A DNA stretch of 64,000 nucleotides, taken from positions 372,001 through 436,000 of the forward strand of contig BDIU01000146.1 in assembly GCA_002118135.1 (NCBI GenBank), given 5' to 3'. The notes under the pieces are model-generated. The model made no database searches. It saw only the letters and a program-made list of their open reading frames with translations, and was not told the origin of the DNA. Position numbers and translations under genes: made by a program. The DNA comes from Trebouxia sp. TZW2008. Lineage: Eukaryota; Chlorophyta; Trebouxiophyceae; Trebouxiales; Trebouxiaceae. Of the stretch, positions 1-64,000 are shown piece after piece; positions within the stretch are counted from its first letter, which is position 1; each line of letters opens with the position of its first letter.

Positions 1-1155
1 GCAGGGAAGCAAGAAGCTGCTGCAGCCAGTGCTCAGGCACCTGCAAACGCAGACGCTCAGCAAGCTGAGGGCTTTCCTGCAAAAGCTTCACCACAGAATG
101 GCCCTGGCCTCTCATCAGCCCTTTTGGAAGCTGACAAGGACACAGGGGCATCTGCACCCCGTACAGGTGCTGCCAGCAGCCCTCCCACAGCTGCAAAACG
201 CCCTTTCACAGCTGCAAACAGCCCTTCCGCAGCTACAGGCGCTCCTGCCACAGCTGCAGGTGACCCTTCCACAGCTGCAAAGGGCCCTTCTGCAGCACAG
301 TCAACTGCCCGTTCAGCTTCAGGGCAGCTCGCAACTGTAGAGCCAAAGCTTGGTACTGCATCTGGTGCTCCTGCCCGTATTGATCAGCCTGCTTCTGCTT
401 ACCCTGTCAGATCAGCTGGAAACCCTCAACCGCCCAGTCTATCCCCATCTAGTTCAGCTGTCAGGTCAAGCGGAAACCCTCAGCCGCATAGCACACCTTC
501 ATTTCCAATAGTTGAACACCCTATTCAAGCTCAATCTAGAGCAGCTCATGCATCAGTGTCAGGTGTACCTACTCAGTTGCAGAATGGGCATCATCATCCT
601 TTGCCTGATGCTCAGCAAAAGGCTGGACACCATGTTCAACCAAATGCTGATACATCAGCAAGCAGGCATGGCCAAAGTGAAGCAGCGGCAGCAAGCAATC
701 ATGATAGACACACAAGCAACCCAAGCTCTGATCAGCGACAGCAGCAGCAGCAGCATCAACAGCATGATTCTGCACATGCACATCATAATGGTCATCAGCA
801 AGCCACTGCTGATGCTGATGATGATGACAGCCTAGAGGAAGGAGAGATTGAAGATGGGGAAGTGTTACCAGATGGTACAGTTGCTGGAGCACCAAGCAGT
901 GCTGAGGACCATGACAGCGCTCAGTCAGCACATGACCAAAGCAATGCTGCTTCAATGTCTAATCTTGGTCATGCAGTTCCCAATGGCATGGCAAGTCACA
1001 TGCAGTCCAATCCAATGGGCAATGCGCCACCTAGTAGTGTAGCTGGTAAGTCGGATAGGAAACGGAAGCGTTCACCTTCATTCGAAGTTGAACAAGATGC
1101 AGTAGAGGCTGCTGGTCATAAGCCGCAAGCTTTGCCACAACAGCTGCCAGTGTAG
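1..1155 (+). CDS. C-terminal part of a low-complexity, probably nuclear protein (5' end outside window)
   Basis: An open frame runs from base 1 to a TAG at 1153-1155, so only the C-terminal ~384 residues are present. The composition is strongly biased: an Ala/Ser/Thr/Pro repeat with a recurring 'TAA...PSTAA' pattern (first ~110 residues), then Ser/Pro and His/Gln-rich stretches with a short polyGln at ~730-770. Next come an acidic patch DDDDSLEEGEIEDGEV near 815-865 and a basic cluster (KSDRKRKRSPS, ~1048-1080) that resembles a nuclear localisation signal. The EEGEIEDGE pattern recurs in RNA-processing and transcription proteins, but no folded domain is visible, so I do not assign a function. 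No intron is apparent in this part. It is followed by ~3.5 kb without a recognised gene. Confidence 0.6.
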   Translation, partial: AGKQEAAAASAQAPANADAQQAEGFPAKASPQNGPGLSSALLEADKDTGASAPRTGAASSPPTAAKRPFTAANSPSAATGAPATAAGDPSTAAKGPSAAQSTARSASGQLATVEPKLGTASGAPARIDQPASAYPVRSAGNPQPPSLSPSSSAVRSSGNPQPHSTPSFPIVEHPIQAQSRAAHASVSGVPTQLQNGHHHPLPDAQQKAGHHVQPNADTSASRHGQSEAAAASNHDRHTSNPSSDQRQQQQQHQQHDSAHAHHNGHQQATADADDDDSLEEGEIEDGEVLPDGTVAGAPSSAEDHDSAQSAHDQSNAASMSNLGHAVPNGMASHMQSNPMGNAPPSSVAGKSDRKRKRSPSFEVEQDAVEAAGHKPQALPQQLPV

Positions 1156-4100
1156 ATTTGGTTGTTTTGAAATATGCACGCTTTGCCAACTGCAACCTGT
1201 GCTGCACTATATTTTCGCTGGTACAGGCTTTGCACTTTCAACACGGTGTATTTGCTCTGTGTTGCAGCATTTGGTTGCTATTTCGCTTTGCCGCATGCAC
1301 CCGAATTTTCTACAGGTAGCTTTGAGCAATCTGGAAAATCCATCGGAAAAGTCTACGCCGTTAGGTGTTATAGCGAGAGCCTCTGTCTAATGAGGTAGCC
1401 CGGGATTGAGTGTTTTATAACAGTACTGTATCGTCTCCATGCTGGTTTGCTCATGCACCTCTGAAGCTAAGAAAAGTTTCATTCAGAGCTGTAGCGCCAG
1501 CTTAGGAGAGAGAAATCGAGAGTAATTTTACATGCTTAGGTGTGGTGTCACGAGCACCGAGTCGAAAGGGCTGCTATCCATTAGGTTTTCGTGTACCGCC
1601 CTGCGGAATCCAGCAGTGCGGCTTACTAAACCCTGGTTGCAATTGCAAGACAAAAGGCGCGCTTTTTCCAACTGGACAGTCACATTTGCTCGACACTCTG
1701 CAGCTCACAGAGGCTAATTGCACAAGCTATTTCTTGCCCTGTCTTGCCTCACTTTGCTGCAGCATGCACGCTTGCCGTGCGTTCACCTTGCGTCCGTCGA
1801 CTTGGCTGTGCTGTAACATGAGCTGTGAAACAGCATCAACGGTCTATCACTACCTGCAAAGCCATATAACCCGCAACCTGTATCTTGGCGTCTGATGGCG
1901 ATTCCCACGCTGCAGATGATTAGCTGTCACAGTCAGAGAGCTCTGGTAAGGTCTTCTTAGCTTTACAACAGTCACTTGGTTTGAACTGTGAAGCCCTGCA
2001 ACATCACACCGTTGCAAGGTCTCAAAGCTTTGAACGCATTTTGGCAACCTCATCGCAGGCTCAAGGGCAGAGGTGCAGGCTTCACTGGTGTCACACTTCC
2101 ATTCGCCTGGACCTCAGCTACGTCTTCAGTCATCCAGCTTCCGCGTGCCTTCATCAGATGTTCGTCTGGCAGAGCGCCGTGAGCCGCGTCGCTGGTGCAC
2201 CACAGCACAAGGGGAGCTTGCACACGTTTGCGCACCGTTGCCTACATCTGGCTACCGCTGCCTGTCCTGGCTACCAATGCCCTGATTGTCTACTTATGCG
2301 CAGTGTGTGCCAAGCGACGCTTATCACTGCCTATCCTTGCACACACACTGCGTACTCCTGTCTGAATCTGCTCACCACAGCCTACTCCTGCTTAGGCTTG
2401 CTCACTTTGGCCTCAGTTGGACAACTGCTGCCCATCTGAGCCCAGACTGCAAACACCTGCTCAACACAGTCTACTTGTGCCTTACATTGCCTATCATGGC
2501 CTGTACTGCCTGGTTCTGCTGGCCCAACGCTGTCCAACTATTCCTACCTGCCTGCCCTTGCCAATCATTGCTCACTGTCAGCCCATTCCTACCTACCGTT
2601 GCTTATCACTGCCTAACATTGACCAACCCTGCTGGCCATTGACCACTCCTGCCTGTTGCTGGCTTACCATTGCCCGTTACTGCCTAACTGTGTCTACATT
2701 TGTTTATGCTTGCCTTCCATTGCCCAGCCCTGCTCAATTTTGCCTGTTGTTGCCTAGCTTCGACTACCTCTGCCCATTGCTGCCTGACTTTGTCTACATC
2801 TGCCTATCCCTGCCAATCATTGCCCAGCCCTGCTCAACTTTGCCTATCATTCCATACCTGGCCTACCTTTGCCCACTTATGCCTAATCTTGTCTACTTGG
2901 CTCATCATTGCCCATTCATGCCTACCTTCGCCTATTGCTGCCCCTTCACTTGCCTACCTCTGCCCACCTTGCCTAACGCTGCCTAAGTTTGCTTACCTCT
3001 GCCCGGTACTGCCTACCTTTGCCCACTGCTGCTCTACACTTGCCTACTTGAGCCTCACCTTTGCCCACTGCTGCCCTACACTTGCCTAATTGAGCCTCAG
3101 CCTTGCCCACTGCTGCCCTACACTTGCCTACTTGAGCCTTGACCTTGCCCACTACAATCCAACCCCTCCTGCAACTCAGCACCTCCTGCAACCTCCTACC
3201 CACCTGACCTGTTTACCATTGCCCATTGCTCGCTTACCACTGTCCAATCCTGCCTATACTGTGGCCTCCCACTGCCCAATCCTGCCGATACTGTGGTCTA
3301 CCATTGCCCAGTCCTACCTGTACTATCGCCTACCGGTGCCAGATGTTGCCTACTATGGCCTGCCACTGCCCAAACCTGCCTATACTATGGCCTACCACTG
3401 CCCAATCCTGCCTATAATATGGCCAACCATTGCCCAATCTTGCCTATACTATGGCCTATCACTGCCCAATCTTGTCTATCTCTGCTCAGCTTTGTCCACC
3501 AATGCCCAACAGTGGGATGCTTATGGCCACACGTCCTCGTCGTGCATCCTGGTAACGCTTGCTTTGGCAAGCAGCTGAGATGGCCATGCTGGTTTTGATA
3601 TCCAGCTTTTGATGGTGTGTTATCAACACCCTCACAAAGGACATTAGACTCTGTTTTGTTGTGGCGTTCAACTGGACATACTATAATAGGGACTTGGCGC
3701 ATAGCATGTTGAGTTATATTGGCCTGTTTGTACATGGCAACTTTGCTGTTCATCTGACTAGCAACTGGTTCTTACAGTATCAGCTTTCTCTTGCATAAGG
3801 CATGATCCTGTGCGCTATTAATTCGATACAGTCAAGTTGGATGCACTGCATCAACCACGCCATAAATCCAAACATGTTAACCAGGCTGCTTCGACCCAGA
3901 GGCTCCTGCTGTTGCGTATTGATGTGAACGCTTCTTACTTGCCAAACGTCGTTTGCTGCTGAAATGTGCACTCAGGCTCTGCCAATCTTGAGCTAACAGA
4001 TGCCACTGTCTTGCTGCAGAAGCTTGTTGCAACGTGCTTGGTATGCTGCAGCTGTAGACAAATTCAGACACGATAGGAAGCACAGGAGGAGCAATGCTGC

Positions 4101-4645
4101 GTTTGACACACAAATGAGTTTGCAGAACACCTTGGATGGATTGACAATCTTTCCTGGAACGGACAAGCCTGCTGTGCAAAATGATCACACCTGCTCATCT
4201 GTTAGCAATGCACGTCAACAGGCGCCATCGCATGTGATCACTTTGATGCGTGCAGGACACCGTGTTCTTGAATGTGGCCTGATGTGTATTGCTGTCAAAT
4301 ACTGCATGAAATTGCTCCTTGTCCTTTGTACACTTGCGTGCTGCTACAAAAGACAACACTAGTGGCGAAGCCGTGAGTTCAGTACAACCCATTGGCTCTT
4401 GGGAAGATCATGATTGTTGACATTCCTTTGTCTTATAGACTTTCACAAAACCAGACCATACAGCACAAGAAATCTATCGCACCAAATAAAATGATCAACA
4501 AGCCATCAAGTCACAAACAAGCTGAGCTACAGTACAAATCACCACACGGTACAAGCACGCAACCTAAGCCATGAAATCTCTATCTGCCTGACACACTTCA
4601 GCTATCTGCTAACGCTGTTTTGGCTGGGCACAGCAGTGAGAGATT
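1156..4645. other. Intergenic region, no recognised gene
   Basis: This stretch lies between the stop of the first gene (+) and the stop of the hydrolase (-), so the flanking genes converge on it. Short open frames occur but have no domain pattern. Those between 2240 and 3490 are low-complexity products of a minisatellite (listed separately). I see nothing else I can support in 1156-2240 and 3490-4645. Confidence 0.5.
2240..3490. repeat. Degenerate minisatellite, (TGCCTA/TTGCCCA)-rich
   Basis: This is a run of imperfect units built on TGCCTACC...TGCCCA. At ~3238-3475 about seven 32-bp units of the form TGCCTATACTATGGCC plus ACTGCCCAATCC follow each other. At ~2990-3160 about three ~49-bp units share CTGCTGCCCTACACTTGCCTA. 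The 5' part (2240-2990) is more degenerate. The long open frames here (for example 2417-2986) are a by-product of the repeat and rich in Leu/Pro/Cys/Ala; they are not genes. Confidence 0.75.
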
Positions 4646-7600
4646 TCAGCTGTCTATTGGCGCTGTTTCAGACGGTGGGTACAATGGCAAGGGCGCATCA
4701 TCAACCCCATCAGTCAATGAATCAGCATCTGGTGTTGGCTGCTGCTTCTTACTGACTTCTGTGACAAACCTCTGAAGATCCTGCAGAAACTCATTTGGCC
4801 TTTCGTCCATTGGTACGTGCCCGCATGCTGAGTACTCTACGTACTCTGCACTGCACTGTCCCTGCTCTTGCAACAGATCAGCAACCTGCGGATCAATGCA
4901 ACCTCAGCATGACTGCCAGTAGACAAGTTGGAAATATGCGGCCTTCCATCAATAGGTACATGCCCGCATGCTGGGTATCTACGTACTCTGCACTGCACTG
5001 CCCATGCTCTTGCAACAGCTCAGCAACCTGCAAAACAGTTCAACCTCAGCATGACTGCAGACAGACAAGTTGTGACCATCTGGCTGTTCACCCATATATC
5101 TGCCCCCACACTGGGTACTCTACATACTCTGCACTGCACTGTCCCTGCTCTTGCAACAGATTAGTGCAACCTCAACATGGCTGCCAACAGGCAAGTTGCA
5201 ACAGGAACATTGCATTCATAGATACGTGCCCCACGAGCTAGGTATTCTAGCTCCACTGTACTGCACTGCCCCTGCTCTTGCATCAAGCCTGCAACCTGCA
5301 GATCGATCCAAACTCAACATGCCTGCCAACAGACCAGTTGTGACTATGTGGCCTTATGACCATCGGTACGTGCGTGCATGCTGGGTACTCCACATATCCG
5401 GCACAGCACTGCCCCTGCTCTTCTAGCAGATCTGCAATCTGCAAATCAATCCAAACTCAACATGCCTGCCAGTAGACAAATTGTGAATGTGTGGCCTTTC
5501 GTCCATTGGTACATGCCCGCATGCTGGGTACTATACATACTCTCAGCACCAACAAGAAGACCAAGTTGCTGCCCAGCCTGCTGGCTGCAGCAGCGCATGC
5601 AAGAAATGCATGACCGCGCCAAGATGATTGCTGCCAGTAATCCTATAATGACAATGCACTGACAAGCTGTTTGCTGAGCAAACACAGCAATGACCATGCA
5701 GCAGAGATGCAACTTCTGAAAGGCAATTCCTCGTATATTGGCGAGTCCACATATGTCGAGCCTATGCTCCACCTATGCTGAGCAATCAACTGTATCTCTC
5801 CTCCCTTTCACCACAATTGCTTTAGGCTAGCACAAGACTGAACTGGTCAGAGACAGTTCATTGCCCCAGTATGTAGCTAGCTGAGCCTGTCTAGCATACA
5901 TTATGCATGAATGAAGTAACAACATATGCTATCAAGATACAGTATGCTAAGCACAAAATTAGCATTGAGCATAAAGTAAACATGTTTCCCGCTGAAAGCC
6001 ATGGACAGGGCTTTGCTGACAACCTGTTTGCTGTGTACAGGCTGTACAGGGTCAGCAATGCAACACAAAGCAAGACTTTTGTATACTAGACAGCAAAAAA
6101 ACAAAGCAATCTGGCATTTTGGCTTTTGTGGTCAGAGGCTGTTCATTCTGCCTGTGATGCATATGACGTGAAAGCAATCAGATCAATGCAAGACATGTAC
6201 CTTTTTGGCTCCTCTGGTCAAAGGCTGATCCTTCTCGCCTGTGATGAACATGACAGGCTGCTTGATTTCTTCATATGGCATATCTGAGGGGAACGAGAAG
6301 GCCCTGTAGCTGTACAAACTGCCTCTGTCCCAATTGTCTGCTAGCATGGGCCTCAAGTAGCCCTCAATGACTGCCTACAACCATGTGTACAGCTCAGTGA
6401 GTGTCTATAGACATGCCACTTCGATTGTGTGTACCTGCATGATTTCAGCAGTTTCAATGTCTGCAGACATTCTTGTGCCACAGCTTCCATCCCAGATGTC
6501 TGCTAGCACGGATCTCATTTGAGTCTGACAGCCAAACGTGACACAATGATGATTGCAGGTCTTGCTATGCGCTGTGTACAGCATGATACGGTGTGTGCAT
6601 TGTTGTGTACGGCTTGCATCAAACAATCTGCACATGCACAGGCAACATCTGCGCTTTCCCAGACTCCAAGCTGTGTGAGGTGCACTGCACATTGACAGCA
6701 GTAAAAACCGCTTGCCAATATGTACAATGAACAAAGGCATTGCAAAAGATGCAGCAACATTATTGCAGACAACAAGCACAGTGTTGTATGGCTTGCATCA
6801 TTCAGTCAGTCAGCCTGTGCATATAACAAGTGCAGTTTTTGCATGATGTTAGCTGAGTGACATGCATTGTGCACCAATCAGTCCTCACACTGGGGGTTGA
6901 TCGCAAATAAGCACAAATGACAAAGGCATTCTTGAAAATGCAGCAACACTGATGACAGTCACAATGTTGAGAATGCTGACCTGCTTGACCGACTGATCTG
7001 CATCCGCATACACCTGCAGCTTGCCAAGCGCAACTTCGTCACGCCGTTTCTGCAGGTTCTTTCTGATGTAGTTCAGGCCTGCATGACGCATGCCTCATCT
7101 GAATTGCTGACCATGCTCAAATTCTCATGCGGCAGCAGCAAAACATAACAAACTGCACTGCTGCAGTGCCAACCACTGCTGATCATGAATGCTTCATCAC
7201 GCGTATCTGCTACGCTCAGGATTGAGCTTTGAGAGATTGAAAGGGACAAATCAGATTGCTGCAAAGGACATCGTCGCCAGAATATTACAAAAGGACGGAC
7301 AGGAAACAGTACAGGCAGCTGTATTCAACACCCCACAGCAGCTATCGCAAACTGCACTGGCATGTCTACAGCAACTAAAATCCAGGGTGCCCTCCTCTGG
7401 CCAGCTACAAGATACTGAAGCAAATATTTGTGTGTAAATTGTATGCCATGTGTGTCGTGACAGGAGCCTGTGCAAGTGATATCAGCCCCAAAGCATTACA
7501 ACAAAGGCCAGCAACTCTCACCTGCATTTTCATGTTGCAGCAGCGCCCGCATGTACAATCGCTGCAACTGCTGCCCGAGGCTAGCTCTCCAGATGAAGCT

Positions 7601-10600
7601 ATTTTTGTTCTCGTCTTTCTTCCTTCTATCCTCTTCAGCCCTCTTTTTGCTTGAAGTGGATGGGAGAGCAGGAGCCACAAATACAAAGCCACTGATAAGG
7701 CTTGGATTTCTGCATGCAGAGACATCGCCATTGGCACACACCCTCGGCACACATCCTTGTGCCATTGCAAGGTTGCTTGTGTGTTGCATCATGCTGATGA
7801 ACAACTTAAGATGCTAACATGCCCGCTTTTGAGCAGAACAGTTGTTGCCACAAGTGATTGTACCAGTGCAGTAGGCTATATACATTGATCCCTGGTGCTT
7901 CACGACTCATGATCAGTGGTGACTTTGTTCAAGCATTGAAATTTGCCTCCCATATGATTGACAATGGTATTGTTGGATACTCATGCCTGCCTTAAAGTGT
8001 GATGTGTGACGTGAGACAGAGTCCAGGGCGCTTCACCTCTTGAACAGTTCCATGGCTGTGAGCGCTCCTGCTGAGTGCCCAACTGCAATTGCTTGCTTGA
8101 TCCCCAAGGCTTTCAGCAGACCCTCTGCATAGCGTGCGCCTGCCTGCGCACCCAGTTCCAAAACTAGTAAACATGGAAATAATTGATTCTGCAGCCACAG
8201 AAGTCAGAAAGCCTGCCACACTGATGACACTCAAAGGCATGACTGAAATTGAGCAAGTATGTGACACTCAGCATACTGGGAGACAAACACAAGCAGTGCC
8301 CGACAACTCAACATGAGTCAAGAAGCCTTGTCCTGATGCTCTGACCACTAGATGAAAAAGTTTATATTGATGCTCTAAGCATGGATTGAGAAGTTGCGCC
8401 TTGATCCTCTAATGTAATTGAGAGGCTATGCCTTGAGGCTCTGAGGTGAACTGACAAGGACCACCAGCATGTCAGGCAGATGTTGCAGATGTGTGTCTTG
8501 CACAGCCTTTTGGGCAGACCTCACAGGTGTAGGCGTTGCCCTCGAATTTTTGGGACAACCCATGGGTCTGACACACTTAGACCTTGAGGCTCTGAGCATG
8601 AAGTGAGAAAGGTGGCCAGCGTGTCAAACAGACATTGCTGTTGAGGGTGAGCGAACTGTTGGGCTTGCCTCAGAGATGTGGGGGTTACCCTCAGGACCCT
8701 GGGGCCGACTCATGGGTCTGAAACACTCAGACCTTTGTGCTCTGAGCACAAATGGAAAAGGATGGCCGGCATGGCAGGCAGGAATTGCTGATGTGTGTGG
8801 ATGATGTGTTCAGGCTCACCTCAGAGGTGTAAGGGTTGCAATCAGGACCCTGGGGCCACCTCAAAGTCTCAGACGCTTTGCCCTTGTGCTCTGAGCATTA
8901 ACTGAGAAGGGCAGCCAGCATGCATGTGTCAGGCAGCTATTGTTTGTGAAATATTATGTGTGTGTACACGGCCTGCTGCTCTTACCTCAAAGGATTAGGG
9001 ATTGCTCCCCTTGGGGCAAATGACAGTTTTTGAACACTTGACCTTGTGCTCTTACAATGAACTGAGAAGGGTGACCAGCATGTCAAGCAGGAATTGCTGA
9101 TGTGTGTGCGTAACCTAAAGGGCTTACCTCTGAGGTGTACGGGTTGCCCTCTGGACCCTGGGGCCAACTCATGGGTCTCTCACTTAGACCATATGGGGGC
9201 CGGTCAAAGGCAATGACTCTACAGCCTTGCTGCCCACCCTGCTCTGACAATGGCTGCAGCACATCTCGCCTGCACCAAGCCAAGCAGAAGTTCACTGTGG
9301 CATTTTGTCTGTACCCAAACAACTCACACTGTATTTGGGGTGTTGGTGTACGAAAGGCAATGACTCTGCAGTCCTGCTCCCGTTTTGCTCGGATAACGGC
9401 TGCAGCACAACTGGCATGTAAGCAGGCAGAGGTTCACAAGGCAACCTTAACTGTACCCAAACACTTCAAACTGCAATTGAATTGAACGCACGCAATTGAC
9501 ATCTGCACAATTCAATCCTGCCCTCCTGCTCTGACAATGGTTGCACATCTCGCCTACAGTAGGTGCAGCAGAAGTTCATTGTTAACATAAACTGTATTGG
9601 CATCTATTCAAAGCAACCAATCTGCGGCCTTGCTGCCCACCCTGCTATGACAATGGCTGCAGCACATCCCGCCTGCAATGAGCCAAGCAGCAGCCGCTGG
9701 TGCACTATTTGCTGAAATCAGATGCTGTGAATGTTGATGCTGTTGATCTGCACACACAAAAGCAAAGCTAAAAGGGCCTTGTGGGCACGTTATCAAGCAT
9801 GTCCAACAATGCTGACATTTGCTTGTGAATCAAGGCAGTGGTCTGCAACGGTGCTCACCAGCTGAATGTGGACACGTCCAAGCCATGCATGAGGAGCACA
9901 GTCGGTTGTTCAGGGCCAACAGTGCCTGCTTCCTTGTAGTGCAGATTAGCGCCGTCAACAGCAAAAACAGCTCTGCTAAAGCAATCATGCAGAAATTATT
10001 GCTTTGTCAATCAAGGCTGTGGTCTGCAACGGTGCTCACCAGCTGAATGTGGACCCATTCAAGCCATGCATGAGGAGCACAGTGGGTTTGCCAGGGCCAG
10101 CAGTGCCTGCTTCCTTGTAGTGCAGGCGAACGCCATCAACAGTGACAAACTTGCTGTCAGGATCTGCCAGCTGCTCTGGAGGCACTGTGTCAGTGAGTGG
10201 CGGAGGCACACCATCGAGCCATGGCTGTAGCATGCCTTGAAACCATGGGATGGTTTCCTTGCGAACCTGACAGCAGGCATCAGGGTATGGGCAGGTATGC
10301 CAAAAGGCATTGGCAGGGCCACAGCTTGTCATAGCCAGACTCTGCCTGCAGACTCACCTGTCGGTTAAGAGCCTGTACAAGTCGTCCGCTTGCTCCTCTA
10401 TTTGACCTACATAAACGCCACGCCGTTGAGTTGCTACTTAGAGTTTTCTTGTGTGATCGAGCCACTTGCGCAGTCAGGAGTTTTGCATCTGACGCCCAAG
10501 CACAAACATAGAGCAAATAGCAATGCTGCGACAGCGTTACGCATTCAAGCAATACAGCGGCAACTGAAGTATGTCTGATCAGTTCAGAGCAGGTGCGGCG

Positions 10601-10791
10601 TGGCGCTAGTTGTCTTACCTAGACACGTTGCGTGACAGTTCCCTTGGTGTCGCATTTGCACCTGAAGCTCTTGAGTCCTCGGTTTTGAAGCATCGCGCAG
10701 GCTGCAAGCGTTGTCGACAAGGCTTCGAGGTGTTCCGAAAACATGGTGTGACTGTCGAGGTGGCACCGGAAAGCAACGCGTGCGATGTCAT
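4646..10791 (-). CDS. alpha/beta-hydrolase fold protein, probably plastid-targeted (9 exons)
   Basis: Exons in transcript order: 10791-10619, 10406-10358 (5' edge uncertain; 10427 also fits), 10266-10040, 9269-9128, 8143-8037, 7709-7522, 7078-6981, 6374-6201 and 4855-4646. All phases close, giving ~455 residues ending in TGA. Exon 1 encodes a Ser/Thr/Arg-rich leader with almost no acidic residues, typical of a chloroplast transit peptide. Exon 3 carries the oxyanion-side motif (LLMHGLNGS). Exon 5 has the nucleophile elbow GHSAG. The acid residue lies in FITGEKDQ (exon 8) and the catalytic His in CGHVPMDERP (exon 9). Order and spacing fit the AB_hydrolase_1 family of serine hydrolases; the substrate is unknown. 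The start ATG at 10791 is the first in frame with the leader. It shares a ~550-bp divergent promoter region with the GCP5 gene. Several introns hold exon-boundary copy arrays. Confidence 0.85.
4856..5565 (-). repeat. Acceptor-side copy array of hydrolase exon 9
   Basis: Five diverged tandem copies, period ~130-142 bp, of the 5' part of exon 9 and its acceptor. They are anchored by the plus-strand motif CTCTGCACTGCACTG(T/C)CC at about 4986, 5126, 5256, 5396 and 5537; the true exon's copy is at ~4844. The copies lie upstream of the real exon in transcript sense and are broken by stops. Confidence 0.85.
5828..5912 (-). repeat. Dispersed repeat D2, copy 1
   Basis: TTGCCCCAGTATGTAGCTAG then CTGAGCCTGTCTAGCATACA. 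Same family and orientation as the copy at ~41340-41430. It lies in a hydrolase intron. Confidence 0.7.
6110..6170 (-). repeat. Donor-side copy of hydrolase exon 8
   Basis: About 50 bp resemble the last part of exon 8 (6201-6250), including the stretch that encodes TGEKDQPLTRGAK. It lies just downstream of the true donor in transcript sense. It is diverged and its own GT donor is lost. Confidence 0.55.
6495..6535 (-). repeat. Acceptor-side partial copy of hydrolase exon 8
   Basis: Plus-strand TCTGCTAGCACGGATCTCA matches the 5' part of exon 8 (GTCTGCTAGCATGGGCCTCA, ~6338). It is located upstream of the true acceptor in transcript sense. Confidence 0.5.
6590..6965. repeat. Imperfect ~185-bp intronic duplication
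   Basis: Two segments recur: TGTACGGCTTGCATCA (~6605) against TGTATGGCTTGCATCA (~6785), and ACAAAGGCATTGCAAAAGATGCAGCAACA (part, ~6730) against ACAAAGGCATTCTTGAAAATGCAGCAACA (part, ~6918). This is a tandem duplication inside the intron after exon 7. The second block abuts the exon 7 donor. Confidence 0.55.
8310..9060 (-). repeat. Donor-side copy array of hydrolase exon 4
   Basis: Four clear tandem copies lie at ~8518, 8669, 8817 and 8984, with weaker remnants down to ~8310. They copy the 3' end of exon 4 (the part encoding SWPQGPEGNPYTSE) plus its donor and following intron. Period is ~140-165 bp and the true exon end is at 9128. Each copy keeps a TACCTC or CACCTC motif on the plus strand, which is the donor in transcript sense. 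Confidence 0.85.
9355..9705 (-). repeat. Acceptor-side copy array of hydrolase exon 4
   Basis: Three copies (~9368, 9514, 9633) of the 5' part of exon 4, recognised by GACAATGGCTGCAGCACATC-like sequence and a GCCTGCA acceptor remnant. They lie upstream of the true exon in transcript sense. Exon 4 is therefore duplicated on both flanks. Confidence 0.8.
9825..9985 (-). repeat. Donor-side copy of hydrolase exon 3
   Basis: About 150 bp at 9831-9980 closely match 10012-10155, including the stretch encoding LLMHGLNGSTFSW, the donor and ~30 bp of intron. A small deletion or insertion and mismatches break the frame. Confidence 0.85.
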
Positions 10792-11339
10792 GATGGACTG
10801 CACGCCAACGACGGTGCAAGCTGCGTGCTACAAGTTCCTTGGCGCTTGTATACCGCCTTGAACAGAGACAACACCTCTATTCGTGGCTGTGCAAAGTGAG
10901 AACACTCTAGTCATGATTTCACGTGGAGCACGTGGAGATAGCGTAAATCTGTCGCAGTGCGTGCATGTCGCTCGACGCATGCTGCATGTATGCTACTGCG
11001 ATCGCAATGGCGCTGGCCAAGCTCAAGAGTTGGCTATCACGATTGCTTGAGCGTCGGCTGCTGGGTTCTTTCAGCCAGTCCCGTCACGCCCGTACGTAGC
11101 AGTATGGCAAACCGCTTCCAACGATCTTCACACATCTGAACTGTCGCTTGAGCGGTCAATCTCGCTCAAGATGCCGGGCGGCAGACTTGCCTGTGACAAA
11201 CAAATCTCAGCCGCTGTTGGTATTTTGGAATGCAGCCAGCGCGAAACCCAGCAAACATGCTTGATCCTACTTCAGTGAAACCGCCCTGATCACTCGACTT
11301 GCTTAGTACAACGCCAGCTGCAAGCGCACGCGCTGAGCC
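10792..11339. promoter_or_regulatory. Divergent intergenic region between the hydrolase and GCP5 start codons
   Basis: 548 bp separate the inferred start codons of the two divergent genes, so the promoters and 5' UTRs of both must lie here or overlap. I see no clear TATA box. The plus-strand frame across 10610-10861 is antisense to hydrolase exon 1 and is not called. Confidence 0.45.
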
Positions 11340-14300
11340 ATGGGCGCCCTGTCGGAGTTTGCTTGGCAGCAGCAACTGGACCGGGACGGACTTTGTTCCA
11401 AGCTTGTTTGCAAACTCCTGCCAGTCAAGGTACTTGGCATTGCAGACAGCGTAGTTCTCTGGTCCTCCGTGTGCTGATTGTTTCCTGATGCAGCCTGGTG
11501 ACGACAACCATGAGCTTTCCATGGACTACTGCATACAGAACCTTGAACAGCACAGATTTGGGGATGTCAACCCAAAGTCTGTCGAGCATCTGTATTCAGG
11601 GTAAGCTAAATTTGTTGAGGCAATTCTCGTATGGTTGTGAAATTTGCTGTCCAAGCTGATTCCTTTGTTTGCTCTATTAGTTATCCAAACGTGCTACTTG
11701 TGCATGAGGGCCCTTTCATGCTTGTGGTGATCAGCAGCTAGCTCGTTGCAGCAAAACATAGGCCTTGATAAGCTAAATTCATTTGATCATGAAGCTATTC
11801 TCATATTGTCATGATATTTGATGCCCAAGCTGATCCTCTGGTTGAATCAACTGGTGATCCAAGCATTCAACTTGAGCATGAGGGCACTTGTATGCACGTG
11901 GCAATCAGCAAACGGCTTAAGTTGCAGCAAAACACAATTCTTGACTGCCACGCCTTTTCTTACAGTAACACAAGCTGTTACTGTTGCTGCTGTTGCTGTT
12001 GCTGTTGTCTTCTATTTGCTCTGAACACCAAAGCATTGACAACTTCACTTGGCTTGCTCAGGCTGGGTGAAAGACTGGGCAGCCATTCTCAGTTGGGCAA
12101 ACAAAGGGCGCTTGCAAAGCTAGTGGCTGACTTCTTGCAACAGAAGCTGCCATCACAGCAGCTGGATCAGCATCACAACTTGCTGTCGCTGGTGTTTTGG
12201 CTGGCCAGAAGGCCACTGGAATCAGCATACATCCCTGCTGTACCTCAACAGGACATCAGGATAGGTCAGAGTGTGCTGCCAACATTCTGCTTCGTTCTGC
12301 AGAATCAGCATCTCACATACGTGCTGTATGAGTTGCATGTCATCATCTGCAGTCCTACATTATTGCAAAAGTGCCCAACACCACAGCATCATACAGTTCC
12401 ATGTCCTATACCAAATATACAGTCATCGCTGCTGAGTGAATGCATTGCTCCCTGTCTGAGAACAATCAGGCACTCCACCGCAGTGATGTCTTGATGTGAT
12501 TGACGATGATGACTGCTGGACAACTGTGCTGCAGGGACTAGTGCTTTGGTGGCAGCAGAAGAGGACCAGGTGTCTGCCTGGGGAGACGAAGCAGCAGTAT
12601 ACAGCAGTGATTCTGACCTGTCAGAATGGGAGCAGCCAAAGGCCTCAGATGATGACTCACTGCATTCTGAAGACCTGCACCAGCCAGATCATACTGCATC
12701 AGGTGCGTGTATAGGCTTGTATGGGCTTCTGTACGGAGGCTGGGCACAAGCATGAGCATCTAGCATCTAGCAAGTATCGGCTGCTGCCAGATAATGTTAA
12801 GCACTAGGATCAATAGTCCAGCATGCTCTGTTTGCTTGTTTAATCACCTTGAGCCCAATGCCGCTCAGCAAAGATCACATGAACCGTGAATGCCAGTCCT
12901 GCAATCATAAGGTAATTACTTGATGGACTGGATCTGATGCAAGTCAGGACATGTATTATCATTGCTCCCTGCAGAGACAGCCACTCTCTGAAACTCATCT
13001 GTGCCCTCACAAACCGCGCTGCCTCGCAACCATCAGATTGACGCATGTGCATCTAGCCCGAGATGAGAAACCCATCACTGAGTACTCCTGGGATGCCTCT
13101 CTGTCATTGCTGCTTGTTGCTGATCAGTGAAGACATCCAATAAGAGAAAAGGAAGACCACGTTCTGTTTAGTATTGCTGTTCACGCTGGTAATTGGTTGT
13201 TGACCTGGCTGCAGAGCAGAAGCCCAATGTTCCACCTAAGCATCTGATCAAGCAGCTGCAAGAGAAGCTGGCAGTGCACCTGGCCAAGTCAGACAGCAGT
13301 CACCAGCTTTAGAAGGTCTGCCTGCTGCCACAGTTGGCTACAGCCCATGGTAGCACTGACAGGCTCTACTCCCGTTGTGGGTGTTATGCTCGTCATCAAA
13401 ATGAACATGTCTGTTGTCATGGCTGCAGACCAGCAGCCCAACTCCTCACCCAAGCATCTGATCAAGCAGTTGCGGGAGAAGTTGGCAGTGCACCTGGTCA
13501 AGCCAGACAGCAACCAGCAGCTTCAGAAGGGCTGCCTGCTGTTACAGGTGGCTGCAGCACATGGCAGCACTGACAGACTCCCCCCTGCCTCTCACTGTAT
13601 GACTGAGCTCGACTTAGCACGGCAGGTGAGAACCACTAGCACTTGACTCAAATCTCACACTACAGATTGTGATGAGCCAAGACTTCATGGTCAAGTTGGG
13701 TCAAGAGGCAAAATCGATGCGATGTCAGTGCTGAAGCGCTCCGTTGTCCCTCTCACTGGGCAACTGAGCTCGCCTCGGCCCGAAAGGTACAGAATGGTTG
13801 CCTTTTGATCAGTTCTCACATGACTGATGGCAGTCAGCAGCTTCAAAACACCTGTCTCCCGTTACAAGTGGCTGCAGCCCATAGCAGCACTGACAGGCTG
13901 CCGCCTCCCTCTCAATGCACCACTGAGCTCAGCTTGGCCCAACAGGTACAAAACCAATCTGTCTGCAATCAGTATCATGAGTGAGCCTTGGTCATACCAG
14001 CAAAGTCGGGTCACATGATTGAATATGAGTCACACAAGTGAGCCTAGGTTGCATCATTGATCAGACTATGTCCAAAGCAGTCAAGGTGGTGCAAGCAGCA
14101 GAGCTGTGATGATTGCAGTCACTTGTTGCTCAGTTGACGTCTACTTCATGATCACAGCTGCACTCAAGGGGCATGAAAGGAAGCTCCCCAGCTGCAGCAG
14201 CAGCCTAGGACAGCCTGCAAAACACAGAATTCCATGTGAGAGCCTCACAGCGTATGTGCACTGTTTGTTGCTGCTATTTTTCTTGACTTTCTGCCCTCAT

Positions 14301-17300
14301 GCACCCTGCGGTCATGCAGATCCTGCGCATGTTGCAAAGGCACTGGATGCTGGACCAGCCTTTGCCTGAACAGAAAGGATCGCAGCGTCAGTGCTGTGCA
14401 TCAGACCCTCGTTGTCCAGCGCTTCTTTGTGCTGTTTCTCATTCCACTTGCAATGCAGGAGCTGCGCATGCTGAGAGGGACCAGGAACCTGGACCAGACG
14501 CTTGAGATGCTGTGCCTCAGGGCTCAAACAGCTCCTCTCCCCTTACTCTTTCTTGTTGACTTTCCTCAATCCTGATAGAGGTGCTGTGTATGCTGCGAGG
14601 GGCTCAGGGTCCTGGTCCAGCCTTCCGCCTGGACAGAAGGGATGGCAGCTTCAGCGCTGTGGAGCAAACTCTTGTTGCCCAACACTTCTCTGTGCTATTT
14701 CTCATTCCACTTGCCATGCAGGTACTGCGCATGCTGAGAGGGGCACCAGACCCTGGACCAGCCTTTCGCCTGGACAGGAGGGACGGTAGCTTCAGCGCTG
14801 TGGAGCAAACCCATGTGGCCCACCTGTCACACAGCAGCCTGCACCACCTGCTGAACCTCTTTGCATATGCTGGCACTGACCTGCACAGGTAGACAGGCAG
14901 CAATCAACGCTGCCATCCGCTCTTTGCCTGTTTGCTCTTCTACACTTGACCTCAATCTTTCACGTTGCCTCCCGTCTTGCCCGGTCTTGCTGCATTTCTC
15001 CAGCTGCAATCTTGATCTGTTGCCGTTGAACAGACAACTTCTCATCACTCGCTTTGTCTGCACTGTAAGCTGTAGGCCTGTGTGGATGGGGTTCAATCAG
15101 CTGCACTTTGCCTTGCTACTCACTGGTCCCAAAATTCAACAGTTTCATCATTGCGCCTGGTGCCTGCACTGTAGGCTGCAGGACCTTGTGGACAGGGCAC
15201 AGACAGCTGCCATTTCTGCGCTTGCATTCAAAGTCTTCACATCGCACCGTATTTCTGCACTGTCTTCCGGCACCAGAACTTCTCTTCTCACCCAGAAGTT
15301 CTCGTTGCGCCTCTCATCTTGACCTCTACTTGCACTGCAGGCTGCAGGCCTTTATAGACAGGGTTCAAGCTGCTGCCAGCTATAACTCCAGAGCCCAGCC
15401 ATCAATCAGCCCAACTTTAGCTGCCTTTGCAGCTTCTTTGGCCCATCACATGCATCCCATGTGGGCTGAGCTGGTGCGGATTGAAGAAGGGCTACAGTCT
15501 GTGCATATGACTGTGCCTAAACAGGACGCTGGCATCCTGCTGAAGCTTGAATACCAGCTTCAGGTCTGCATGATACTATCCCTCTTGCTCAATGGTGCTG
15601 TTGATCTGTTGTATGTATAGGTCCATGATGCGCCCATGCGTTTAGCTTTCAGGTCGTGGTTTGTATGCCCAAAGCAGTCCTCAACGAGGGCTATCCAACC
15701 TGCATGCAACAGCAGCGTCAACGCGATGAGGAGCCTGTCTATCGTTGAAATAGCTAGGCATTGACAATGCTGTGTCGTACATATCTCAGGACCGCCTAGT
15801 GCATATCAGCTTTGTTCGACGAGATTTGCATCAGTTGTCTGTGCAGCAAAATCTCACACAAACTGCCCAGCAGAATGACGACATCTACAATTGCAGGGTT
15901 CATTCTATGGCAAATCGGCCTTCTGTAGCAGGTATGGACTGAGGCATTGGCAACACAAAATGATGCTGCACAGCATGTCCACCCATGGATGCCCAGTCGA
16001 CTCTTGCATTTGCAGTTTGTTCTATGGCAGGTCGGCCTTCTGAAGCAGGTGTGGACTGAGGCAATCACAACAGAAGGTGATGCTGTACAGCATGTTCACC
16101 CATGGGCTGCCCAATTGACTCTTGCAATTGCAGGGTGTTCTACGGCAGGTCAGTCTTCTGAAGCGATTGTGGACTTAGGCCTTTTAACGCAAGGTGACGC
16201 TGAGCAGGAGCCTGTCACAGCATTGCAGTTGAGCTACTGAGCAGCTGTCGCCTGCGGTTGGCTCTACGGCAGCCCAGACTTCTGTAGAAATCAACAACCC
16301 ATGATTTGCCCAGCTGAACTGTGCTGTTGCAGGGCATTCTGTGGCAGGTCGGCCTTCTGGAGCAGGTGTGGACTGAAGCCTTTCAATACAAGGTGACGCT
16401 GAGCAGGAGCCTGTCACAGCATTGCAGTTGAGCTACTGAGCAGCTGACACCTGCGGTCGGCTCTACCTAGAAATCAACAACCCGTGATTTGCCCAGCTGA
16501 ACTGTGCTTTTGCAGGGCGTTCTATGGCAGGTCGGCCTTCTGAAGCAGGTGTGGACTGAGGCCTTTCAACAGAAGGTGACGCTGAGCAGGAGCCTGTCAC
16601 AGCATTGCAGTTGAGTTACTGAGCAGCTGACACCTGCAGTTGGCTCTGCGGCAGGCCAGACTTCTGTAGAAATCAACAACCCGTGATCCGCCCAGCTGAA
16701 CTGTGCTGTTGCAGGGCATTCTCTGGCAGATTGAGCTTTTGAAGCAGGTGTGGACTGAGGCAGTAACAACAGAAGGTGATGCTGAGCAGGAGCCTGTCAC
16801 GGCATTGCAGTTGAGCAGTTGCCTACTGACCAAGCTGCCTGGCCTAGTGAACCAATACAGCCTGCAAGGGGGACCGCGTGGTAAGGCAGGATGTGTTTTC
16901 TAGTGAGTTTCTGGGAGCCTGCTAGACGCATAGTGAAGCGGTGTTGAGAGCAAATGCATTGCATTTGGAAGCGAAGCTATCAGAATCAATTGCCTCATGA
17001 AACACTGCAAGAGAATTGTCTCTGTGTTATCAGCTTGTCTGTTGATACACAGAAAACACATCAGATTTGGGTCATTGTCAGAGAGGCTGTGTGCTGAGTG
17101 CAGAGCCTCACTGTACTTCAGCATTCTGTCTGACATATCTCACAAGACTCGTCTATCCAGTCAGCCAGGCTGTTGTCAACAGGCGGTCAGGAGATAGCTG
17201 CTGTGCTTCACATTCTAATTCAACCGCACCATGACAGTTGTGATGCACATCAGCTATGTGTGTAACAATGTCATGGGGCCCCACTGTTGCATACAGGCGG

Positions 17301-20300
17301 TCAGGAGACAGCTGTTGTGCCTCAAATGGTCCAGAGCATACAGCCGCACCACAGGATCACTTTGCGTTAGGTGTCTGTCCAGCATTAGTCACAAGTTCAG
17401 AGCCGGCTTTCTTCTTATTCTACAGGCAGTCAGGAGACAGCTGTTGTGCTTCATATCATGGTTCAGAGCATACAGCCGCTGTTGACAGCCCTGCAAGCCT
17501 GGCTCTTTGGTGCATGTCCCAGTACAGCTTTATGCAGCAATGAGCAAAATTGTATGTACAGGTGGCCAGGAAACGGCTGTTGTGCTTCATATCATGCTTC
17601 AGAGCATGCAGCCGCTGTTGACAGCCCTGCAAGCCTGGCTGTTTGATGGCCTGCTTCAAGGAGCCCCTGACAACTTCTTCATCTGTGAAGGTCAGCTTGC
17701 TTACAATTTTCACATTTGTGTTTTGATGAAGCACAAGGCAGGATCTTCTGATTCTGTTTATCAGCTCAAAGTGCATTGCAGTATCATGTATCCATTGTAT
17801 CCCTACATAGCCTCTCACACGGACCGCGTACAGCAGTAGTTTTGACCATGCCTGAGCTGTGATGCAGTTGCATGCAACAAAGGGCTTTCTGCCAGGAACC
17901 TTGCATGAAGTGCAAATTTTTGATTGCCTTTACACCGCTCATCTGCCCCTTGAATGCAGAACAGACTGTGTCTGTGGACTCCTGTTACTTCTGGAAGGAA
18001 GCTTTTGCATACAGCAGCTTGAACTTCTTTGCTCGTCACAAGCCCTGCTTGATGTGACGCCTGTAGTAGCTGCCACATCAAAGCTTCACTGTTCCTTGTG
18101 TGCAGATCAGACTGTGTCTGTGGACCCCCGTTTCTTCTGGAAGGAAGCTTTTGCATACAGCAGCTCATGATTGTTTGCTTGTCACAAGCCCTGCTTGAAG
18201 TGACGCCTGCAATAGCTGCCATATCTCAGCTTCACTGTTCCTTGTGTGCAGATCAGACTGTGTCTGTGGACTCCCCTTACTTCTGGAACGAAGCCTTCGC
18301 CCTGCGGCAAACTGCCTCAGAAAAGCTGGCCTGCCCTTCCCTCTTGAGTGCAGCAGCTCAGGATTCTTTGCTTGTCACCAAGCTTGCTCGCTTATGAGCT
18401 CCTCAGTCAAAGAAGCTAAGCTAGATCTTGGCTGCAGATCAGACAGTGTCTGTGGACTCCCCTTACTTCTGAAAGGAAGCTTTTGCCCTGCGGCAAACTG
18501 CCTGCCCAGCATTCCTGCAGTCCCTACCACATGGCATGTTGTCACTAGCCTTGCTTCAACTGAAGTTTGTTTGGCATGACACTGAGGCTTGCCTGCCCTT
18601 TGTGTGCAGACCAGACAGTGTCTGTGGACTCCCCTTACTTCTGGAAGGAAGCTTTTGCCCTGCGGCAAAACGCCTCAGGGCTGGTAGCCTGCCCGGCCTT
18701 CCTGCAGCCACTAGCGCAAGGCATCCTATCCACAGGCAAAAGCTTGCTGCTACTTAGAGCCCGACAGGGCGTACAGTCCAGGTACAATCATCATCTGAGA
18801 CACAAACACTGGTGCGACGACATCTTGTTGCAAGGGCAATGCAATAGAGAACCAATGGCTGCATCCTGACTGTATTCATACTTCTGATTTTGAACTGGCC
18901 CACCCTCCCACCCTGGTTATTCGCAGCAAGATTGTGCAGATGAAATGGAGGCGTCTCATGTGGTTTTGATCAAGGCAGCGTCATGTCAGAGGTGTGTTGT
19001 CTGAGCCATACGCCTGTGTTGCACACTATAACAGCACATGACCTGCTGCCAATGTTTCCTGCCAGACGACCAGCTCTTGCTGTGACAGCCAACAGGTCCA
19101 TTGAAGCCCGCTGTAAGTCATCGTTGGAAACCTGCTGTCAAGTGCAGATCAGCAGTACCAGGACAGGGGCAGAATGCAGTGGGGCAGCCAAATGCCTGGC
19201 AGGTAATCAGGCAGTCATGACCCATAATAGATCCAGAGATACGATGTCCATGCCTGCTACGGCACATCATTGTAAAGCTGTTATAAACTGCAGATCAGCA
19301 GTATCAGGACAGGGGCAGAATGCAGCAGGGCAGGCGAGTGCCCTGCAGGCAATCAGGCAAGACATGCAGGGCAGCTTGAGCCAAAGGTTTCTGCACAAGC
19401 TTAGGGCGGCTGTCCAGGTGAACCGGTCTATTCTTTCTGACAATCTTTTCTCTTTGACTTGCTTGTTTCACACTTCTGGTGCTTATGCAAAGGGCTGAGC
19501 CACAACCTGCCTGCACAAGCACAGAGCAGCTGTCCCAGTAGAACCCTTTATTCTTTCTCACAGAGTTTCTCTTTGGCTTGGTTGTTGCTCACTTCTGTCG
19601 TTCATGCAAAGGGTTGAGCCACAACATGCCTGCACAAGCCCACATGTGAGAGGACAGCTGTCCAGATAGGTTTTCCCAACCTCCATGGACTTGCACAGCT
19701 GTCTACTGCTATGGAAGACAATTCCATACCCACAATAGGGAGTGAAGGCAGAGGTCTGCCTGTGCAGGCTGTGAATCAATCAGATGCCAGCCAATCAAGC
19801 CTAGGCTCAGACACATCTCAGCCACGTAGCAGCAGCAACAGGGCAGATGCAAACAAGGGCACTACAGCCCTGAGCTTGGGTCAGAGGATGGCTCGCACCC
19901 ATGCTTCCTGGACACCCCTTGCCCTTGAGCAACTGCCCATGCTGTCTTCATCTGCCCATTCTGAGGCTGCCTATCCCATGCCTCAGCAGCAGCAACAGCA
20001 GCAGAAGTCTCAGCAACCAGAGTCACAGCATCAGCAGCAGCAGCAGCAGCAGCAGCAGGAGCAGCAGCAGCGGCAGTATCAGCAGCAGCAGGCTGTGAGT
20101 GCAGTTGGAGCTGTCGATGAGCAAGCACATGTTTCAGGCGTCGTGATGCCCACAACGCCTCAAACCCAGCACCCAAAGGCTGCTTTGTCTGAGCAAGGTG
20201 CTGCCCCAGGCAGACCAACAAAACTTGAGTATGCAACAGCTATGCAGAGCAATTCCTCTGAGTCTGGTGCGATATTGACTGGCTCTCATGACCACCACCA

Positions 20301-20301
20301 C

Positions 20302-20349
<48 letters not shown>

Positions 20350-23300
20350 CAGTCACATGACCAGCAGCAGCAGCAGGAGTCACAGCAGCAGCAGCAGCAT
20401 GTTGATGACAGCTTGCTAGAGTGGTGCAGCAATGCCCGAGCGCTGCTTGGTGGGCAGACCAGCCTGAGTTTGCAGCCAGGCATACACCACGCGCTGTCCC
20501 CTGAACTGGGGCAGCTTGCCAGTATGCAGAGCTGTCTGACCAGCGTGCCTGTGCGCAAAGGTGAGACAACCTTCTCATGACTTGTCTGCTCGCAAGACAT
20601 CTGATCAAGTCTTGTCAAGCTTTCTGAGTCTCTAGTGATCCTGTCAATGTTCTCTGGGCACAGCAGTTGTACGCTAGTTGCATGCTCATTTGATCATGAC
20701 GTGGAGGTGAATTGAAGAATGCGTCAGAGTATCAAAGCCTCAAGCCCTGGTGACAGCAAGTAGGTGTGGTGTAGGCAGAGGCATGTTCAGCATAGGTGCA
20801 AAGCATGACGTCTGGGAGGCAGACAGGCAATGGCTGGAGGAGCTGCAAGAGCTGGAACTGCCTCCTGTTCACACTCTGCTGGAAAGCTGTCTCATTCAGC
20901 CCATCAAAGAACAGGTGCAGCTCAAACCTGTCATCCATGAACACAGGCTGCTGCATTAGCTTGCCTGTAAAACAAGTCATAAGAATTATACTTGCCGGCA
21001 TATGTGCTAGGTGTGTGTGGGACTGTGACTGTTTTGAAAGCCTCTACCATTTTGGTTGCCGAAGGAGAGGCTAGCTCCAATGGCGGACCTTGCTCAACAA
21101 GTTTGAAGGACGCAACAGCTGTTTGCACAACATCTACCTTTTATTGTTGTCATATTACTATATTATAATATAATATATATAAGTCATATATTGCCTGCTG
21201 CTTGTGCCCTGTGATCAGCTATTCCTTAGTCAGCAAACGCAAGCTTGACTCTGCTGCAGATACAATAGTGTGTGGAGAACCGTTTGCAAAGCTGGTAGGC
21301 GAGTGGAATCTGTTTTGCAGTCTTACTTTCTGCACAGTTTGATCTGTCATAATGCCCATGGCTTGTACCCTGCGATCTGCTATCCTGTCAGTCAGCAAGC
21401 TTGAGTCCGCTGCACATTGGCACAGTGGGTAGAGAACTGCTGGCAAGGCTGCTAGGGGAGTTGGGCTTGTTGCACCAGCTCACCATCCTGTGCAGTAAGT
21501 TCTTGCTGGGCTGCCTTCTGCTGTTGTGCTTTGGTCAAGCTTGGTAGCCTACCCTGTAGGATTTGGACGGAAGCTGTATCAACTGGTTGCAGATTGACAC
21601 AGTGGGCGGAGAGCTGCTGGCAAGGCTGCTAGGGGAGTTGGGCTTGATGCACCAGCTCAATATTCTGCGCAATGGTGCGCAATGCACCATCACACCAGCC
21701 CTGCTGGGCTGTCCAATGCTCATGCCATTTGCTTTGGGTTGATGAGCTACTGCATAGAAATGGGACTGACAGTGTACCAAATGAATGCAGATCGGCACGG
21801 TGGGTGGGGAGCTGCTGACAAGGCTGCTAGGAGAGTGGGGCTTGATGCATCAGCTGACCATCTTGCGCAATGTGTTCCTGCTGGGCTGCCCTCTGCTGAT
21901 GCCGTTTGCTTGAGCCATCCTCTGACACTTCAATTCAAGGGTCAAGTGTATTGCAGATTGATGTCGTGGGCGGGGAGCTGCTGGCAAGGCTGTTAGGGGA
22001 GTGGGGTCTCATGCATCAGCTGACCATCTTGCGCAACGTCTTCCTGCTGGGCTGCCCTCTGTTGATGCCCTTTGCTTCAGCTCTGTTTGTGCGCCTGCAC
22101 AAGGGGCAACGCCTGGCAGCCCTGTCCCACTTTGAGCTGGAGGTGATGCTGCAGCAGAGCCTGGCTGACCAACCCCCCCACCGCCCTGGGGACCATCCTA
22201 TCCCAGCCCCAGACACTCTCTCAGGTGAACTTGACATCGCATGTGGACATGACCATGTAAATTATCATGATGCTAGACAACACAGTCAAGCACAGGTGCT
22301 AGGTCCATGGCCCAAGTCTTGTCTTGGCACGCTGTCTTGTTTCGAGCACAAACATCATGTTCGACGTGGTCATGCCAAGTCATGTCAATAAAGTGATTTT
22401 GCTTGAGCTGCTGACTAGTTTCAATCACTTGACTGTGCATGCAGTTGAGCTGGTGCATCAAGATCCCACAGCCGCTTTGGCGAGGACCAGCAGCAGTTCC
22501 AGGTGCAGTGTGGCAGAGCTATTGCCCCTCAGGCTGCACTACAAAGTGCCCTGGCCCCTGTCCATGATTGTGAATGATGCTGTGCTGGTCAAGTACAACC
22601 AAGTCCTCATCTTCCTGCTTCAGGTGAGAGCACTGCCGAAAATGGCTTCTACTAAAACACAAACGCTTAAGTAAGAGACAGATGCCAAGAAAGACTTGCA
22701 AAATCATGCCAAGGCTGCACTACCAAGTGCTCTGTTTGCTGTGTGTGAATGATGCTGTGCTGGTCAAGCACGACCAAGGACTTTCCTGCTTCAGGTGAGG
22801 GTTTTTTCAAGACGTGTTTTGCACAAGCCACTATGTTTGCTGCACCCATACATCTGTCCATGAACATGAGAGATCATGAGGTGCAAACAGTTTTGCCTTG
22901 ATCAGGTGTAGTGGGCCAAGCGAGGCGGAGACTGGAGAGGACATGGGTGAAGGCAGGCAGGGGTGAAGCACGCTGGCTTCAGAGTGAATCATTGATAGCA
23001 CTTATTCAAGATGCCCTGCTGCAATCCGAGGGGGTATCTCAATCACATCACATCACACTCACAGCTTCCTGTCATGACTGTGAATTAGTGTCCATTGATC
23101 AGGTGCAATGGGCACAGTGGAGCTTGGAGAGGGTACAGGTCAAGGCAGGCATGGACAAAGCAGGTGGCCCTGTGGAGCATTCTGGCAATAGCTCAGACAC
23201 TGCCAATCTGGAATTGTCTGTACAAGGGCCCATCACTGTTGTCTGCACCTCAGGTGCGGTGGGCTAAATGGAGCTTGGAGAGAGTGAGGGTGAAGGCAGG

Positions 23301-25001
23301 CAGAGGAGAGGCGGGTCGTCCTCTGGAGCATGGTGACGTGCTGGCACACCAGCTCAGCCACTTTGCGAACACCCTGCACCAGTTTGTCATGGATCGCCTG
23401 CTGCAAGGTGCCTGGCTAGAGCTGCAACAGGTGACCATGACCACCATCATCATCATCATCATCACCATCTGTGTGACCATCACCATCGTTGTTGCGATTG
23501 TCCTTGCTACTGACGTTTGTTACCCAGCTGCACCAGCTTGTGCTGGGCCTGCTGCATGGTGCCTTGCTGGAACTGCAACAGGTCAGCATCACTGACATCA
23601 TAATCATGACCAGCATCATTAGTGCCCCCATCACTCTCATGAAGCTCATCCTTATCAGTATCAGCATCACTGTCACCATCACAAACGTCACGATGCATAG
23701 CATCATCGCCATCATGCTTCCTAGAATTCTCCTCAACGCCTTTTCTCCTCTTTGAGAATTCTCCTCAACCCTTTTTTTCCTCTTTTCCATTGCAACAGTG
23801 CACAAGTGTCAAGCCCTGGAGTGCATGCTTGCGAGTTCGCTGTCAGGAACATGCAGTGCATGGCTGCATGCTTGGTAGGTCATGTGTCTCTATGATGTGA
23901 TTCCTTTTGGCACTTGATGATTCTGCCAGATACATACAGTCGCAAACAACTGCCTTCAAACGGTTGTGTCCACAGTCATAACAAAAAGGTACTCAGACAG
24001 ACGTCAGTCAGGATTGAGACCAGTTTGGGCATACACATGAACCACTGTCCAGCTGTTTGCCTGAGCCCCCGATCGCATCTCACGCTCATGTAGCTCACAG
24101 CTTTGGTGCAAGGTGTGGATGCATATTGGTGACGGATTAGTGCAAGCCTATGTTACTCACAGGCGTTGGAAAACGCTAAGTCTCTAGGTGAGGTGACAGG
24201 GGCACACAGCAGATTCGTTGTGGCAGTTCAGAGGCAGTGCCTACTTTGACAATACTTTCATTGTTATCATGCTTTTTGCAGGCATTGGAAAATGCTAAGT
24301 CTCTAGAGGAAGTGACAGGCGCACACAGCAAGTTTGTTGTGGCAGTTCAGAGGCAGTGCCTGTTGGCCCCTGACAAGACCTGGAAGCTCATTGAAGATGT
24401 GGTGATTCAGATCTTGAATCAAGTTTTGCACTTTGCTGACCTGCAGCAAAAACTGAGAAAACCAGTAAGACCAAAGGACATGCCATGAACTCCTGACAGC
24501 AAGTTGGCATTGTCTTAGAGTCTGCCACTTGTGCATCACTGCAGTGCCTGTGTCACATGCTCATGAGCCTGTTGCATGGATTGTGACAGCAAGCATGTAC
24601 TTGCTTTGACGCCATTGTGCAGCACCAGCAATACCTGTTGTAGCTATCCTTGAGCTTGCCACAGTATAGATCCTCAGACAGCACTCCGCATGTTGCAGTT
24701 GCTGCTGTGTAGAAGGGAAGTCTATGCCTTCATTGCACCACAGCAGGAGTCCCTGCATGTAGAAGGAGCCTAGGGTTGCTGTAACTCAGGCGCTTGATGT
24801 ATGCAGGGAACCAAGGTATCTGTTCTAGAGGTGCAAGCAGAGCTTGCAGCGCTTCACGCTCAATTCAGAGATAGGCACCGCTATCTACTGAAAGTCTTGA
24901 CTGCCAAGACACTGAAAATCAGTGGCCAGTCGGAGTTGCACTACTTGGTCATGCGCATCAACTTCAATGACTTCTATGCCAAGTCAGACCAACTGTACTG
25001 A
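11340..25001 (+). CDS. TUBGCP5: Gamma-tubulin complex component 5 (GCP5/TUBGCP5-like), 18 exons
   Basis: Exons: 11340-11429, 11494-11600, 12062-12264, 12535-12702, 13429-13625, 14722-14888, 15341-15563, 16715-16880, 17562-17690, 18610-18781, 19294-19417, 19699-20560, 20823-20914, 21957-22224, 22445-22623, 23254-23430, 24282-24464, 24807-25001. All phases close, giving 1233 residues ending in TGA. Subunits of this family build the gamma-tubulin ring complex that nucleates microtubules. N-terminal GRIP1 features: ELDLARQVLRMLRG (exons 5-6), LQAFIDRV (exon 7), PLLTALQAWLFDG (exon 9) and LAQGILSTGKSLLLLR (exon 10). C-terminal GRIP2 features: ESCLIQPIKEQ (exon 13), HYKVPWPLSMI (exon 15) and FVMDRLLQGAW (exon 16). 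The early motif DYCIQNLEQHRFGDVN (exon 2) favours GCP5 over GCP4 or GCP6. Exon 12 is a ~287-residue linker with long polyGln; animal GCP5 is ~1020 residues and lacks it. Most introns carry exon-boundary copy arrays. Confidence 0.9.
11595..11950 (+). repeat. ~175-bp donor-side duplication after GCP5 exon 2
   Basis: 11597-11770 and ~11768-11945 are diverged copies. Both begin around TAAGCTAAATT and both contain CCAAGCTGATCC- or CCAAGCTGATTCC-like, TTGAGCATGAGGGC- or TTGTGCATGAGGGC-like, and GTTGCAGCAAAACA-like segments. The duplication starts at the exon 2 donor and covers mostly intron. Confidence 0.7.
13205..13970 (+). repeat. Copy arrays on both sides of GCP5 exon 5
   Basis: Exon 5 is 13429-13625. 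An acceptor-side copy lies at ~13211-13350 (CATCTGATCAAGCAGCTGC is shared with the exon's CATCTGATCAAGCAGTTGC). Donor-side copies lie at ~13737-13790 and ~13870-13950, ending in GCCCGAAAGGTACAG and GCCCAACAGGTACA, against CACGGCAGGTGAG at the real donor. Confidence 0.8.
14300..14721 (+). repeat. Acceptor-side copy array of GCP5 exon 6
   Basis: Three copies at ~14313, 14455 and 14578 precede the real exon start at 14722. They are anchored by CTGCGCATGTTG, CTGCGCATGCTGAGAGG and CTGTGTATGCTGCGAGG, followed by a GGACCAGCCTTT-like stretch. Period is ~125-145 bp. The third copy is long, extending past CTTCAGCGCTGTGGAGCAAA. Confidence 0.85.
15055..15340 (+). repeat. Acceptor-side copy array of GCP5 exon 7
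   Basis: Two copies at ~15065 (CTGTAGGCCTGTGTGGATGGGG) and ~15170 (CTGCAGGACCTTGTGGACAGGG) precede the true exon 7 start (CTGCAGGCCTTTATAGACAGG, 15341). Confidence 0.75.
15890..16714 (+). repeat. Acceptor-side copy array of GCP5 exon 8
   Basis: Five copies at ~15900, 16018, 16138, 16336 and 16517 precede the true exon at 16715. Anchors are TTCTATGGCA, GGTCGGCCTTCTGAAGCAGG and TGTGGACTGAGGC. The first two are spaced ~118 bp. The later ones (~180-200 bp) also include intron with AGAAATCAACAACCC and TTGCCCAGCTGAACTGTGCT, showing that exon and intron were duplicated together. Confidence 0.9.
17170..17561 (+). repeat. Acceptor-side copy array of GCP5 exon 9
   Basis: Copies at ~17178, 17296 and 17424 share CAGGCGGTCAGGAGACAGCT, GTTGTGCTTCA and (except the first) CAGAGCATACAGCCGC with the real exon 9 start at 17562. 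Period is ~120-135 bp. The third copy continues through CTGTTGACAGCCCTGCAAGC. Confidence 0.9.
17950..18609 (+). repeat. Acceptor-side copy array of GCP5 exon 10
   Basis: Four copies at ~17957, 18105, 18250 and 18438 precede exon 10 (18610). All contain GTGTCTGTGGAC and CTTCTGGAA-like segments followed by GAAGCTTTTGC; the two nearest also keep CCCTGCGGCAAACTGCCT. Identity to the true exon looks like ~85-95% over ~60 bp. Beyond that each copy diverges and meets a stop. Period is ~145-190 bp. Confidence 0.9.
19135..19690 (+). repeat. Copy arrays on both sides of GCP5 exon 11
   Basis: An acceptor-side copy lies at ~19143 (CAGATCAGCAGTACCAGGAC), against CAGATCAGCAGTATCAGGAC at exon 11 (19294). 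Donor-side copies lie at ~19497 and ~19617. Each contains TGCACAAGC and a CAGCTGTCC(C)AG end comparable to GGCTGTCCAG at the real donor (19417). Confidence 0.7.
19978..20405 (+). repeat. CAG/polyGln tracts inside GCP5 exon 12
   Basis: Near-pure CAG runs at ~19983-20090 and ~20300-20400 encode polyGln, broken by His and Glu. The opposite strand reads as poly-Cys, poly-Ala or poly-Leu shadows, which are not genes. Confidence 0.9.
21185..21956 (+). repeat. Acceptor-side copy array of GCP5 exon 14
   Basis: Four copies at ~21262, 21411, 21587 and 21787 precede exon 14 (21957). Anchors are GAGCTGCTGGCAAGGCTGCT, AGGGGAGTTGGGCTT and CACCAGCTCA. Similarity to the true exon rises toward it. The copy at 21787 extends to CTGATGCCGTTTGCTTGA, where a TGA replaces the exon's Ser codon. 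Period is ~150-200 bp. Confidence 0.9.
22695..22800 (+). repeat. Donor-side copy of GCP5 exon 15
   Basis: ~22705-22800 repeats the 3' half of exon 15 with its donor: GGCTGCACTACCAAGTGC, GTGAATGATGCTGTGCTGG, CTTCCTGCTTCAGGTGAG. It lies directly downstream of the true donor at 22624. A deletion breaks the frame. Confidence 0.85.
22900..23253 (+). repeat. Acceptor-side copy array of GCP5 exon 16
   Basis: Two copies, ~22903 and ~23098, precede exon 16 (23254). They share CAGGTG(T/C)A(G/A)TGGGC, GGAGAGGGTA- or GGAGAGGACA-like sequence and AAGGCAGGCA. The second also retains GTGGAGCATTCTGGC. Confidence 0.85.
23440..23500 (+). repeat. (CAT)n microsatellite
   Basis: CATCAT-type repeat with ACC interruptions in the intron directly after the exon 16 donor. 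Confidence 0.8.
23515..23590 (+). repeat. Donor-side copy of GCP5 exon 16
   Basis: ~23525-23590 (CTGCACCAGCTTGTGCTGG, CTGCTGCATGGTGCC, GAACTGCAACAGGTCAGC) repeats the end of exon 16 with a donor. The following intron also mirrors the true one (CAT-rich). Confidence 0.8.
24155..24281 (+). repeat. Acceptor-side copy of GCP5 exon 17
   Basis: One copy at ~24163-24250 (CAGGCGTTGGAAAACGCTAA onward) is ~90% identical to the first ~90 bp of exon 17 (24282). The frame is open, but the segment ends in an unrelated sequence without a donor. Confidence 0.85.
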
Positions 25002-25738
25002 CGATCTGTGTAATGCTCACAAGTGTCTTGAACAGTTGTCAAACCTTCATGTGACTGTGCATTCATTTGATACAAGGTTTTGCGAATAACGGGTGATGTT
25101 GGGTCTTGCTTGTGTTTGCTTTGTACATGACTGCATGACATCGTATGCGACTTTGCTACATCCAGCACTGCTAGGCCTGTATGCGGGCCTGCTCGATGCA
25201 AGGTATGTTGCAATTGCAGCTGCAACAACTGGCACTGCAATGACGAGACAGTCATGAGAAGACAGTTGAGACCTCGCATGTTTACATCGGACCCTAAGTA
25301 ATGCAGTGATACAGTTCAGGCTGGTGTCAAGACGAAATAGCAGTACTTAGGATACATATTGCTCAGCTTAGTGCTGTTCTCCTATACATGTCAAACCAGC
25401 ATGTCAAAGTGATGAAAAGTTGCTAAGCAGCTCAGCTCTCAATAAAGATAGTAGATCAGGAGGTGCCATATGTCAAACACACCATACTGTGCCCGGTAGC
25501 AATGGTTTCTAGAGCCAGCTACACAGGTTGGAAATTCTGATGAAACTCTGGGACGAAAACACAGAAGGCATTGCTGCCCCAAAATTTATGTCATTAATTG
25601 TGGCCCTGCAGTAGCAATTTCGCAAAAGCAATGCAGAAAATGCATTGCAGTATACAGTACAAGCTAGGTACACACTGTTAAACATACTGCACATTTGGAC
25701 CACTGCCTGTTGTCGCCACAGTGCCACTTGTTACTACA
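25002..25738. other. Convergent intergenic region, no recognised gene
   Basis: This is the space between the GCP5 stop (+) and the stop of the next minus-strand gene. I see no domain-bearing open frame, repeat array or RNA gene. Confidence 0.5.
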
Positions 25739-26360
25739 TCAGTAGCGGGTGGAATCTGATGCAGGAGAGGTCCTGCGGTCATCTAGGTCTTCAATTCCGT
25801 CAAAGTCAGCTGACAAAAGCCCCAAATCTGGTGGAGAGTCTGGTAGTGTCAAAACGTCGCCATACACATTGCTGTGCAGGACAGCTGAATCATTCATCTC
25901 ACGCAGAGCTTGCAAATTGCTATAGGTGCAGGCTTTATAAGCTGTGTTTCGCCAAGCTGCATCCATACCCAATGGATTAGCAGCGCCTGTTGTTCTGGTC
26001 GGGGGTGACACCCCACAGAAGCACTTGAGCGTCTTCACATGGCATTGCTTGCTGTTGCTGTTGCCCTGTGTGAGTATGCTCAACAAGTAACGCACTGCTT
26101 TAGTGCAACAGCTGATTTGAACTGTGCAAGCTGAAGTGTCACCTGCATGATGCGCTGAATCTCGGCTATGCCAAGCTCAAGATCTTCTGCCATCCTGCGA
26201 ACGTTCACAGCATTGAGGTATACGCGAAGATGCAGGGCCAGCAAAGCAGCAAGTCCTGAAGCAGGCATGCATCCAAAGCCTATTCCCTACCTTGACCTTG
26301 GCCTGCAGCTCCCAGTGACATGCTGCACGCCGACGTCTTGCCGTTGGGGTTTCTCATCGC
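25739..26360 (-). CDS. Small unrecognised protein, minus strand (model partial)
   Basis: Three coding-looking segments in transcript order. (1) ATG at 26357, then RNPNGKTSACSMSLGAAGQ, with a donor at ~26298. (2) 26257 to ~26140, an amphipathic helix-like LRVYLNAVNVRRMAEDLELG ending at a CAG/GTGACA donor. (3) ~25984-25739, including NVYGDVLTLPDSPPDLGLLS and an acidic Asp-rich tail, stop TGA at 25739-25741. The 1-2 splice phase closes. The 2-3 phase does not with the obvious sites, so an exon may be missing or a boundary mis-set. I do not recognise the family. Further 5' exons could exist upstream (26450-27000). Confidence 0.4.
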
Positions 26361-26369
26361 GTAGCAGAG

Positions 26370-28563
26370 CCTGCAAAGCTGAGGAGGTCAGCGCACAGGC
26401 GGTGCTGCACTGCGGGCACCATCGAAGTGGGCACAATCACCTGCTCAGGCGCCATACCCGGCCAGTAGCGAGACTCAGACGCGCGAGGAATCGGCACAGG
26501 CTTGCTAAAGCTGTCCGGCATGGCGTCCCCTCAGGCCCCTCTAGCACAACAGCCGGTGTGAAAGGACTGTGTATCATACGCGATCCCACTCCATGGCAAT
26601 CTTTGCCACTACTGACAGCCAAGACATCTCGACATGAGGAGCCCAAGCAGCAGCCTTAAAGTGCACAGTATGTATGACTAATGTCAACTTCAGACCAAGC
26701 TGTGTTGTTGCTCAAAAACCGTGCGCTCGTGCTTTGATTCGCTCTTTTGCGACTTAGTTCGAAATGCGTCTGCGGCGCGCGACGATTCATCTTCAAGCCA
26801 ACGGCCAATCCGATGATGCCCTGTGCACAAATGCAGTAGCTTCGTGGAGCTGCTGAATCGAGGGAAAGCTCTCCAGGCCCGCAAAGCAGCGCCAGTGCTT
26901 GCGCCTGCCGTGATTTGTTGGTTCCCCACCTACCGCACCAGCTCTCCGTTAGATCTCGGCAGGGTAAAAGGTTGCCTGGAGGGGTTCTGGAGCTTGTGTG
27001 AGGTAGGTATTGACCGTCCTGCCTGTGTTCACACATCGGTTTGTCCATACTGCATCCTGGTGTCCCCCTGCTGTAGCAGCCACAAAAGCAGCGTTTGCAG
27101 ACGTCCTGTTGGTTGTGTGACAGTGTTTGCTGCTTGGCTGTTCTTGTGCAACCTGTAAGCATGCCAGGACAACTGGCTAGTTGCCGCTCAATCACATTGC
27201 ACTGTACTATCGCTGGCAGACAACAGAAAGAGAGTGTAACAAGTGGATGCATTGCTACAAACAGAGCAGCTTGCTGTTGCTTCAAATTAACACTATGTGC
27301 TCTGTTTGCAAATGTGAATTGTGTCACAGCGCCAATTGGATCCAAGGGCTTGGAATGAGCTCTCAGTGAATACCTAGCGCTGGCATCTTGACAATGTCTG
27401 ACAAGTGTCTGCTCAAACAATAGGTGATAGCAACACAGTCATTTCTCTTTGCAATGACACTTGATGTAAGGACATTGTCGATGTAAGGACAATGCAATTG
27501 GTACCAAAGACTGCATTCTGACTGCTGTGGCACCTGTGAGTAAGGACAATTTGATGCAAGGGCAATTTTGTTAAGAATCAAAGCAGTTGCTACAGCGAGA
27601 AGTCACTATTGCAGTTTAGGCCTACGCTAACACGCAAGCACGTAAGATCATGACAGCTACCACATTCAAAATTTCAGACAAGCAGGCTACATCAGCAAAG
27701 CCGTCATCACGCGAGATGGCACCAAGCAAATCCAATGGTCTCATGATTTCATTCATGACCCCAGTGATCTTCTCACATGAAGCAGCAACAAGTCAAAGAT
27801 TCCTAGTGGGATCACAAAATAGTCAGAACTGACACAGCAGCCCCAGGTGCATGTCAAGTACAACAGAAAATGCCCTGAAAGTGGGCTTGATCATGATGAC
27901 CAAAACATCCTCTGCTTAAGGGCTACAGCCTAAACTCTCGAGGTGTGGCCCTTGCTTCAGCGTTTCTGTCTGGGTCTTGAGATGACCTCAACAACATCAA
28001 CAACATCTTGGAAGAAGGGAAAAAGCAAGGGGTACGCTGTTGAGCATAGTAAGAGCCTCTGTGAGCAAAAGCAACCAGAGATCCCAGATCTAGGATCAAC
28101 AGTACTTGCAAAGCCCCAGGACAGAACTTGAAACGAATTGTCAAAAGATGTCATGGTGAAGCGCCTTGAGAAGCTTTGCCAGGGCACCTGGGCAATCAGA
28201 TCTTGCAAGACAACAAAACCCAAGAAACCATCTCTGAGTCAAGTCACAACTCCCTATTGAACAAATAGATGTGGTAAAGTATCTACAACTATATATTTGG
28301 CACCAAGTAACTTCTCACTCAAGGGCTGTAGCATGTGTCTGTAGTTGATGCCTTCTATGTAGGTTTTGGTTCTCAAGCTTCAACTCAACAAAACAGGCGA
28401 CGGGCAAAGTCTGGTCTAGAATGTGGTGCAGATAGCCTGCTGTTGTGCCGACTGTCATGGCTACCCCAGCTTGAAGCAAATTCTCTGAAATACATGATGG
28501 AGCATCAACATACATAGACGCAGTCTCAAAACTTTTTCATCATGTTGATCACCGTACAGGCGC
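26370..28563. other. Region without a supported gene
   Basis: Open frames on both strands lack domain patterns. Possible minus-strand coding pieces at ~26440-26530 and ~26930-27000 (the latter ending at a GTAGGT donor) may be 5' exons of the gene at 25739, but I cannot join them. A dispersed repeat copy lies at ~27455-27590. Confidence 0.35.
27455..27590 (-). repeat. Dispersed repeat D1, copy 1
   Basis: Shares, in inverted orientation, the D1 pattern: a CAAATTGTCCTTAC-like start, a central GCAGTCAGAATGCAGT, then TTGTCCTTAC again. On this strand it appears as GTAAGGACAA, ACTGCATTCTGACTGC and GTAAGGACAATTTGATGC. Confidence 0.7.
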
Positions 28564-31500
28564 TCATGCGTTCATGCCATTACGTAAAACGGCAGGTGGT
28601 ACATACTGGCCCGCCAACACCTGGCTTTGAGGTGCGTACAACCTCAGCTCAAGTACAAAAGAATCATTACCAGGTGCTGGCAGCCAATTTGCAGCTTGCG
28701 CAGAATTTGCAGTTGGCTGCTTCGCTGCAATGAAGATTGATAGTATGTTGTTGTTGGCGCCACTGAGCACAAGCCCTGACGTCTGCATGCAAATCTGAAC
28801 AAGTACCAGTAGCAAGTAACAAGTACAACAAGTACAAGTACAAGTAAAGCGCAACTGCACCCAAGGCCCTGCATGACACTGTGAGTGACAGCTGGCGTGT
28901 TCTTGAGACATGTCGCAAAGCATCAAGTGTCACACAGACTGCGATGTGCAACAACAATGCATGTGCTTCTGGAAAACACACGAAACATACAAACACAGCG
29001 AAATGTCATGTGATGCCTCTCACCTGATCGTCAATGCTGTACCGGTCAATGGCATTGGTAACCAGTGCCTCGTTGTTGTTGTAGGAATACAGGGTAAGAG
29101 ACCAAAAGGCATTGGCTGGTATTGGAAGCATGAAATCAATGGTGTAATAGTCGCCTTTGACGCATGTAAGGCTCCTGTTCTGAGAGTCACTGGTTGCCCC
29201 AAAATAAAATTCTTCACTATTTGGTAGGCGTCCCACAGCGCTATATGCAGTTTCTGCACAGTGTCACCAAGGGGTCAGGGACTCTACATGAGAGTGGCAT
29301 TCAAATCAAATGCAACTGAGCCAAGCTGATGTCATAGGAATGATAGGGTCATGGTATGCCTATACATGAGAATGGTTTCGCCTGAGTTCCTTTCAACAAG
29401 CTGCAAGACTGTGACATTGTGTGCTCCATTGTCTTTGCTGCTGGTCAGACACACACAGCATGGTAAAGAAACCTCAGGCGTTGCCTCTCTACCACTTATG
29501 CTCTTAATCCTATGAGGGTGCTGATGGATGTCAAGAGGGAGATGAACAGACACTGTTGGTCAGATTGATCAGCTGATCACAACACATGAACATGTTGTGT
29601 GCAATGCTACGAGAGGTGATGTGCTTACGAGCTCGCTGCAAGTAGTCATCCCCAAAACTTCCAGAGACGTTGACAAAGTACCAGAAGGTGCTGGTCATGA
29701 AGCCTTGCTGTGGCGTTGTGATGCAGCGCAGAGCAATATCATACGCAAATCCAAACGTCATTTCTTGCAAGGGATCACTGGCAGAGGGTATCAAGCCGGT
29801 CAAGGCGGTGTCAAGTGGCCCCAACCCTGAGCCTGCAACCAGCTTGCTGCTTGGCAACTGCTGTGAGCAACCCAAGCAGTTTGCTTGATTGACAACGGCT
29901 GCAAAGCTGTGGCAATGCTTTGAGCAACGCAAGTTGATAAAGGCTGAGACGCCCAGGTAATGCACCCAAGGGAAGTTGGTGACTGACGAAAGGCTGAAAG
30001 GCTGCGGCAAATGCAACATGCAAGCCTGCAAGATCTTCACAAGACTTGATTGTCACCTTACAGCAAGCAAGCAAGGAACATGTGATACCTGTCTGGTGGC
30101 CTGGAAAGAAAGGAAAACGATCATGGTTACAATACCAATATTGATGACGATAACAATTACTCTTGCTAGCACGTGTACTGCATGTAGGTGGCAACGTTCC
30201 CCACACTTTTCAAGCCATGCTGGGCATCATTGAGCAATTTGACATTTTGACAACAAAGCAAACATGGCAGGATCAAGGCTTGTGTTATGTTGGGTGTTAC
30301 ACAATTTCACATGATCATGTATGATCATTACATTATGTATGCTTCTCTCTAACTGTGAACAAGCAGCATGTAATCACCTGGAGGGTCAATGTTGACAATT
30401 GCTGCTGATACGTTGAACCACTTTGATGGATTCTCTGCCAGAATGTTCAGATACTCAGTCCGTGTGATAGATCCAGACAAGCCATAGCTATAGCCTGAGC
30501 CGTTGACACTGCTGGAAATGGCTGCAGCCTTGGGCACTGTATTTGGTGTACCACCTGCGCACGGTAGGCATTTTCAAGGTATGCTCAAGGTAAGATGTCA
30601 GGTTATGTTAAGGGACATGGTAGCACCCACCAGGGGACCTTAGTCCTGCTACAGCAGGAAGCAGTGATGCTGTTTGGCAAGACTATTCTGTAGCGGAGCC
30701 ACTGATGTCAGGTCATGATTTGAAGTCATGGGGGAGAATGTTGTGTGATCGCGGCTTTGATGCTTGCAATGATGCAGTGCATGTCCATGTGCACAATTCA
30801 TGCCTGACTTCGCTTGGAAGACATGCACTAGATATCTGTATTGCTGATCACACTGAATGAAGGCAACTATTGTTGTTTGACGTGCAATTCATGGGGCGAC
30901 TGCACGTGCAACAAATTTAGCAAGCTCTCAGGCCAGCGCTGTGTTGTCCAACTCCAAGTTGTGACACTCGCTGCTGCAGAGCATGCTTGGAACACTGAAA
31001 GCAACTATCAAAACATCACAGCGTTCAACTATTGATGGCCTTTACTGTGAGAAGCAGCCTTCATCGCACTTGCCATGCTTGCCACGCATTGTAAGCTGTG
31101 TTGGCACTACCTGATGCAATGTATGGACTGAGGGTAAGCTTGGTCAGCAAAGCGTTAGCTGCATCTGTGTCTATGTCTATGTTGTTGAACACGCGGACTC
31201 TGACCACAAGCCAACTGATGTCTTTCGGCGCATGAATGATATGATCACTTGCAAAGTTGCTGTAGGTGGCGGTTGCGGGTGCTCCTGAACCATATGAAGC
31301 TTGCACACATATAGATCACAAATGAGTGTCAGAAAGCATGATTTGCATGTGTATGCAAACCAGAACTGAGTGACTGATAAGCATGTTTGCACAGTTGCTT
31401 GCAAGCTGGCTGTTGGGCTGTATGCTTGCAAGTGTAACACCTGGGTTGGTACAATGCTGATGATGGCACAGAGCAACCAACACAACATATGATGTGCTTA

Positions 31501-32778
31501 TCTCCTGTGATCAGATTGTAGTAGCTGTTGAGATGCTCTTGTTGCAATGCATTGCTGAATTCTGACTCTCGGTAGGTATGCCTGGTACTACACAAGCATG
31601 CCAGGCACACCGTGACAGCATTAAATCCCTTTGGTGTTTCCTGTAAACTTCATGACTTACAAGTTTATGGCTTACCTCGTCCCACCACCAGGTAACTTCC
31701 AGCAGTACTGTTGCTAGAGGTGCCAAGAGTTGCATAGACATTGGTGTACAAGTCCAGGAGTGCCACAACATAGTATCGCCCGCTGTCAAAGGTAGGGACT
31801 GTGATGACCTGAGGTCCCTGCTTGAAAAGAGACAAGGTCACACAAGTGCATCTGGAAGCATTCTCATAGAAGCAGGCTTCAGGCAGCTCAGGCGTGCTTT
31901 CTCATACACTCATGCGCAGATCGCATGAGAGACAATGGTGGCAGCTTTGAGGTTGATGCAGACAGCAGCCGCAGTATGGACTTGATGACAGCCCCTTCAC
32001 TGTCAAAATAGCAACAAGGTTGTCAAAGCAAATGGGCTCAAACAATTAGAATTCATTGCGACCTGTGTTAAGTCCAGAAAAGCGTTTTTATAGATGTAGT
32101 CACGAGTTGGATCTGAGAGGTTGACTTGACTGGGCGTTGGCAGGTAATTCCTGCTCGTGTGGAACGTGTTGGTGGCAGTTGCATTGGCGCTCTCACTAGC
32201 CAGCAACTTGGCCACAATTGGGAGCGGGAAAGAGTATATATATTCCCAGGTAACCTGAAAATACAAACAACAGCAGCATCAGACAAAACAACAGCAGCTG
32301 CAGAGTGCTCTCATGAGGTGCGATAAGTCGGTTGACTTCATAGTCAGTGCTTGCATACAAGAGAAGCTTGCAGAGTTGCGTTTTCCGAGCTCGAGGCCTA
32401 CAGTCAGCCTCACACACGTACTCGCAGTCTTCTGACGCAGTCGCGTTTGCAGCGAATTATGCACCTCACCTGCGCAAGTTCTTCGATGCCGGCAGCGTTT
32501 ACCAGATAATCTGGAAAGGTGAAACTTCCCAAGCCTAAGGAAGTCGCGGTAGAAGTTGGACCGTGCCCAGCTTGAACTACGATGTTCTGAAATAGACTCG
32601 AAATGCTTGCCTGGCTTGCACATGCACTCGCAAGGCTGCCAGATACATTGAGTGCTATAGCAGTGCCAATTGTTGATTGCGCGCTTGCGACTTGTTGCTG
32701 TGCACAGAGGGTCAAACATATCACGACCAGTCCCAGCGGTGTGCTGCGCAGCGCCGCACCTGACCTGATGCTTTGCAT
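28564..32778 (-). CDS. Secreted DUF1254/DUF1214 domain protein (8 exons)
   Basis: Exons in transcript order: 32778-32470, 32254-32063, 31817-31676, 31284-31111, 30536-30378, 29832-29629, 29253-29024, 28782-28564. All phases close, giving 542 residues ending in TGA. The N-terminus has a signal peptide: basic start, hydrophobic core LGLVVICLTLCA and an ASA cleavage-like motif. The DUF1254 half covers exons 2-5 (DPTRDYIYKNAFLDLTQ and FDSGRYYVVALLDLYTNVY). The DUF1214 half covers exons 6-8 (FGDDYLQRA, PANAFWSLTLYS and ANWLPAPGNDSFVLELRLY). The family is widespread in bacteria and occurs in algae and fungi; its biochemical role is not established. It is divergent from the GT77 gene. Its introns are short and, unlike those of its neighbours, almost free of exon-boundary copies. 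The start ATG at 32778 gives the intact signal peptide. Confidence 0.88.
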
Positions 32779-33485
32779 GGTCAGGGCTTGTCGTTATTGC
32801 ACGAAGCTTTGCCGTCAGAGCTGAACAAATTGACAGCATACAAGCGCGTGGTGCTACGCACGCTGACAAGCTGAATATACTCCTGAACGTTTCTCATGAC
32901 TTCGGTACTGCATCCAAATTTGTCATGCTGCATCTCACGACCTCCTTTGCCTGGCGCCAACTCTGAGAAAACCCTTCCACGATCGATTCAACCCATTTCG
33001 TAGGTTAACATGTCTCTTAGCCAAGATTCAGTAGTAATCTGTGTCTTCGAGTTAGTCATGTTTTGTTTATGACTAAGCCTCCATTAACATCTTCTTCATC
33101 TCATTCTTCTTTCGACAGGGCGTTTGTACGCGCCCTATCGCCTGCTGCAGTGTCGAGCATGCGACTCCGACAAGATCGCTAGCGCACCCTGCACACGCTT
33201 CTGTGTTCAGTATTTTCGCGCGCGCATACAGAGACGGCAGCTTGATTGTCCTCGTTGCGATTGCGCTTGCCATTGCTGGCGACATCTGCAAAGTCAAGCC
33301 AAGCACGTTGCTGCTCGAAGCTGTAGGCGCGTATCGCCACGTTCGGGCCAAATTCAAAGCTAGTGCTCACTCTTGTGCAAAGCACGGATTCTTGCCCATC
33401 AGCATTTTAAGACGACACATTGGCCTAGTACCGGGACCGACTTTGTCAACCGACCTTGGATGCTGAACGCTGGCGCTGTCGGGAG
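32779..33485. promoter_or_regulatory. Divergent intergenic region between the DUF1254 and GT77 genes
   Basis: 707 bp between divergent start codons, presumably holding both promoters. Short open frames at ~33073-33385 overlap on both strands with no domain pattern. No clear TATA box is visible. Confidence 0.45.
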
Positions 33486-36400
33486 ATGTTCCCCAGGGTC
33501 AAATGGGCAGTGATCACAGCGTTGATAGCACTGGTCTGCTTGGCTGGGCTGCTGTTGTTCACGTACAAGGCACGCCGTCCTTGCTGCTGGAACCTCTCTA
33601 TGCAACGTTGCCATTTGTCGCGTTTACCGACACTTTTTGTACGCCCCGCACAGGAGACCTTAGCACCTGCAGCACTTTCAGATACGGTCGTCAGCTGGAG
33701 AGGCAAAGGTGAGCGACACTCGCAGAAAACTTTGGACGCAAATGTCTCGAAGACATGCTTGCTTGCTAGTCCAGGCCTCACTCTATCCATGCTCTGCTGC
33801 AGATAACTCAGCATCAGACAGCAAGAATCCCTTGCATATACCGCAGCTCAGCGAGCAGCTTGTCAGACAGCATGCAGTGGACAACACTCTCATTGTATCC
33901 TACGCAAATGCACACCATGTCGACTACGCCCTCAATTGGGTTACGTACCTTATGGCTCACAACATCACCAACTACCTGATTGGAGCCATTGACCGCTCAA
34001 CTGGGGAAACCTTGTCAAAAGTCGGAGTCAAATGCTTTGCCCTGTACAGTGATGAGGATGGAACAGGAAACAGAGCCTTTGAAGGTATGGCAAGCATCGT
34101 GCATCATGTCTTACAGTACATGCAAACCCTGCATACGAGGGGTCACAACTTTAAGATCGTTCCACATTGCATGTACTGTCTGTCCAGAATAACAGCGACG
34201 CCTGGCTGTTGCCTCTCATGAGTTGCATATAATTGTGCGAAAAACCACGCACCAGCTGCGCAATAGATATAAACAAATAAGGTCAAGGCAAACATCATAC
34301 AATGCCTGGCAGGAGTCAAGCTTCATGCGCAATGCTTCAGCTGATCAATGTAAGCCATTCTACACGAGTTTGGCATGAACCCTCGTGCTAATTTGGCACT
34401 TTGAAGCCGTACTCTGGCCCACAGATTGCATATACACAATCTTGCTTGTTTTTTTGTCTGGAACTATCATATTCAACAACATCCTGTAGCACGATATGTG
34501 TACAAAAGAACCACATGGACCATTTGCTTCATGCAGGGGATTTGGCGTTCCTATCGCCCGCATTTCTGTTATTAGGCTTGCACCGAGCTGCTTTGGCCAG
34601 AACCATTCTGGCCTTCAACGTGGATGTGGTCATATCTGATCTGGACACAGGTGACATTAGCATACAAGTATCTTTGCACTGTGTGCTGTCATACCTTGTG
34701 TGCTGTTCTTGAAGTTGATGTGGTCATATCTGATCTGGACACAGGTGACCTCAGCATAAAGTTTTTGTACACCATATTTGCACTATATGCTGTCATACCT
34801 TGTGTGCTGTTCTTGAAGTTGATGTGGTCATATCTCATCTGGAAACAGGTGATTTGGACACACAGCATGTCGCACATCTCCTTGCTCTGTTTTGCATGCT
34901 TCCCTGAGGCAGACATACTTTGGTTTGTAGTATGGCTCCAAATATGCATTGTCGGCGTACACTCAAAACTTATGCTTAAGAGCAAGCAAAGCGAGTGTGG
35001 TCGTATCTGTTCTGGACACAAGTAACAAGGACAAGCACTATGTTGACAGCACGGCTGCACAATATGGATATTCCAAGTTTTGTGCAAATCTTGGAAGGTT
35101 TAGCTCATTGATAAGCCCTCTCTTGTGAAGTATCCCCCACCCTGGTTTTCCTTCTGCTGTCGCGTTTTATGTACTTTCCTTGAAGTGGTCATTTGGCATC
35201 AAACTGCGTTCTACAGCTTATGGCTTATGGCTCATAGCTTAGGGTAATTGAGGAAAATCACATATGGCCTTGACTTGCAGTGTGGCTGCACAAACCACTG
35301 CCCTACTGTGCTTGCTTTCCTGAAGCAGACATTCTGGTCAGCAGTGATTGGCACATGGACTTTACAAACTGATATTCAAGCCTTTGGGCAATCTAGACAT
35401 CTGACACCTGACATGAACTTGCAGTGTGGCTGCACAACCCACTGCCCTACTTTGCGCAATTTCCTGAGGCAGACATTTTGGTGAGCAGTGATTGGCCGGG
35501 CGCCACTCATGATGACGAAGGCCTTGAAGATCCAGAAGTCATGGGACGCTATGACATGAACGTAGGTGAGTCAGTGATACAGTAACTCTCTTTGTAATTT
35601 CTGCTTTGACCAAGAAGTTTGTCCTTACATCAAATTGTCCTTCTTCAGAGGGACCCGCTGCAGTCAGAATGCAGTGATTGGTTACCAATGGCGTTGTCCT
35701 TACACCAAGTTTGTCCTTACAAAGAGGTTGACTGTACAATCAGTGCATTCTTCGCTGTCACAGGATTGAGCAGGGGTTCATACAGACAATGTCAGTGCCG
35801 CTTCATACCTGACTTGATCGTGAACACACAGTGACCAGAGCATGCAATTCTCTACGCAATTCATGATGATAGCAGCCTGCCAGATCTTGTGGTTCTTTGA
35901 CGCTTTGACATCAATGTGGATGCGTCATCAGACTCGGTATTGGCAACATGATCATGCATCATTGTTGACCCTTTGACATCAACAATGATGCATGATCATG
36001 TGACCAATACCTAGTCTGATGACGCATCCACATTGATGTCAAAGCGTCACAGAACCACAAGATCTGGCAGGCTGCTATCATCATGACCCGCCACATGATG
36101 ATCAGAATGTGCAGCCCCTTAGGTGAGTCACGATGACAAAAGCTTTAGGGATCTCAAGATCATGGGACCCTTTGACCTCCATGCAGATGAGTCATCAGAC
36201 ATGGTCACACCCATGTGATGAGCAGAACACGCAATGTAGGCGCGTCAAACAAGCAGTCAATCGGTGTAGTTTGGACTGTTGGGGACCCAATAGGGTCTTA
36301 TACAGACAATGTCAATGTCAAATCAATTCTAACTTACTGCATGTGACAGCCAGTCGTCAGACATGGTCATAATCATCATATGTGACTACCAAAACATGCA

Positions 36401-39400
36401 ACTCTTTCAGTAACTCATTACCAGGAAGGCTTGGAAGATCTTTGGTCATGGGTGGTGACCCCAATGCAGACTCTGTTGACTCTACTGACATCCTGCTGCA
36501 CTGACAGGCTCCTGTGTATTGGCAGGCTTCATGTTTTTGCGCGCCAGCAGGAACACAACGATGTTTGCGGAGGCTTGGCTGCAAGAGATGCAAGTGGATT
36601 CAAGCAGATGGGATCAAGCAGAGTTCAACCGGCTGATCCTTTTTGACATGTTCAAGAACCATTATTCATGGTGGGATGGGACTGATCGCTGGGAGAAGTA
36701 AGCACATACTTGACACCATACATGCATCATGTAAAAGGTCAAAACAAGGCATGAGACAGCACTGCATCCCCATCCTTGCCCTCATATTTGCAAACGGATG
36801 GTCTATTACTTGGTCTCTTGACAAACTTGACTGATGGTGACAGCTCAATCAAGCGGGGTGCAACAGGCTAATCCTTTGCGACATGTTCAAGAACCACTAT
36901 TCATGGTGGGATGGGACTGACCGCTGGGAGGAGTCAGCAAAAGTCAAACATCGTAGAGCATTGCCATCCTCATTTATTTATGTGTGTTTGAGTGAGGTTC
37001 TATGACTCAGCTAGGTGCATACAGCAGCAGTGAACTGCCTTCACCAATTTCTTTCAAAGCCATTTTGTGCCAATCCACATCAAAGGTGCATCATGTAAAT
37101 GGTCAGAAACAGGCATGACAGCATACTGCATCCTCACCTTTGGCTGCTCATGTTTGTAAGGACAGGGACTGTTACAGTCTCTGTTGTCAGCTTACTGAAG
37201 CATTTCATCAAAAGGTTATCAGGCTATTGTCCATCTTGCATACTCACGGTGGGATAGGACTGACCGCTAGGAAAAGTAAGCATGTCCTCCACATCAAAGA
37301 GCACTGTCATCGTCATTCAAACATGAAAGCATATTGATGAGGTTGCATGACGCAGCTCAGTGCATGCAGCAGCAAAGAACTGGCCTTCCTGTGATGATAA
37401 GTCCTTGTTGAGACGACGCATTAATTGACCTGCAGGATTTTTGAGCCCAAAACAGTGTCAAGCAGCAATAAGCGCATCGTGGGTGGCTTTGACCAGACAG
37501 TGACGGTGGGGGCGCTGCCAACACTCATGTTCTCCAGCGGTCATGTCTTCTTCTCTCAGAAGCTGTACAAGGTGACTCAGTAGTCAGCATCGCTGCACTG
37601 GACGCATGCATGCAAACAATGCATTGCAGACATGCTTGCCGTATGTGTGGCAAATGCTCATATTTTCCGGCGGTTACAATTTCTTTTGCTAGAAGCTGTG
37701 CGAGGTGACTCAGATGTACTCAACGCTACTACACTGTATGCACGCATTCATTCAATGCGTATTTTACATGCCTCGTATCTGTCTGGTCAAGGCATATGTT
37801 TTCTGGTGGTCATGTCTTCTTCTCTCACAGGCTGTACGAGGTCGCTTACATGTACTCAACGCTACTGCACTGTATGCACGCATTTATTCAATGCGTATTT
37901 CACATGCCTCGTATCTGTGTGGTCAAGGCATATGTTTTCTGGCGGTCACGTCTTCATCTCTCAAAAGCTGTTCGAGGTGATTCATCATGCATGCAGCCCA
38001 ACATGCCCGTGCCTGTCATGTTTGTGACCAAAGGCTGAGGTCTTGAAGCGCAGTTGACACCTGTACATGGAATTTGAGCATTCAAGGTCATCTTTGCCAT
38101 GCTTGTGAAAAGGATAATGACAGCAATTCTAGCCAGATGTTTGTCAAGCACTTGCTTATGATGTCCCAGCATCATTGTTCTTCTCAATGAACATCTTTTG
38201 AACTCAGCTTGCATAAGGACCCCGTTAGACACACCGCTAAAGGGTGGTCATGCATGGCGCCACTAGTCTTGCTGCTGCTGTTTTTGGCTGCAGAGCCCAC
38301 CCTCTCCAAGGGGACTTGTTGCCTTCCACGAGGCACACTGTTCCCTTTGCTGGTCATGTGGACATCTCTTTGGGTTGTTGGGGGCAGCTGTTTTGCATTT
38401 TTGTGGCTGAGAGCATAAACTGCATGGCTATCAGGAGTGCAAGCCAGCATCAAAGTAGGTGTATCTACTGACTTTGATGATTTCGCACAGAGCGCGTTTT
38501 GCACTGCATGTGGTGTGTGCCAACTTTTGCGTGGGCGGGGCCAAACGCCACAGACTTTGGGAAATACAGCTGTGGCCGCAGGACTCTCAGGACTGAAATC
38601 CAACGCAAGAACTGACATGTACACTGAACTGCTGATATGCAGAGAGCGCATTCCCCATTGCATGTGGCTTATGAGATTCTTTGTCTGCAGAGAGCACTGT
38701 CCCCATTGCGTGTGGAGTCCATAGATTTCAAGGAGCTGCATGCATCATTTCCATGATTTTCAGGACTGCAATCCAAACCAAAAAAGATGAGTGTAACGTA
38801 AGTGTGCGTCTGCAGAGATTGCGTTTTCCATTGCACGTGGTCCATTGTGGCGGCATGGCCAAATGCCACAGAGACCGCATGCTGATCTGCTTGAGTCTTA
38901 TGACAATCACTGAATACCCCAATGGGTTTGGTACTTGAGACTTGTGTGATTGGTTGTCTGCAGAGAGGGCGTTCCCCATTGCATGTGTGCATGCCAACTT
39001 CTATGTTGGCGGGGTCAAAAGCCACAGCTTGTGGGAAACACAGCTGTGGCAGGGAGACTCCCAGGACTGTAGTTTAACACAACAACAGACGTGTACACTG
39101 AAGTTCTGATGTGCAGAGAGCGCATTCCCCATCTCATATGATTCATGCAATTGTTCATCTGCAGAGAGCGCGTTCCCCACTGCATGTGGTGCATGCCAAC
39201 TTTTGCGCGGGCGGGGCCAAACGCCACAGATTCCGAGAAACACAGCTATGGCAGCGAGACACACCGTCCTACTACGATGTTAAGCGGTTGCTGTCCTATG
39301 ATGTGCGCCACTTGGAGCCGCCAGCAGACTTTGAACAGCTGCCTACACGGCAGAGAGTCAGGTTTCACCTCAGAAGTATGAGCTCACAGTTGCAACAGGT

Positions 39401-42400
39401 CAGACCCTCTTAGCTCCGAAACCACAGCCCTCATTCACTGTTTTTGGCAGGTTCCCAAAAGCTGCCGACACAGTAGAGAGGCAGGTGCCATCTAAGAAGT
39501 ATCAGTTCTCAGTTGCAACAGGTCAGACCTTGATTTCTCTTAATCATGTGTTTACAGCATAGAATGTGGTGTCCTGTGAAAAGGGACAACTGTAGTGCTG
39601 TGCAAGTGTAAGCTCTCAATTGCAGCAGGTCAGAAACAGCTGCTACTGAATCTGTGGCCATAGCCCTTGCTCATTGTCCTTGACACAAGTGCAGTGCTGT
39701 GTGATTGTTAGCTACAGACCACTTTTGTGAGAGCTGCGATTGGTGCCTCCAATCAAGCCTTTGCTGATTGCTGGTGACAATGCTTCACCACTAAGTGAGG
39801 TATTGGAGCCTTATGGTGCTAAAGCACTGACACAAATGAAATGCGTGCTGATTCATCATTGCCCTTGAAGTCTTGAGATGCAGCTGCAGCAGCAGTGGCA
39901 TTGAATCGTACCCTGATCCTGCCTCAGTTCACCCGCTACTGTGATGCGTTGTGGCATTGGTCCTTAGATCACACGCTTCAGTGGGTGTGCCGCTATGTTG
40001 GAGCTACCAACATGACGTTGCTCTTCGATGTCCACAAGACACTGTGACCAATGCATTGCTTCATTAGTGCCCTTGCAGTTTTGGGATGCAGCAGCAGCAG
40101 CAGCAGCAGCAGCGGCGCTGAATCGTACCCTGATCCTGCCTCAACTCACCTGCTACTGTGATGCGCTGTGGCCCTGGTCCTTAGACCACACTCCCCAATG
40201 CGTGTGCCGATTTAGCAGCTCACAACATGACATTACCCTTTTCATTTCCACAAGACACAGTCTTTAGTTGATTGATCCATTGTTGGCCTTGCAGTTTTGG
40301 GATGCTGCAGCAGCAGCGGTGGCGCTGAACCGCACCCTGATCCTGCCTCAGTTCACCTGCTACTGTGACGAGCTATGGCATTGGTCTTTGGACCGCACTC
40401 CCCAGTGGCTTTGCCGCTACGTTGGAGCTACCAACATGACATTGCCCTTCGCATGCCCACAAGACACTGTTGCCAATGCATTGATTCATTGGTGCCCTTG
40501 CAGTTTTGGGATGCTGCAGCAGCAGCAGCAGGGGCGCTAACTAGACCCCCAATGCTGCCTCAGTCAACCTGTTTTTGCAATTAGCTCTGACATTGGCTCC
40601 TGTTTTTGCCTGTATGGCTCTCGGTCATATCAGTGTTACCTGAAGTGGATTGTTTGCCTTACAGTTTTGGGCTGCTACAGCAGCGGCAGCGGCTTTGAAG
40701 CGTACCCTGATCTTGCCTCAATTCACCTGCCACTGTGATGAGCTATGGCATTGGTCTTTGGACCACACCCCTCAATGGATGTGCCGCTATGTTGGAGCTA
40801 CCAACCTGACATTGCCCTTCACATGCCCACAAGACAAAGTCCTCACTTGATCGATCCATTGTTGGCCTTGCAGTTTTGGGATGCAGCAGCAGCAGCAGTG
40901 GCGCTGAACCGTACCCTAATCCTGCCTCAGTTCACCTGCCACTGTGATGAGCTATGGCATTGGTCTTTGGACCACACCCCTCAATGGGTGTGCCGCTATG
41001 TTGGAGCTACCAATATGACATTGCCCTTCACATGTCCACAAGACACTGTGCTCAAGCTGCTGAACCTGTATGACCAACCAAGCAAGTATGGAGTGGCTGT
41101 GCAGTACCGGGAGAGCGTATTCTTGCAAAATCCCAGGACGCCTGCTGCCATCAAGGTGCAGTCAATATGCATCAGGCAACTTCTGCCCTGTGGCTGGCTG
41201 TGATCAACATACAACCATCATCATTCCCTGCACTGTAACTGGGTTCCATGACTCAGCTGGGTGTTGATGTATGTAGCAAACACGAAGCCGTGTGTAAGGA
41301 CCTCACCTCTCTTCATGCTCAGTACACATAAGTCAGGATAGCACAGGACCCAACTGGTGTGATACAAACGATTGCTCCAGTATATACCTAGCTGGGCCTG
41401 CTGAGCCTGTCTGGCATACGTTTAGAATGAAGAACTGAAGGCTGCCTCAAGAACAAAGCCTGCAAGCAGCTCTATCCAAGTCCTGTGACTGACTGGGAAG
41501 CTGATAACCCATGCAAGTCAAGTATGCAATCCTCACATCATGTTTCATGATGCAGAGGGAGCAGTACAAATCCAAGATGTACCTGTTGGGGTCTGCAATT
41601 TTTGCATGTCAAGATGCAGCTGATTGCATTCCTGCATGCCCAGTGATCAATCCTTGTGCAACAGGCACACTGTATAGCCTGCGTGCATGACCAGCTAATT
41701 GCAGGCTACAAGCTTGCACCCTTGTGCAAGTGCTTTGCAATGCAGCCAATAGAATGCAGCAAAGCAAGTGACCCTGTCTTCTGTTCAAAATGCTGCTGAA
41801 CAAAGAATGTCTTGCTGCAGAGTTCAAGTCATGTCTTTCATGCACTGTCACCACATAAGTCCTTGACCAAACACCATGCAACTCTCACCCGGCAAGTCCT
41901 GAGCATTGCTGTCAAGAATGTGCAGCATTCAACTGCTTTGCCTATGATCAGAATGCTGCAAGAGGCATCACACGTTAATCTCATGATTGTGCAGCACTTG
42001 ACTGCTTTGCCTGTGCGCAGAATGGGGTGAGACGCGTCACACTGCAAGACAAGTACCCGCTACCCGCATCACAGCAGCAGTCAAAGCAGCCGACTTTTCA
42101 AGGATCGTCACAACAGCCAGTGTCAAAGCAGCTGAGCCCGCAGCAGACGTCACAGCAGATTCCTAATCAGATCCCCCCCTGGCATTTGTCACAGCAGACC
42201 AGCCCTCAGCATGCATCACAGCAGCTGCCACAGCAGTCAAGCTCCATGCAAGCATCACAGCAGTTGCCTGGCAAGTTGGACACATTTGAAGATACACAGC
42301 GTTCGCAGCAGCAGTCTAGGTCACAGCAGGCATCGCAGCAGCTGCCACAAGAATTGGGATCACAGCAACGAGGTTCACAGCAAGAATCGCAGCAGTTGGC

Positions 42401-43022
42401 ATCACAACAGTTGGGATCACAGCAACAAGGTTCACAGCAGGAATCACAGCCGTTGGGATCACAGCAATTGGCCTCGCGACAGTCAGGATCACAACAGCGG
42501 GATTCACAGCAGGCATTGGAGCAATTGGGTTCACAGCATTTGGCATCCCGGCAGACAGGGTTAGAAGATGCATCTCAGCAGTTTGCATCACAAAAATCAT
42601 CGCAGTTGGGGTCACAGCAATCAAGTTCACAACATGCATCACAGCAATTGGGTTCACAGCAACGAGCTTCACAGCAAGCACCACAGGAATCAGGTCGACA
42701 ACATGCATCACAGGGGCTGAATGCAAAGCGGTTGGGATCACAGCATTCAAGTGAACTTGATCGTCTGCAGTGGCAGCGCAGACTATTGGCTGCATTTGAC
42801 AACACACCAAGCTCAGAGCCTATTGTCACTCAGCAACCAGTCAGTTGGATTGTGACTGAAGCTGAACTTAGAGATGCCTTGTCACAGTACAAAGATGAGC
42901 GGGTCCTGCATGTCACAGACATGGGCCATGTGGTACTGAATAGCTATAGAGCATGGGATATGCGTAGGTCACATGCGACGCATGACAACTGGCGCTTTAC
43001 GCTGTTTGCTGCTGTGCAATAA
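33486..43022 (+). CDS. XEG113-like GT77 glycosyltransferase (probable arabinosyltransferase), type II membrane protein, 9 exons
   Basis: Exons: 33486-33708, 33803-34084, 34537-34650, 35425-35565, 36526-36697, 37436-37571, 39165-39398, 40874-41155, 42021-43022. All phases close, giving 861 residues ending in TAA. The N-terminus is a signal anchor (WAVITALIALVCLAGLLLF) that places the enzyme in the Golgi membrane. The nucleotide-sugar transferase domain shows VDNTLIVSYANAHHVDYALNW, the metal-binding SDLDTVW (DxD, split across exons 3-4) followed by NPLPYF and EADILVSSDW. Further family features are GFMFLRASRNTT (exon 5), VVHANFCAGGAKRHRFRE (exon 7) and ALNRTLILPQFTC (exon 8). In plants XEG113 adds arabinose to extensin hydroxyprolines; acting on algal hydroxyproline-rich wall proteins is inference. 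The last exon inserts ~220 residues of Ser/Gln repeats before a conserved-looking end (ERVLHVTDM). The start at 33486 is the ATG directly before the anchor. Confidence 0.88.
34700..35030 (+). repeat. Donor-side copy array of GT77 exon 3
   Basis: Two strong copies at ~34713 and ~34823, plus a weak one at ~34998, repeat the exon 3 end that encodes the DxD motif, with its donor: GATGTGGTCATATCTGATCT, GGACACAGGTGAC. Period is ~100-110 bp and the true donor is at 34651. The second copy has lost the second Asp codon (CATCTGGAAACAG). Confidence 0.88.
35270..35424 (+). repeat. Acceptor-side copy of GT77 exon 4
   Basis: ~35275-35355 (CTTGCAGTGTGGCTGCACAA, CCTGAAGCAGACATTCTGGT, CAGCAGTGATTGGC) is a close copy of the exon 4 start (35425). 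A shorter, older remnant (CCCTGAGGCAGACATACTTT) is at ~34900. Confidence 0.85.
35610..35732 (+). repeat. Dispersed repeat D1, copy 2
   Basis: TTTGTCCTTACATCAAATTG, then GCAGTCAGAATGCAGTGATT, then GTTGTCCTTACACC and TTTGTCCTTACA. This is the clearest copy of the family, in a GT77 intron. Confidence 0.8.
35861..36086. repeat. Large near-perfect palindrome (108-bp arms, 10-bp loop)
   Basis: Arms 35861-35968 and 35979-36086 are reverse complements with about four mismatches, separated by CCCTTTGACA. The transcript would fold into a ~100-bp hairpin inside a GT77 intron. Arm sequence such as GACGCTTTGACATCAATGTG resembles the 3' end of exon 4 (GGACGCTATGACATGAACGT) and its downstream copies at ~36140 and ~36424. 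The palindrome therefore appears to have formed from an inverted exon-boundary copy. Confidence 0.9.
36130..36480 (+). repeat. Donor-side copies of GT77 exon 4
   Basis: ~36138-36215 (ATCATGGGACCCTTTGACCT, GATGAGTCATCAGACATGG) and ~36420-36475 (GAAGGCTTGGAAGATCTTTG, GGTCATGGGTGG) resemble the exon 4 end (GAAGGCCTTGAAGATCCAGA, GTCATGGGACGC). They are more diverged than copies in other arrays. Confidence 0.6.
36835..37300 (+). repeat. Donor-side copies of GT77 exon 5
   Basis: ~36843-36950 repeats the last ~95 bp of exon 5 (CAGGCTAATCCTTTGCGACA, GAACCACTATTCATGGTGGG). ~37228-37290 repeats GGTGGGATAGGACTGACCGC and the donor GTAAGCATG. Intron sequence (GCATCATGTAAA, AGGCATGA, ACTGCATCC) is duplicated as well. 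Confidence 0.85.
37655..37990 (+). repeat. Donor-side copy array of GT77 exon 6
   Basis: Three copies (~37660, 37795, 37930), period ~135 bp, of the exon 6 end (GGTCATGTCTTCTTCTCTCA then AGCTGTACAAGGTGACTCA), together with shared intron (CTCAACGCTACT, CACTGTATGCACGCAT, CATGCCTCGTATCTGT). Copies 2 and 3 are highly similar to each other, which implies recent duplication. Confidence 0.9.
38480..39164 (+). repeat. Acceptor-side copy array of GT77 exon 7
   Basis: Copies at ~38488, 38640, 38692, 38815, 38963 and 39115 precede exon 7 (39165). They share CAGAGAGCGCGTTCCCCATT-like starts; longer copies (38488, 38815, 38963) include GCATGTGGT, CCAACTTTTGCG and GGCGGGGCCAAACGCCACAG. Some intron is co-duplicated (CAGGACTG, ACATGTACACTGAACT). 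Confidence 0.9.
39465..39640 (+). repeat. Donor-side copies of GT77 exon 7
   Basis: ~39470-39530 (AGAGAGGCAGGTGCCATCT, CAGTTGCAACAGGTCAGACC) and ~39597-39640 (AGCTCTCAATTGCAGCAGGTCAGA) repeat the exon 7 end and donor (39399). Confidence 0.8.
39875..40873 (+). repeat. Acceptor-side copy array of GT77 exon 8
   Basis: Five copies at ~39882, 40078, 40293, 40502 and 40663 precede exon 8 (40874), period ~160-215 bp. Anchors are TTTTGGGATGC(T/A)GCAGCAGC, CCCTGATCCTGCCTCA and CACCTG(C/T)(C/T)ACTGTGATG. Copies at 40078, 40293 and 40663 stay in frame for ~50 codons (through the equivalent of GATNMTLPF) before losing the frame. The GCA/GCG run encoding AAAAA varies in length between copies. Confidence 0.92.
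41340..41430 (-). repeat. Dispersed repeat D2, copy 2
   Basis: Shares with ~5828-5912 the segments ACTGGT, ATTGCTCCAGTATATACCTA, GCTGAGCCTGTCTGGCATAC. Reverse orientation relative to the copies at 44.9, 45.3 and 51.0 kb. Confidence 0.7.
41910..42020 (+). repeat. Acceptor-side copy of GT77 exon 9
   Basis: ~41920-41980 (GTGCAGCATTCAACTGCTTT, TGATCAGAATGCTGCAAGAG) copies ~41990-42045 (GTGCAGCACTTGACTGCTTT, TGCGCAGAATGGGGTGAGAC), which spans the intron end and exon 9 start. Confidence 0.8.
42060..42780 (+). repeat. Ser/Gln-repeat coding region in GT77 exon 9
   Basis: Imperfect 12-24 bp units (TCACAGCAGT, TTGGGATCACAGCAA) encode repeating (A/G)SQQ and LGSQQ. The frame is open and joined in phase to the glycosyltransferase, so this looks like a coding minisatellite. 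Confidence 0.85.
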
Positions 43023-43385
43023 CAAATGTTTGACTACTACATGAAATTGTGACGCTTGACGTTCTTCCGAAACTAGCACACCTCCCAAACTGACATTCTT
43101 CCCAAATTTGAATCAGTGTGTCAAGCGTAGTGTTTAAAGTAGACAGCATTTTCAATAGGTCGAGGGACAGCTTGACTGTCTTCAGTTTGACCTTTCTGCC
43201 AGCAAACAATCACATTGCCATGACGCTAAGCGTGATTGGCTCAACTGGCACACGGACTACGATGCGCGCACATGACATGCCACGGGTTCACTCAATGGTT
43301 TCGGAGCGACAGAACTCAAGGTCAGCTAACTTTTTGGCATACGACCTGCTTGAGGTTTGCTGCTTTATCACATTGTGAGGAAAGC
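43023..43385. other. Short intergenic region between GT77 stop and the first U-box gene
   Basis: 363 bp with no recognised gene. It presumably holds the GT77 3' UTR and the promoter of the next gene. Confidence 0.5.
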
Positions 43386-46300
43386 ATGGACATTGGATTA
43401 ACAATGAAGGTGCGCGTCGTGTTCTATCAGTCGCTGCCGCGGTTCGCCAAGAAACAACTGTTCTTACAAGTTGATCTTTGCAGGGTACTAGTCTAAAATG
43501 GAAGCGGCATTTTGACGGCAACGCCTCTACAAAAGCAGTGTTGCACCATGTCGCTGATGCATTGAGTCTTGACACAGTTTCATGCGCGATTTACTCATTA
43601 GACCTTTGCGTGCAACATCAACTTCTAAAACAGGTATCACTTTACGATCAGGATACGACTGTGCGGGCTGCTGTTTTGATCGTGCGCTCATTTCCACGCA
43701 TACAAGGAGCACGAAAAATCGTTCAACGTCCTTGTGCAACTGCAGCTACCACAGCAGAAGGTCAGCAACCTTGCGTTGACGGCAGTCGTGCCCTACACCA
43801 TACCAATCTTTCCCTGGCAAAGCTTGCCGGCCTCTTTGGAAACAGCAGCAATTTCTCAGAAAACTCCTGCCACGTCATGCTGGATCGAAGCTGCAATCCA
43901 TCTTGCCGATGACACCACTTGGACCAACTTGCAACTTTTTACGCCCGGGAAACTTGCAAGCTTTTTCAAGCAACTCCCCTGCGATGCAGTCCTACCAGCA
44001 TCAAGGCTTGTGAGTGAAGAGTATGCTTCAGTTGGGATGAAGTCAAAACAGCTACAAAACTATTATTCTACTTGACACACGGCTTCCAACAGTTGCTCAG
44101 AGTCAACTGCACACAAAGCAGCTTCCTACAGTTGCTGCCTTCGAGCTATTGTTTTGATGCTCAAAATGCTGCATCTTCTGACCTCAATCAGCTCAGCGAT
44201 TTGACACTGCAAAGAGCAATCACATCTCTGAAGTCAGCTGTGGCTGGCACAAGCCAAGATTTGGCCAAACACATGCAGCAAATGACAGGAAACGTCACAT
44301 CTGCATTCCACTGCCAGAAAACACAAGGCTTGACCGCAGTAGCTATACAACTCGGCGTGCAAGTCTCAAAATAGATGCTCAGAAGCGAATTAGCAGCAGT
44401 ATCTGCTGGAGCCCGTGCATGGATAGCAGATCTGCTGCAGCACCTGATACCACACCATGTTTCAGGCAACTTCGAAGCAGCTGCCCGCACTGTTGTGTCT
44501 TCAGGTACATACTCACTGCCAATGCTGCGCTGCATAGAATCTGCCTGATTGACCAGATTACTTCTCTCAGCCCACATGCAGCATTGCCATTATAATCATC
44601 ATCAATCACATGCTTGCTGACAGACTTGAATACCCACATGCATCGTTGTCATCGTCATCAGTCACATTGTTGCTGATAGGGTTTCACGACCTCGTTTGGG
44701 GCATGCACCAGCATTGCTTTTCGAAATGCAGCGCATCCTGACAGAGATGATCATACACTGCTCAATCATGCATGGCTCAGCCATACACTGGTCAGTCATG
44801 CACTGCGCAGCCATACACTGCTCAGCCACACACTGCTCATGCAATGCACAGCTGCACAATGATAGCGCAATGTCCATCCATTCATCTATTTGTTTGAAGC
44901 GCGTATTAGACAGGCTCAGCAGGCGCAGCTAGATATGTACTGGAGCAATCCACTGTCTCCAACAAGTGTGGCATGATGTTCATGCAGGAGCCATTCCAGC
45001 CTTGGTTTTGGCACTGAACACTGGCACACAATCAACAGAGGGTTTCAGCAAGAGCGCAGATGCAGCATTTGCAGTCATACAGAAGCTGTTAGCTCCAGAA
45101 TCTCCCAAGGAAGTTGTTGAAGACAGCGCAAGAACCCTAATGCAGATGCAAGCCCTCTTGCGGCTGTGCAAAATGTTGTCGCCAGGAGTTCCTGACTGGA
45201 TCCGCAACCAGGCTCCCTCAGTCAAAGAAATCAGTAAGAGCTCACTAAAGTGGCTCATGCAATTTGCCCCATTTGTTATCATCTCTGCATGATGCATGCT
45301 AGGCAGGCTCAGGGGGCCCAACTAGGTACACACAGGAGCGGTCTATTGAGGGATCAAATTGTCATCTGCGCCTCAATGTTGCTATCCTAGCTTGTGTATT
45401 CCTCTAATAGCAGGCCTTGGAATGTGCTAATCTTTTGTAAAGAAAAGAGAAGTGCTTGCTGTTTGTACAGTTGATGTCCTGTAGAAAGACCCATCAGGGG
45501 GGAGCACAGGCTACCAGTCACAACGTTCTTGATCAATTAATCGACTGCTGCTTTCCAGCAAGCATTTGTCCATGCCAGGCCCTGCCCTGCCCTGGCCCTG
45601 CCCTGCCCTGCTGTACTGCGCTGTGCTGACAAGGTGGCCTACTGTCCCTTTGCAGACGAGCAAATTCAATGGATCATCCAGCATCTAAAGCCAGACGGGC
45701 TGATAAAGAGAGCTATTGATGTTATGGACGTCATCAACAGGCTGATGCAGCATTCAGCTCTGCCTACCACCCCCACCGAATCTGAACCCAACCTCAACCC
45801 CACCCCTGCTACTAAGCACACCATTGGCAACTCCCTTGACACACTGATCAGCCCCCAGGACTTCTTTGAGATGATGTGTGGAACCATGTTTTCAATGCAA
45901 TCACTATGTGTACCGGGGCTCCTCGCTGAGCATATATCAGCTGGCAACAAGATCAGACCCGCCTTGGCTGATTCGATACACAAGATGATTGTTGACTACC
46001 TGCCAAGCACACACCTTCTGCAGTGAGTCAGCCCTCATTCTTACCCTCACCCTCACCCTCATCCTCATCCTCACCCTCACCTCACTCTCACCCTCATTGA
46101 GCATCTTTTGTAGGAAGGTATTCGTAGCACCCCGTGCATGGAGCGCCCTGCACGCTGCAGACAGGCAAAAGAGCAAGGTGCAAAGCATTACAGCAGCATC
46201 TGGTGTTCATGCTTGCAGCATAGTCATTGCAACAATGCTTTTTAGTCATCATACGCTACATGCTCGCAAATTTGCCTCTGTGCCGCTGCTAGGTGCATAG

Positions 46301-47992
46301 GCGCAGAATTGCTAGCAAGTGCACCATCTCATCTATGACTGTCATCATTGTGTGCATCCGCCTGTGTTGCCAGTTTTGAGGAGTGTGGATGCTGCCTGTC
46401 TCCAAATCTGAAGACTAGATGCGTTTCTGCGTGCAGTAGTTTGACTACAGCCGCTGCTGCTTTGCAGACTTGTATACAAAGCATTTCAAAATCTCGTGCA
46501 TTGCATAGGGCTACGTGGTGCTACATGCAGAGACTTGACATCTGCAATGGCTAGTTTGCAGGCTTACATACAGGACATTTATAAGTCCTAGGCACTTTTG
46601 CATATTCCTATATGCTCGTTTGTTTGGAGGCTGCGGTCATGACATGCGTGCTTTCTTTGCGCAACATCATTATCTAATAATGTTTTACTATGTCATAGAC
46701 TGCCTGAACCTCATGGACATAAGTCATTGCCACTGTGTGGCACATGCGATCAGCCTTGTTGGCTGGCTAAAGCATGTAAATCTCCTATCTCTCTCTCTCT
46801 CGCTGCATGCCATGATTTGACTATAGCAGCATCTTGCACACAAGACAGCTCAGCACCCTTGCTGCTAACTGTATAATCCCACCTGGGTGAATAGATGCAC
46901 TTCTGAAGATTGCTGAATGCCATGACTTGACTACAGCAGCAGTTTCTTTGCAGGCTTGCACACAAGACAGCTCAGCGCCCTTGCTGGCTTGCACTTAAGG
47001 CAGTTGAAGATTTTCTGCATTTTGGCATATTGCTGCATGCAGAACTTTCACAGCAGCGGCTGCTTTGCAGGCGTGCGTACAAGACAGTGCAGAATGCATG
47101 TAGCACCACATTACCAGCACCTCAAAACCTTTTGGAGGCGTTACTCACCAGAATTGGTGAAGATGCGCACTTCACAGCTCTGACATTTCAGGAGTTTCGA
47201 GCTGCCATGCAAAGCACCCTGGAGCAGGGAAAAGGGTTCAATCCCAGCACCTTAGGAGACAGTAGACCCAGCTGGCAGTACAAAACTGGAATTGCTGTAA
47301 TGCTCTTTGGGATATGCCTTAAGTATTGCTGGTACCAATCATGTGTGTTGACAGCTGATCTTAAATCAGCAACTCAGTAAGCCAGACTGTGTTAGTCTGT
47401 ACATTGAGTTGTTGAGCATGATGGCATGACACATCATCGCTTTGCATAGCTACAGGTCTGGAGTGACCCACTGGCACATCTTGTGTCCATGTGTTTGTAG
47501 CATACAAATCAGAATGAGTAATGTACAGGCTGCCCAAATCTGCTGTTGAGCAGTCTCACTTAAGCCTTGTTGTGTCACATATGTGTGCTCAGCCCTACTG
47601 TTAGATACTCTTCCTCAAGCCTTGTTGTGTCACAGATGTCTGTCCAGATCTGCGTTTACACATCCTTCCTCATGCTTTGTTGTGTCACAGAAGCCCAGAC
47701 CTGCTGCTACATGCTCTTATTCATGCCTTGGTGTGCCACAGGGGTCTTCTGCCAAGATTCAAAGCACAGACAACTGGCTGAAACAGCTGTGCAAGCATTA
47801 TACACCATGCTAGCAGACGTCCAGCAGTGCAAGAACATGCTGTGGTTTACACATTCAATGAAGGACATAGCCACGAGCCTGGCTGCCACCATACGATCGC
47901 ACAAAGGCCAGTACGTCATGAAGCTGACTTTGGCTGCCTGCCTTGCTCCTGTCTGGTGCCAGGTGTGCTTCTAGCCTCTGCCTGAGCTACAA

Positions 47993-48025
<33 letters not shown>

Positions 48026-51000
48026 ATTTTGTCGTTCTTTTGGACCGGAGCTGTTCATTTAAAGTGCAACTGGGAAACACAAATGGCGCAAAAGAATCAC
48101 AAGAGCAACGTCTCATCCATCTGAACACCAGCAGCAGGCAAAGTAAACAACTTATACATCAGCTGCTGTGACTGCTGCTGCCACTGCTGCTGCTGCTGCT
48201 GATGATGCTGCTGCTGTCTGCTTATCAAGAGGCATTCCTCACAATGACTAAAGTGGACGTTTTGGTGGCCTGATATTTGTTTCTGAAGGTTGTCAAATGC
48301 TCATGGTTTTTCAGCAACAGGGCCTGCTGTACGCCTGTATCAGTAGTCTTGATTTTGAACATCGTGCTTACAAGTTTGATTTGCTATTGTCTATATGAAC
48401 CCTCGTTGGGTCCCTGGGACTGTACAATCTTGTTGCTTGCCTGATTGACTGGTCGACTGACTGACCCATCGACTGACCAACCAATTGTCTGACTGACTGA
48501 CTGGCTGACTGAATTATTGACTGAGTGACTGTAGGAGTGGTGGCTCAAGCATACAGGAGTGCCAACTCGTATGTACCTGTGGGAAGCTGCCATAACAAAC
48601 AGCACATTGGAGCTTGTGTTGTCCACCATGATGAGCGCACTTGAGGTACAGACTGCAAACATGTCATGCAGAGAACCACAATGTCCTAAGTCTCAGTGTT
48701 GATGCCCCAAAGAATTCCAAATCATATGTTGTGCATTGGCACCAATGTCGTGCACAATTCACAACTTGCACTGCATCACGATGACTCATAAGCTTTGAAC
48801 TGCTTGCATATTGTGTGTCGTGCATTGTGTGTTGAGGATTACGCAGTTCTGGTGTCCCCGAAATATCAGCGCTCGGGGTCGGCATTTTGACAGCACAGAC
48901 GCAGCAGCTTCAGTGACAGCGACAGCTGCAGACACTATTTCGACTTGTATCATGCCGCTTCTGTTCTTTTCATATGCATGACTCCGGCATCGGTTAACGT
49001 CTGCAGACATTCTCGTGCCCGAGATTTTGTCCCCAAAACATAAATAAATCCGTAATCTCTTGGTAATCGGACACACAACACAGGGACATATACGTCGCAT
49101 GTAAAAGCAGTGGAAATGGGGAACAATCACAGCGTTTTGACTTTGGAGTGGTACCTTTGAGTATGGACAATTCAACGCAAGAACAATATTTTCAGTGATC
49201 AAAGCACTCGTCATAAGGAGAAATCACCTTCAATAAGGCTTTTCAGATGAAAAATTACATAGAGACATCACACGACGACGCTATCAAAGCAATGGTTGGA
49301 AAGCTGGTAAAGCCGAAGAATGACGTCAAGAAGCCGGTGTGCCGTGTCACAGAACGCATGAAGGTGGGAAAAGGAGAAGCAGAAACTGGTAAAGAGCCTC
49401 CTGAGACCGAAGTCAAAAGCTGTGTGAGGTGGATTGAAATGAATGCGGATCACCTATACAAAATATACAAGGACGATGTGCTAGACAGCCGTTGGCATCA
49501 TCACAATAACAAGTGGCTGAAAGCACTGCAGGCTCCGGCAGGCATGAGAACAAACATCAATGACAACTAATTGATGCGGTGACTAAGCATCATGAGGGAA
49601 GTTTCGTTACTAATGACTTCCGTCAGATTGAGAAACCCTAAAAAGACAGGTCACCAAATCGCGACTACTGTGCGAGGGTCACGCAAAAATCGAAGAATAG
49701 GACTTGATGTTCGTGAAAGGATACACGGAGACATGTCACAAGCGCAACTTTATGCCTACCAGCCTTCGCTAAGCCAAAGCAGAAGAACAGATCGCGTATC
49801 GGGTTTTTGCAGAGATAAGATACTGAATACCAGACGTGCTGGTGACAGTATCTTGGCAAGACAGCAGACTCAGAGAACAGCTCGGCAGGTCATAGACAAG
49901 AGAAGTGATGAAGCCGTCTTTACAAGTCATCAGTACGAGGGTCGGCTACAAAGGCGCAATGACTTGGAGACTTTCGCGATGTCAATTGTGCCTCCAAAAG
50001 TGACAGGGCTTCCAATGGTGGTCTACATTAGTGTCAGAAACGCCAAGCATGGTTGCAGACTCAAAGTGTCTCAGATGTACGGGACAAAGATGCAATTTGG
50101 TCAATGGTTTTCGATGACTGTGGAAGATGAACCAAGAATCATTGGAGATACTGGCGACATCAAAATGAAGGACGTTCAACAAGTGAGGGAGTTTATCAGA
50201 CTGAACAAGCGTATCATATTAGACTTTTGGGACCAAGAAGATTGCATGGATCCCAGAGACATGTTGGATGCTCTGACAAAAATTGAATGACAAGTTTCGA
50301 GAAGTCATTGACTTCAACATTGCATGAGAATAGAAAACATAATCTGCAAACCAATCACTTGGATTGTGTCATTTGAGCATGATCCGGTTGAGCTTTTGAT
50401 GCTGTTTGCTGACTTGAGCATCCCGGGCCTGAAGCCTGAGGATTCTCTCTTCTTCTGCCAGTTCATTTCTGGTTTGTTTCAACTGCATTATACGCTTTTC
50501 TTATGCTGTCATGTCATGTCTGACATTTTTCCTATCTGCTTCGAGTTCTTTGATGTCTTTGTATTCTTTCCGGGTGACCTGATTGGGATGAATTAGTTTT
50601 GTCGAGTGAGCTTATTTGTAGTCGGAGAATCCAGTACCGGAACCGAAAGCATTCTGCTTTTGACCAAAGTCTTCTACGCGATCTGCTCCAAGATAACTTC
50701 ATCAGGTAGTTCCCCATTGTGGAGGGGGGCGGGTCGTTGCCACCCCAAGCCGTGTCAAAGGTTCACAAAACAGCAATGTGCATTGTAGGGTGACAATCAC
50801 CAATCGGCAGAGTCAAGCGTGGTCACACCAGTTGCTAATGCTGCCGGCAAGGACTTGAGGAAGACAATCACAGCTGCCAAGAAGGCTCAGAGCAGCAAGC
50901 AAGTTGTCAGGGTACAGCATGTGCAGCAGGTCTGTTCAATGTTCATCCATCCGACCCCAGTTGAACGCATGCTAGGCAGGTTGTGCGGCTCAGCTAGGTA

Positions 51001-53035
51001 CATACAGGAACAATCACCTGCATCCAACCAGTTAGCTCAATATCACTTCTTTTGATTGTGCAGCATTTACTGTTACAAAGGTGTATGCTGCCTTGCATGC
51101 TCAGATCAAGAGCTCCTAATATCAAGCCTCAAAGTGTTCTTCTGTTGCTTGTCTTCCTGGTGCTGCCTGTTGTGTGTGTCAGCTGGCATCAGCAGCCGTG
51201 AAGAGAGTACAGTCAACTCACTTCATGACAACTGCTGTGGGTCCCAAGAAAATGGCATGTGTATTGGATTGTTCTTGGTCAAAGTCATCAACGCAGTCAG
51301 AATGCAGTGACTGGATCGCAGTTGCATTGTTCTTACACCCAGTATGTCCCTGTATCACGGGCCATCATACTGACACATCTCGTAAATGCGTTGCAGATCA
51401 CTTAAGACTGGACTGATGATAGAGAGGCTTCAGCTGAGCTAGCTGCTGCCCAGCTGCTTGAGGAAGAAGAGCAGGCAGCTGCCAAAGCAGCTGCCAAGAA
51501 AAGCAAGAAGGCAAGACAGAAGGCCAAAAAGCGGCCAAACAATGAACAGTCCACCTTGCATCACTTTGCTGAGCAGCAGGCAGTGGCTATCACCAAACGT
51601 GATGCAGAGAGCAATGATGTGGTACCCAATCCCAAGCCGAACAATGAACAGCCCATCTTGCAGCAATCTGCTCAGCAGCCTGCAGCAGCTACTCCCAAAG
51701 GTAAGATAAGACTTAAGCCACACATGCCTAGCATCTTCGCTAAAAAGTGTCATCTATGATTGCTAGGATCAGAATTATGCTTATGGTAATGCTTATGGTT
51801 GTTAAAGTGAATGCTCCTATCGCAATTATTGCTATGATTATTGTGATTGTTGTTGTTGTGACTGCTGTGATCAATATATATTTAGTACTGTCGTTGCTGT
51901 TGTCATCATCATCATTATCATTCCTGTTACTACTATCCTCATCATTATTACTGTTGTTGCAGTCATTATATCTATGGGAATGCAGACACTGATGATGCAG
52001 GATCAGACCCCATGCCGGCATGTTTACCCACAAAGCATGCCACCTCAGCTAGCTCAATGGCAAGTGATGCTGCAATGGCAAGTGGTGCTGCACTGGGTGT
52101 CACCCACCCCAAGCAAGGCCCAGAAAGACAGCCAAAACACATTCATGCCAGACATGCAGACTCTCAAGCTACCTCAAACAAGACATTGATGTGTGTTCAC
52201 AAGCTCAAGTCAGCAGAAAGGCCAGATCATCAGCTTGATTTCGGCCTCATTCAGGCTGCGCCAGAGGAAAGCGCAGATGCGCAACTTGACTTTAGCCTCA
52301 ATTGCTCAAAGAAGGCATTGGTGTGTAAACCCAAGGCCGAGTCAGAAGTGAACGCAGATAAGCAGCTTGACGTAGGCCTCGAATGCTCAGACAACAGCTT
52401 TGTGCAAAAGCTGCTTTGCTGCCCCATTACCAAGGTATGCCCTGCCTCATTTTGCTCAGGAAATAGCTGCAAGATACAGCATAAGCATCAGCACACTTTC
52501 TGATTCATAAGCAGGCCTGCTGAATCTTGCTCAGAAAACAACTGCAAGACACAGCATGATTATCACTGCGTTTCCACTTCTTAAGCATGCCTGTGCCGCA
52601 TTGCCACAACATGGCTGCCTAAGCTTGCTCAGATACCAGCTGCCAAAGCACAATGTTCTTGGATTCAACTGCACGTCACTTTTGTATATCGTTCCAGACA
52701 TCTTGCCGCACTCTATCTGCTTTGCACACATTGGTTTCAAGCGGCAAAGATGTAGCATTGAAGCATACATTGCATGTTCTAGATGCATTGTGCCAGATGC
52801 ATCATGACTTTGCATGAAACAATATGATGTGAAGTAACATGACGCCAAAATGCTGCAGGAGCCAATGGACAGCCCCACTATTGCAGCAGATGGTCACACA
52901 TATGAGAAGGCTGCTATCGAGGCTTGGGTGCGATGCAACAACACATCACCTGTCACTGGCTGCGTCATGGCTCATTCTCGCCTTCTCCCAAATGTTGCAA
53001 TCAGGAGTCTGATCAGTGACACACATATCATTTAG
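43386..53035 (+). CDS. U-box protein A: large helical/ARM-like protein with C-terminal U-box (model partial, carries an in-frame TAG)
   Basis: Supported exons: 43386-43409 (tentative start), 43484-43633, 43746-44009, 44093 to ~44504, ~44994-45290, ~45655-46022, ~47070-47210, ~47747-47960, ~51420-51700, ~51990-52434, 52859-53035. The U-box is split by an intron: LLCCPITK (52411-52434) joins EPMDSPTIAADGHTYEKAAI (52859 on). The conserved G.TYE..AI..W and the SPVTG turn are present, so it should recruit an E2 and act as an E3 ubiquitin ligase. GAIPALVLALN at ~44994 resembles an armadillo repeat start. A charged Ala/Glu/Lys coiled-coil-like stretch (LLEEEEQAAAKAAAKKSKK) precedes the U-box. Exon 4 has an in-frame TAG at 44372-44374 between two coding-looking stretches. 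Substrate unknown. Confidence 0.65.
44372..44374 (+). other. In-frame TAG in U-box gene A
   Basis: The frame is coding-looking before (AVAIQLGVQVSK) and after (MLRSELAAVSAGARAWIADL) the TAG, up to a GTACAT donor at ~44505. No GT-AG pair of frame-preserving length removes it. Genes in this window end in TGA, TAA and TAG alike, so reassignment of TAG is not supported by the other models. Confidence 0.6.
44745..44860 (+). repeat. 18-bp minisatellite
   Basis: About six imperfect units of CAGCCATACACTGCTCAG (variants with CATGCA or CACACA) in an intron of U-box gene A. Confidence 0.8.
44890..44965 (+). repeat. Dispersed repeat D2, copy 3
   Basis: TTAGACAGGCTCAGCAGGCG, CAGCTAGATATGTACTGGAG, CAATCCACTG; the reverse complement resembles the copies at 5.8 and 41.3 kb. 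Confidence 0.65.
45290..45355 (+). repeat. Dispersed repeat D2, copy 4
   Basis: GCATGCTAGGCAGGCTCAGG, CCAACTAGGTACACACAGGA, GCGGTCTATTGAG. It starts immediately after the end of a U-box A exon. Confidence 0.65.
45578..45615 (+). repeat. (CCCTG)n microsatellite
   Basis: CCTGCCCTGCCCTGGCCCTG and continuing, in an intron. Confidence 0.8.
46035..46102 (+). repeat. (CCCTCA)n short tandem repeat next to a splice donor
   Basis: CCCTCACCCTCACCCTCATC-type hexamers begin ~15 bp after the donor at 46023. They resemble no known green algal telomere unit (TTTAGGG type) closely enough to call an interstitial telomere. Confidence 0.75.
46375..47065 (+). repeat. Acceptor-side copy array of a U-box A exon
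   Basis: Copies at ~46430, 46540 (weak), 46820 and 46930 precede the exon at ~47070. They share TTTGACTACAGC, CTGCTTTGCAG and GCTTGCACACAAGACAGCTC-like sequence, against TGCTTTGCAGGCGTGCGTAC and AAGACAGTGCAG at the true exon. Confidence 0.65.
47545..47746 (+). repeat. Tandem ~60-bp repeats with repeated acceptor-like ends
   Basis: Four units end in CCTTGTTGTGTCACA(T/G), GCTTTGTTGTGTCACAG and CCTTGGTGTGCCACAG. The last is the probable real acceptor at ~47746. The repeated part is polypyrimidine tract plus AG, with little exon. Confidence 0.75.
47993..48024 (+). repeat. (CTG)n microsatellite
   Basis: A run of about 10 CTG units. A second, interrupted CTG tract is at ~48165-48215. Confidence 0.9.
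48435..48535 (+). repeat. (GACT)n degenerate microsatellite
   Basis: CTGACTGACTGACTGGCTGA-type tetranucleotide repeat, strongly degenerate. Confidence 0.8.
49085..49205 (-). repeat. Dispersed repeat D1, copy 3 (left of the 49.2-50.6 kb insert)
   Basis: GGTACCTTTGAGTATGGACA and ATTCAACGCAAGAACAAT match the reverse complement of the copy at ~58400-58510 (GGTACTTTTGAGCAAGGACA, ATTTGACGTAAAGACAAT). It ends ~40 bp before the first insert ORF. Confidence 0.7.
49247..49570 (+). CDS. Hypothetical 107-aa protein in a probable inserted element
   Basis: An intron-less frame starting at ATG 49247. Lys/Glu/Val-rich, with HDDAIKAMVGKLVKPKNDVK early and WIEMNADHLYKIYKDDVLDS later; the second half reads as a compact folded segment. 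Base composition is AT-richer than the surrounding exons. I do not recognise the family. It is followed 22 bp later by a second ORF on the same strand. It lies inside an intron of U-box gene A and is unrelated to it. Confidence 0.5.
   Translation: MKNYIETSHDDAIKAMVGKLVKPKNDVKKPVCRVTERMKVGKGEAETGKEPPETEVKSCVRWIEMNADHLYKIYKDDVLDSRWHHHNNKWLKALQAPAGMRTNINDN
49592..50290 (+). CDS. Hypothetical 232-aa protein, C-terminal domain resembling small bacterial/phage proteins
   Basis: A single intron-less frame from ATG 49592. The N-terminal half is Arg-rich (SVRLRNPKKTGHQIATTVRG) and could bind nucleic acid. The C-terminal ~95 residues form a compact domain: TGLPMVVYISVRNAKHGCR, then a MTVEDEPRIIG strand and DVQQVREFIRLNKRIILDFW, ending MLDALTKI. 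From memory this pattern (TGLPM..W/Y.S...-..H..R.KVS ... L..V..WI.LN...I..YW) occurs in small uncharacterised bacterial and phage proteins, some near DUF4160-type genes; I could not check this. Function unknown. Together with its neighbours it suggests a viral or mobile insertion. Confidence 0.5.
   Translation: MREVSLLMTSVRLRNPKKTGHQIATTVRGSRKNRRIGLDVRERIHGDMSQAQLYAYQPSLSQSRRTDRVSGFCRDKILNTRRAGDSILARQQTQRTARQVIDKRSDEAVFTSHQYEGRLQRRNDLETFAMSIVPPKVTGLPMVVYISVRNAKHGCRLKVSQMYGTKMQFGQWFSMTVEDEPRIIGDTGDIKMKDVQQVREFIRLNKRIILDFWDQEDCMDPRDMLDALTKIE
50365..50590 (-). pseudogene. Broken coiled-coil ORF on the minus strand of the insert
   Basis: Reading the minus strand from ~50590, EYKDIKELEADRKNVRHDMT is followed by a stop. 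A nearby frame then continues KRIMQLKQTRNELAEEERIL and LQARDAQVSKQHQKLNRIML before a stop near 50368. Both pieces are strongly helical and charged and look like one coiled coil interrupted by a stop or indel. The plus-strand frame over the same bases (50324-50596) is hydrophobic and is probably the shadow. Confidence 0.4.
50966..51030 (+). repeat. Dispersed repeat D2, copy 5
   Basis: GCATGCTAGGCAGGTTGTGC, GGCTCAGCTAGGTACATACA, GGAACAATCACCTGCATCC. Closest to the copy at ~45290. Confidence 0.7.
51255..51365 (+). repeat. Dispersed repeat D1, copy 4 (right of the insert, opposite orientation to copy 3)
   Basis: GCAGTCAGAATGCAGTGACT, GCAGTTGCATTGTTCTTACA and CCCAGTATGTCCCTG follow the family pattern, but the left part is poorly preserved. 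Confidence 0.55.
51740..51975 (+). repeat. Low-complexity ATT/GTT/CAT-rich intron segment
   Basis: Runs of GATTGTTGTTGTTGTGACTG and TCATCATCATCATTATCATT in the intron between U-box A exons. Open frames here (51747-51992, 51740-52033) are composition artefacts. Confidence 0.7.
52435..52645 (+). repeat. ~80-bp tandem repeat in the intron that splits U-box A
   Basis: Three imperfect units share TTGCTCAG(G/A)AAA, AGCTGCAAGA or ACTGCAAGA, TACAGCAT or CACAGCAT, and CTTAAGCATGCCTG- or CATAAGCAGGCCTG-like ends. Confidence 0.65.
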
Positions 53036-54974
53036 ACACTCAGAGTCACCTTGTAGAGCAACAGGGGCCGGATGTAGCTGACAGAATCTTGTGCACTGTT
53101 GTGCTGAGTTAGACGGTTGAGATCCTTCAGGTGGCAGTTTGTTAGAAGAGGTCAGCCTCAAGAGCACTGTTCCGGTTCGTCGTACATTTTCAACTCAGGT
53201 GATTGACATTTTGCACATTGTCAAGCGAAATGCAATGTTGGTGTCAAGGTGTTGAAAAAGTCGCATTGTTCACAAGTGCAGCAGGAGAAACGGCAGAGAT
53301 GAACGATGGCAATGCGTACCTTATTTGTCAGCATGCCTGCTTCTGTACGTACCTGACTGGCCCAGCCGAGCATGAGTTTACACTTAACGCATGAAATTAG
53401 TTTTTCAGCAAGCATTGCATTGCAAAATAATTTGTCATGCCCCTCACTAGGCATAGCATTCAAATCAAGACTTTCCCGTGAGCATCGCTGCATTTTTAGA
53501 AGCACAAAGACGGCTGCTGAGGTGCACGCGACAGTGGTCAGCGGAGCATCATCACGAACATCGACTGAGCTGCAAGCATCAGCGTCCAAGCAGAAGCTGC
53601 ACACATGGTGGCGGAAAGTGTGATGGTGTTGATCACGATCCAGGTCAGCTTGCTGCAGCTTTTGCGCAGTGGCGCTGGCATGGCTTATTGCAAAGTCGCT
53701 TGGTTTGCAACATGGTTTGCTTTTGCAGGACGTTTGCAACTTCGTGTGGGAGTGCCGCGCAGCGACGACAGTCAAGATAGCCACGATCAGGCACAGATTT
53801 TGCCGCGACTTGTGCTTGCCTGTCGAGACGTGCTGCATAAGCCGTCAGCATGTGGATTCTGGCAATCCTGTGACATTGCCCGACGTGGTGCGCGACCGTA
53901 TGTCAGCTTGTGCAGCGTCACGGCCTTTGGACTGTAATTTCGTTTACCTGCGTTGCACTTGCAGCCAAGATATGTTCAGCCAGGCCTGAGGCTCGAGGCT
54001 ACTGTCAATATGAGTCTGGGGTTTCACATCTGGCACAAGTTGAGTACGGTCAGCGAGCAAAACTTTCAGCACCTGCAGACTCGCTGGACAGATATGTTGA
54101 AGACCTGTGCAGCTCAGATACTGGCGAGAATGACTAGTTCACACTTTGCACTTCTGGATGCCCTTGTTGATGTCTCAGCGACTTCTCCGGTACCAGAGAA
54201 GCAGTCCTTGAGCCCTTTGGCCACCAACCTGCTGCTCAAACCGATCACTTGTGCAGCTGAGCCCTGTCTCCTGTTTCTCACTGACATGATCAACTGTGCT
54301 GAGGCGGGGGACAGAGATCATGTTGACTATACAGCTGCTCACAGCTTGCAGCAAACCAGAGGACATGAAGCTGCAAGCCAGTGTCACCCATACATTGCGC
54401 ATCTGCAACAGATGATGATGCTCGTCAAGTTTGCAGACATGCTGGCATCTGTGAAGCAAGAGGCCGCTGGGGTTACCATAGCAAAGCGTGCTGTCTGGGA
54501 TTGTATCCGCCAGCTAGACATTGCTTTCATCAAAAGATTGAAACAAGACCGTGCCAACCCAAGTCTCGTCAAGCCTTGAAGCAGAGCTGTTGTCCAATTA
54601 CAAGGTTCTGCTGAAAGTGCTTGTACCTCTCATGCCGCAGCTGTTACAGTCAAGTCAGAGCTTTGACCACAAATGTGCAGCACGCTGTCTCAAGCTGCTG
54701 AACCTTGGATTGCTACAAGCAAACACGTCACCACATGCTGCTCAAGCAGTTGCTGAGCACACGGTCCTTCAAGGTCTGTTGTGCTCTATGTGTTCTCAGT
54801 CCTTCCAATCCTTCTTAGTTAGGTTTGTTGTGCTCATACTCAGTTGTTGCTGTTGTGCAAAAGACAAGCATGTCACGCCATTTTGCAAACATGTGTGGCC
54901 ACAGCGTCTCTTTTACCTGCATTTTCAACCCTGCAGTGCGTACCTCCTGAGACACAGTGTATGTGCTGCATCCC

Positions 54975-55181
54975 ATTGTAGATGTTGCAGGAGCGGCTGC
55001 CACCTTTCTCCAACTGCAATCTCTGAAGCAAGCTGTCTTGTGCAGGCATTCTGCCTATGCTGGTGACTGCCTTTGGCAAAAGCTCAAGTTGTAGCAGTTG
55101 ATGCAATTGGAGTACAAGCAATTCGTGTCAGGGGCGGCTGCCATCTTCTCACAGCTGCATTGTCTGCTGTCTTGTGCAGGT
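54975..55181 (+). repeat. Acceptor-side copy array of a U-box B exon
   Basis: ~54985-55090 (GGAGCGGCTGCCACC, CTGTCTTGTGCAGGCATTCT, GCCTATGCTGGTGACTGCC) copies ~55128-55235 (GGGGCGGCTGCCATC, CTGTCTTGTGCAGGTATTCT, GCCTATGCTGGTGGCTGC), which spans the intron end and exon start at ~55182. One copy is clear. Confidence 0.85.
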
Positions 55182-56734
55182 ATTCTGCCTATGCTGGTGG
55201 CTGCATTGGCAAAAGCTCAAGTCATAGCAGTTGATGCGGTTGGAGTGCTAGAAATCCTCTTGAGACATCTGAAGGAGGCAAGTCAGCATCTTGCAGCCCG
55301 TCTATCAAGCTTTATGCCATGCTGAGCATTAACTTGTCCTGATGATACTGCATTTGACTGTTTCAGCAATCTGCTGGGCAGTGATGCTAGGTTTTGACTG
55401 TTGCCGCAATCTGCCGGGCACAGCATACAGTATGCACAGATCCTGCGCACTGCTTTGATGGACATGAGATATACTGTCGCTGACGATTATCGCGCATGCC
55501 AAACACAATTTGTTTGCCTGCAGACAAGTGAAGTTGTAGCGCTGCTGATTCGCTTGCAAGCACACCATCACATTTGCAACTTGCTCTGCCCAGTCTCAGA
55601 GTTACACGGACAAGACAAGGAGCTCAGAGCAGGTATGGCTGATGACATCTGCCAAGTTGTGTCCATGTTATTCATCTGATGGCTGTGATGAGTGTTTGTT
55701 TCATTCAACATGTTTGTGTTGGTGCAGCCATTACTTTGTTTGGCAAAGATTGGCTAGCGATTCCAGATGATGAGCTCAGGCTGCTGCAAATCTTGCATCC
55801 AATTAGACTGCTTTACCAGCTCATGAGTCACCACAAGCTGGCATCATCAGATCCAACACAGACTCTACATCAGCCCTTCTCCTGGTCAATGGGAAGCTAT
55901 TCGGAAAGCAGCATGCAAAGTCTTGTTTGCTCTGCAGCTGCTTCTGGACAATGCCAAGCACATTGAGATGATTGGTGAGCCCAACAACACATTCTGGCTG
56001 CATTCACATTGCATTCAGAATGCTTGTGTCGTCCCAAATCGTATTGAAGCAGCAATTGAGCATTCTGTATGCCTGCTCCTGCTCTCCTTCAGCAGACCTT
56101 TGGCGTGCCCTGTGCTGGATGCATACATTCACTGTTGATGCACAAAGCAATCAATATGCTGCATCATCTGCATTGTGGCACATTAGCTGGTGTATTTCTG
56201 AGTGCTTTGTCCTCATTCCCTATTGCATGCAGTCACATGCACTGAAGTGAACTCTCTGCCAGCAATGTTTGCAAATGCAGAGAGATTAATCAGGATTCAG
56301 GTCCAACGATCTCCTATCAGCTGGGAGTCATTGCGCAGGCTATGTTGTTGGATCACATTGGTGACCCTGCGCTTGACGTCATACAGGTCCTCAGGCAAGT
56401 TGTCAGGTCCCAGACTGCCAATTATGTTAGCTGCGTAAAGCGTGGCTTACCCAGTGCAACCATCAGGCAGCATAATGCATGCGTACACATCACGCAGTCA
56501 GGCACTGTTGCAGCAGGCATGCATGCTGACTGTTTTGTCTTTTTCCGAGTATGTTCTGTGAGTTGTAGATTCTTTCATAGAAGTAGCTTGCCTAGCAACA
56601 TGTTCTGTGCAGCTTATGTACTTCCTTTCAACTTGCGCCTGTATTGCCATCATTCCCATTCTGCACTGTTTAGACTGCCTGGCTGAGAGGGAGTTGCTTG
56701 ACTGATGAAGCTGATCCAGTGACCAGGTCACATT

Positions 56735-56770
56735 GCTGCATGCATGCATGCATGCATGCATGCATGCTGT
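56735..56770 (+). repeat. (TGCA)n microsatellite
   Basis: About eight uninterrupted TGCA/GCAT units. Self-complementary, so it is read as Met-His-Ala-Cys repeats on both strands; these are not genes. Confidence 0.9.
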
Positions 56771-58399
56771 GCTTTGCAGCTTGTTCTGTTGTGCGCAACA
56801 CGCTCTGCACAGCCGTAATCTTGTGCGAGGGACAAATTTTTGGAGGCAGTACAGGACAGCAATTGCATGCAACGCCAGAGCTTGCTGTTGCTGTTGTCCA
56901 GCGGATTGTTCATGAGATCAGGTCATCACATGCAAAGCAGCTATCCAATCTGGCAGCGAGCGACATATGCTGTAACGGCTGCAACGAATGCAACCGTCCA
57001 GAACTGTCCTGGCAAACAGATGTGACGATTCAGCTGTTCTCGTTGATAGGTGAGCTGCTGTTGAGTCTGTTCACATGCCCTTGATTCCTTCACACTTCCT
57101 TTCCTGACGCTCACAAACTCAGATGTGTTGAAGGTAGCTGTAGCGTTCTGTCAACATGCGGTTTTGTTGCAACGCTTTCACAACGCGCAATTGTGCAGAG
57201 TGGTGGCAGGTCGATTTTGCGTGGTGGTCATCATTAGATCACGTTATGGCTTACACTGGCGGGCATGCATCCCTGCCTGTGGCACAATGTGTTGCCCTGC
57301 AAGAACTTCTTGCAGCCTGCACAAAGCATGCTGCCTGCTACTGTGCATACTAGCGGTCCTGTTGTGGTCATCTGTTTCAACAATACATCAGCATGGGCTT
57401 GGATTGGATAGCATGTGCCAGTCAAATGCTGTACGATGTTGACATGCATCACCGAAAGAAACAGACCATAGCTGATAGCACCAATGCACCGCCTTTGACT
57501 GCTCTGTGCAGGTGCGTCCGCCGCTTCAGATACATCATCTATTGATGCCATGGCCGAGGCCTTATATGCTGCGCCAGAGATTCCCTGTTTCCGTCAGCGT
57601 GTTGTGATGAGATACAGCATGATGCTGGTCTCTTCTGATGCTAGGTCTGCTGGCATTTCTGCACTGCTTGCTGGCATCACTTCTCCCAATGTGCACCTCG
57701 CAACAAAGCTGAACATTGTTGCTTCACTGGCACTGCTATGCACCGTGGAGCTGAAGCTCAGATCACAGCCTCCCAGCGTCAAAAGAAAACTTGGCACCAT
57801 CATCAAGCAGTGGAATCATGCAGCCAAGCAGCAGGGCATGTTTAGACATGCAGTGAAGCTTTTCCAGCTTGCTTTTGAGGTATCAGTTGCTTTGTACAAT
57901 GCGACGTGCCAGTGTCATCTTGATGAGTCATTGACGTGGGAGTACAGATCGTGATGTTGTGTACGTGCCTGGCAAGCCTTGCATCAACACAGCGTCCTTG
58001 CTCAGGCAAGGGCACTGAAAATCATGTGATGTTTGTCAGTATGCAGGGTATGTGCATAAAGTCTGTACAACAGTCGTATCCCCACATGGCTTTAGCGTGA
58101 TGATTCTGTGAGCGTTATTCTGCAACTAAAACATGTGGGCTCACTTACCCTTGTCAAGCAGAATGCATTGACAGCAGCTTCTGCATCATGCACAATGATC
58201 AACTATCATGCATAGCAGGTCATTGACACCTTCATGGCTGATGTTGTGTGCTGAGCTGCAGGCGCAATTGCCATGGAGTACAGCACAATGTGATGCACTG
58301 AGCAGAGCACTCTACAATGTTGCAAAGCTTCAAAAATACCTGGAGAATGGAGCAATTGTCAGCAAGGAGGTACCGTGATTCCTCTTTGTAAAGGCTGCT

Positions 58400-58510
58400 C
58401 CAATTCCCAACACAATTGTCTTTACGTCAAATTGTCCTTGCTCAAAAGTACCACTGCAGTTAGAATGCAGTGATTGCTTCCCAACTGCATTGTCCTGAAA
58501 ATGACAACAT
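58400..58510 (+). repeat. Dispersed repeat D1, copy 5
   Basis: ATTGTCTTTACGTCAAATTG, GCAGTTAGAATGCAGTGATT and ACTGCATTGTCCTGA follow the copy at ~35610-35732 over its whole length. Located in a U-box B intron. Confidence 0.75.
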
Positions 58511-60254
58511 TATTATATAGTGTCCTGACATCAGGGCATTGCTGTTCATGAAAATGTCATGTCATGCTTGATGGGTCTCACAAGCATCGCCTTGGCTGCC
58601 CTGTCCTGCTTGTGCTTGCCCATAGCTTGTGCAAGCTGAAACAAGCACGCCGACACCTGCCTGAGTGCCTAGACAACTGCATATGCTACCTATTTGCAAC
58701 AAATCAAAGGGAATTTTGCACACTGCAGCAAAGGGAGCCTTTCCTTGCAAGCGCTCTGCCCATGCTGAAGTATCAGGACTTGCTGAGTAGCCAAACAGAA
58801 ATGCGGCCGAAGCTGCTGCTGGCCTGGTGCACCTTCACTAGAATGATGTTTCCCATCATTGACGACTGGCCACCGATTGAGAAGTCACTGAAGGTCAGTT
58901 GCCTGTTGTTGCGTGGTCAACAACCATTTTTAGCTTGCAGCATACTGCATCAGAAAGCATGCATGCCATCTTGACTCATACTGCATGCACCAAACCTGCT
59001 TGTTTTCTGAGTTTGCATAGCACGCGATCGCAGACAGCATCTTGACGCAAGCCACTCAATTGCACAATGCAAGCGTGCACATGAGTCTCCGTCACTCATG
59101 CATTACCAACACCTCCGTGTCGTCGAGGCTGAAACAACTCACGTGGGATGTGCTTGCAGGCTTTGCCACAGGCATTGACAAAGCGAGTGATGGAGGTCTC
59201 TTCAACATTTGAGAGCGAGCTTGTGAGAGAGGACTATTCAACCACCCCCCCCTTGGACAAGTTTACTTTGCATTCTGATCTGCTGTGGCTCATCACAACT
59301 GCTCTGAACACACCAGAAGACACGGCGTTCTTTGAGCTGCATGCATACTCAGGGTGCAGAACCTTGTTCCTAGGGTGTGCTGCGTGCATCAAAGATGACC
59401 CAAATCCAATGGAACTGGAAATGGAAATGGGGTGGAACATGTTGCCATACTTCCGCATGTTCAGTAAGTGTAAATCAGACCTACAGCGCTGCGTGCTCTG
59501 GCTTTGTGACTGAAGTGGCAGGCATAGCATTTGCAAAGAGCATGAGCAGGCATGCCAGGTGTGCCAAGTATCCTGGCATATGAGCGCTTGTCAATCAGAG
59601 CTTTCATCGCAATATGTGAACATGGGCTGCGCATTTTGATGTGCATGTCTGTGCTGTTCTGCACAATCTCTGTGCATGTACTTCTCAAAAGTCTTCTAAA
59701 AAATCTTGACCATTGTGTCAGTTGCAAAGCTGACACTTTATGCTGATGCTTCTGCACAGCTGATGCTGGTGCACAAACCTTGCATGTCATTGGCATGTGA
59801 TCCAATGAATGGAGTGACGACAAATGCAAAGCTTGCATATGAAGTGGTCTGTGCCACCTCAAATTCTAGATGCCATGCACAGAAAATACAACTTTGTGCC
59901 ATGTTATCCAATGTTGCACACAAGCCACCTCACATCTCATGCTCCTATTCCTGTTGTCTACAACCAGCTGTGCTGCCATGGCATTGGTCCCTTGTCGCAA
60001 AAAATTGCATCTTGGATTCAGCTGGATCGTATGGCACCTTGACACAACACGTTGCCTGCAGAGATATACAAGGATGGCAGAGTCCTGTCAGAAGAGCATC
60101 AGCAGCAGGAGCTCAGCCTCAACCAAGTGACTGCAGCAGCCATGTTGCGCAGTCTTATCCCTGTGGTGGAGTTGCGGAAATCCTGGTACAAGGATGACAA
60201 AGAGAACCTTATAGCAGAGCTTTTAGGTTTGTGCTGTGGCTTGCTCTTAAGGCA

Positions 60255-60305
60255 AATAATGATGATGATGATGATGATAAATAGTAATAATAATAATCAT
60301 CATTA
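60255..60305 (+). repeat. (GAT)n/(AAT)n microsatellite
   Basis: ATGATGATGATGATGATGAT followed by AATAATAATAAT in an intron of U-box gene B. Confidence 0.85.
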
Positions 60306-61169
60306 CACTTTCCAGCAAGAGTGCTAGGTGTATGTGGCTCCTGGAGTCAAGGCAAAGCTGATGCAACACTGTCAATGCCGCTGCATGGAGCAGTTTTCCA
60401 TCAAATCTAGTCAAGTGATGTCTCAAAGGCGCAGCTGCAGGCATTCTGATGTGTACGCTCTACCAGATGACCAGATGCATATTGCACACACTGTTGCGTG
60501 GACAGAGGGATTGAATGAGTTTGCAATGCTGTAGAAAGTGCATTGCGTTCTTGTCAAGCGTCAGTGCTCCTTTGTGCTGACCTTTTGTGCTGTCCTCTGC
60601 AAGCATGAACAAGCAAATGGAATGCTTTGTCATGCAGATGCGTTTTTGAGCTCAATCGAGACGCTGCAGAAGGACGAGCTCTGGGGTCCTTTATTGTTTG
60701 AGGCAGCCAAGACCACAGCCTGGAGCGAAGACTCAGCCATGGACCTGAAGATGCTTGAGCACAGCTGCTTTGGCAACTTCATATACCATGGTGCTGAGCA
60801 CTGCATACACAAGTGCTTGTTTGTGCGGGTAAGTCCTTCCAGCAGCGCTTGTATGAGGTGTGTTTGTTTACAAACGCCTTGCCTTTAGCTGGGTGGCCCC
60901 TTGACATGTACAGACGTCGAGGCTACTGTCTGTGTGGTTTGTGCTTGTGAGCAGTGGCACAACACGTCACCTGCCTGTCTTTGACTTGCGTCGGCAACAT
61001 CACCCAACAAGAGAGTATGAGATGGCTTTCCTGCGGGCAGACGGAACCAGGCATGTTGTGTGCTGAACAGGACCGTGCTGATGACAGTCCAGAGCGCAGC
61101 AATCAGGAGCCTGGTACAACAGCCATTGAGAAATTGCTGGCTGATGAAGAGCAACGTGCTGCTGCCAAA

Positions 61170-61172
61170 TAG
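61170..61172 (+). other. In-frame TAG in U-box gene B
   Basis: Codons read GCC AAA TAG TCC AAA AAG. The frame is open for ~70 codons before and ~195 codons after, and the amino acid pattern continues across the stop. The matching site in gene A is Lys (AAG AAA AGC AAG AAG), so an A-to-T change of AAG would explain it. Confidence 0.75.
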
Positions 61173-61199
61173 TCCAAAAAGCAGAAGCAAAAGGCAAAG

Positions 61200-61560
61200 A
61201 AGCAGAGGCAGCAAGATCAGTTGCGGCAGCAGCAGGAAGCACAGTTGCAGCAGCAGCAGCAGCATGAAAAGCAGTTGCAGCAGCAGCATAGGAAGCAGTT
61301 GTGGAAGCAGCAAGAAGCACAACTGCAGCAGCAGCGGGAAGCGCAGTTGCAGCAGCAGCATGAAGAGCAGCTGCAACAGCAGCAGAAAGAGCAGTTGCAA
61401 CAGCAGCATGAAGAGCAGCTGCAACAGCAGCAGAAAGAGCAGTTGCAGCAGCAGCATGAGGAGGAATTGCTGCAGCAGCATACACAGCAGCAGCAGCTAG
61501 TAAAGGAGCAAGAGCAATTGCGACAACAGCAGCAAAAAGCTGACGCGCAGCAGCAACAGC
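61200..61560 (+). repeat. CAG-rich Gln/Glu coiled-coil coding repeat
   Basis: Units of ~33-36 bp (CAGTTGCAGCAGCAGCATGA and similar) encode repeating EAQLQQQ, EQLQQQH and KEQLQQQ. The minus-strand Leu- and Ala-rich frames over it are shadows. Confidence 0.85.
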
Positions 61561-62159
61561 AGACAGATGGGCGGAGCTTGCACCCAGCTGTGTGTAGTTT
61601 AGAGGCATCAGCGCCAGCTCAAGTCAGGTCAGATGGTGAGGCAAGCATGCTATCAGCCAGAACTGCAGATTTCATGCAGCAGGCTGTTGATGAGAGCCCT
61701 TCTAGCAGCAGCAGCAGCAGTCAGGACTTCCTCAGCAATCTTTTGTGCTGCCCATTGACACAGGTGATTGCACACGGCTCCTGCACTTTCACCATGAGTT
61801 TGCCAGCATCTGTTTGCCCTTGCAAAGTTTATCACAAAAGGTTAACAATTTTAGATTAAAGTCTTTGTCCAAGTATCTCTGCTCACTTGGCTGCATGCAT
61901 ATATGCATCTGCAAGACTCATAATGGCAGCATTGACAGGCTGCAAGATGCCAGCTAAAGCTGCAGCTTCTTGTCCACAGGAAGTGATGGTGAACCCGGCT
62001 GTTGCTGCTGATGGGTACACCTATGAGAGGAGTGCCATAGAGGCCTGGCTGGCAGATCACACTGCCTCACCAATCACCGGCAAACCATTGAAGCATATGC
62101 GCATTGTGGACAACATTCTGATCAGGGGCATTCTCAACACACAGAGCAAAGACGCATAA

Positions 62160-63473
62160 TGCTCATGCATTTGCACTACGCGGGCATGTTGAGTAGCACG
62201 CTTGGGATGGCTGGCTTCCAATCAGCAAGGTGACTCGACTTGCTTAGGTTTGATAGCATGCATGGAAGAGATTTTGGTACATTGCACATGGTACAGTGCA
62301 TCCTGCTGACATCGGTTACATGCACGTCAGCAATCTCGTAGAAGTAGCTGTAGAATGACCCTTGAGCATCTGTCCATGCATTTCGAAACTTGCGTGTGAC
62401 CTTTGCACTGTACTGCCTGTGTTCACAAGGTCCAGCTGGCAACAAGCCGTCTAGCAGCAATCATGACTTTGTGACCCACATGCAGAGCATGGGTTTGTGG
62501 CTCTGCCCTTGGTCACCCGCTGTCAAAAGACAGATGCTTGTGATGCAAGACACTTTTTGATAGACATGTGAGCAGCCAACACAGCGTGCAATCTTGAAGC
62601 CAATAGCACCAGGTGTACAGCACATGTCTGTTGCCAAATTGCTGACTCGTTATTGCAGTTCTACCAAGCGTCAGGTTTGACGGTTTGTGAAGACAGATGC
62701 TTCCTGGCAGCTTGAGATTTAGCAGTCTCTGGCTTACAGTCAAAAATCAGACAGGATCACGTGCTGAACACCGGGCTTCAAGACAGTGATAGCTAAAGGA
62801 GTTTCAAGAGACAGCAAATCAAGGCTATGCATCTGCATCTTGAGCAGTTGATTGAAGATCTTCAATCTAGAGCAACAGACAACAAACAGGATCTGTCTTG
62901 TGGGTGGTCAGCAGCTTAATTCCAGTCAGCCGCTACATGAGAGACAGTGCAGCAGCACAATAACAGCTGTTGATGTGACCAGCAGGTCCTGCATATTTTT
63001 GTTCTGAACCATATGCGTGCTCGGTAACACACACTTGGGTCATACTCTTTCATGATTGACTCATACCCCAACTGTAATAGCTTGGTGCAAGGCATGTGAA
63101 ATACAACACTAATGCGTCAGTTCCCAATTGTATACACATCTGATGATGTACATGTCGTATGCCCGGCAGCTGTATACTATTGGTATGTATACATACTCAA
63201 CACAACGAGAGAGAGAGAGAGGGTAATTTTAGATGCTTTAGCCAGCCAACTAGCAGGCTGATCACATGTGCCGCACTGTGGAAAATTAAATGACTGTATG
63301 TCCATGAAAATTCAGGCAGTCTATGACATAGTGAAACACCCCCAAATGATTATGTTGCGCAAATTATCTCGTCTCGACACACCTTCAAACAATTGCATGA
63401 AGCAGACCAACAGGCTCACTGCACGCAGTGCGCGAGGGTGCAGGTGTAAGGGTTTGAGGAAACCCTTACTCCC
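62160..63473. other. Intergenic region upstream of HSP90, one weak minus-strand coding candidate
   Basis: Minus-strand segments at ~62420-62270 (VTRKFRNAWTDAQGSFYSYF, EIADVHVTDVSRMH) and ~62640-62540 (NLATDMCCTPGAIGFKIARC) have a coding look with an acceptor-like CACAG before the first. I cannot build a consistent gene or name a family. A (GA)n run lies at ~63205-63222. The rest shows nothing I can support. Confidence 0.35.
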
Positions 63474-63486
63474 TTCTGGAAATTTC
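63474..63486 (+). promoter_or_regulatory. Perfect three-unit heat-shock element
   Basis: TTCTGGAAATTTC fits TTCnnGAAnnTTC exactly, the binding site of heat-shock factor. It lies 18 bp upstream of the TATA box and 129 bp upstream of the HSP90 start codon. Confidence 0.85.
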
Positions 63487-63503
63487 TTAGTCGGCGACCG
63501 CGG

Positions 63504-63509
63504 TATAAA
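63504..63509 (+). promoter_or_regulatory. TATA box of HSP90
   Basis: TATAAA in the context CGGTATAAACC, 106 bp upstream of the ATG. Transcription would be expected to begin ~30 bp downstream, giving a 5' UTR of ~80 bp. Confidence 0.8.
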
Positions 63510-63614
63510 CCTTTGCAGTAGTCTGGCGCCATTCACGCCGGCAATCACACCTTGCGCAACGTATTGTAGACATCAGTCTTGAACGAAGGTAGATCTTTGA
63601 GCAGCTTTGCAGCC

Positions 63615-63887
63615 ATGTCTGGGGAAGTCGAAACCTTCGCCTTTCAGGCCGAGATCAACCAGCTTTTGTCTTTGATTATCAACACCTTCTACTCCAACAA
63701 GGAAATTTTCCTTCGTGAGCTGATCTCAAATGCATCAGATGCTTTGGACAAGATCCGATTTGAGAGCCTTACAAACAAGGCAGTGCTGGAGAGCAACCCA
63801 GAGCTATACATTCACATCATTCCTGACAAGACAAACAACACCATCACGATCGTGGACTCTGGCATTGGCATGACCAAGGCAGACTTG
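63615..63887 (+). CDS. HSP90: Cytosolic HSP90 chaperone, first exon (gene continues beyond window)
   Basis: ATG at 63615, then 91 codons to a GTACGC donor in phase 0; later exons lie outside. HSP90 is an ATP-dependent dimeric chaperone that matures kinases, receptors and other clients. The N-terminal ATPase domain is unmistakable: [20 protein letters not shown], then [16 protein letters not shown] with the ATP/Mg-contacting Asn, and [12 protein letters not shown], the glycine-rich ATP-lid motif. The start [10 protein letters not shown] with no signal or transit peptide marks the cytosolic form rather than the ER (GRP94) or organellar form. The start ATG sits behind a short 5' UTR; the promoter has a perfect heat-shock element and a TATA box, so heat induction is likely. 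Confidence 0.95.
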
Positions 63888-64000
63888 GTACGCTACGATA
63901 CGTGGCCTGCAACGATTTCACTCTTCATCGCTTGGCATCGCAGACGTTTGACAGGCCACATAAACGAATGCTGATCTCGGTGCCTCGTTTTTTCCGCAGG

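What the first reader, a model, noticed from the sequence alone, without database searches (positions are those of the whole stretch)
4856..55240. Introns built from tandem, diverged copies of exon boundaries
In the hydrolase, GCP5, GT77 and, less clearly, the U-box genes, introns carry 1-6 tandem copies (about 100-200 bp each) of the neighbouring exon's edge together with its splice site and adjacent intron. I count over 20 such arrays at independent boundaries. This is not classic whole-exon duplication, because copies are partial and mostly frame-broken. It is not introner-like insertion either, because each array is made of its own host exon. It looks like a genome-wide process (replication slippage, templated repair, or repeated unequal exchange focused on splice junctions) and I know of no named class for it.
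Basis: partly seen in the sequence, partly recalled or inferred. Interest (0 to 1): 0.9.

Follow-up and report, generated by a model that had tools for sequence, protein, structure and literature searches.

The report
Introns grown from exon-edge copies
In what is likely a lichen-type green alga, most long introns of three genes carry tandem copies of the edge of the neighbouring exon with its splice site; the copies likely arose by repeated small DNA duplications, are likely spliced out, and decay like dead sequence, so these introns appear to lengthen by copying their own borders.

Summary
Gene models for GCP5 and GT77 were made by spliced alignment to Trebouxia proteins, and for the hydrolase from a draft protein. 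In these three genes 26 of 50 testable splice junctions have copies of their junction region in their own intron (two doubtful, one without exon bases), well above foreign introns. Copies run from the junction part-way into the exon; none of 52 in GCP5 and GT77 holds a whole exon. Of introns of 600 bp or more, 15 of 17 have them, against 2 of 8 testable shorter ones. Units join intron and exon and repeat every 94-415 bp (median 160). One 2.9-kb array region matched nowhere else in the genome, so these look like local DNA tandem duplications, not introners. Divergence from the parent exon (14/11/25% at codon positions 1/2/3, 24% in intron parts) is what neutral decay beside a constrained exon predicts; splice dinucleotides are not kept beyond that. 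Tandem arrays occur at about 3 per 10 kb in other loci. Whether duplications target junctions or merely survive there is open: purely intronic arrays are too rare (1 of 20, 43% expected, P 2e-4), but a matched test gives only P 0.05. The nearest precedent is one potato gene.

The parts
4745..10266 (-). alpha/beta hydrolase gene, modelled exons 10040-10266, 9128-9269, 8037-8188, 7522-7709, 6981-7078, 6201-6374, 4745-4885
   Evidence: draft protein matches PDB hydrolases (best 5ng7, E 4.8e-11); exon edges from spliced alignment of that draft to its own DNA
4949..5543 (-). 5 acceptor-side copies in the intron before the last modelled hydrolase exon (4745-4885); one of them (5499-5543) aligns only from 38 bp into the exon
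   Evidence: own score 85, foreign maximum 12
8463..8863 (-). 3 donor-edge copies of hydrolase exon 9128-9269
   Evidence: own score 61, foreign maximum 12
9353..9961 (-). 1 donor-edge copy of exon 10040-10266 (9804-9961) and 3 acceptor-edge copies of exon 9128-9269
   Evidence: own scores 105 and 55, foreign maxima 12 and 15
11373..24999 (+). gamma-tubulin complex component 5 (GCP5) gene; 16 exons used in the tests
   Evidence: spliced alignment to P0001 (Trebouxia sp. C0005, 54% identity); edges curated by hand; 18782-20774 uncertain
13198..13366 (+). acceptor-edge copy of exon 13429-13625, exon part 152 bp
13722..13945 (+). 2 donor-edge copies of exon 13429-13625
14296..14721 (+). 3 acceptor-edge copies of exon 14722-14888; alternate units share intron parts, so a dimer unit of about 262 bp seems to have been duplicated
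15040..15212 (+). 2 diverged acceptor-edge copies of exon 15341-15563
   Evidence: scores 23 and 22
15891..16714 (+). 5 acceptor-edge copies of exon 16715-16880
   Evidence: own score 113, foreign maximum 14
17292..17561 (+). 2 acceptor-edge copies of exon 17562-17690
17900..18609 (+). 4 acceptor-edge copies of exon 18610-18781
21192..21956 (+). 4 acceptor-edge copies of exon 21957-22224
22712..22799 (+). donor-edge copy of exon 22445-22623
22912..23253 (+). 2 acceptor-edge copies of exon 23254-23430
23528..23634 (+). donor-edge copy of exon 23254-23430
24150..24281 (+). acceptor-edge copy of exon 24282-24464
33486..43022 (+). GT77-like glycosyltransferase gene (PF03407 in its homologues); exons 33803-34084, 34537-34650, 35425-35565, 36526-36697, 37436-37571, 39165-39398 and 40874-41155 used
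   Evidence: spliced alignment to P0003 (Trebouxia sp. C0004, 47% identity)
34714..35027 (+). 3 donor-edge copies of exon 34537-34650
35238..35352 (+). acceptor-edge copy of exon 35425-35565
36848..37296 (+). 2 donor-edge copies of exon 36526-36697
37650..37984 (+). 3 donor-edge copies of exon 37436-37571
38474..39164 (+). 4 acceptor-edge copies of exon 39165-39398
39457..39529 (+). donor-edge copy of exon 39165-39398
39850..40873 (+). 5 acceptor-edge copies of exon 40874-41155, exon part up to 182 bp
   Evidence: own score 125, foreign maximum 14

Best explanation
These introns contain tandem copies of their own exon edges, likely made by repeated small tandem DNA duplications (copies typically about 160 bp apart) whose unit straddles a splice junction, so that the extra copy falls on the intron side, is likely spliced away with the intron, and decays neutrally. 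Shown by the sequence and calls: units join intron and exon bases, copies lie in the host intron and in direct orientation, they start at the splice junction and stop part-way into the exon, they carry substitutions in the ratio expected of dead copies beside a constrained exon, and some arrays repeat whole units. Inferred: that the copy continuous with the rest of the exon is the one spliced in, which rests on homology and not RNA; that the duplications come from replication slippage, template switching or unequal exchange; and that selection removes duplications that would change the mRNA, which leaves junction-straddling ones as the visible survivors. The result would be intron growth: removing the arrays takes the median tested intron from 732 to 344 bp.
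For: Own-intron copies at 26 of 50 junctions, with foreign introns scoring far lower. 35 of 37 copies in the upstream intron begin within 12 bp of the acceptor edge, 15 of 15 in the downstream intron end within 12 bp of the donor edge, and 0 of 52 reach the far edge of the exon (GCP5 and GT77). Divergence from the parent exon is 152 of 1074, 117 of 1093 and 265 of 1072 at codon positions 1, 2 and 3, and 24% in the intron part. Splice dinucleotides are kept in 40 of 48 copies against 36.8 expected from positions 1 and 2, P 0.18. The 80 bp upstream of acceptor copies resemble those of their own parent more than all 11 foreign parents' in 24 of 35 copies. The 2.9-kb GCP5 array region has no other match in the genome, in a search that skips very common words. 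Collapsed introns. Arrays occur on other contigs.
Against: No RNA evidence and no DNA of a relative, so neither use of the outer copies nor polarity is proven. In several copies next to the parent the intron part has diverged far more than twice the exon rate or cannot be recognised although the copy is 88-94% identical in its aligned part, which simple duplication plus neutral decay does not explain. No age gradient away from the exon: nearest copy less diverged in 8 of 16 arrays, more in 8, P 0.12. Array density differs about 9-fold between the window and 50-kb blocks, 0.6-5.2 per 10 kb.
Confidence: 0.78

Rival explanations
1. Pure survivorship: small tandem duplications hit the genome uniformly. 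Those inside exons are purged, and those straddling a junction or inside an intron survive, so nothing about splice junctions is special.
For: Uniform placement over CDS-safe positions on collapsed introns already predicts 57% junction arrays. In-frame coding duplications also seem to survive, e.g. the coiled-coil repeats of block C55, read by eye. If intron parts decay fast, pure intronic arrays are missed; the matched test gives P 0.05.
Against: Only 1 purely intronic array against 19 junction arrays, expected 43% pure (P 2.1e-4; power about 0.99 under neutral intron divergence). By inference junction-straddling units should survive less well than pure intronic ones, which makes the excess harder to explain.
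Confidence: 0.45
2. Old duplications refreshed by gene conversion from the exon: exon parts of the copies are rewritten from the parent exon while intron parts drift beyond recognition.
For: Some copies next to the parent are 88-94% identical in the exon part but have no recognisable intron part.
Against: Where intron parts align they differ by 24%, twice the 12% of codon positions 1 and 2, as expected without conversion.
Confidence: 0.2
3. The copies work as alternative exons, decoy splice sites or recursive splice sites.
For: AG or GT is kept in 40 of 48 copies; copy tails are more pyrimidine-rich than random intronic YAG sites (0.57 v 0.50, P 1e-4, but copies of one array are not independent; outermost copies alone P 0.06).
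Against: Splice sites are kept no better than codon positions 1 and 2 (P 0.18); the codon-position pattern is that of dead copies; 10 of 47 have stops and 10 of 47 frameshifting gaps.
Confidence: 0.06
4. Introner-like or transposon insertions.
For: Many independent introns carry extra sequence.
Against: Arrays match their own exon while foreign introns score at noise level, and the one region searched by DNA has no other place in the genome.
Confidence: 0.01
5. Assembly artefact.
For: Tandem repeats are error-prone in assembly; reads could not be inspected.
Against: Most copies differ by 10-30% and arrays differ in spacing and breakpoints; similar arrays lie on many contigs.
Confidence: 0.01

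Closest known systems
[quoted passage not shown] passages and section 5 read)
   Different: One event that made a new intron and inserted exon sequence; here over 20 junctions in three genes, up to 5 copies each, donor edges too, and the apparent result is a longer intron holding dead copies
Rogers model of intron gain by duplication of an AGGT exon segment (PMC3443670 and PMC2891723, passages read; Gao and Lynch 2009 and Hellsten 2011 known only as cited there and in PMC4974935)
   Same: Local tandem duplication, mRNA left unchanged by splicing
   Different: Units here straddle existing junctions instead of lying inside an exon, and no new intron position is claimed
Introners (PMC9860276, search listing only)
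   Same: Many introns of one genome gain sequence by one process
   Different: No shared element found; each array is copied from its own exon edge
Tandem exon duplication, mutually exclusive exons (recalled)
   Same: Tandem copies of exon sequence inside introns
   Different: None of 52 copies holds a whole exon and they decay as non-coding
Short tandem duplications from break repair or template switching (recalled; PMC5730883 seen in a search listing only)
   Same: Local direct duplications of small size
   Different: Breakpoints here are seen only through old, selected survivors; the repair route is untested

Membership tests
Tandem genomic duplication (DNA level) | adjacent direct copies of one contiguous genomic segment | tested here: met
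   arrays and offsets; units contain intron and exon bases; intron part hard to recognise in some copies
[quoted passage not shown]
   copies are anchored at an existing junction, 50 of 52; AGGT content was not itself scored
[quoted passage not shown]
   no DNA or gene structure of a relative
Introners | similar sequence in introns of many unrelated genes | tested here: not met
   foreign introns at noise level; one region searched genome-wide matches only itself
Tandem whole-exon duplication or mutually exclusive exons | copy contains a complete exon with both splice sites | tested here: not met
   0 of 52 in GCP5 and GT77
Functional alternative or decoy splice sites | splice signals of copies conserved beyond neutral decay | tested here: not met
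   40 of 48 kept, 36.8 expected, P 0.18
Functional alternative or decoy splice sites | transcript evidence of use | not testable with these tools
   no RNA data
Junction-targeted duplication | more junction arrays than survival predicts | tested here: inconclusive
   P 2.1e-4 naive, 0.05 matched

The most novel reading that the evidence does not exclude
Splice junctions are themselves hotspots of tandem duplication in this alga: a junction-focused mutational process keeps copying exon edges into introns genome-wide and is the main way its introns lengthen, leaving strings of dead exon edges that record each intron's history.
Probability: 0.3. Interest if true: 0.85.

Novelty: new variant of a known kind. 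Interest (0 to 1): 0.62.

Why it matters
How introns get longer is usually put down to transposons and small insertions (general knowledge). Here a third of the tested intron sequence of two genes (4,870 of 14,922 bp) is covered by copies of the introns' own junction regions, and removing the arrays halves the median intron. If general, such introns carry a readable record of duplication at splice junctions, a natural laboratory for how splicing tolerates many competing splice sites, and a source of errors in algal gene models.

Tried and rejected
A home-made HMM gene finder split genes into hundreds of tiny exons and was dropped. Splice sites of the copies first looked conserved; with the proper baseline (codon positions 1 and 2 of the constrained parent) the excess was not significant. 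Allowing the dinucleotide to shift a few bases would raise the count but also the chance level, so the strict count is reported. A 'conveyor' in which new copies arise next to the exon was tested and not supported. Breakpoints clustering at the splice site, suggested by short recognisable intron parts, was weakened when most intron parts proved distantly homologous to their own array. The extension script let some alignments jump onto the identity diagonal; only extents free of that are used. One search had one GCP5 exon start one base off (16714 for 16715), corrected from then on. One search used 40 of the 48 copy spacings, typed by hand; one search repeats it with all 48, and its numbers are the ones reported. 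One search entered 26 of 35 for the tail test; the recount gives 24 (own parent) or 27 (own parent or next copy), and 24 is reported. The C55 protein search gave only metagenome proteins without gene structure. Gao and Lynch 2009 is not held. U-box genes not modelled.

Full report
Source. The window is part of an unnamed 68.5-Mb genome in 527 contigs. Its GCP5 draft is closest to a Trebouxia sp. C0005 protein (54% identity) and its GT77 draft to a Trebouxia sp. C0004 protein (47%). So it is inferred to be a Trebouxia or near relative.

Is it there? Tandem Repeats Finder and self-BLASTN find many direct repeats of 100-200 bp: 33 arrays over 20.6% of the window, none in one shuffle. For every modelled junction I searched up to 110 bp of exon edge plus up to 60 bp of intron, with the 8 central bases masked, against the rest of its own intron. 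In GCP5 and GT77, 21 of 38 junctions match at score at least 20, above all 60 foreign draws; in the hydrolase 5 of 12, against 30 draws. Reversed and reverse-complement introns, run in GCP5 and GT77 only, stay at 18 or less except one reverse complement of 23. Two of the 26 are doubtful: GT77 intron 35566-36525, which holds a palindromic element and gave that 23, and hydrolase intron 6375-6980 at score 20. One of the 26, the GCP5 donor of intron 11601-12061, matches only intron sequence from 15 bp past the donor; it is the array I count as purely intronic below. One GCP5 junction (score 15) and five hydrolase junctions (12-19) beat their foreign draws below the threshold and are not counted.

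Anatomy. GCP5 and GT77 yield 53 copies at score at least 20. Aligning whole exons to flanking introns gives 52 matches: 35 of 37 upstream ones start within 12 bp of the acceptor edge, 15 of 15 downstream ones end within 12 bp of the donor edge, and none reaches the far edge. The 48 spacings between copies run from 94 to 415 bp, median 160. In some arrays the whole unit, intron part included, is repeated, and in GCP5 14296-14721 a dimer is repeated. In other copies the intron part is hard to recognise, although the 80 bp before 24 of 35 acceptor copies resemble their own parent better than all 11 foreign parents (27 of 35 if the next copy is allowed too).

Are the copies alive? Against the parent exon, copies differ at 14.2%, 10.7% and 24.7% of codon positions 1, 2 and 3, and at 24% in the intron part (two palindromic-element copies left out). 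If a copy decays freely while its parent exon is held by selection, positions 1 and 2 should show one lineage of change and position 3 and introns two. That is about the observed factor of two. AG or GT is kept in 40 of 48 copies, 36.8 expected (P 0.18). Ten of 47 copies have a stop and 10 of 47 a frameshifting gap. So on average the copies behave as dead sequence.

Is it junction-focused? Long introns have arrays and short ones mostly do not (length against copies, Spearman 0.91 over 20 introns; partly a necessity, since copies add length). After removing arrays the median intron falls from 732 to 344 bp. If units of the observed lengths fell uniformly and only placements leaving the coding sequence intact survived, 43% would be purely intronic; I see 1 (GCP5 11601-12061, which itself starts close to the donor) against 12 acceptor and 7 donor arrays, P 2.1e-4. 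Simulated power for pure intronic duplications is 0.99 if introns diverge at twice the lineage rate. But intron parts often diverge faster, so I also compared only the 8 arrays (6 of 12 acceptor, 2 of 7 donor) whose 80-bp intron part alone would be detected: P 0.05. I therefore leave junction targeting open. Acceptor against donor (12 v 7) is not significant (P 0.36).

How general? Four 50-kb blocks give 1.8, 4.4, 0.6 and 4.6 arrays per 10 kb against 5.2 in the window. Seventeen 3-kb loci placed by short DNA patterns (eight of them by a splice-like pattern) give 16 arrays in 51 kb, with 10 of 17 loci hit. These counts are of tandem arrays, not of proven junction arrays. In block C39 an unrelated gene that I read by eye as an MFS transporter (no database call) has one donor-edge and one acceptor-edge array. 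Some arrays lie in open coding frames (C55 15427-16083).

What is known. Tandem genomic duplication is an accepted route to new introns (PMC3443670, PMC2891723, passages), and in potato RdRp the unit straddled a 3' splice junction (PMC4974935). Among the rows listed by searches (12-25 of up to 4,439 papers each) I saw no title or abstract start that describes introns built from exon-edge arrays. In two Trebouxia genome papers 'tandem' does not occur, and 'intron' occurs 0 and 1 times. Subscription papers are not covered.

Noticed in passing
window 27454-27606, 35588-35721, 49115-49227, 51229-51365, 58382-58507: A dispersed repeat of about 110 bp in both orientations, matches 69-82% alike; a similar stretch seems to occur in C55 near 45.9-46.2 kb by its translation.
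   Followed up: no
window 35861-36086: A 226-bp near-perfect palindrome (93% self-complementary) inside a GT77 intron.
   Followed up: partly
window 46656-46805 and 63203-63363: A pair of inverted copies about 150 bp long, 79% identical, 16.7 kb apart.
   Followed up: no
window 42311-42690 and 61201-61481: CAG-rich tandem repeats; the first lies in an open frame coding for glutamine- and serine-rich sequence, the second in a stretch with open frames on both strands.
   Followed up: no
L034 5427-6083 (block C55 15427-16083, minus strand): Tandem repeat of a coiled-coil-like segment of about 37 residues in a long open frame, a coding counterpart of the intron arrays.
   Followed up: partly
L028-L032 (C46 60001-110000): This block has only 3 local arrays, about nine times fewer per base than the window; the reason is unknown.
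   Followed up: no
window 24312-24410: The public Trebouxia sp. C0005 model P0001 lacks a conserved GCP5 stretch that the Asterochloris protein P0002 and this window have; gene predictors may be misled in such genes.
   Followed up: partly
window 13215-40874, intron sides of copies: Intron parts of several copies diverge faster than twice the exon-part rate, or are unrecognisable, in copies 88-94% identical in their aligned part; unexplained.
   Followed up: partly
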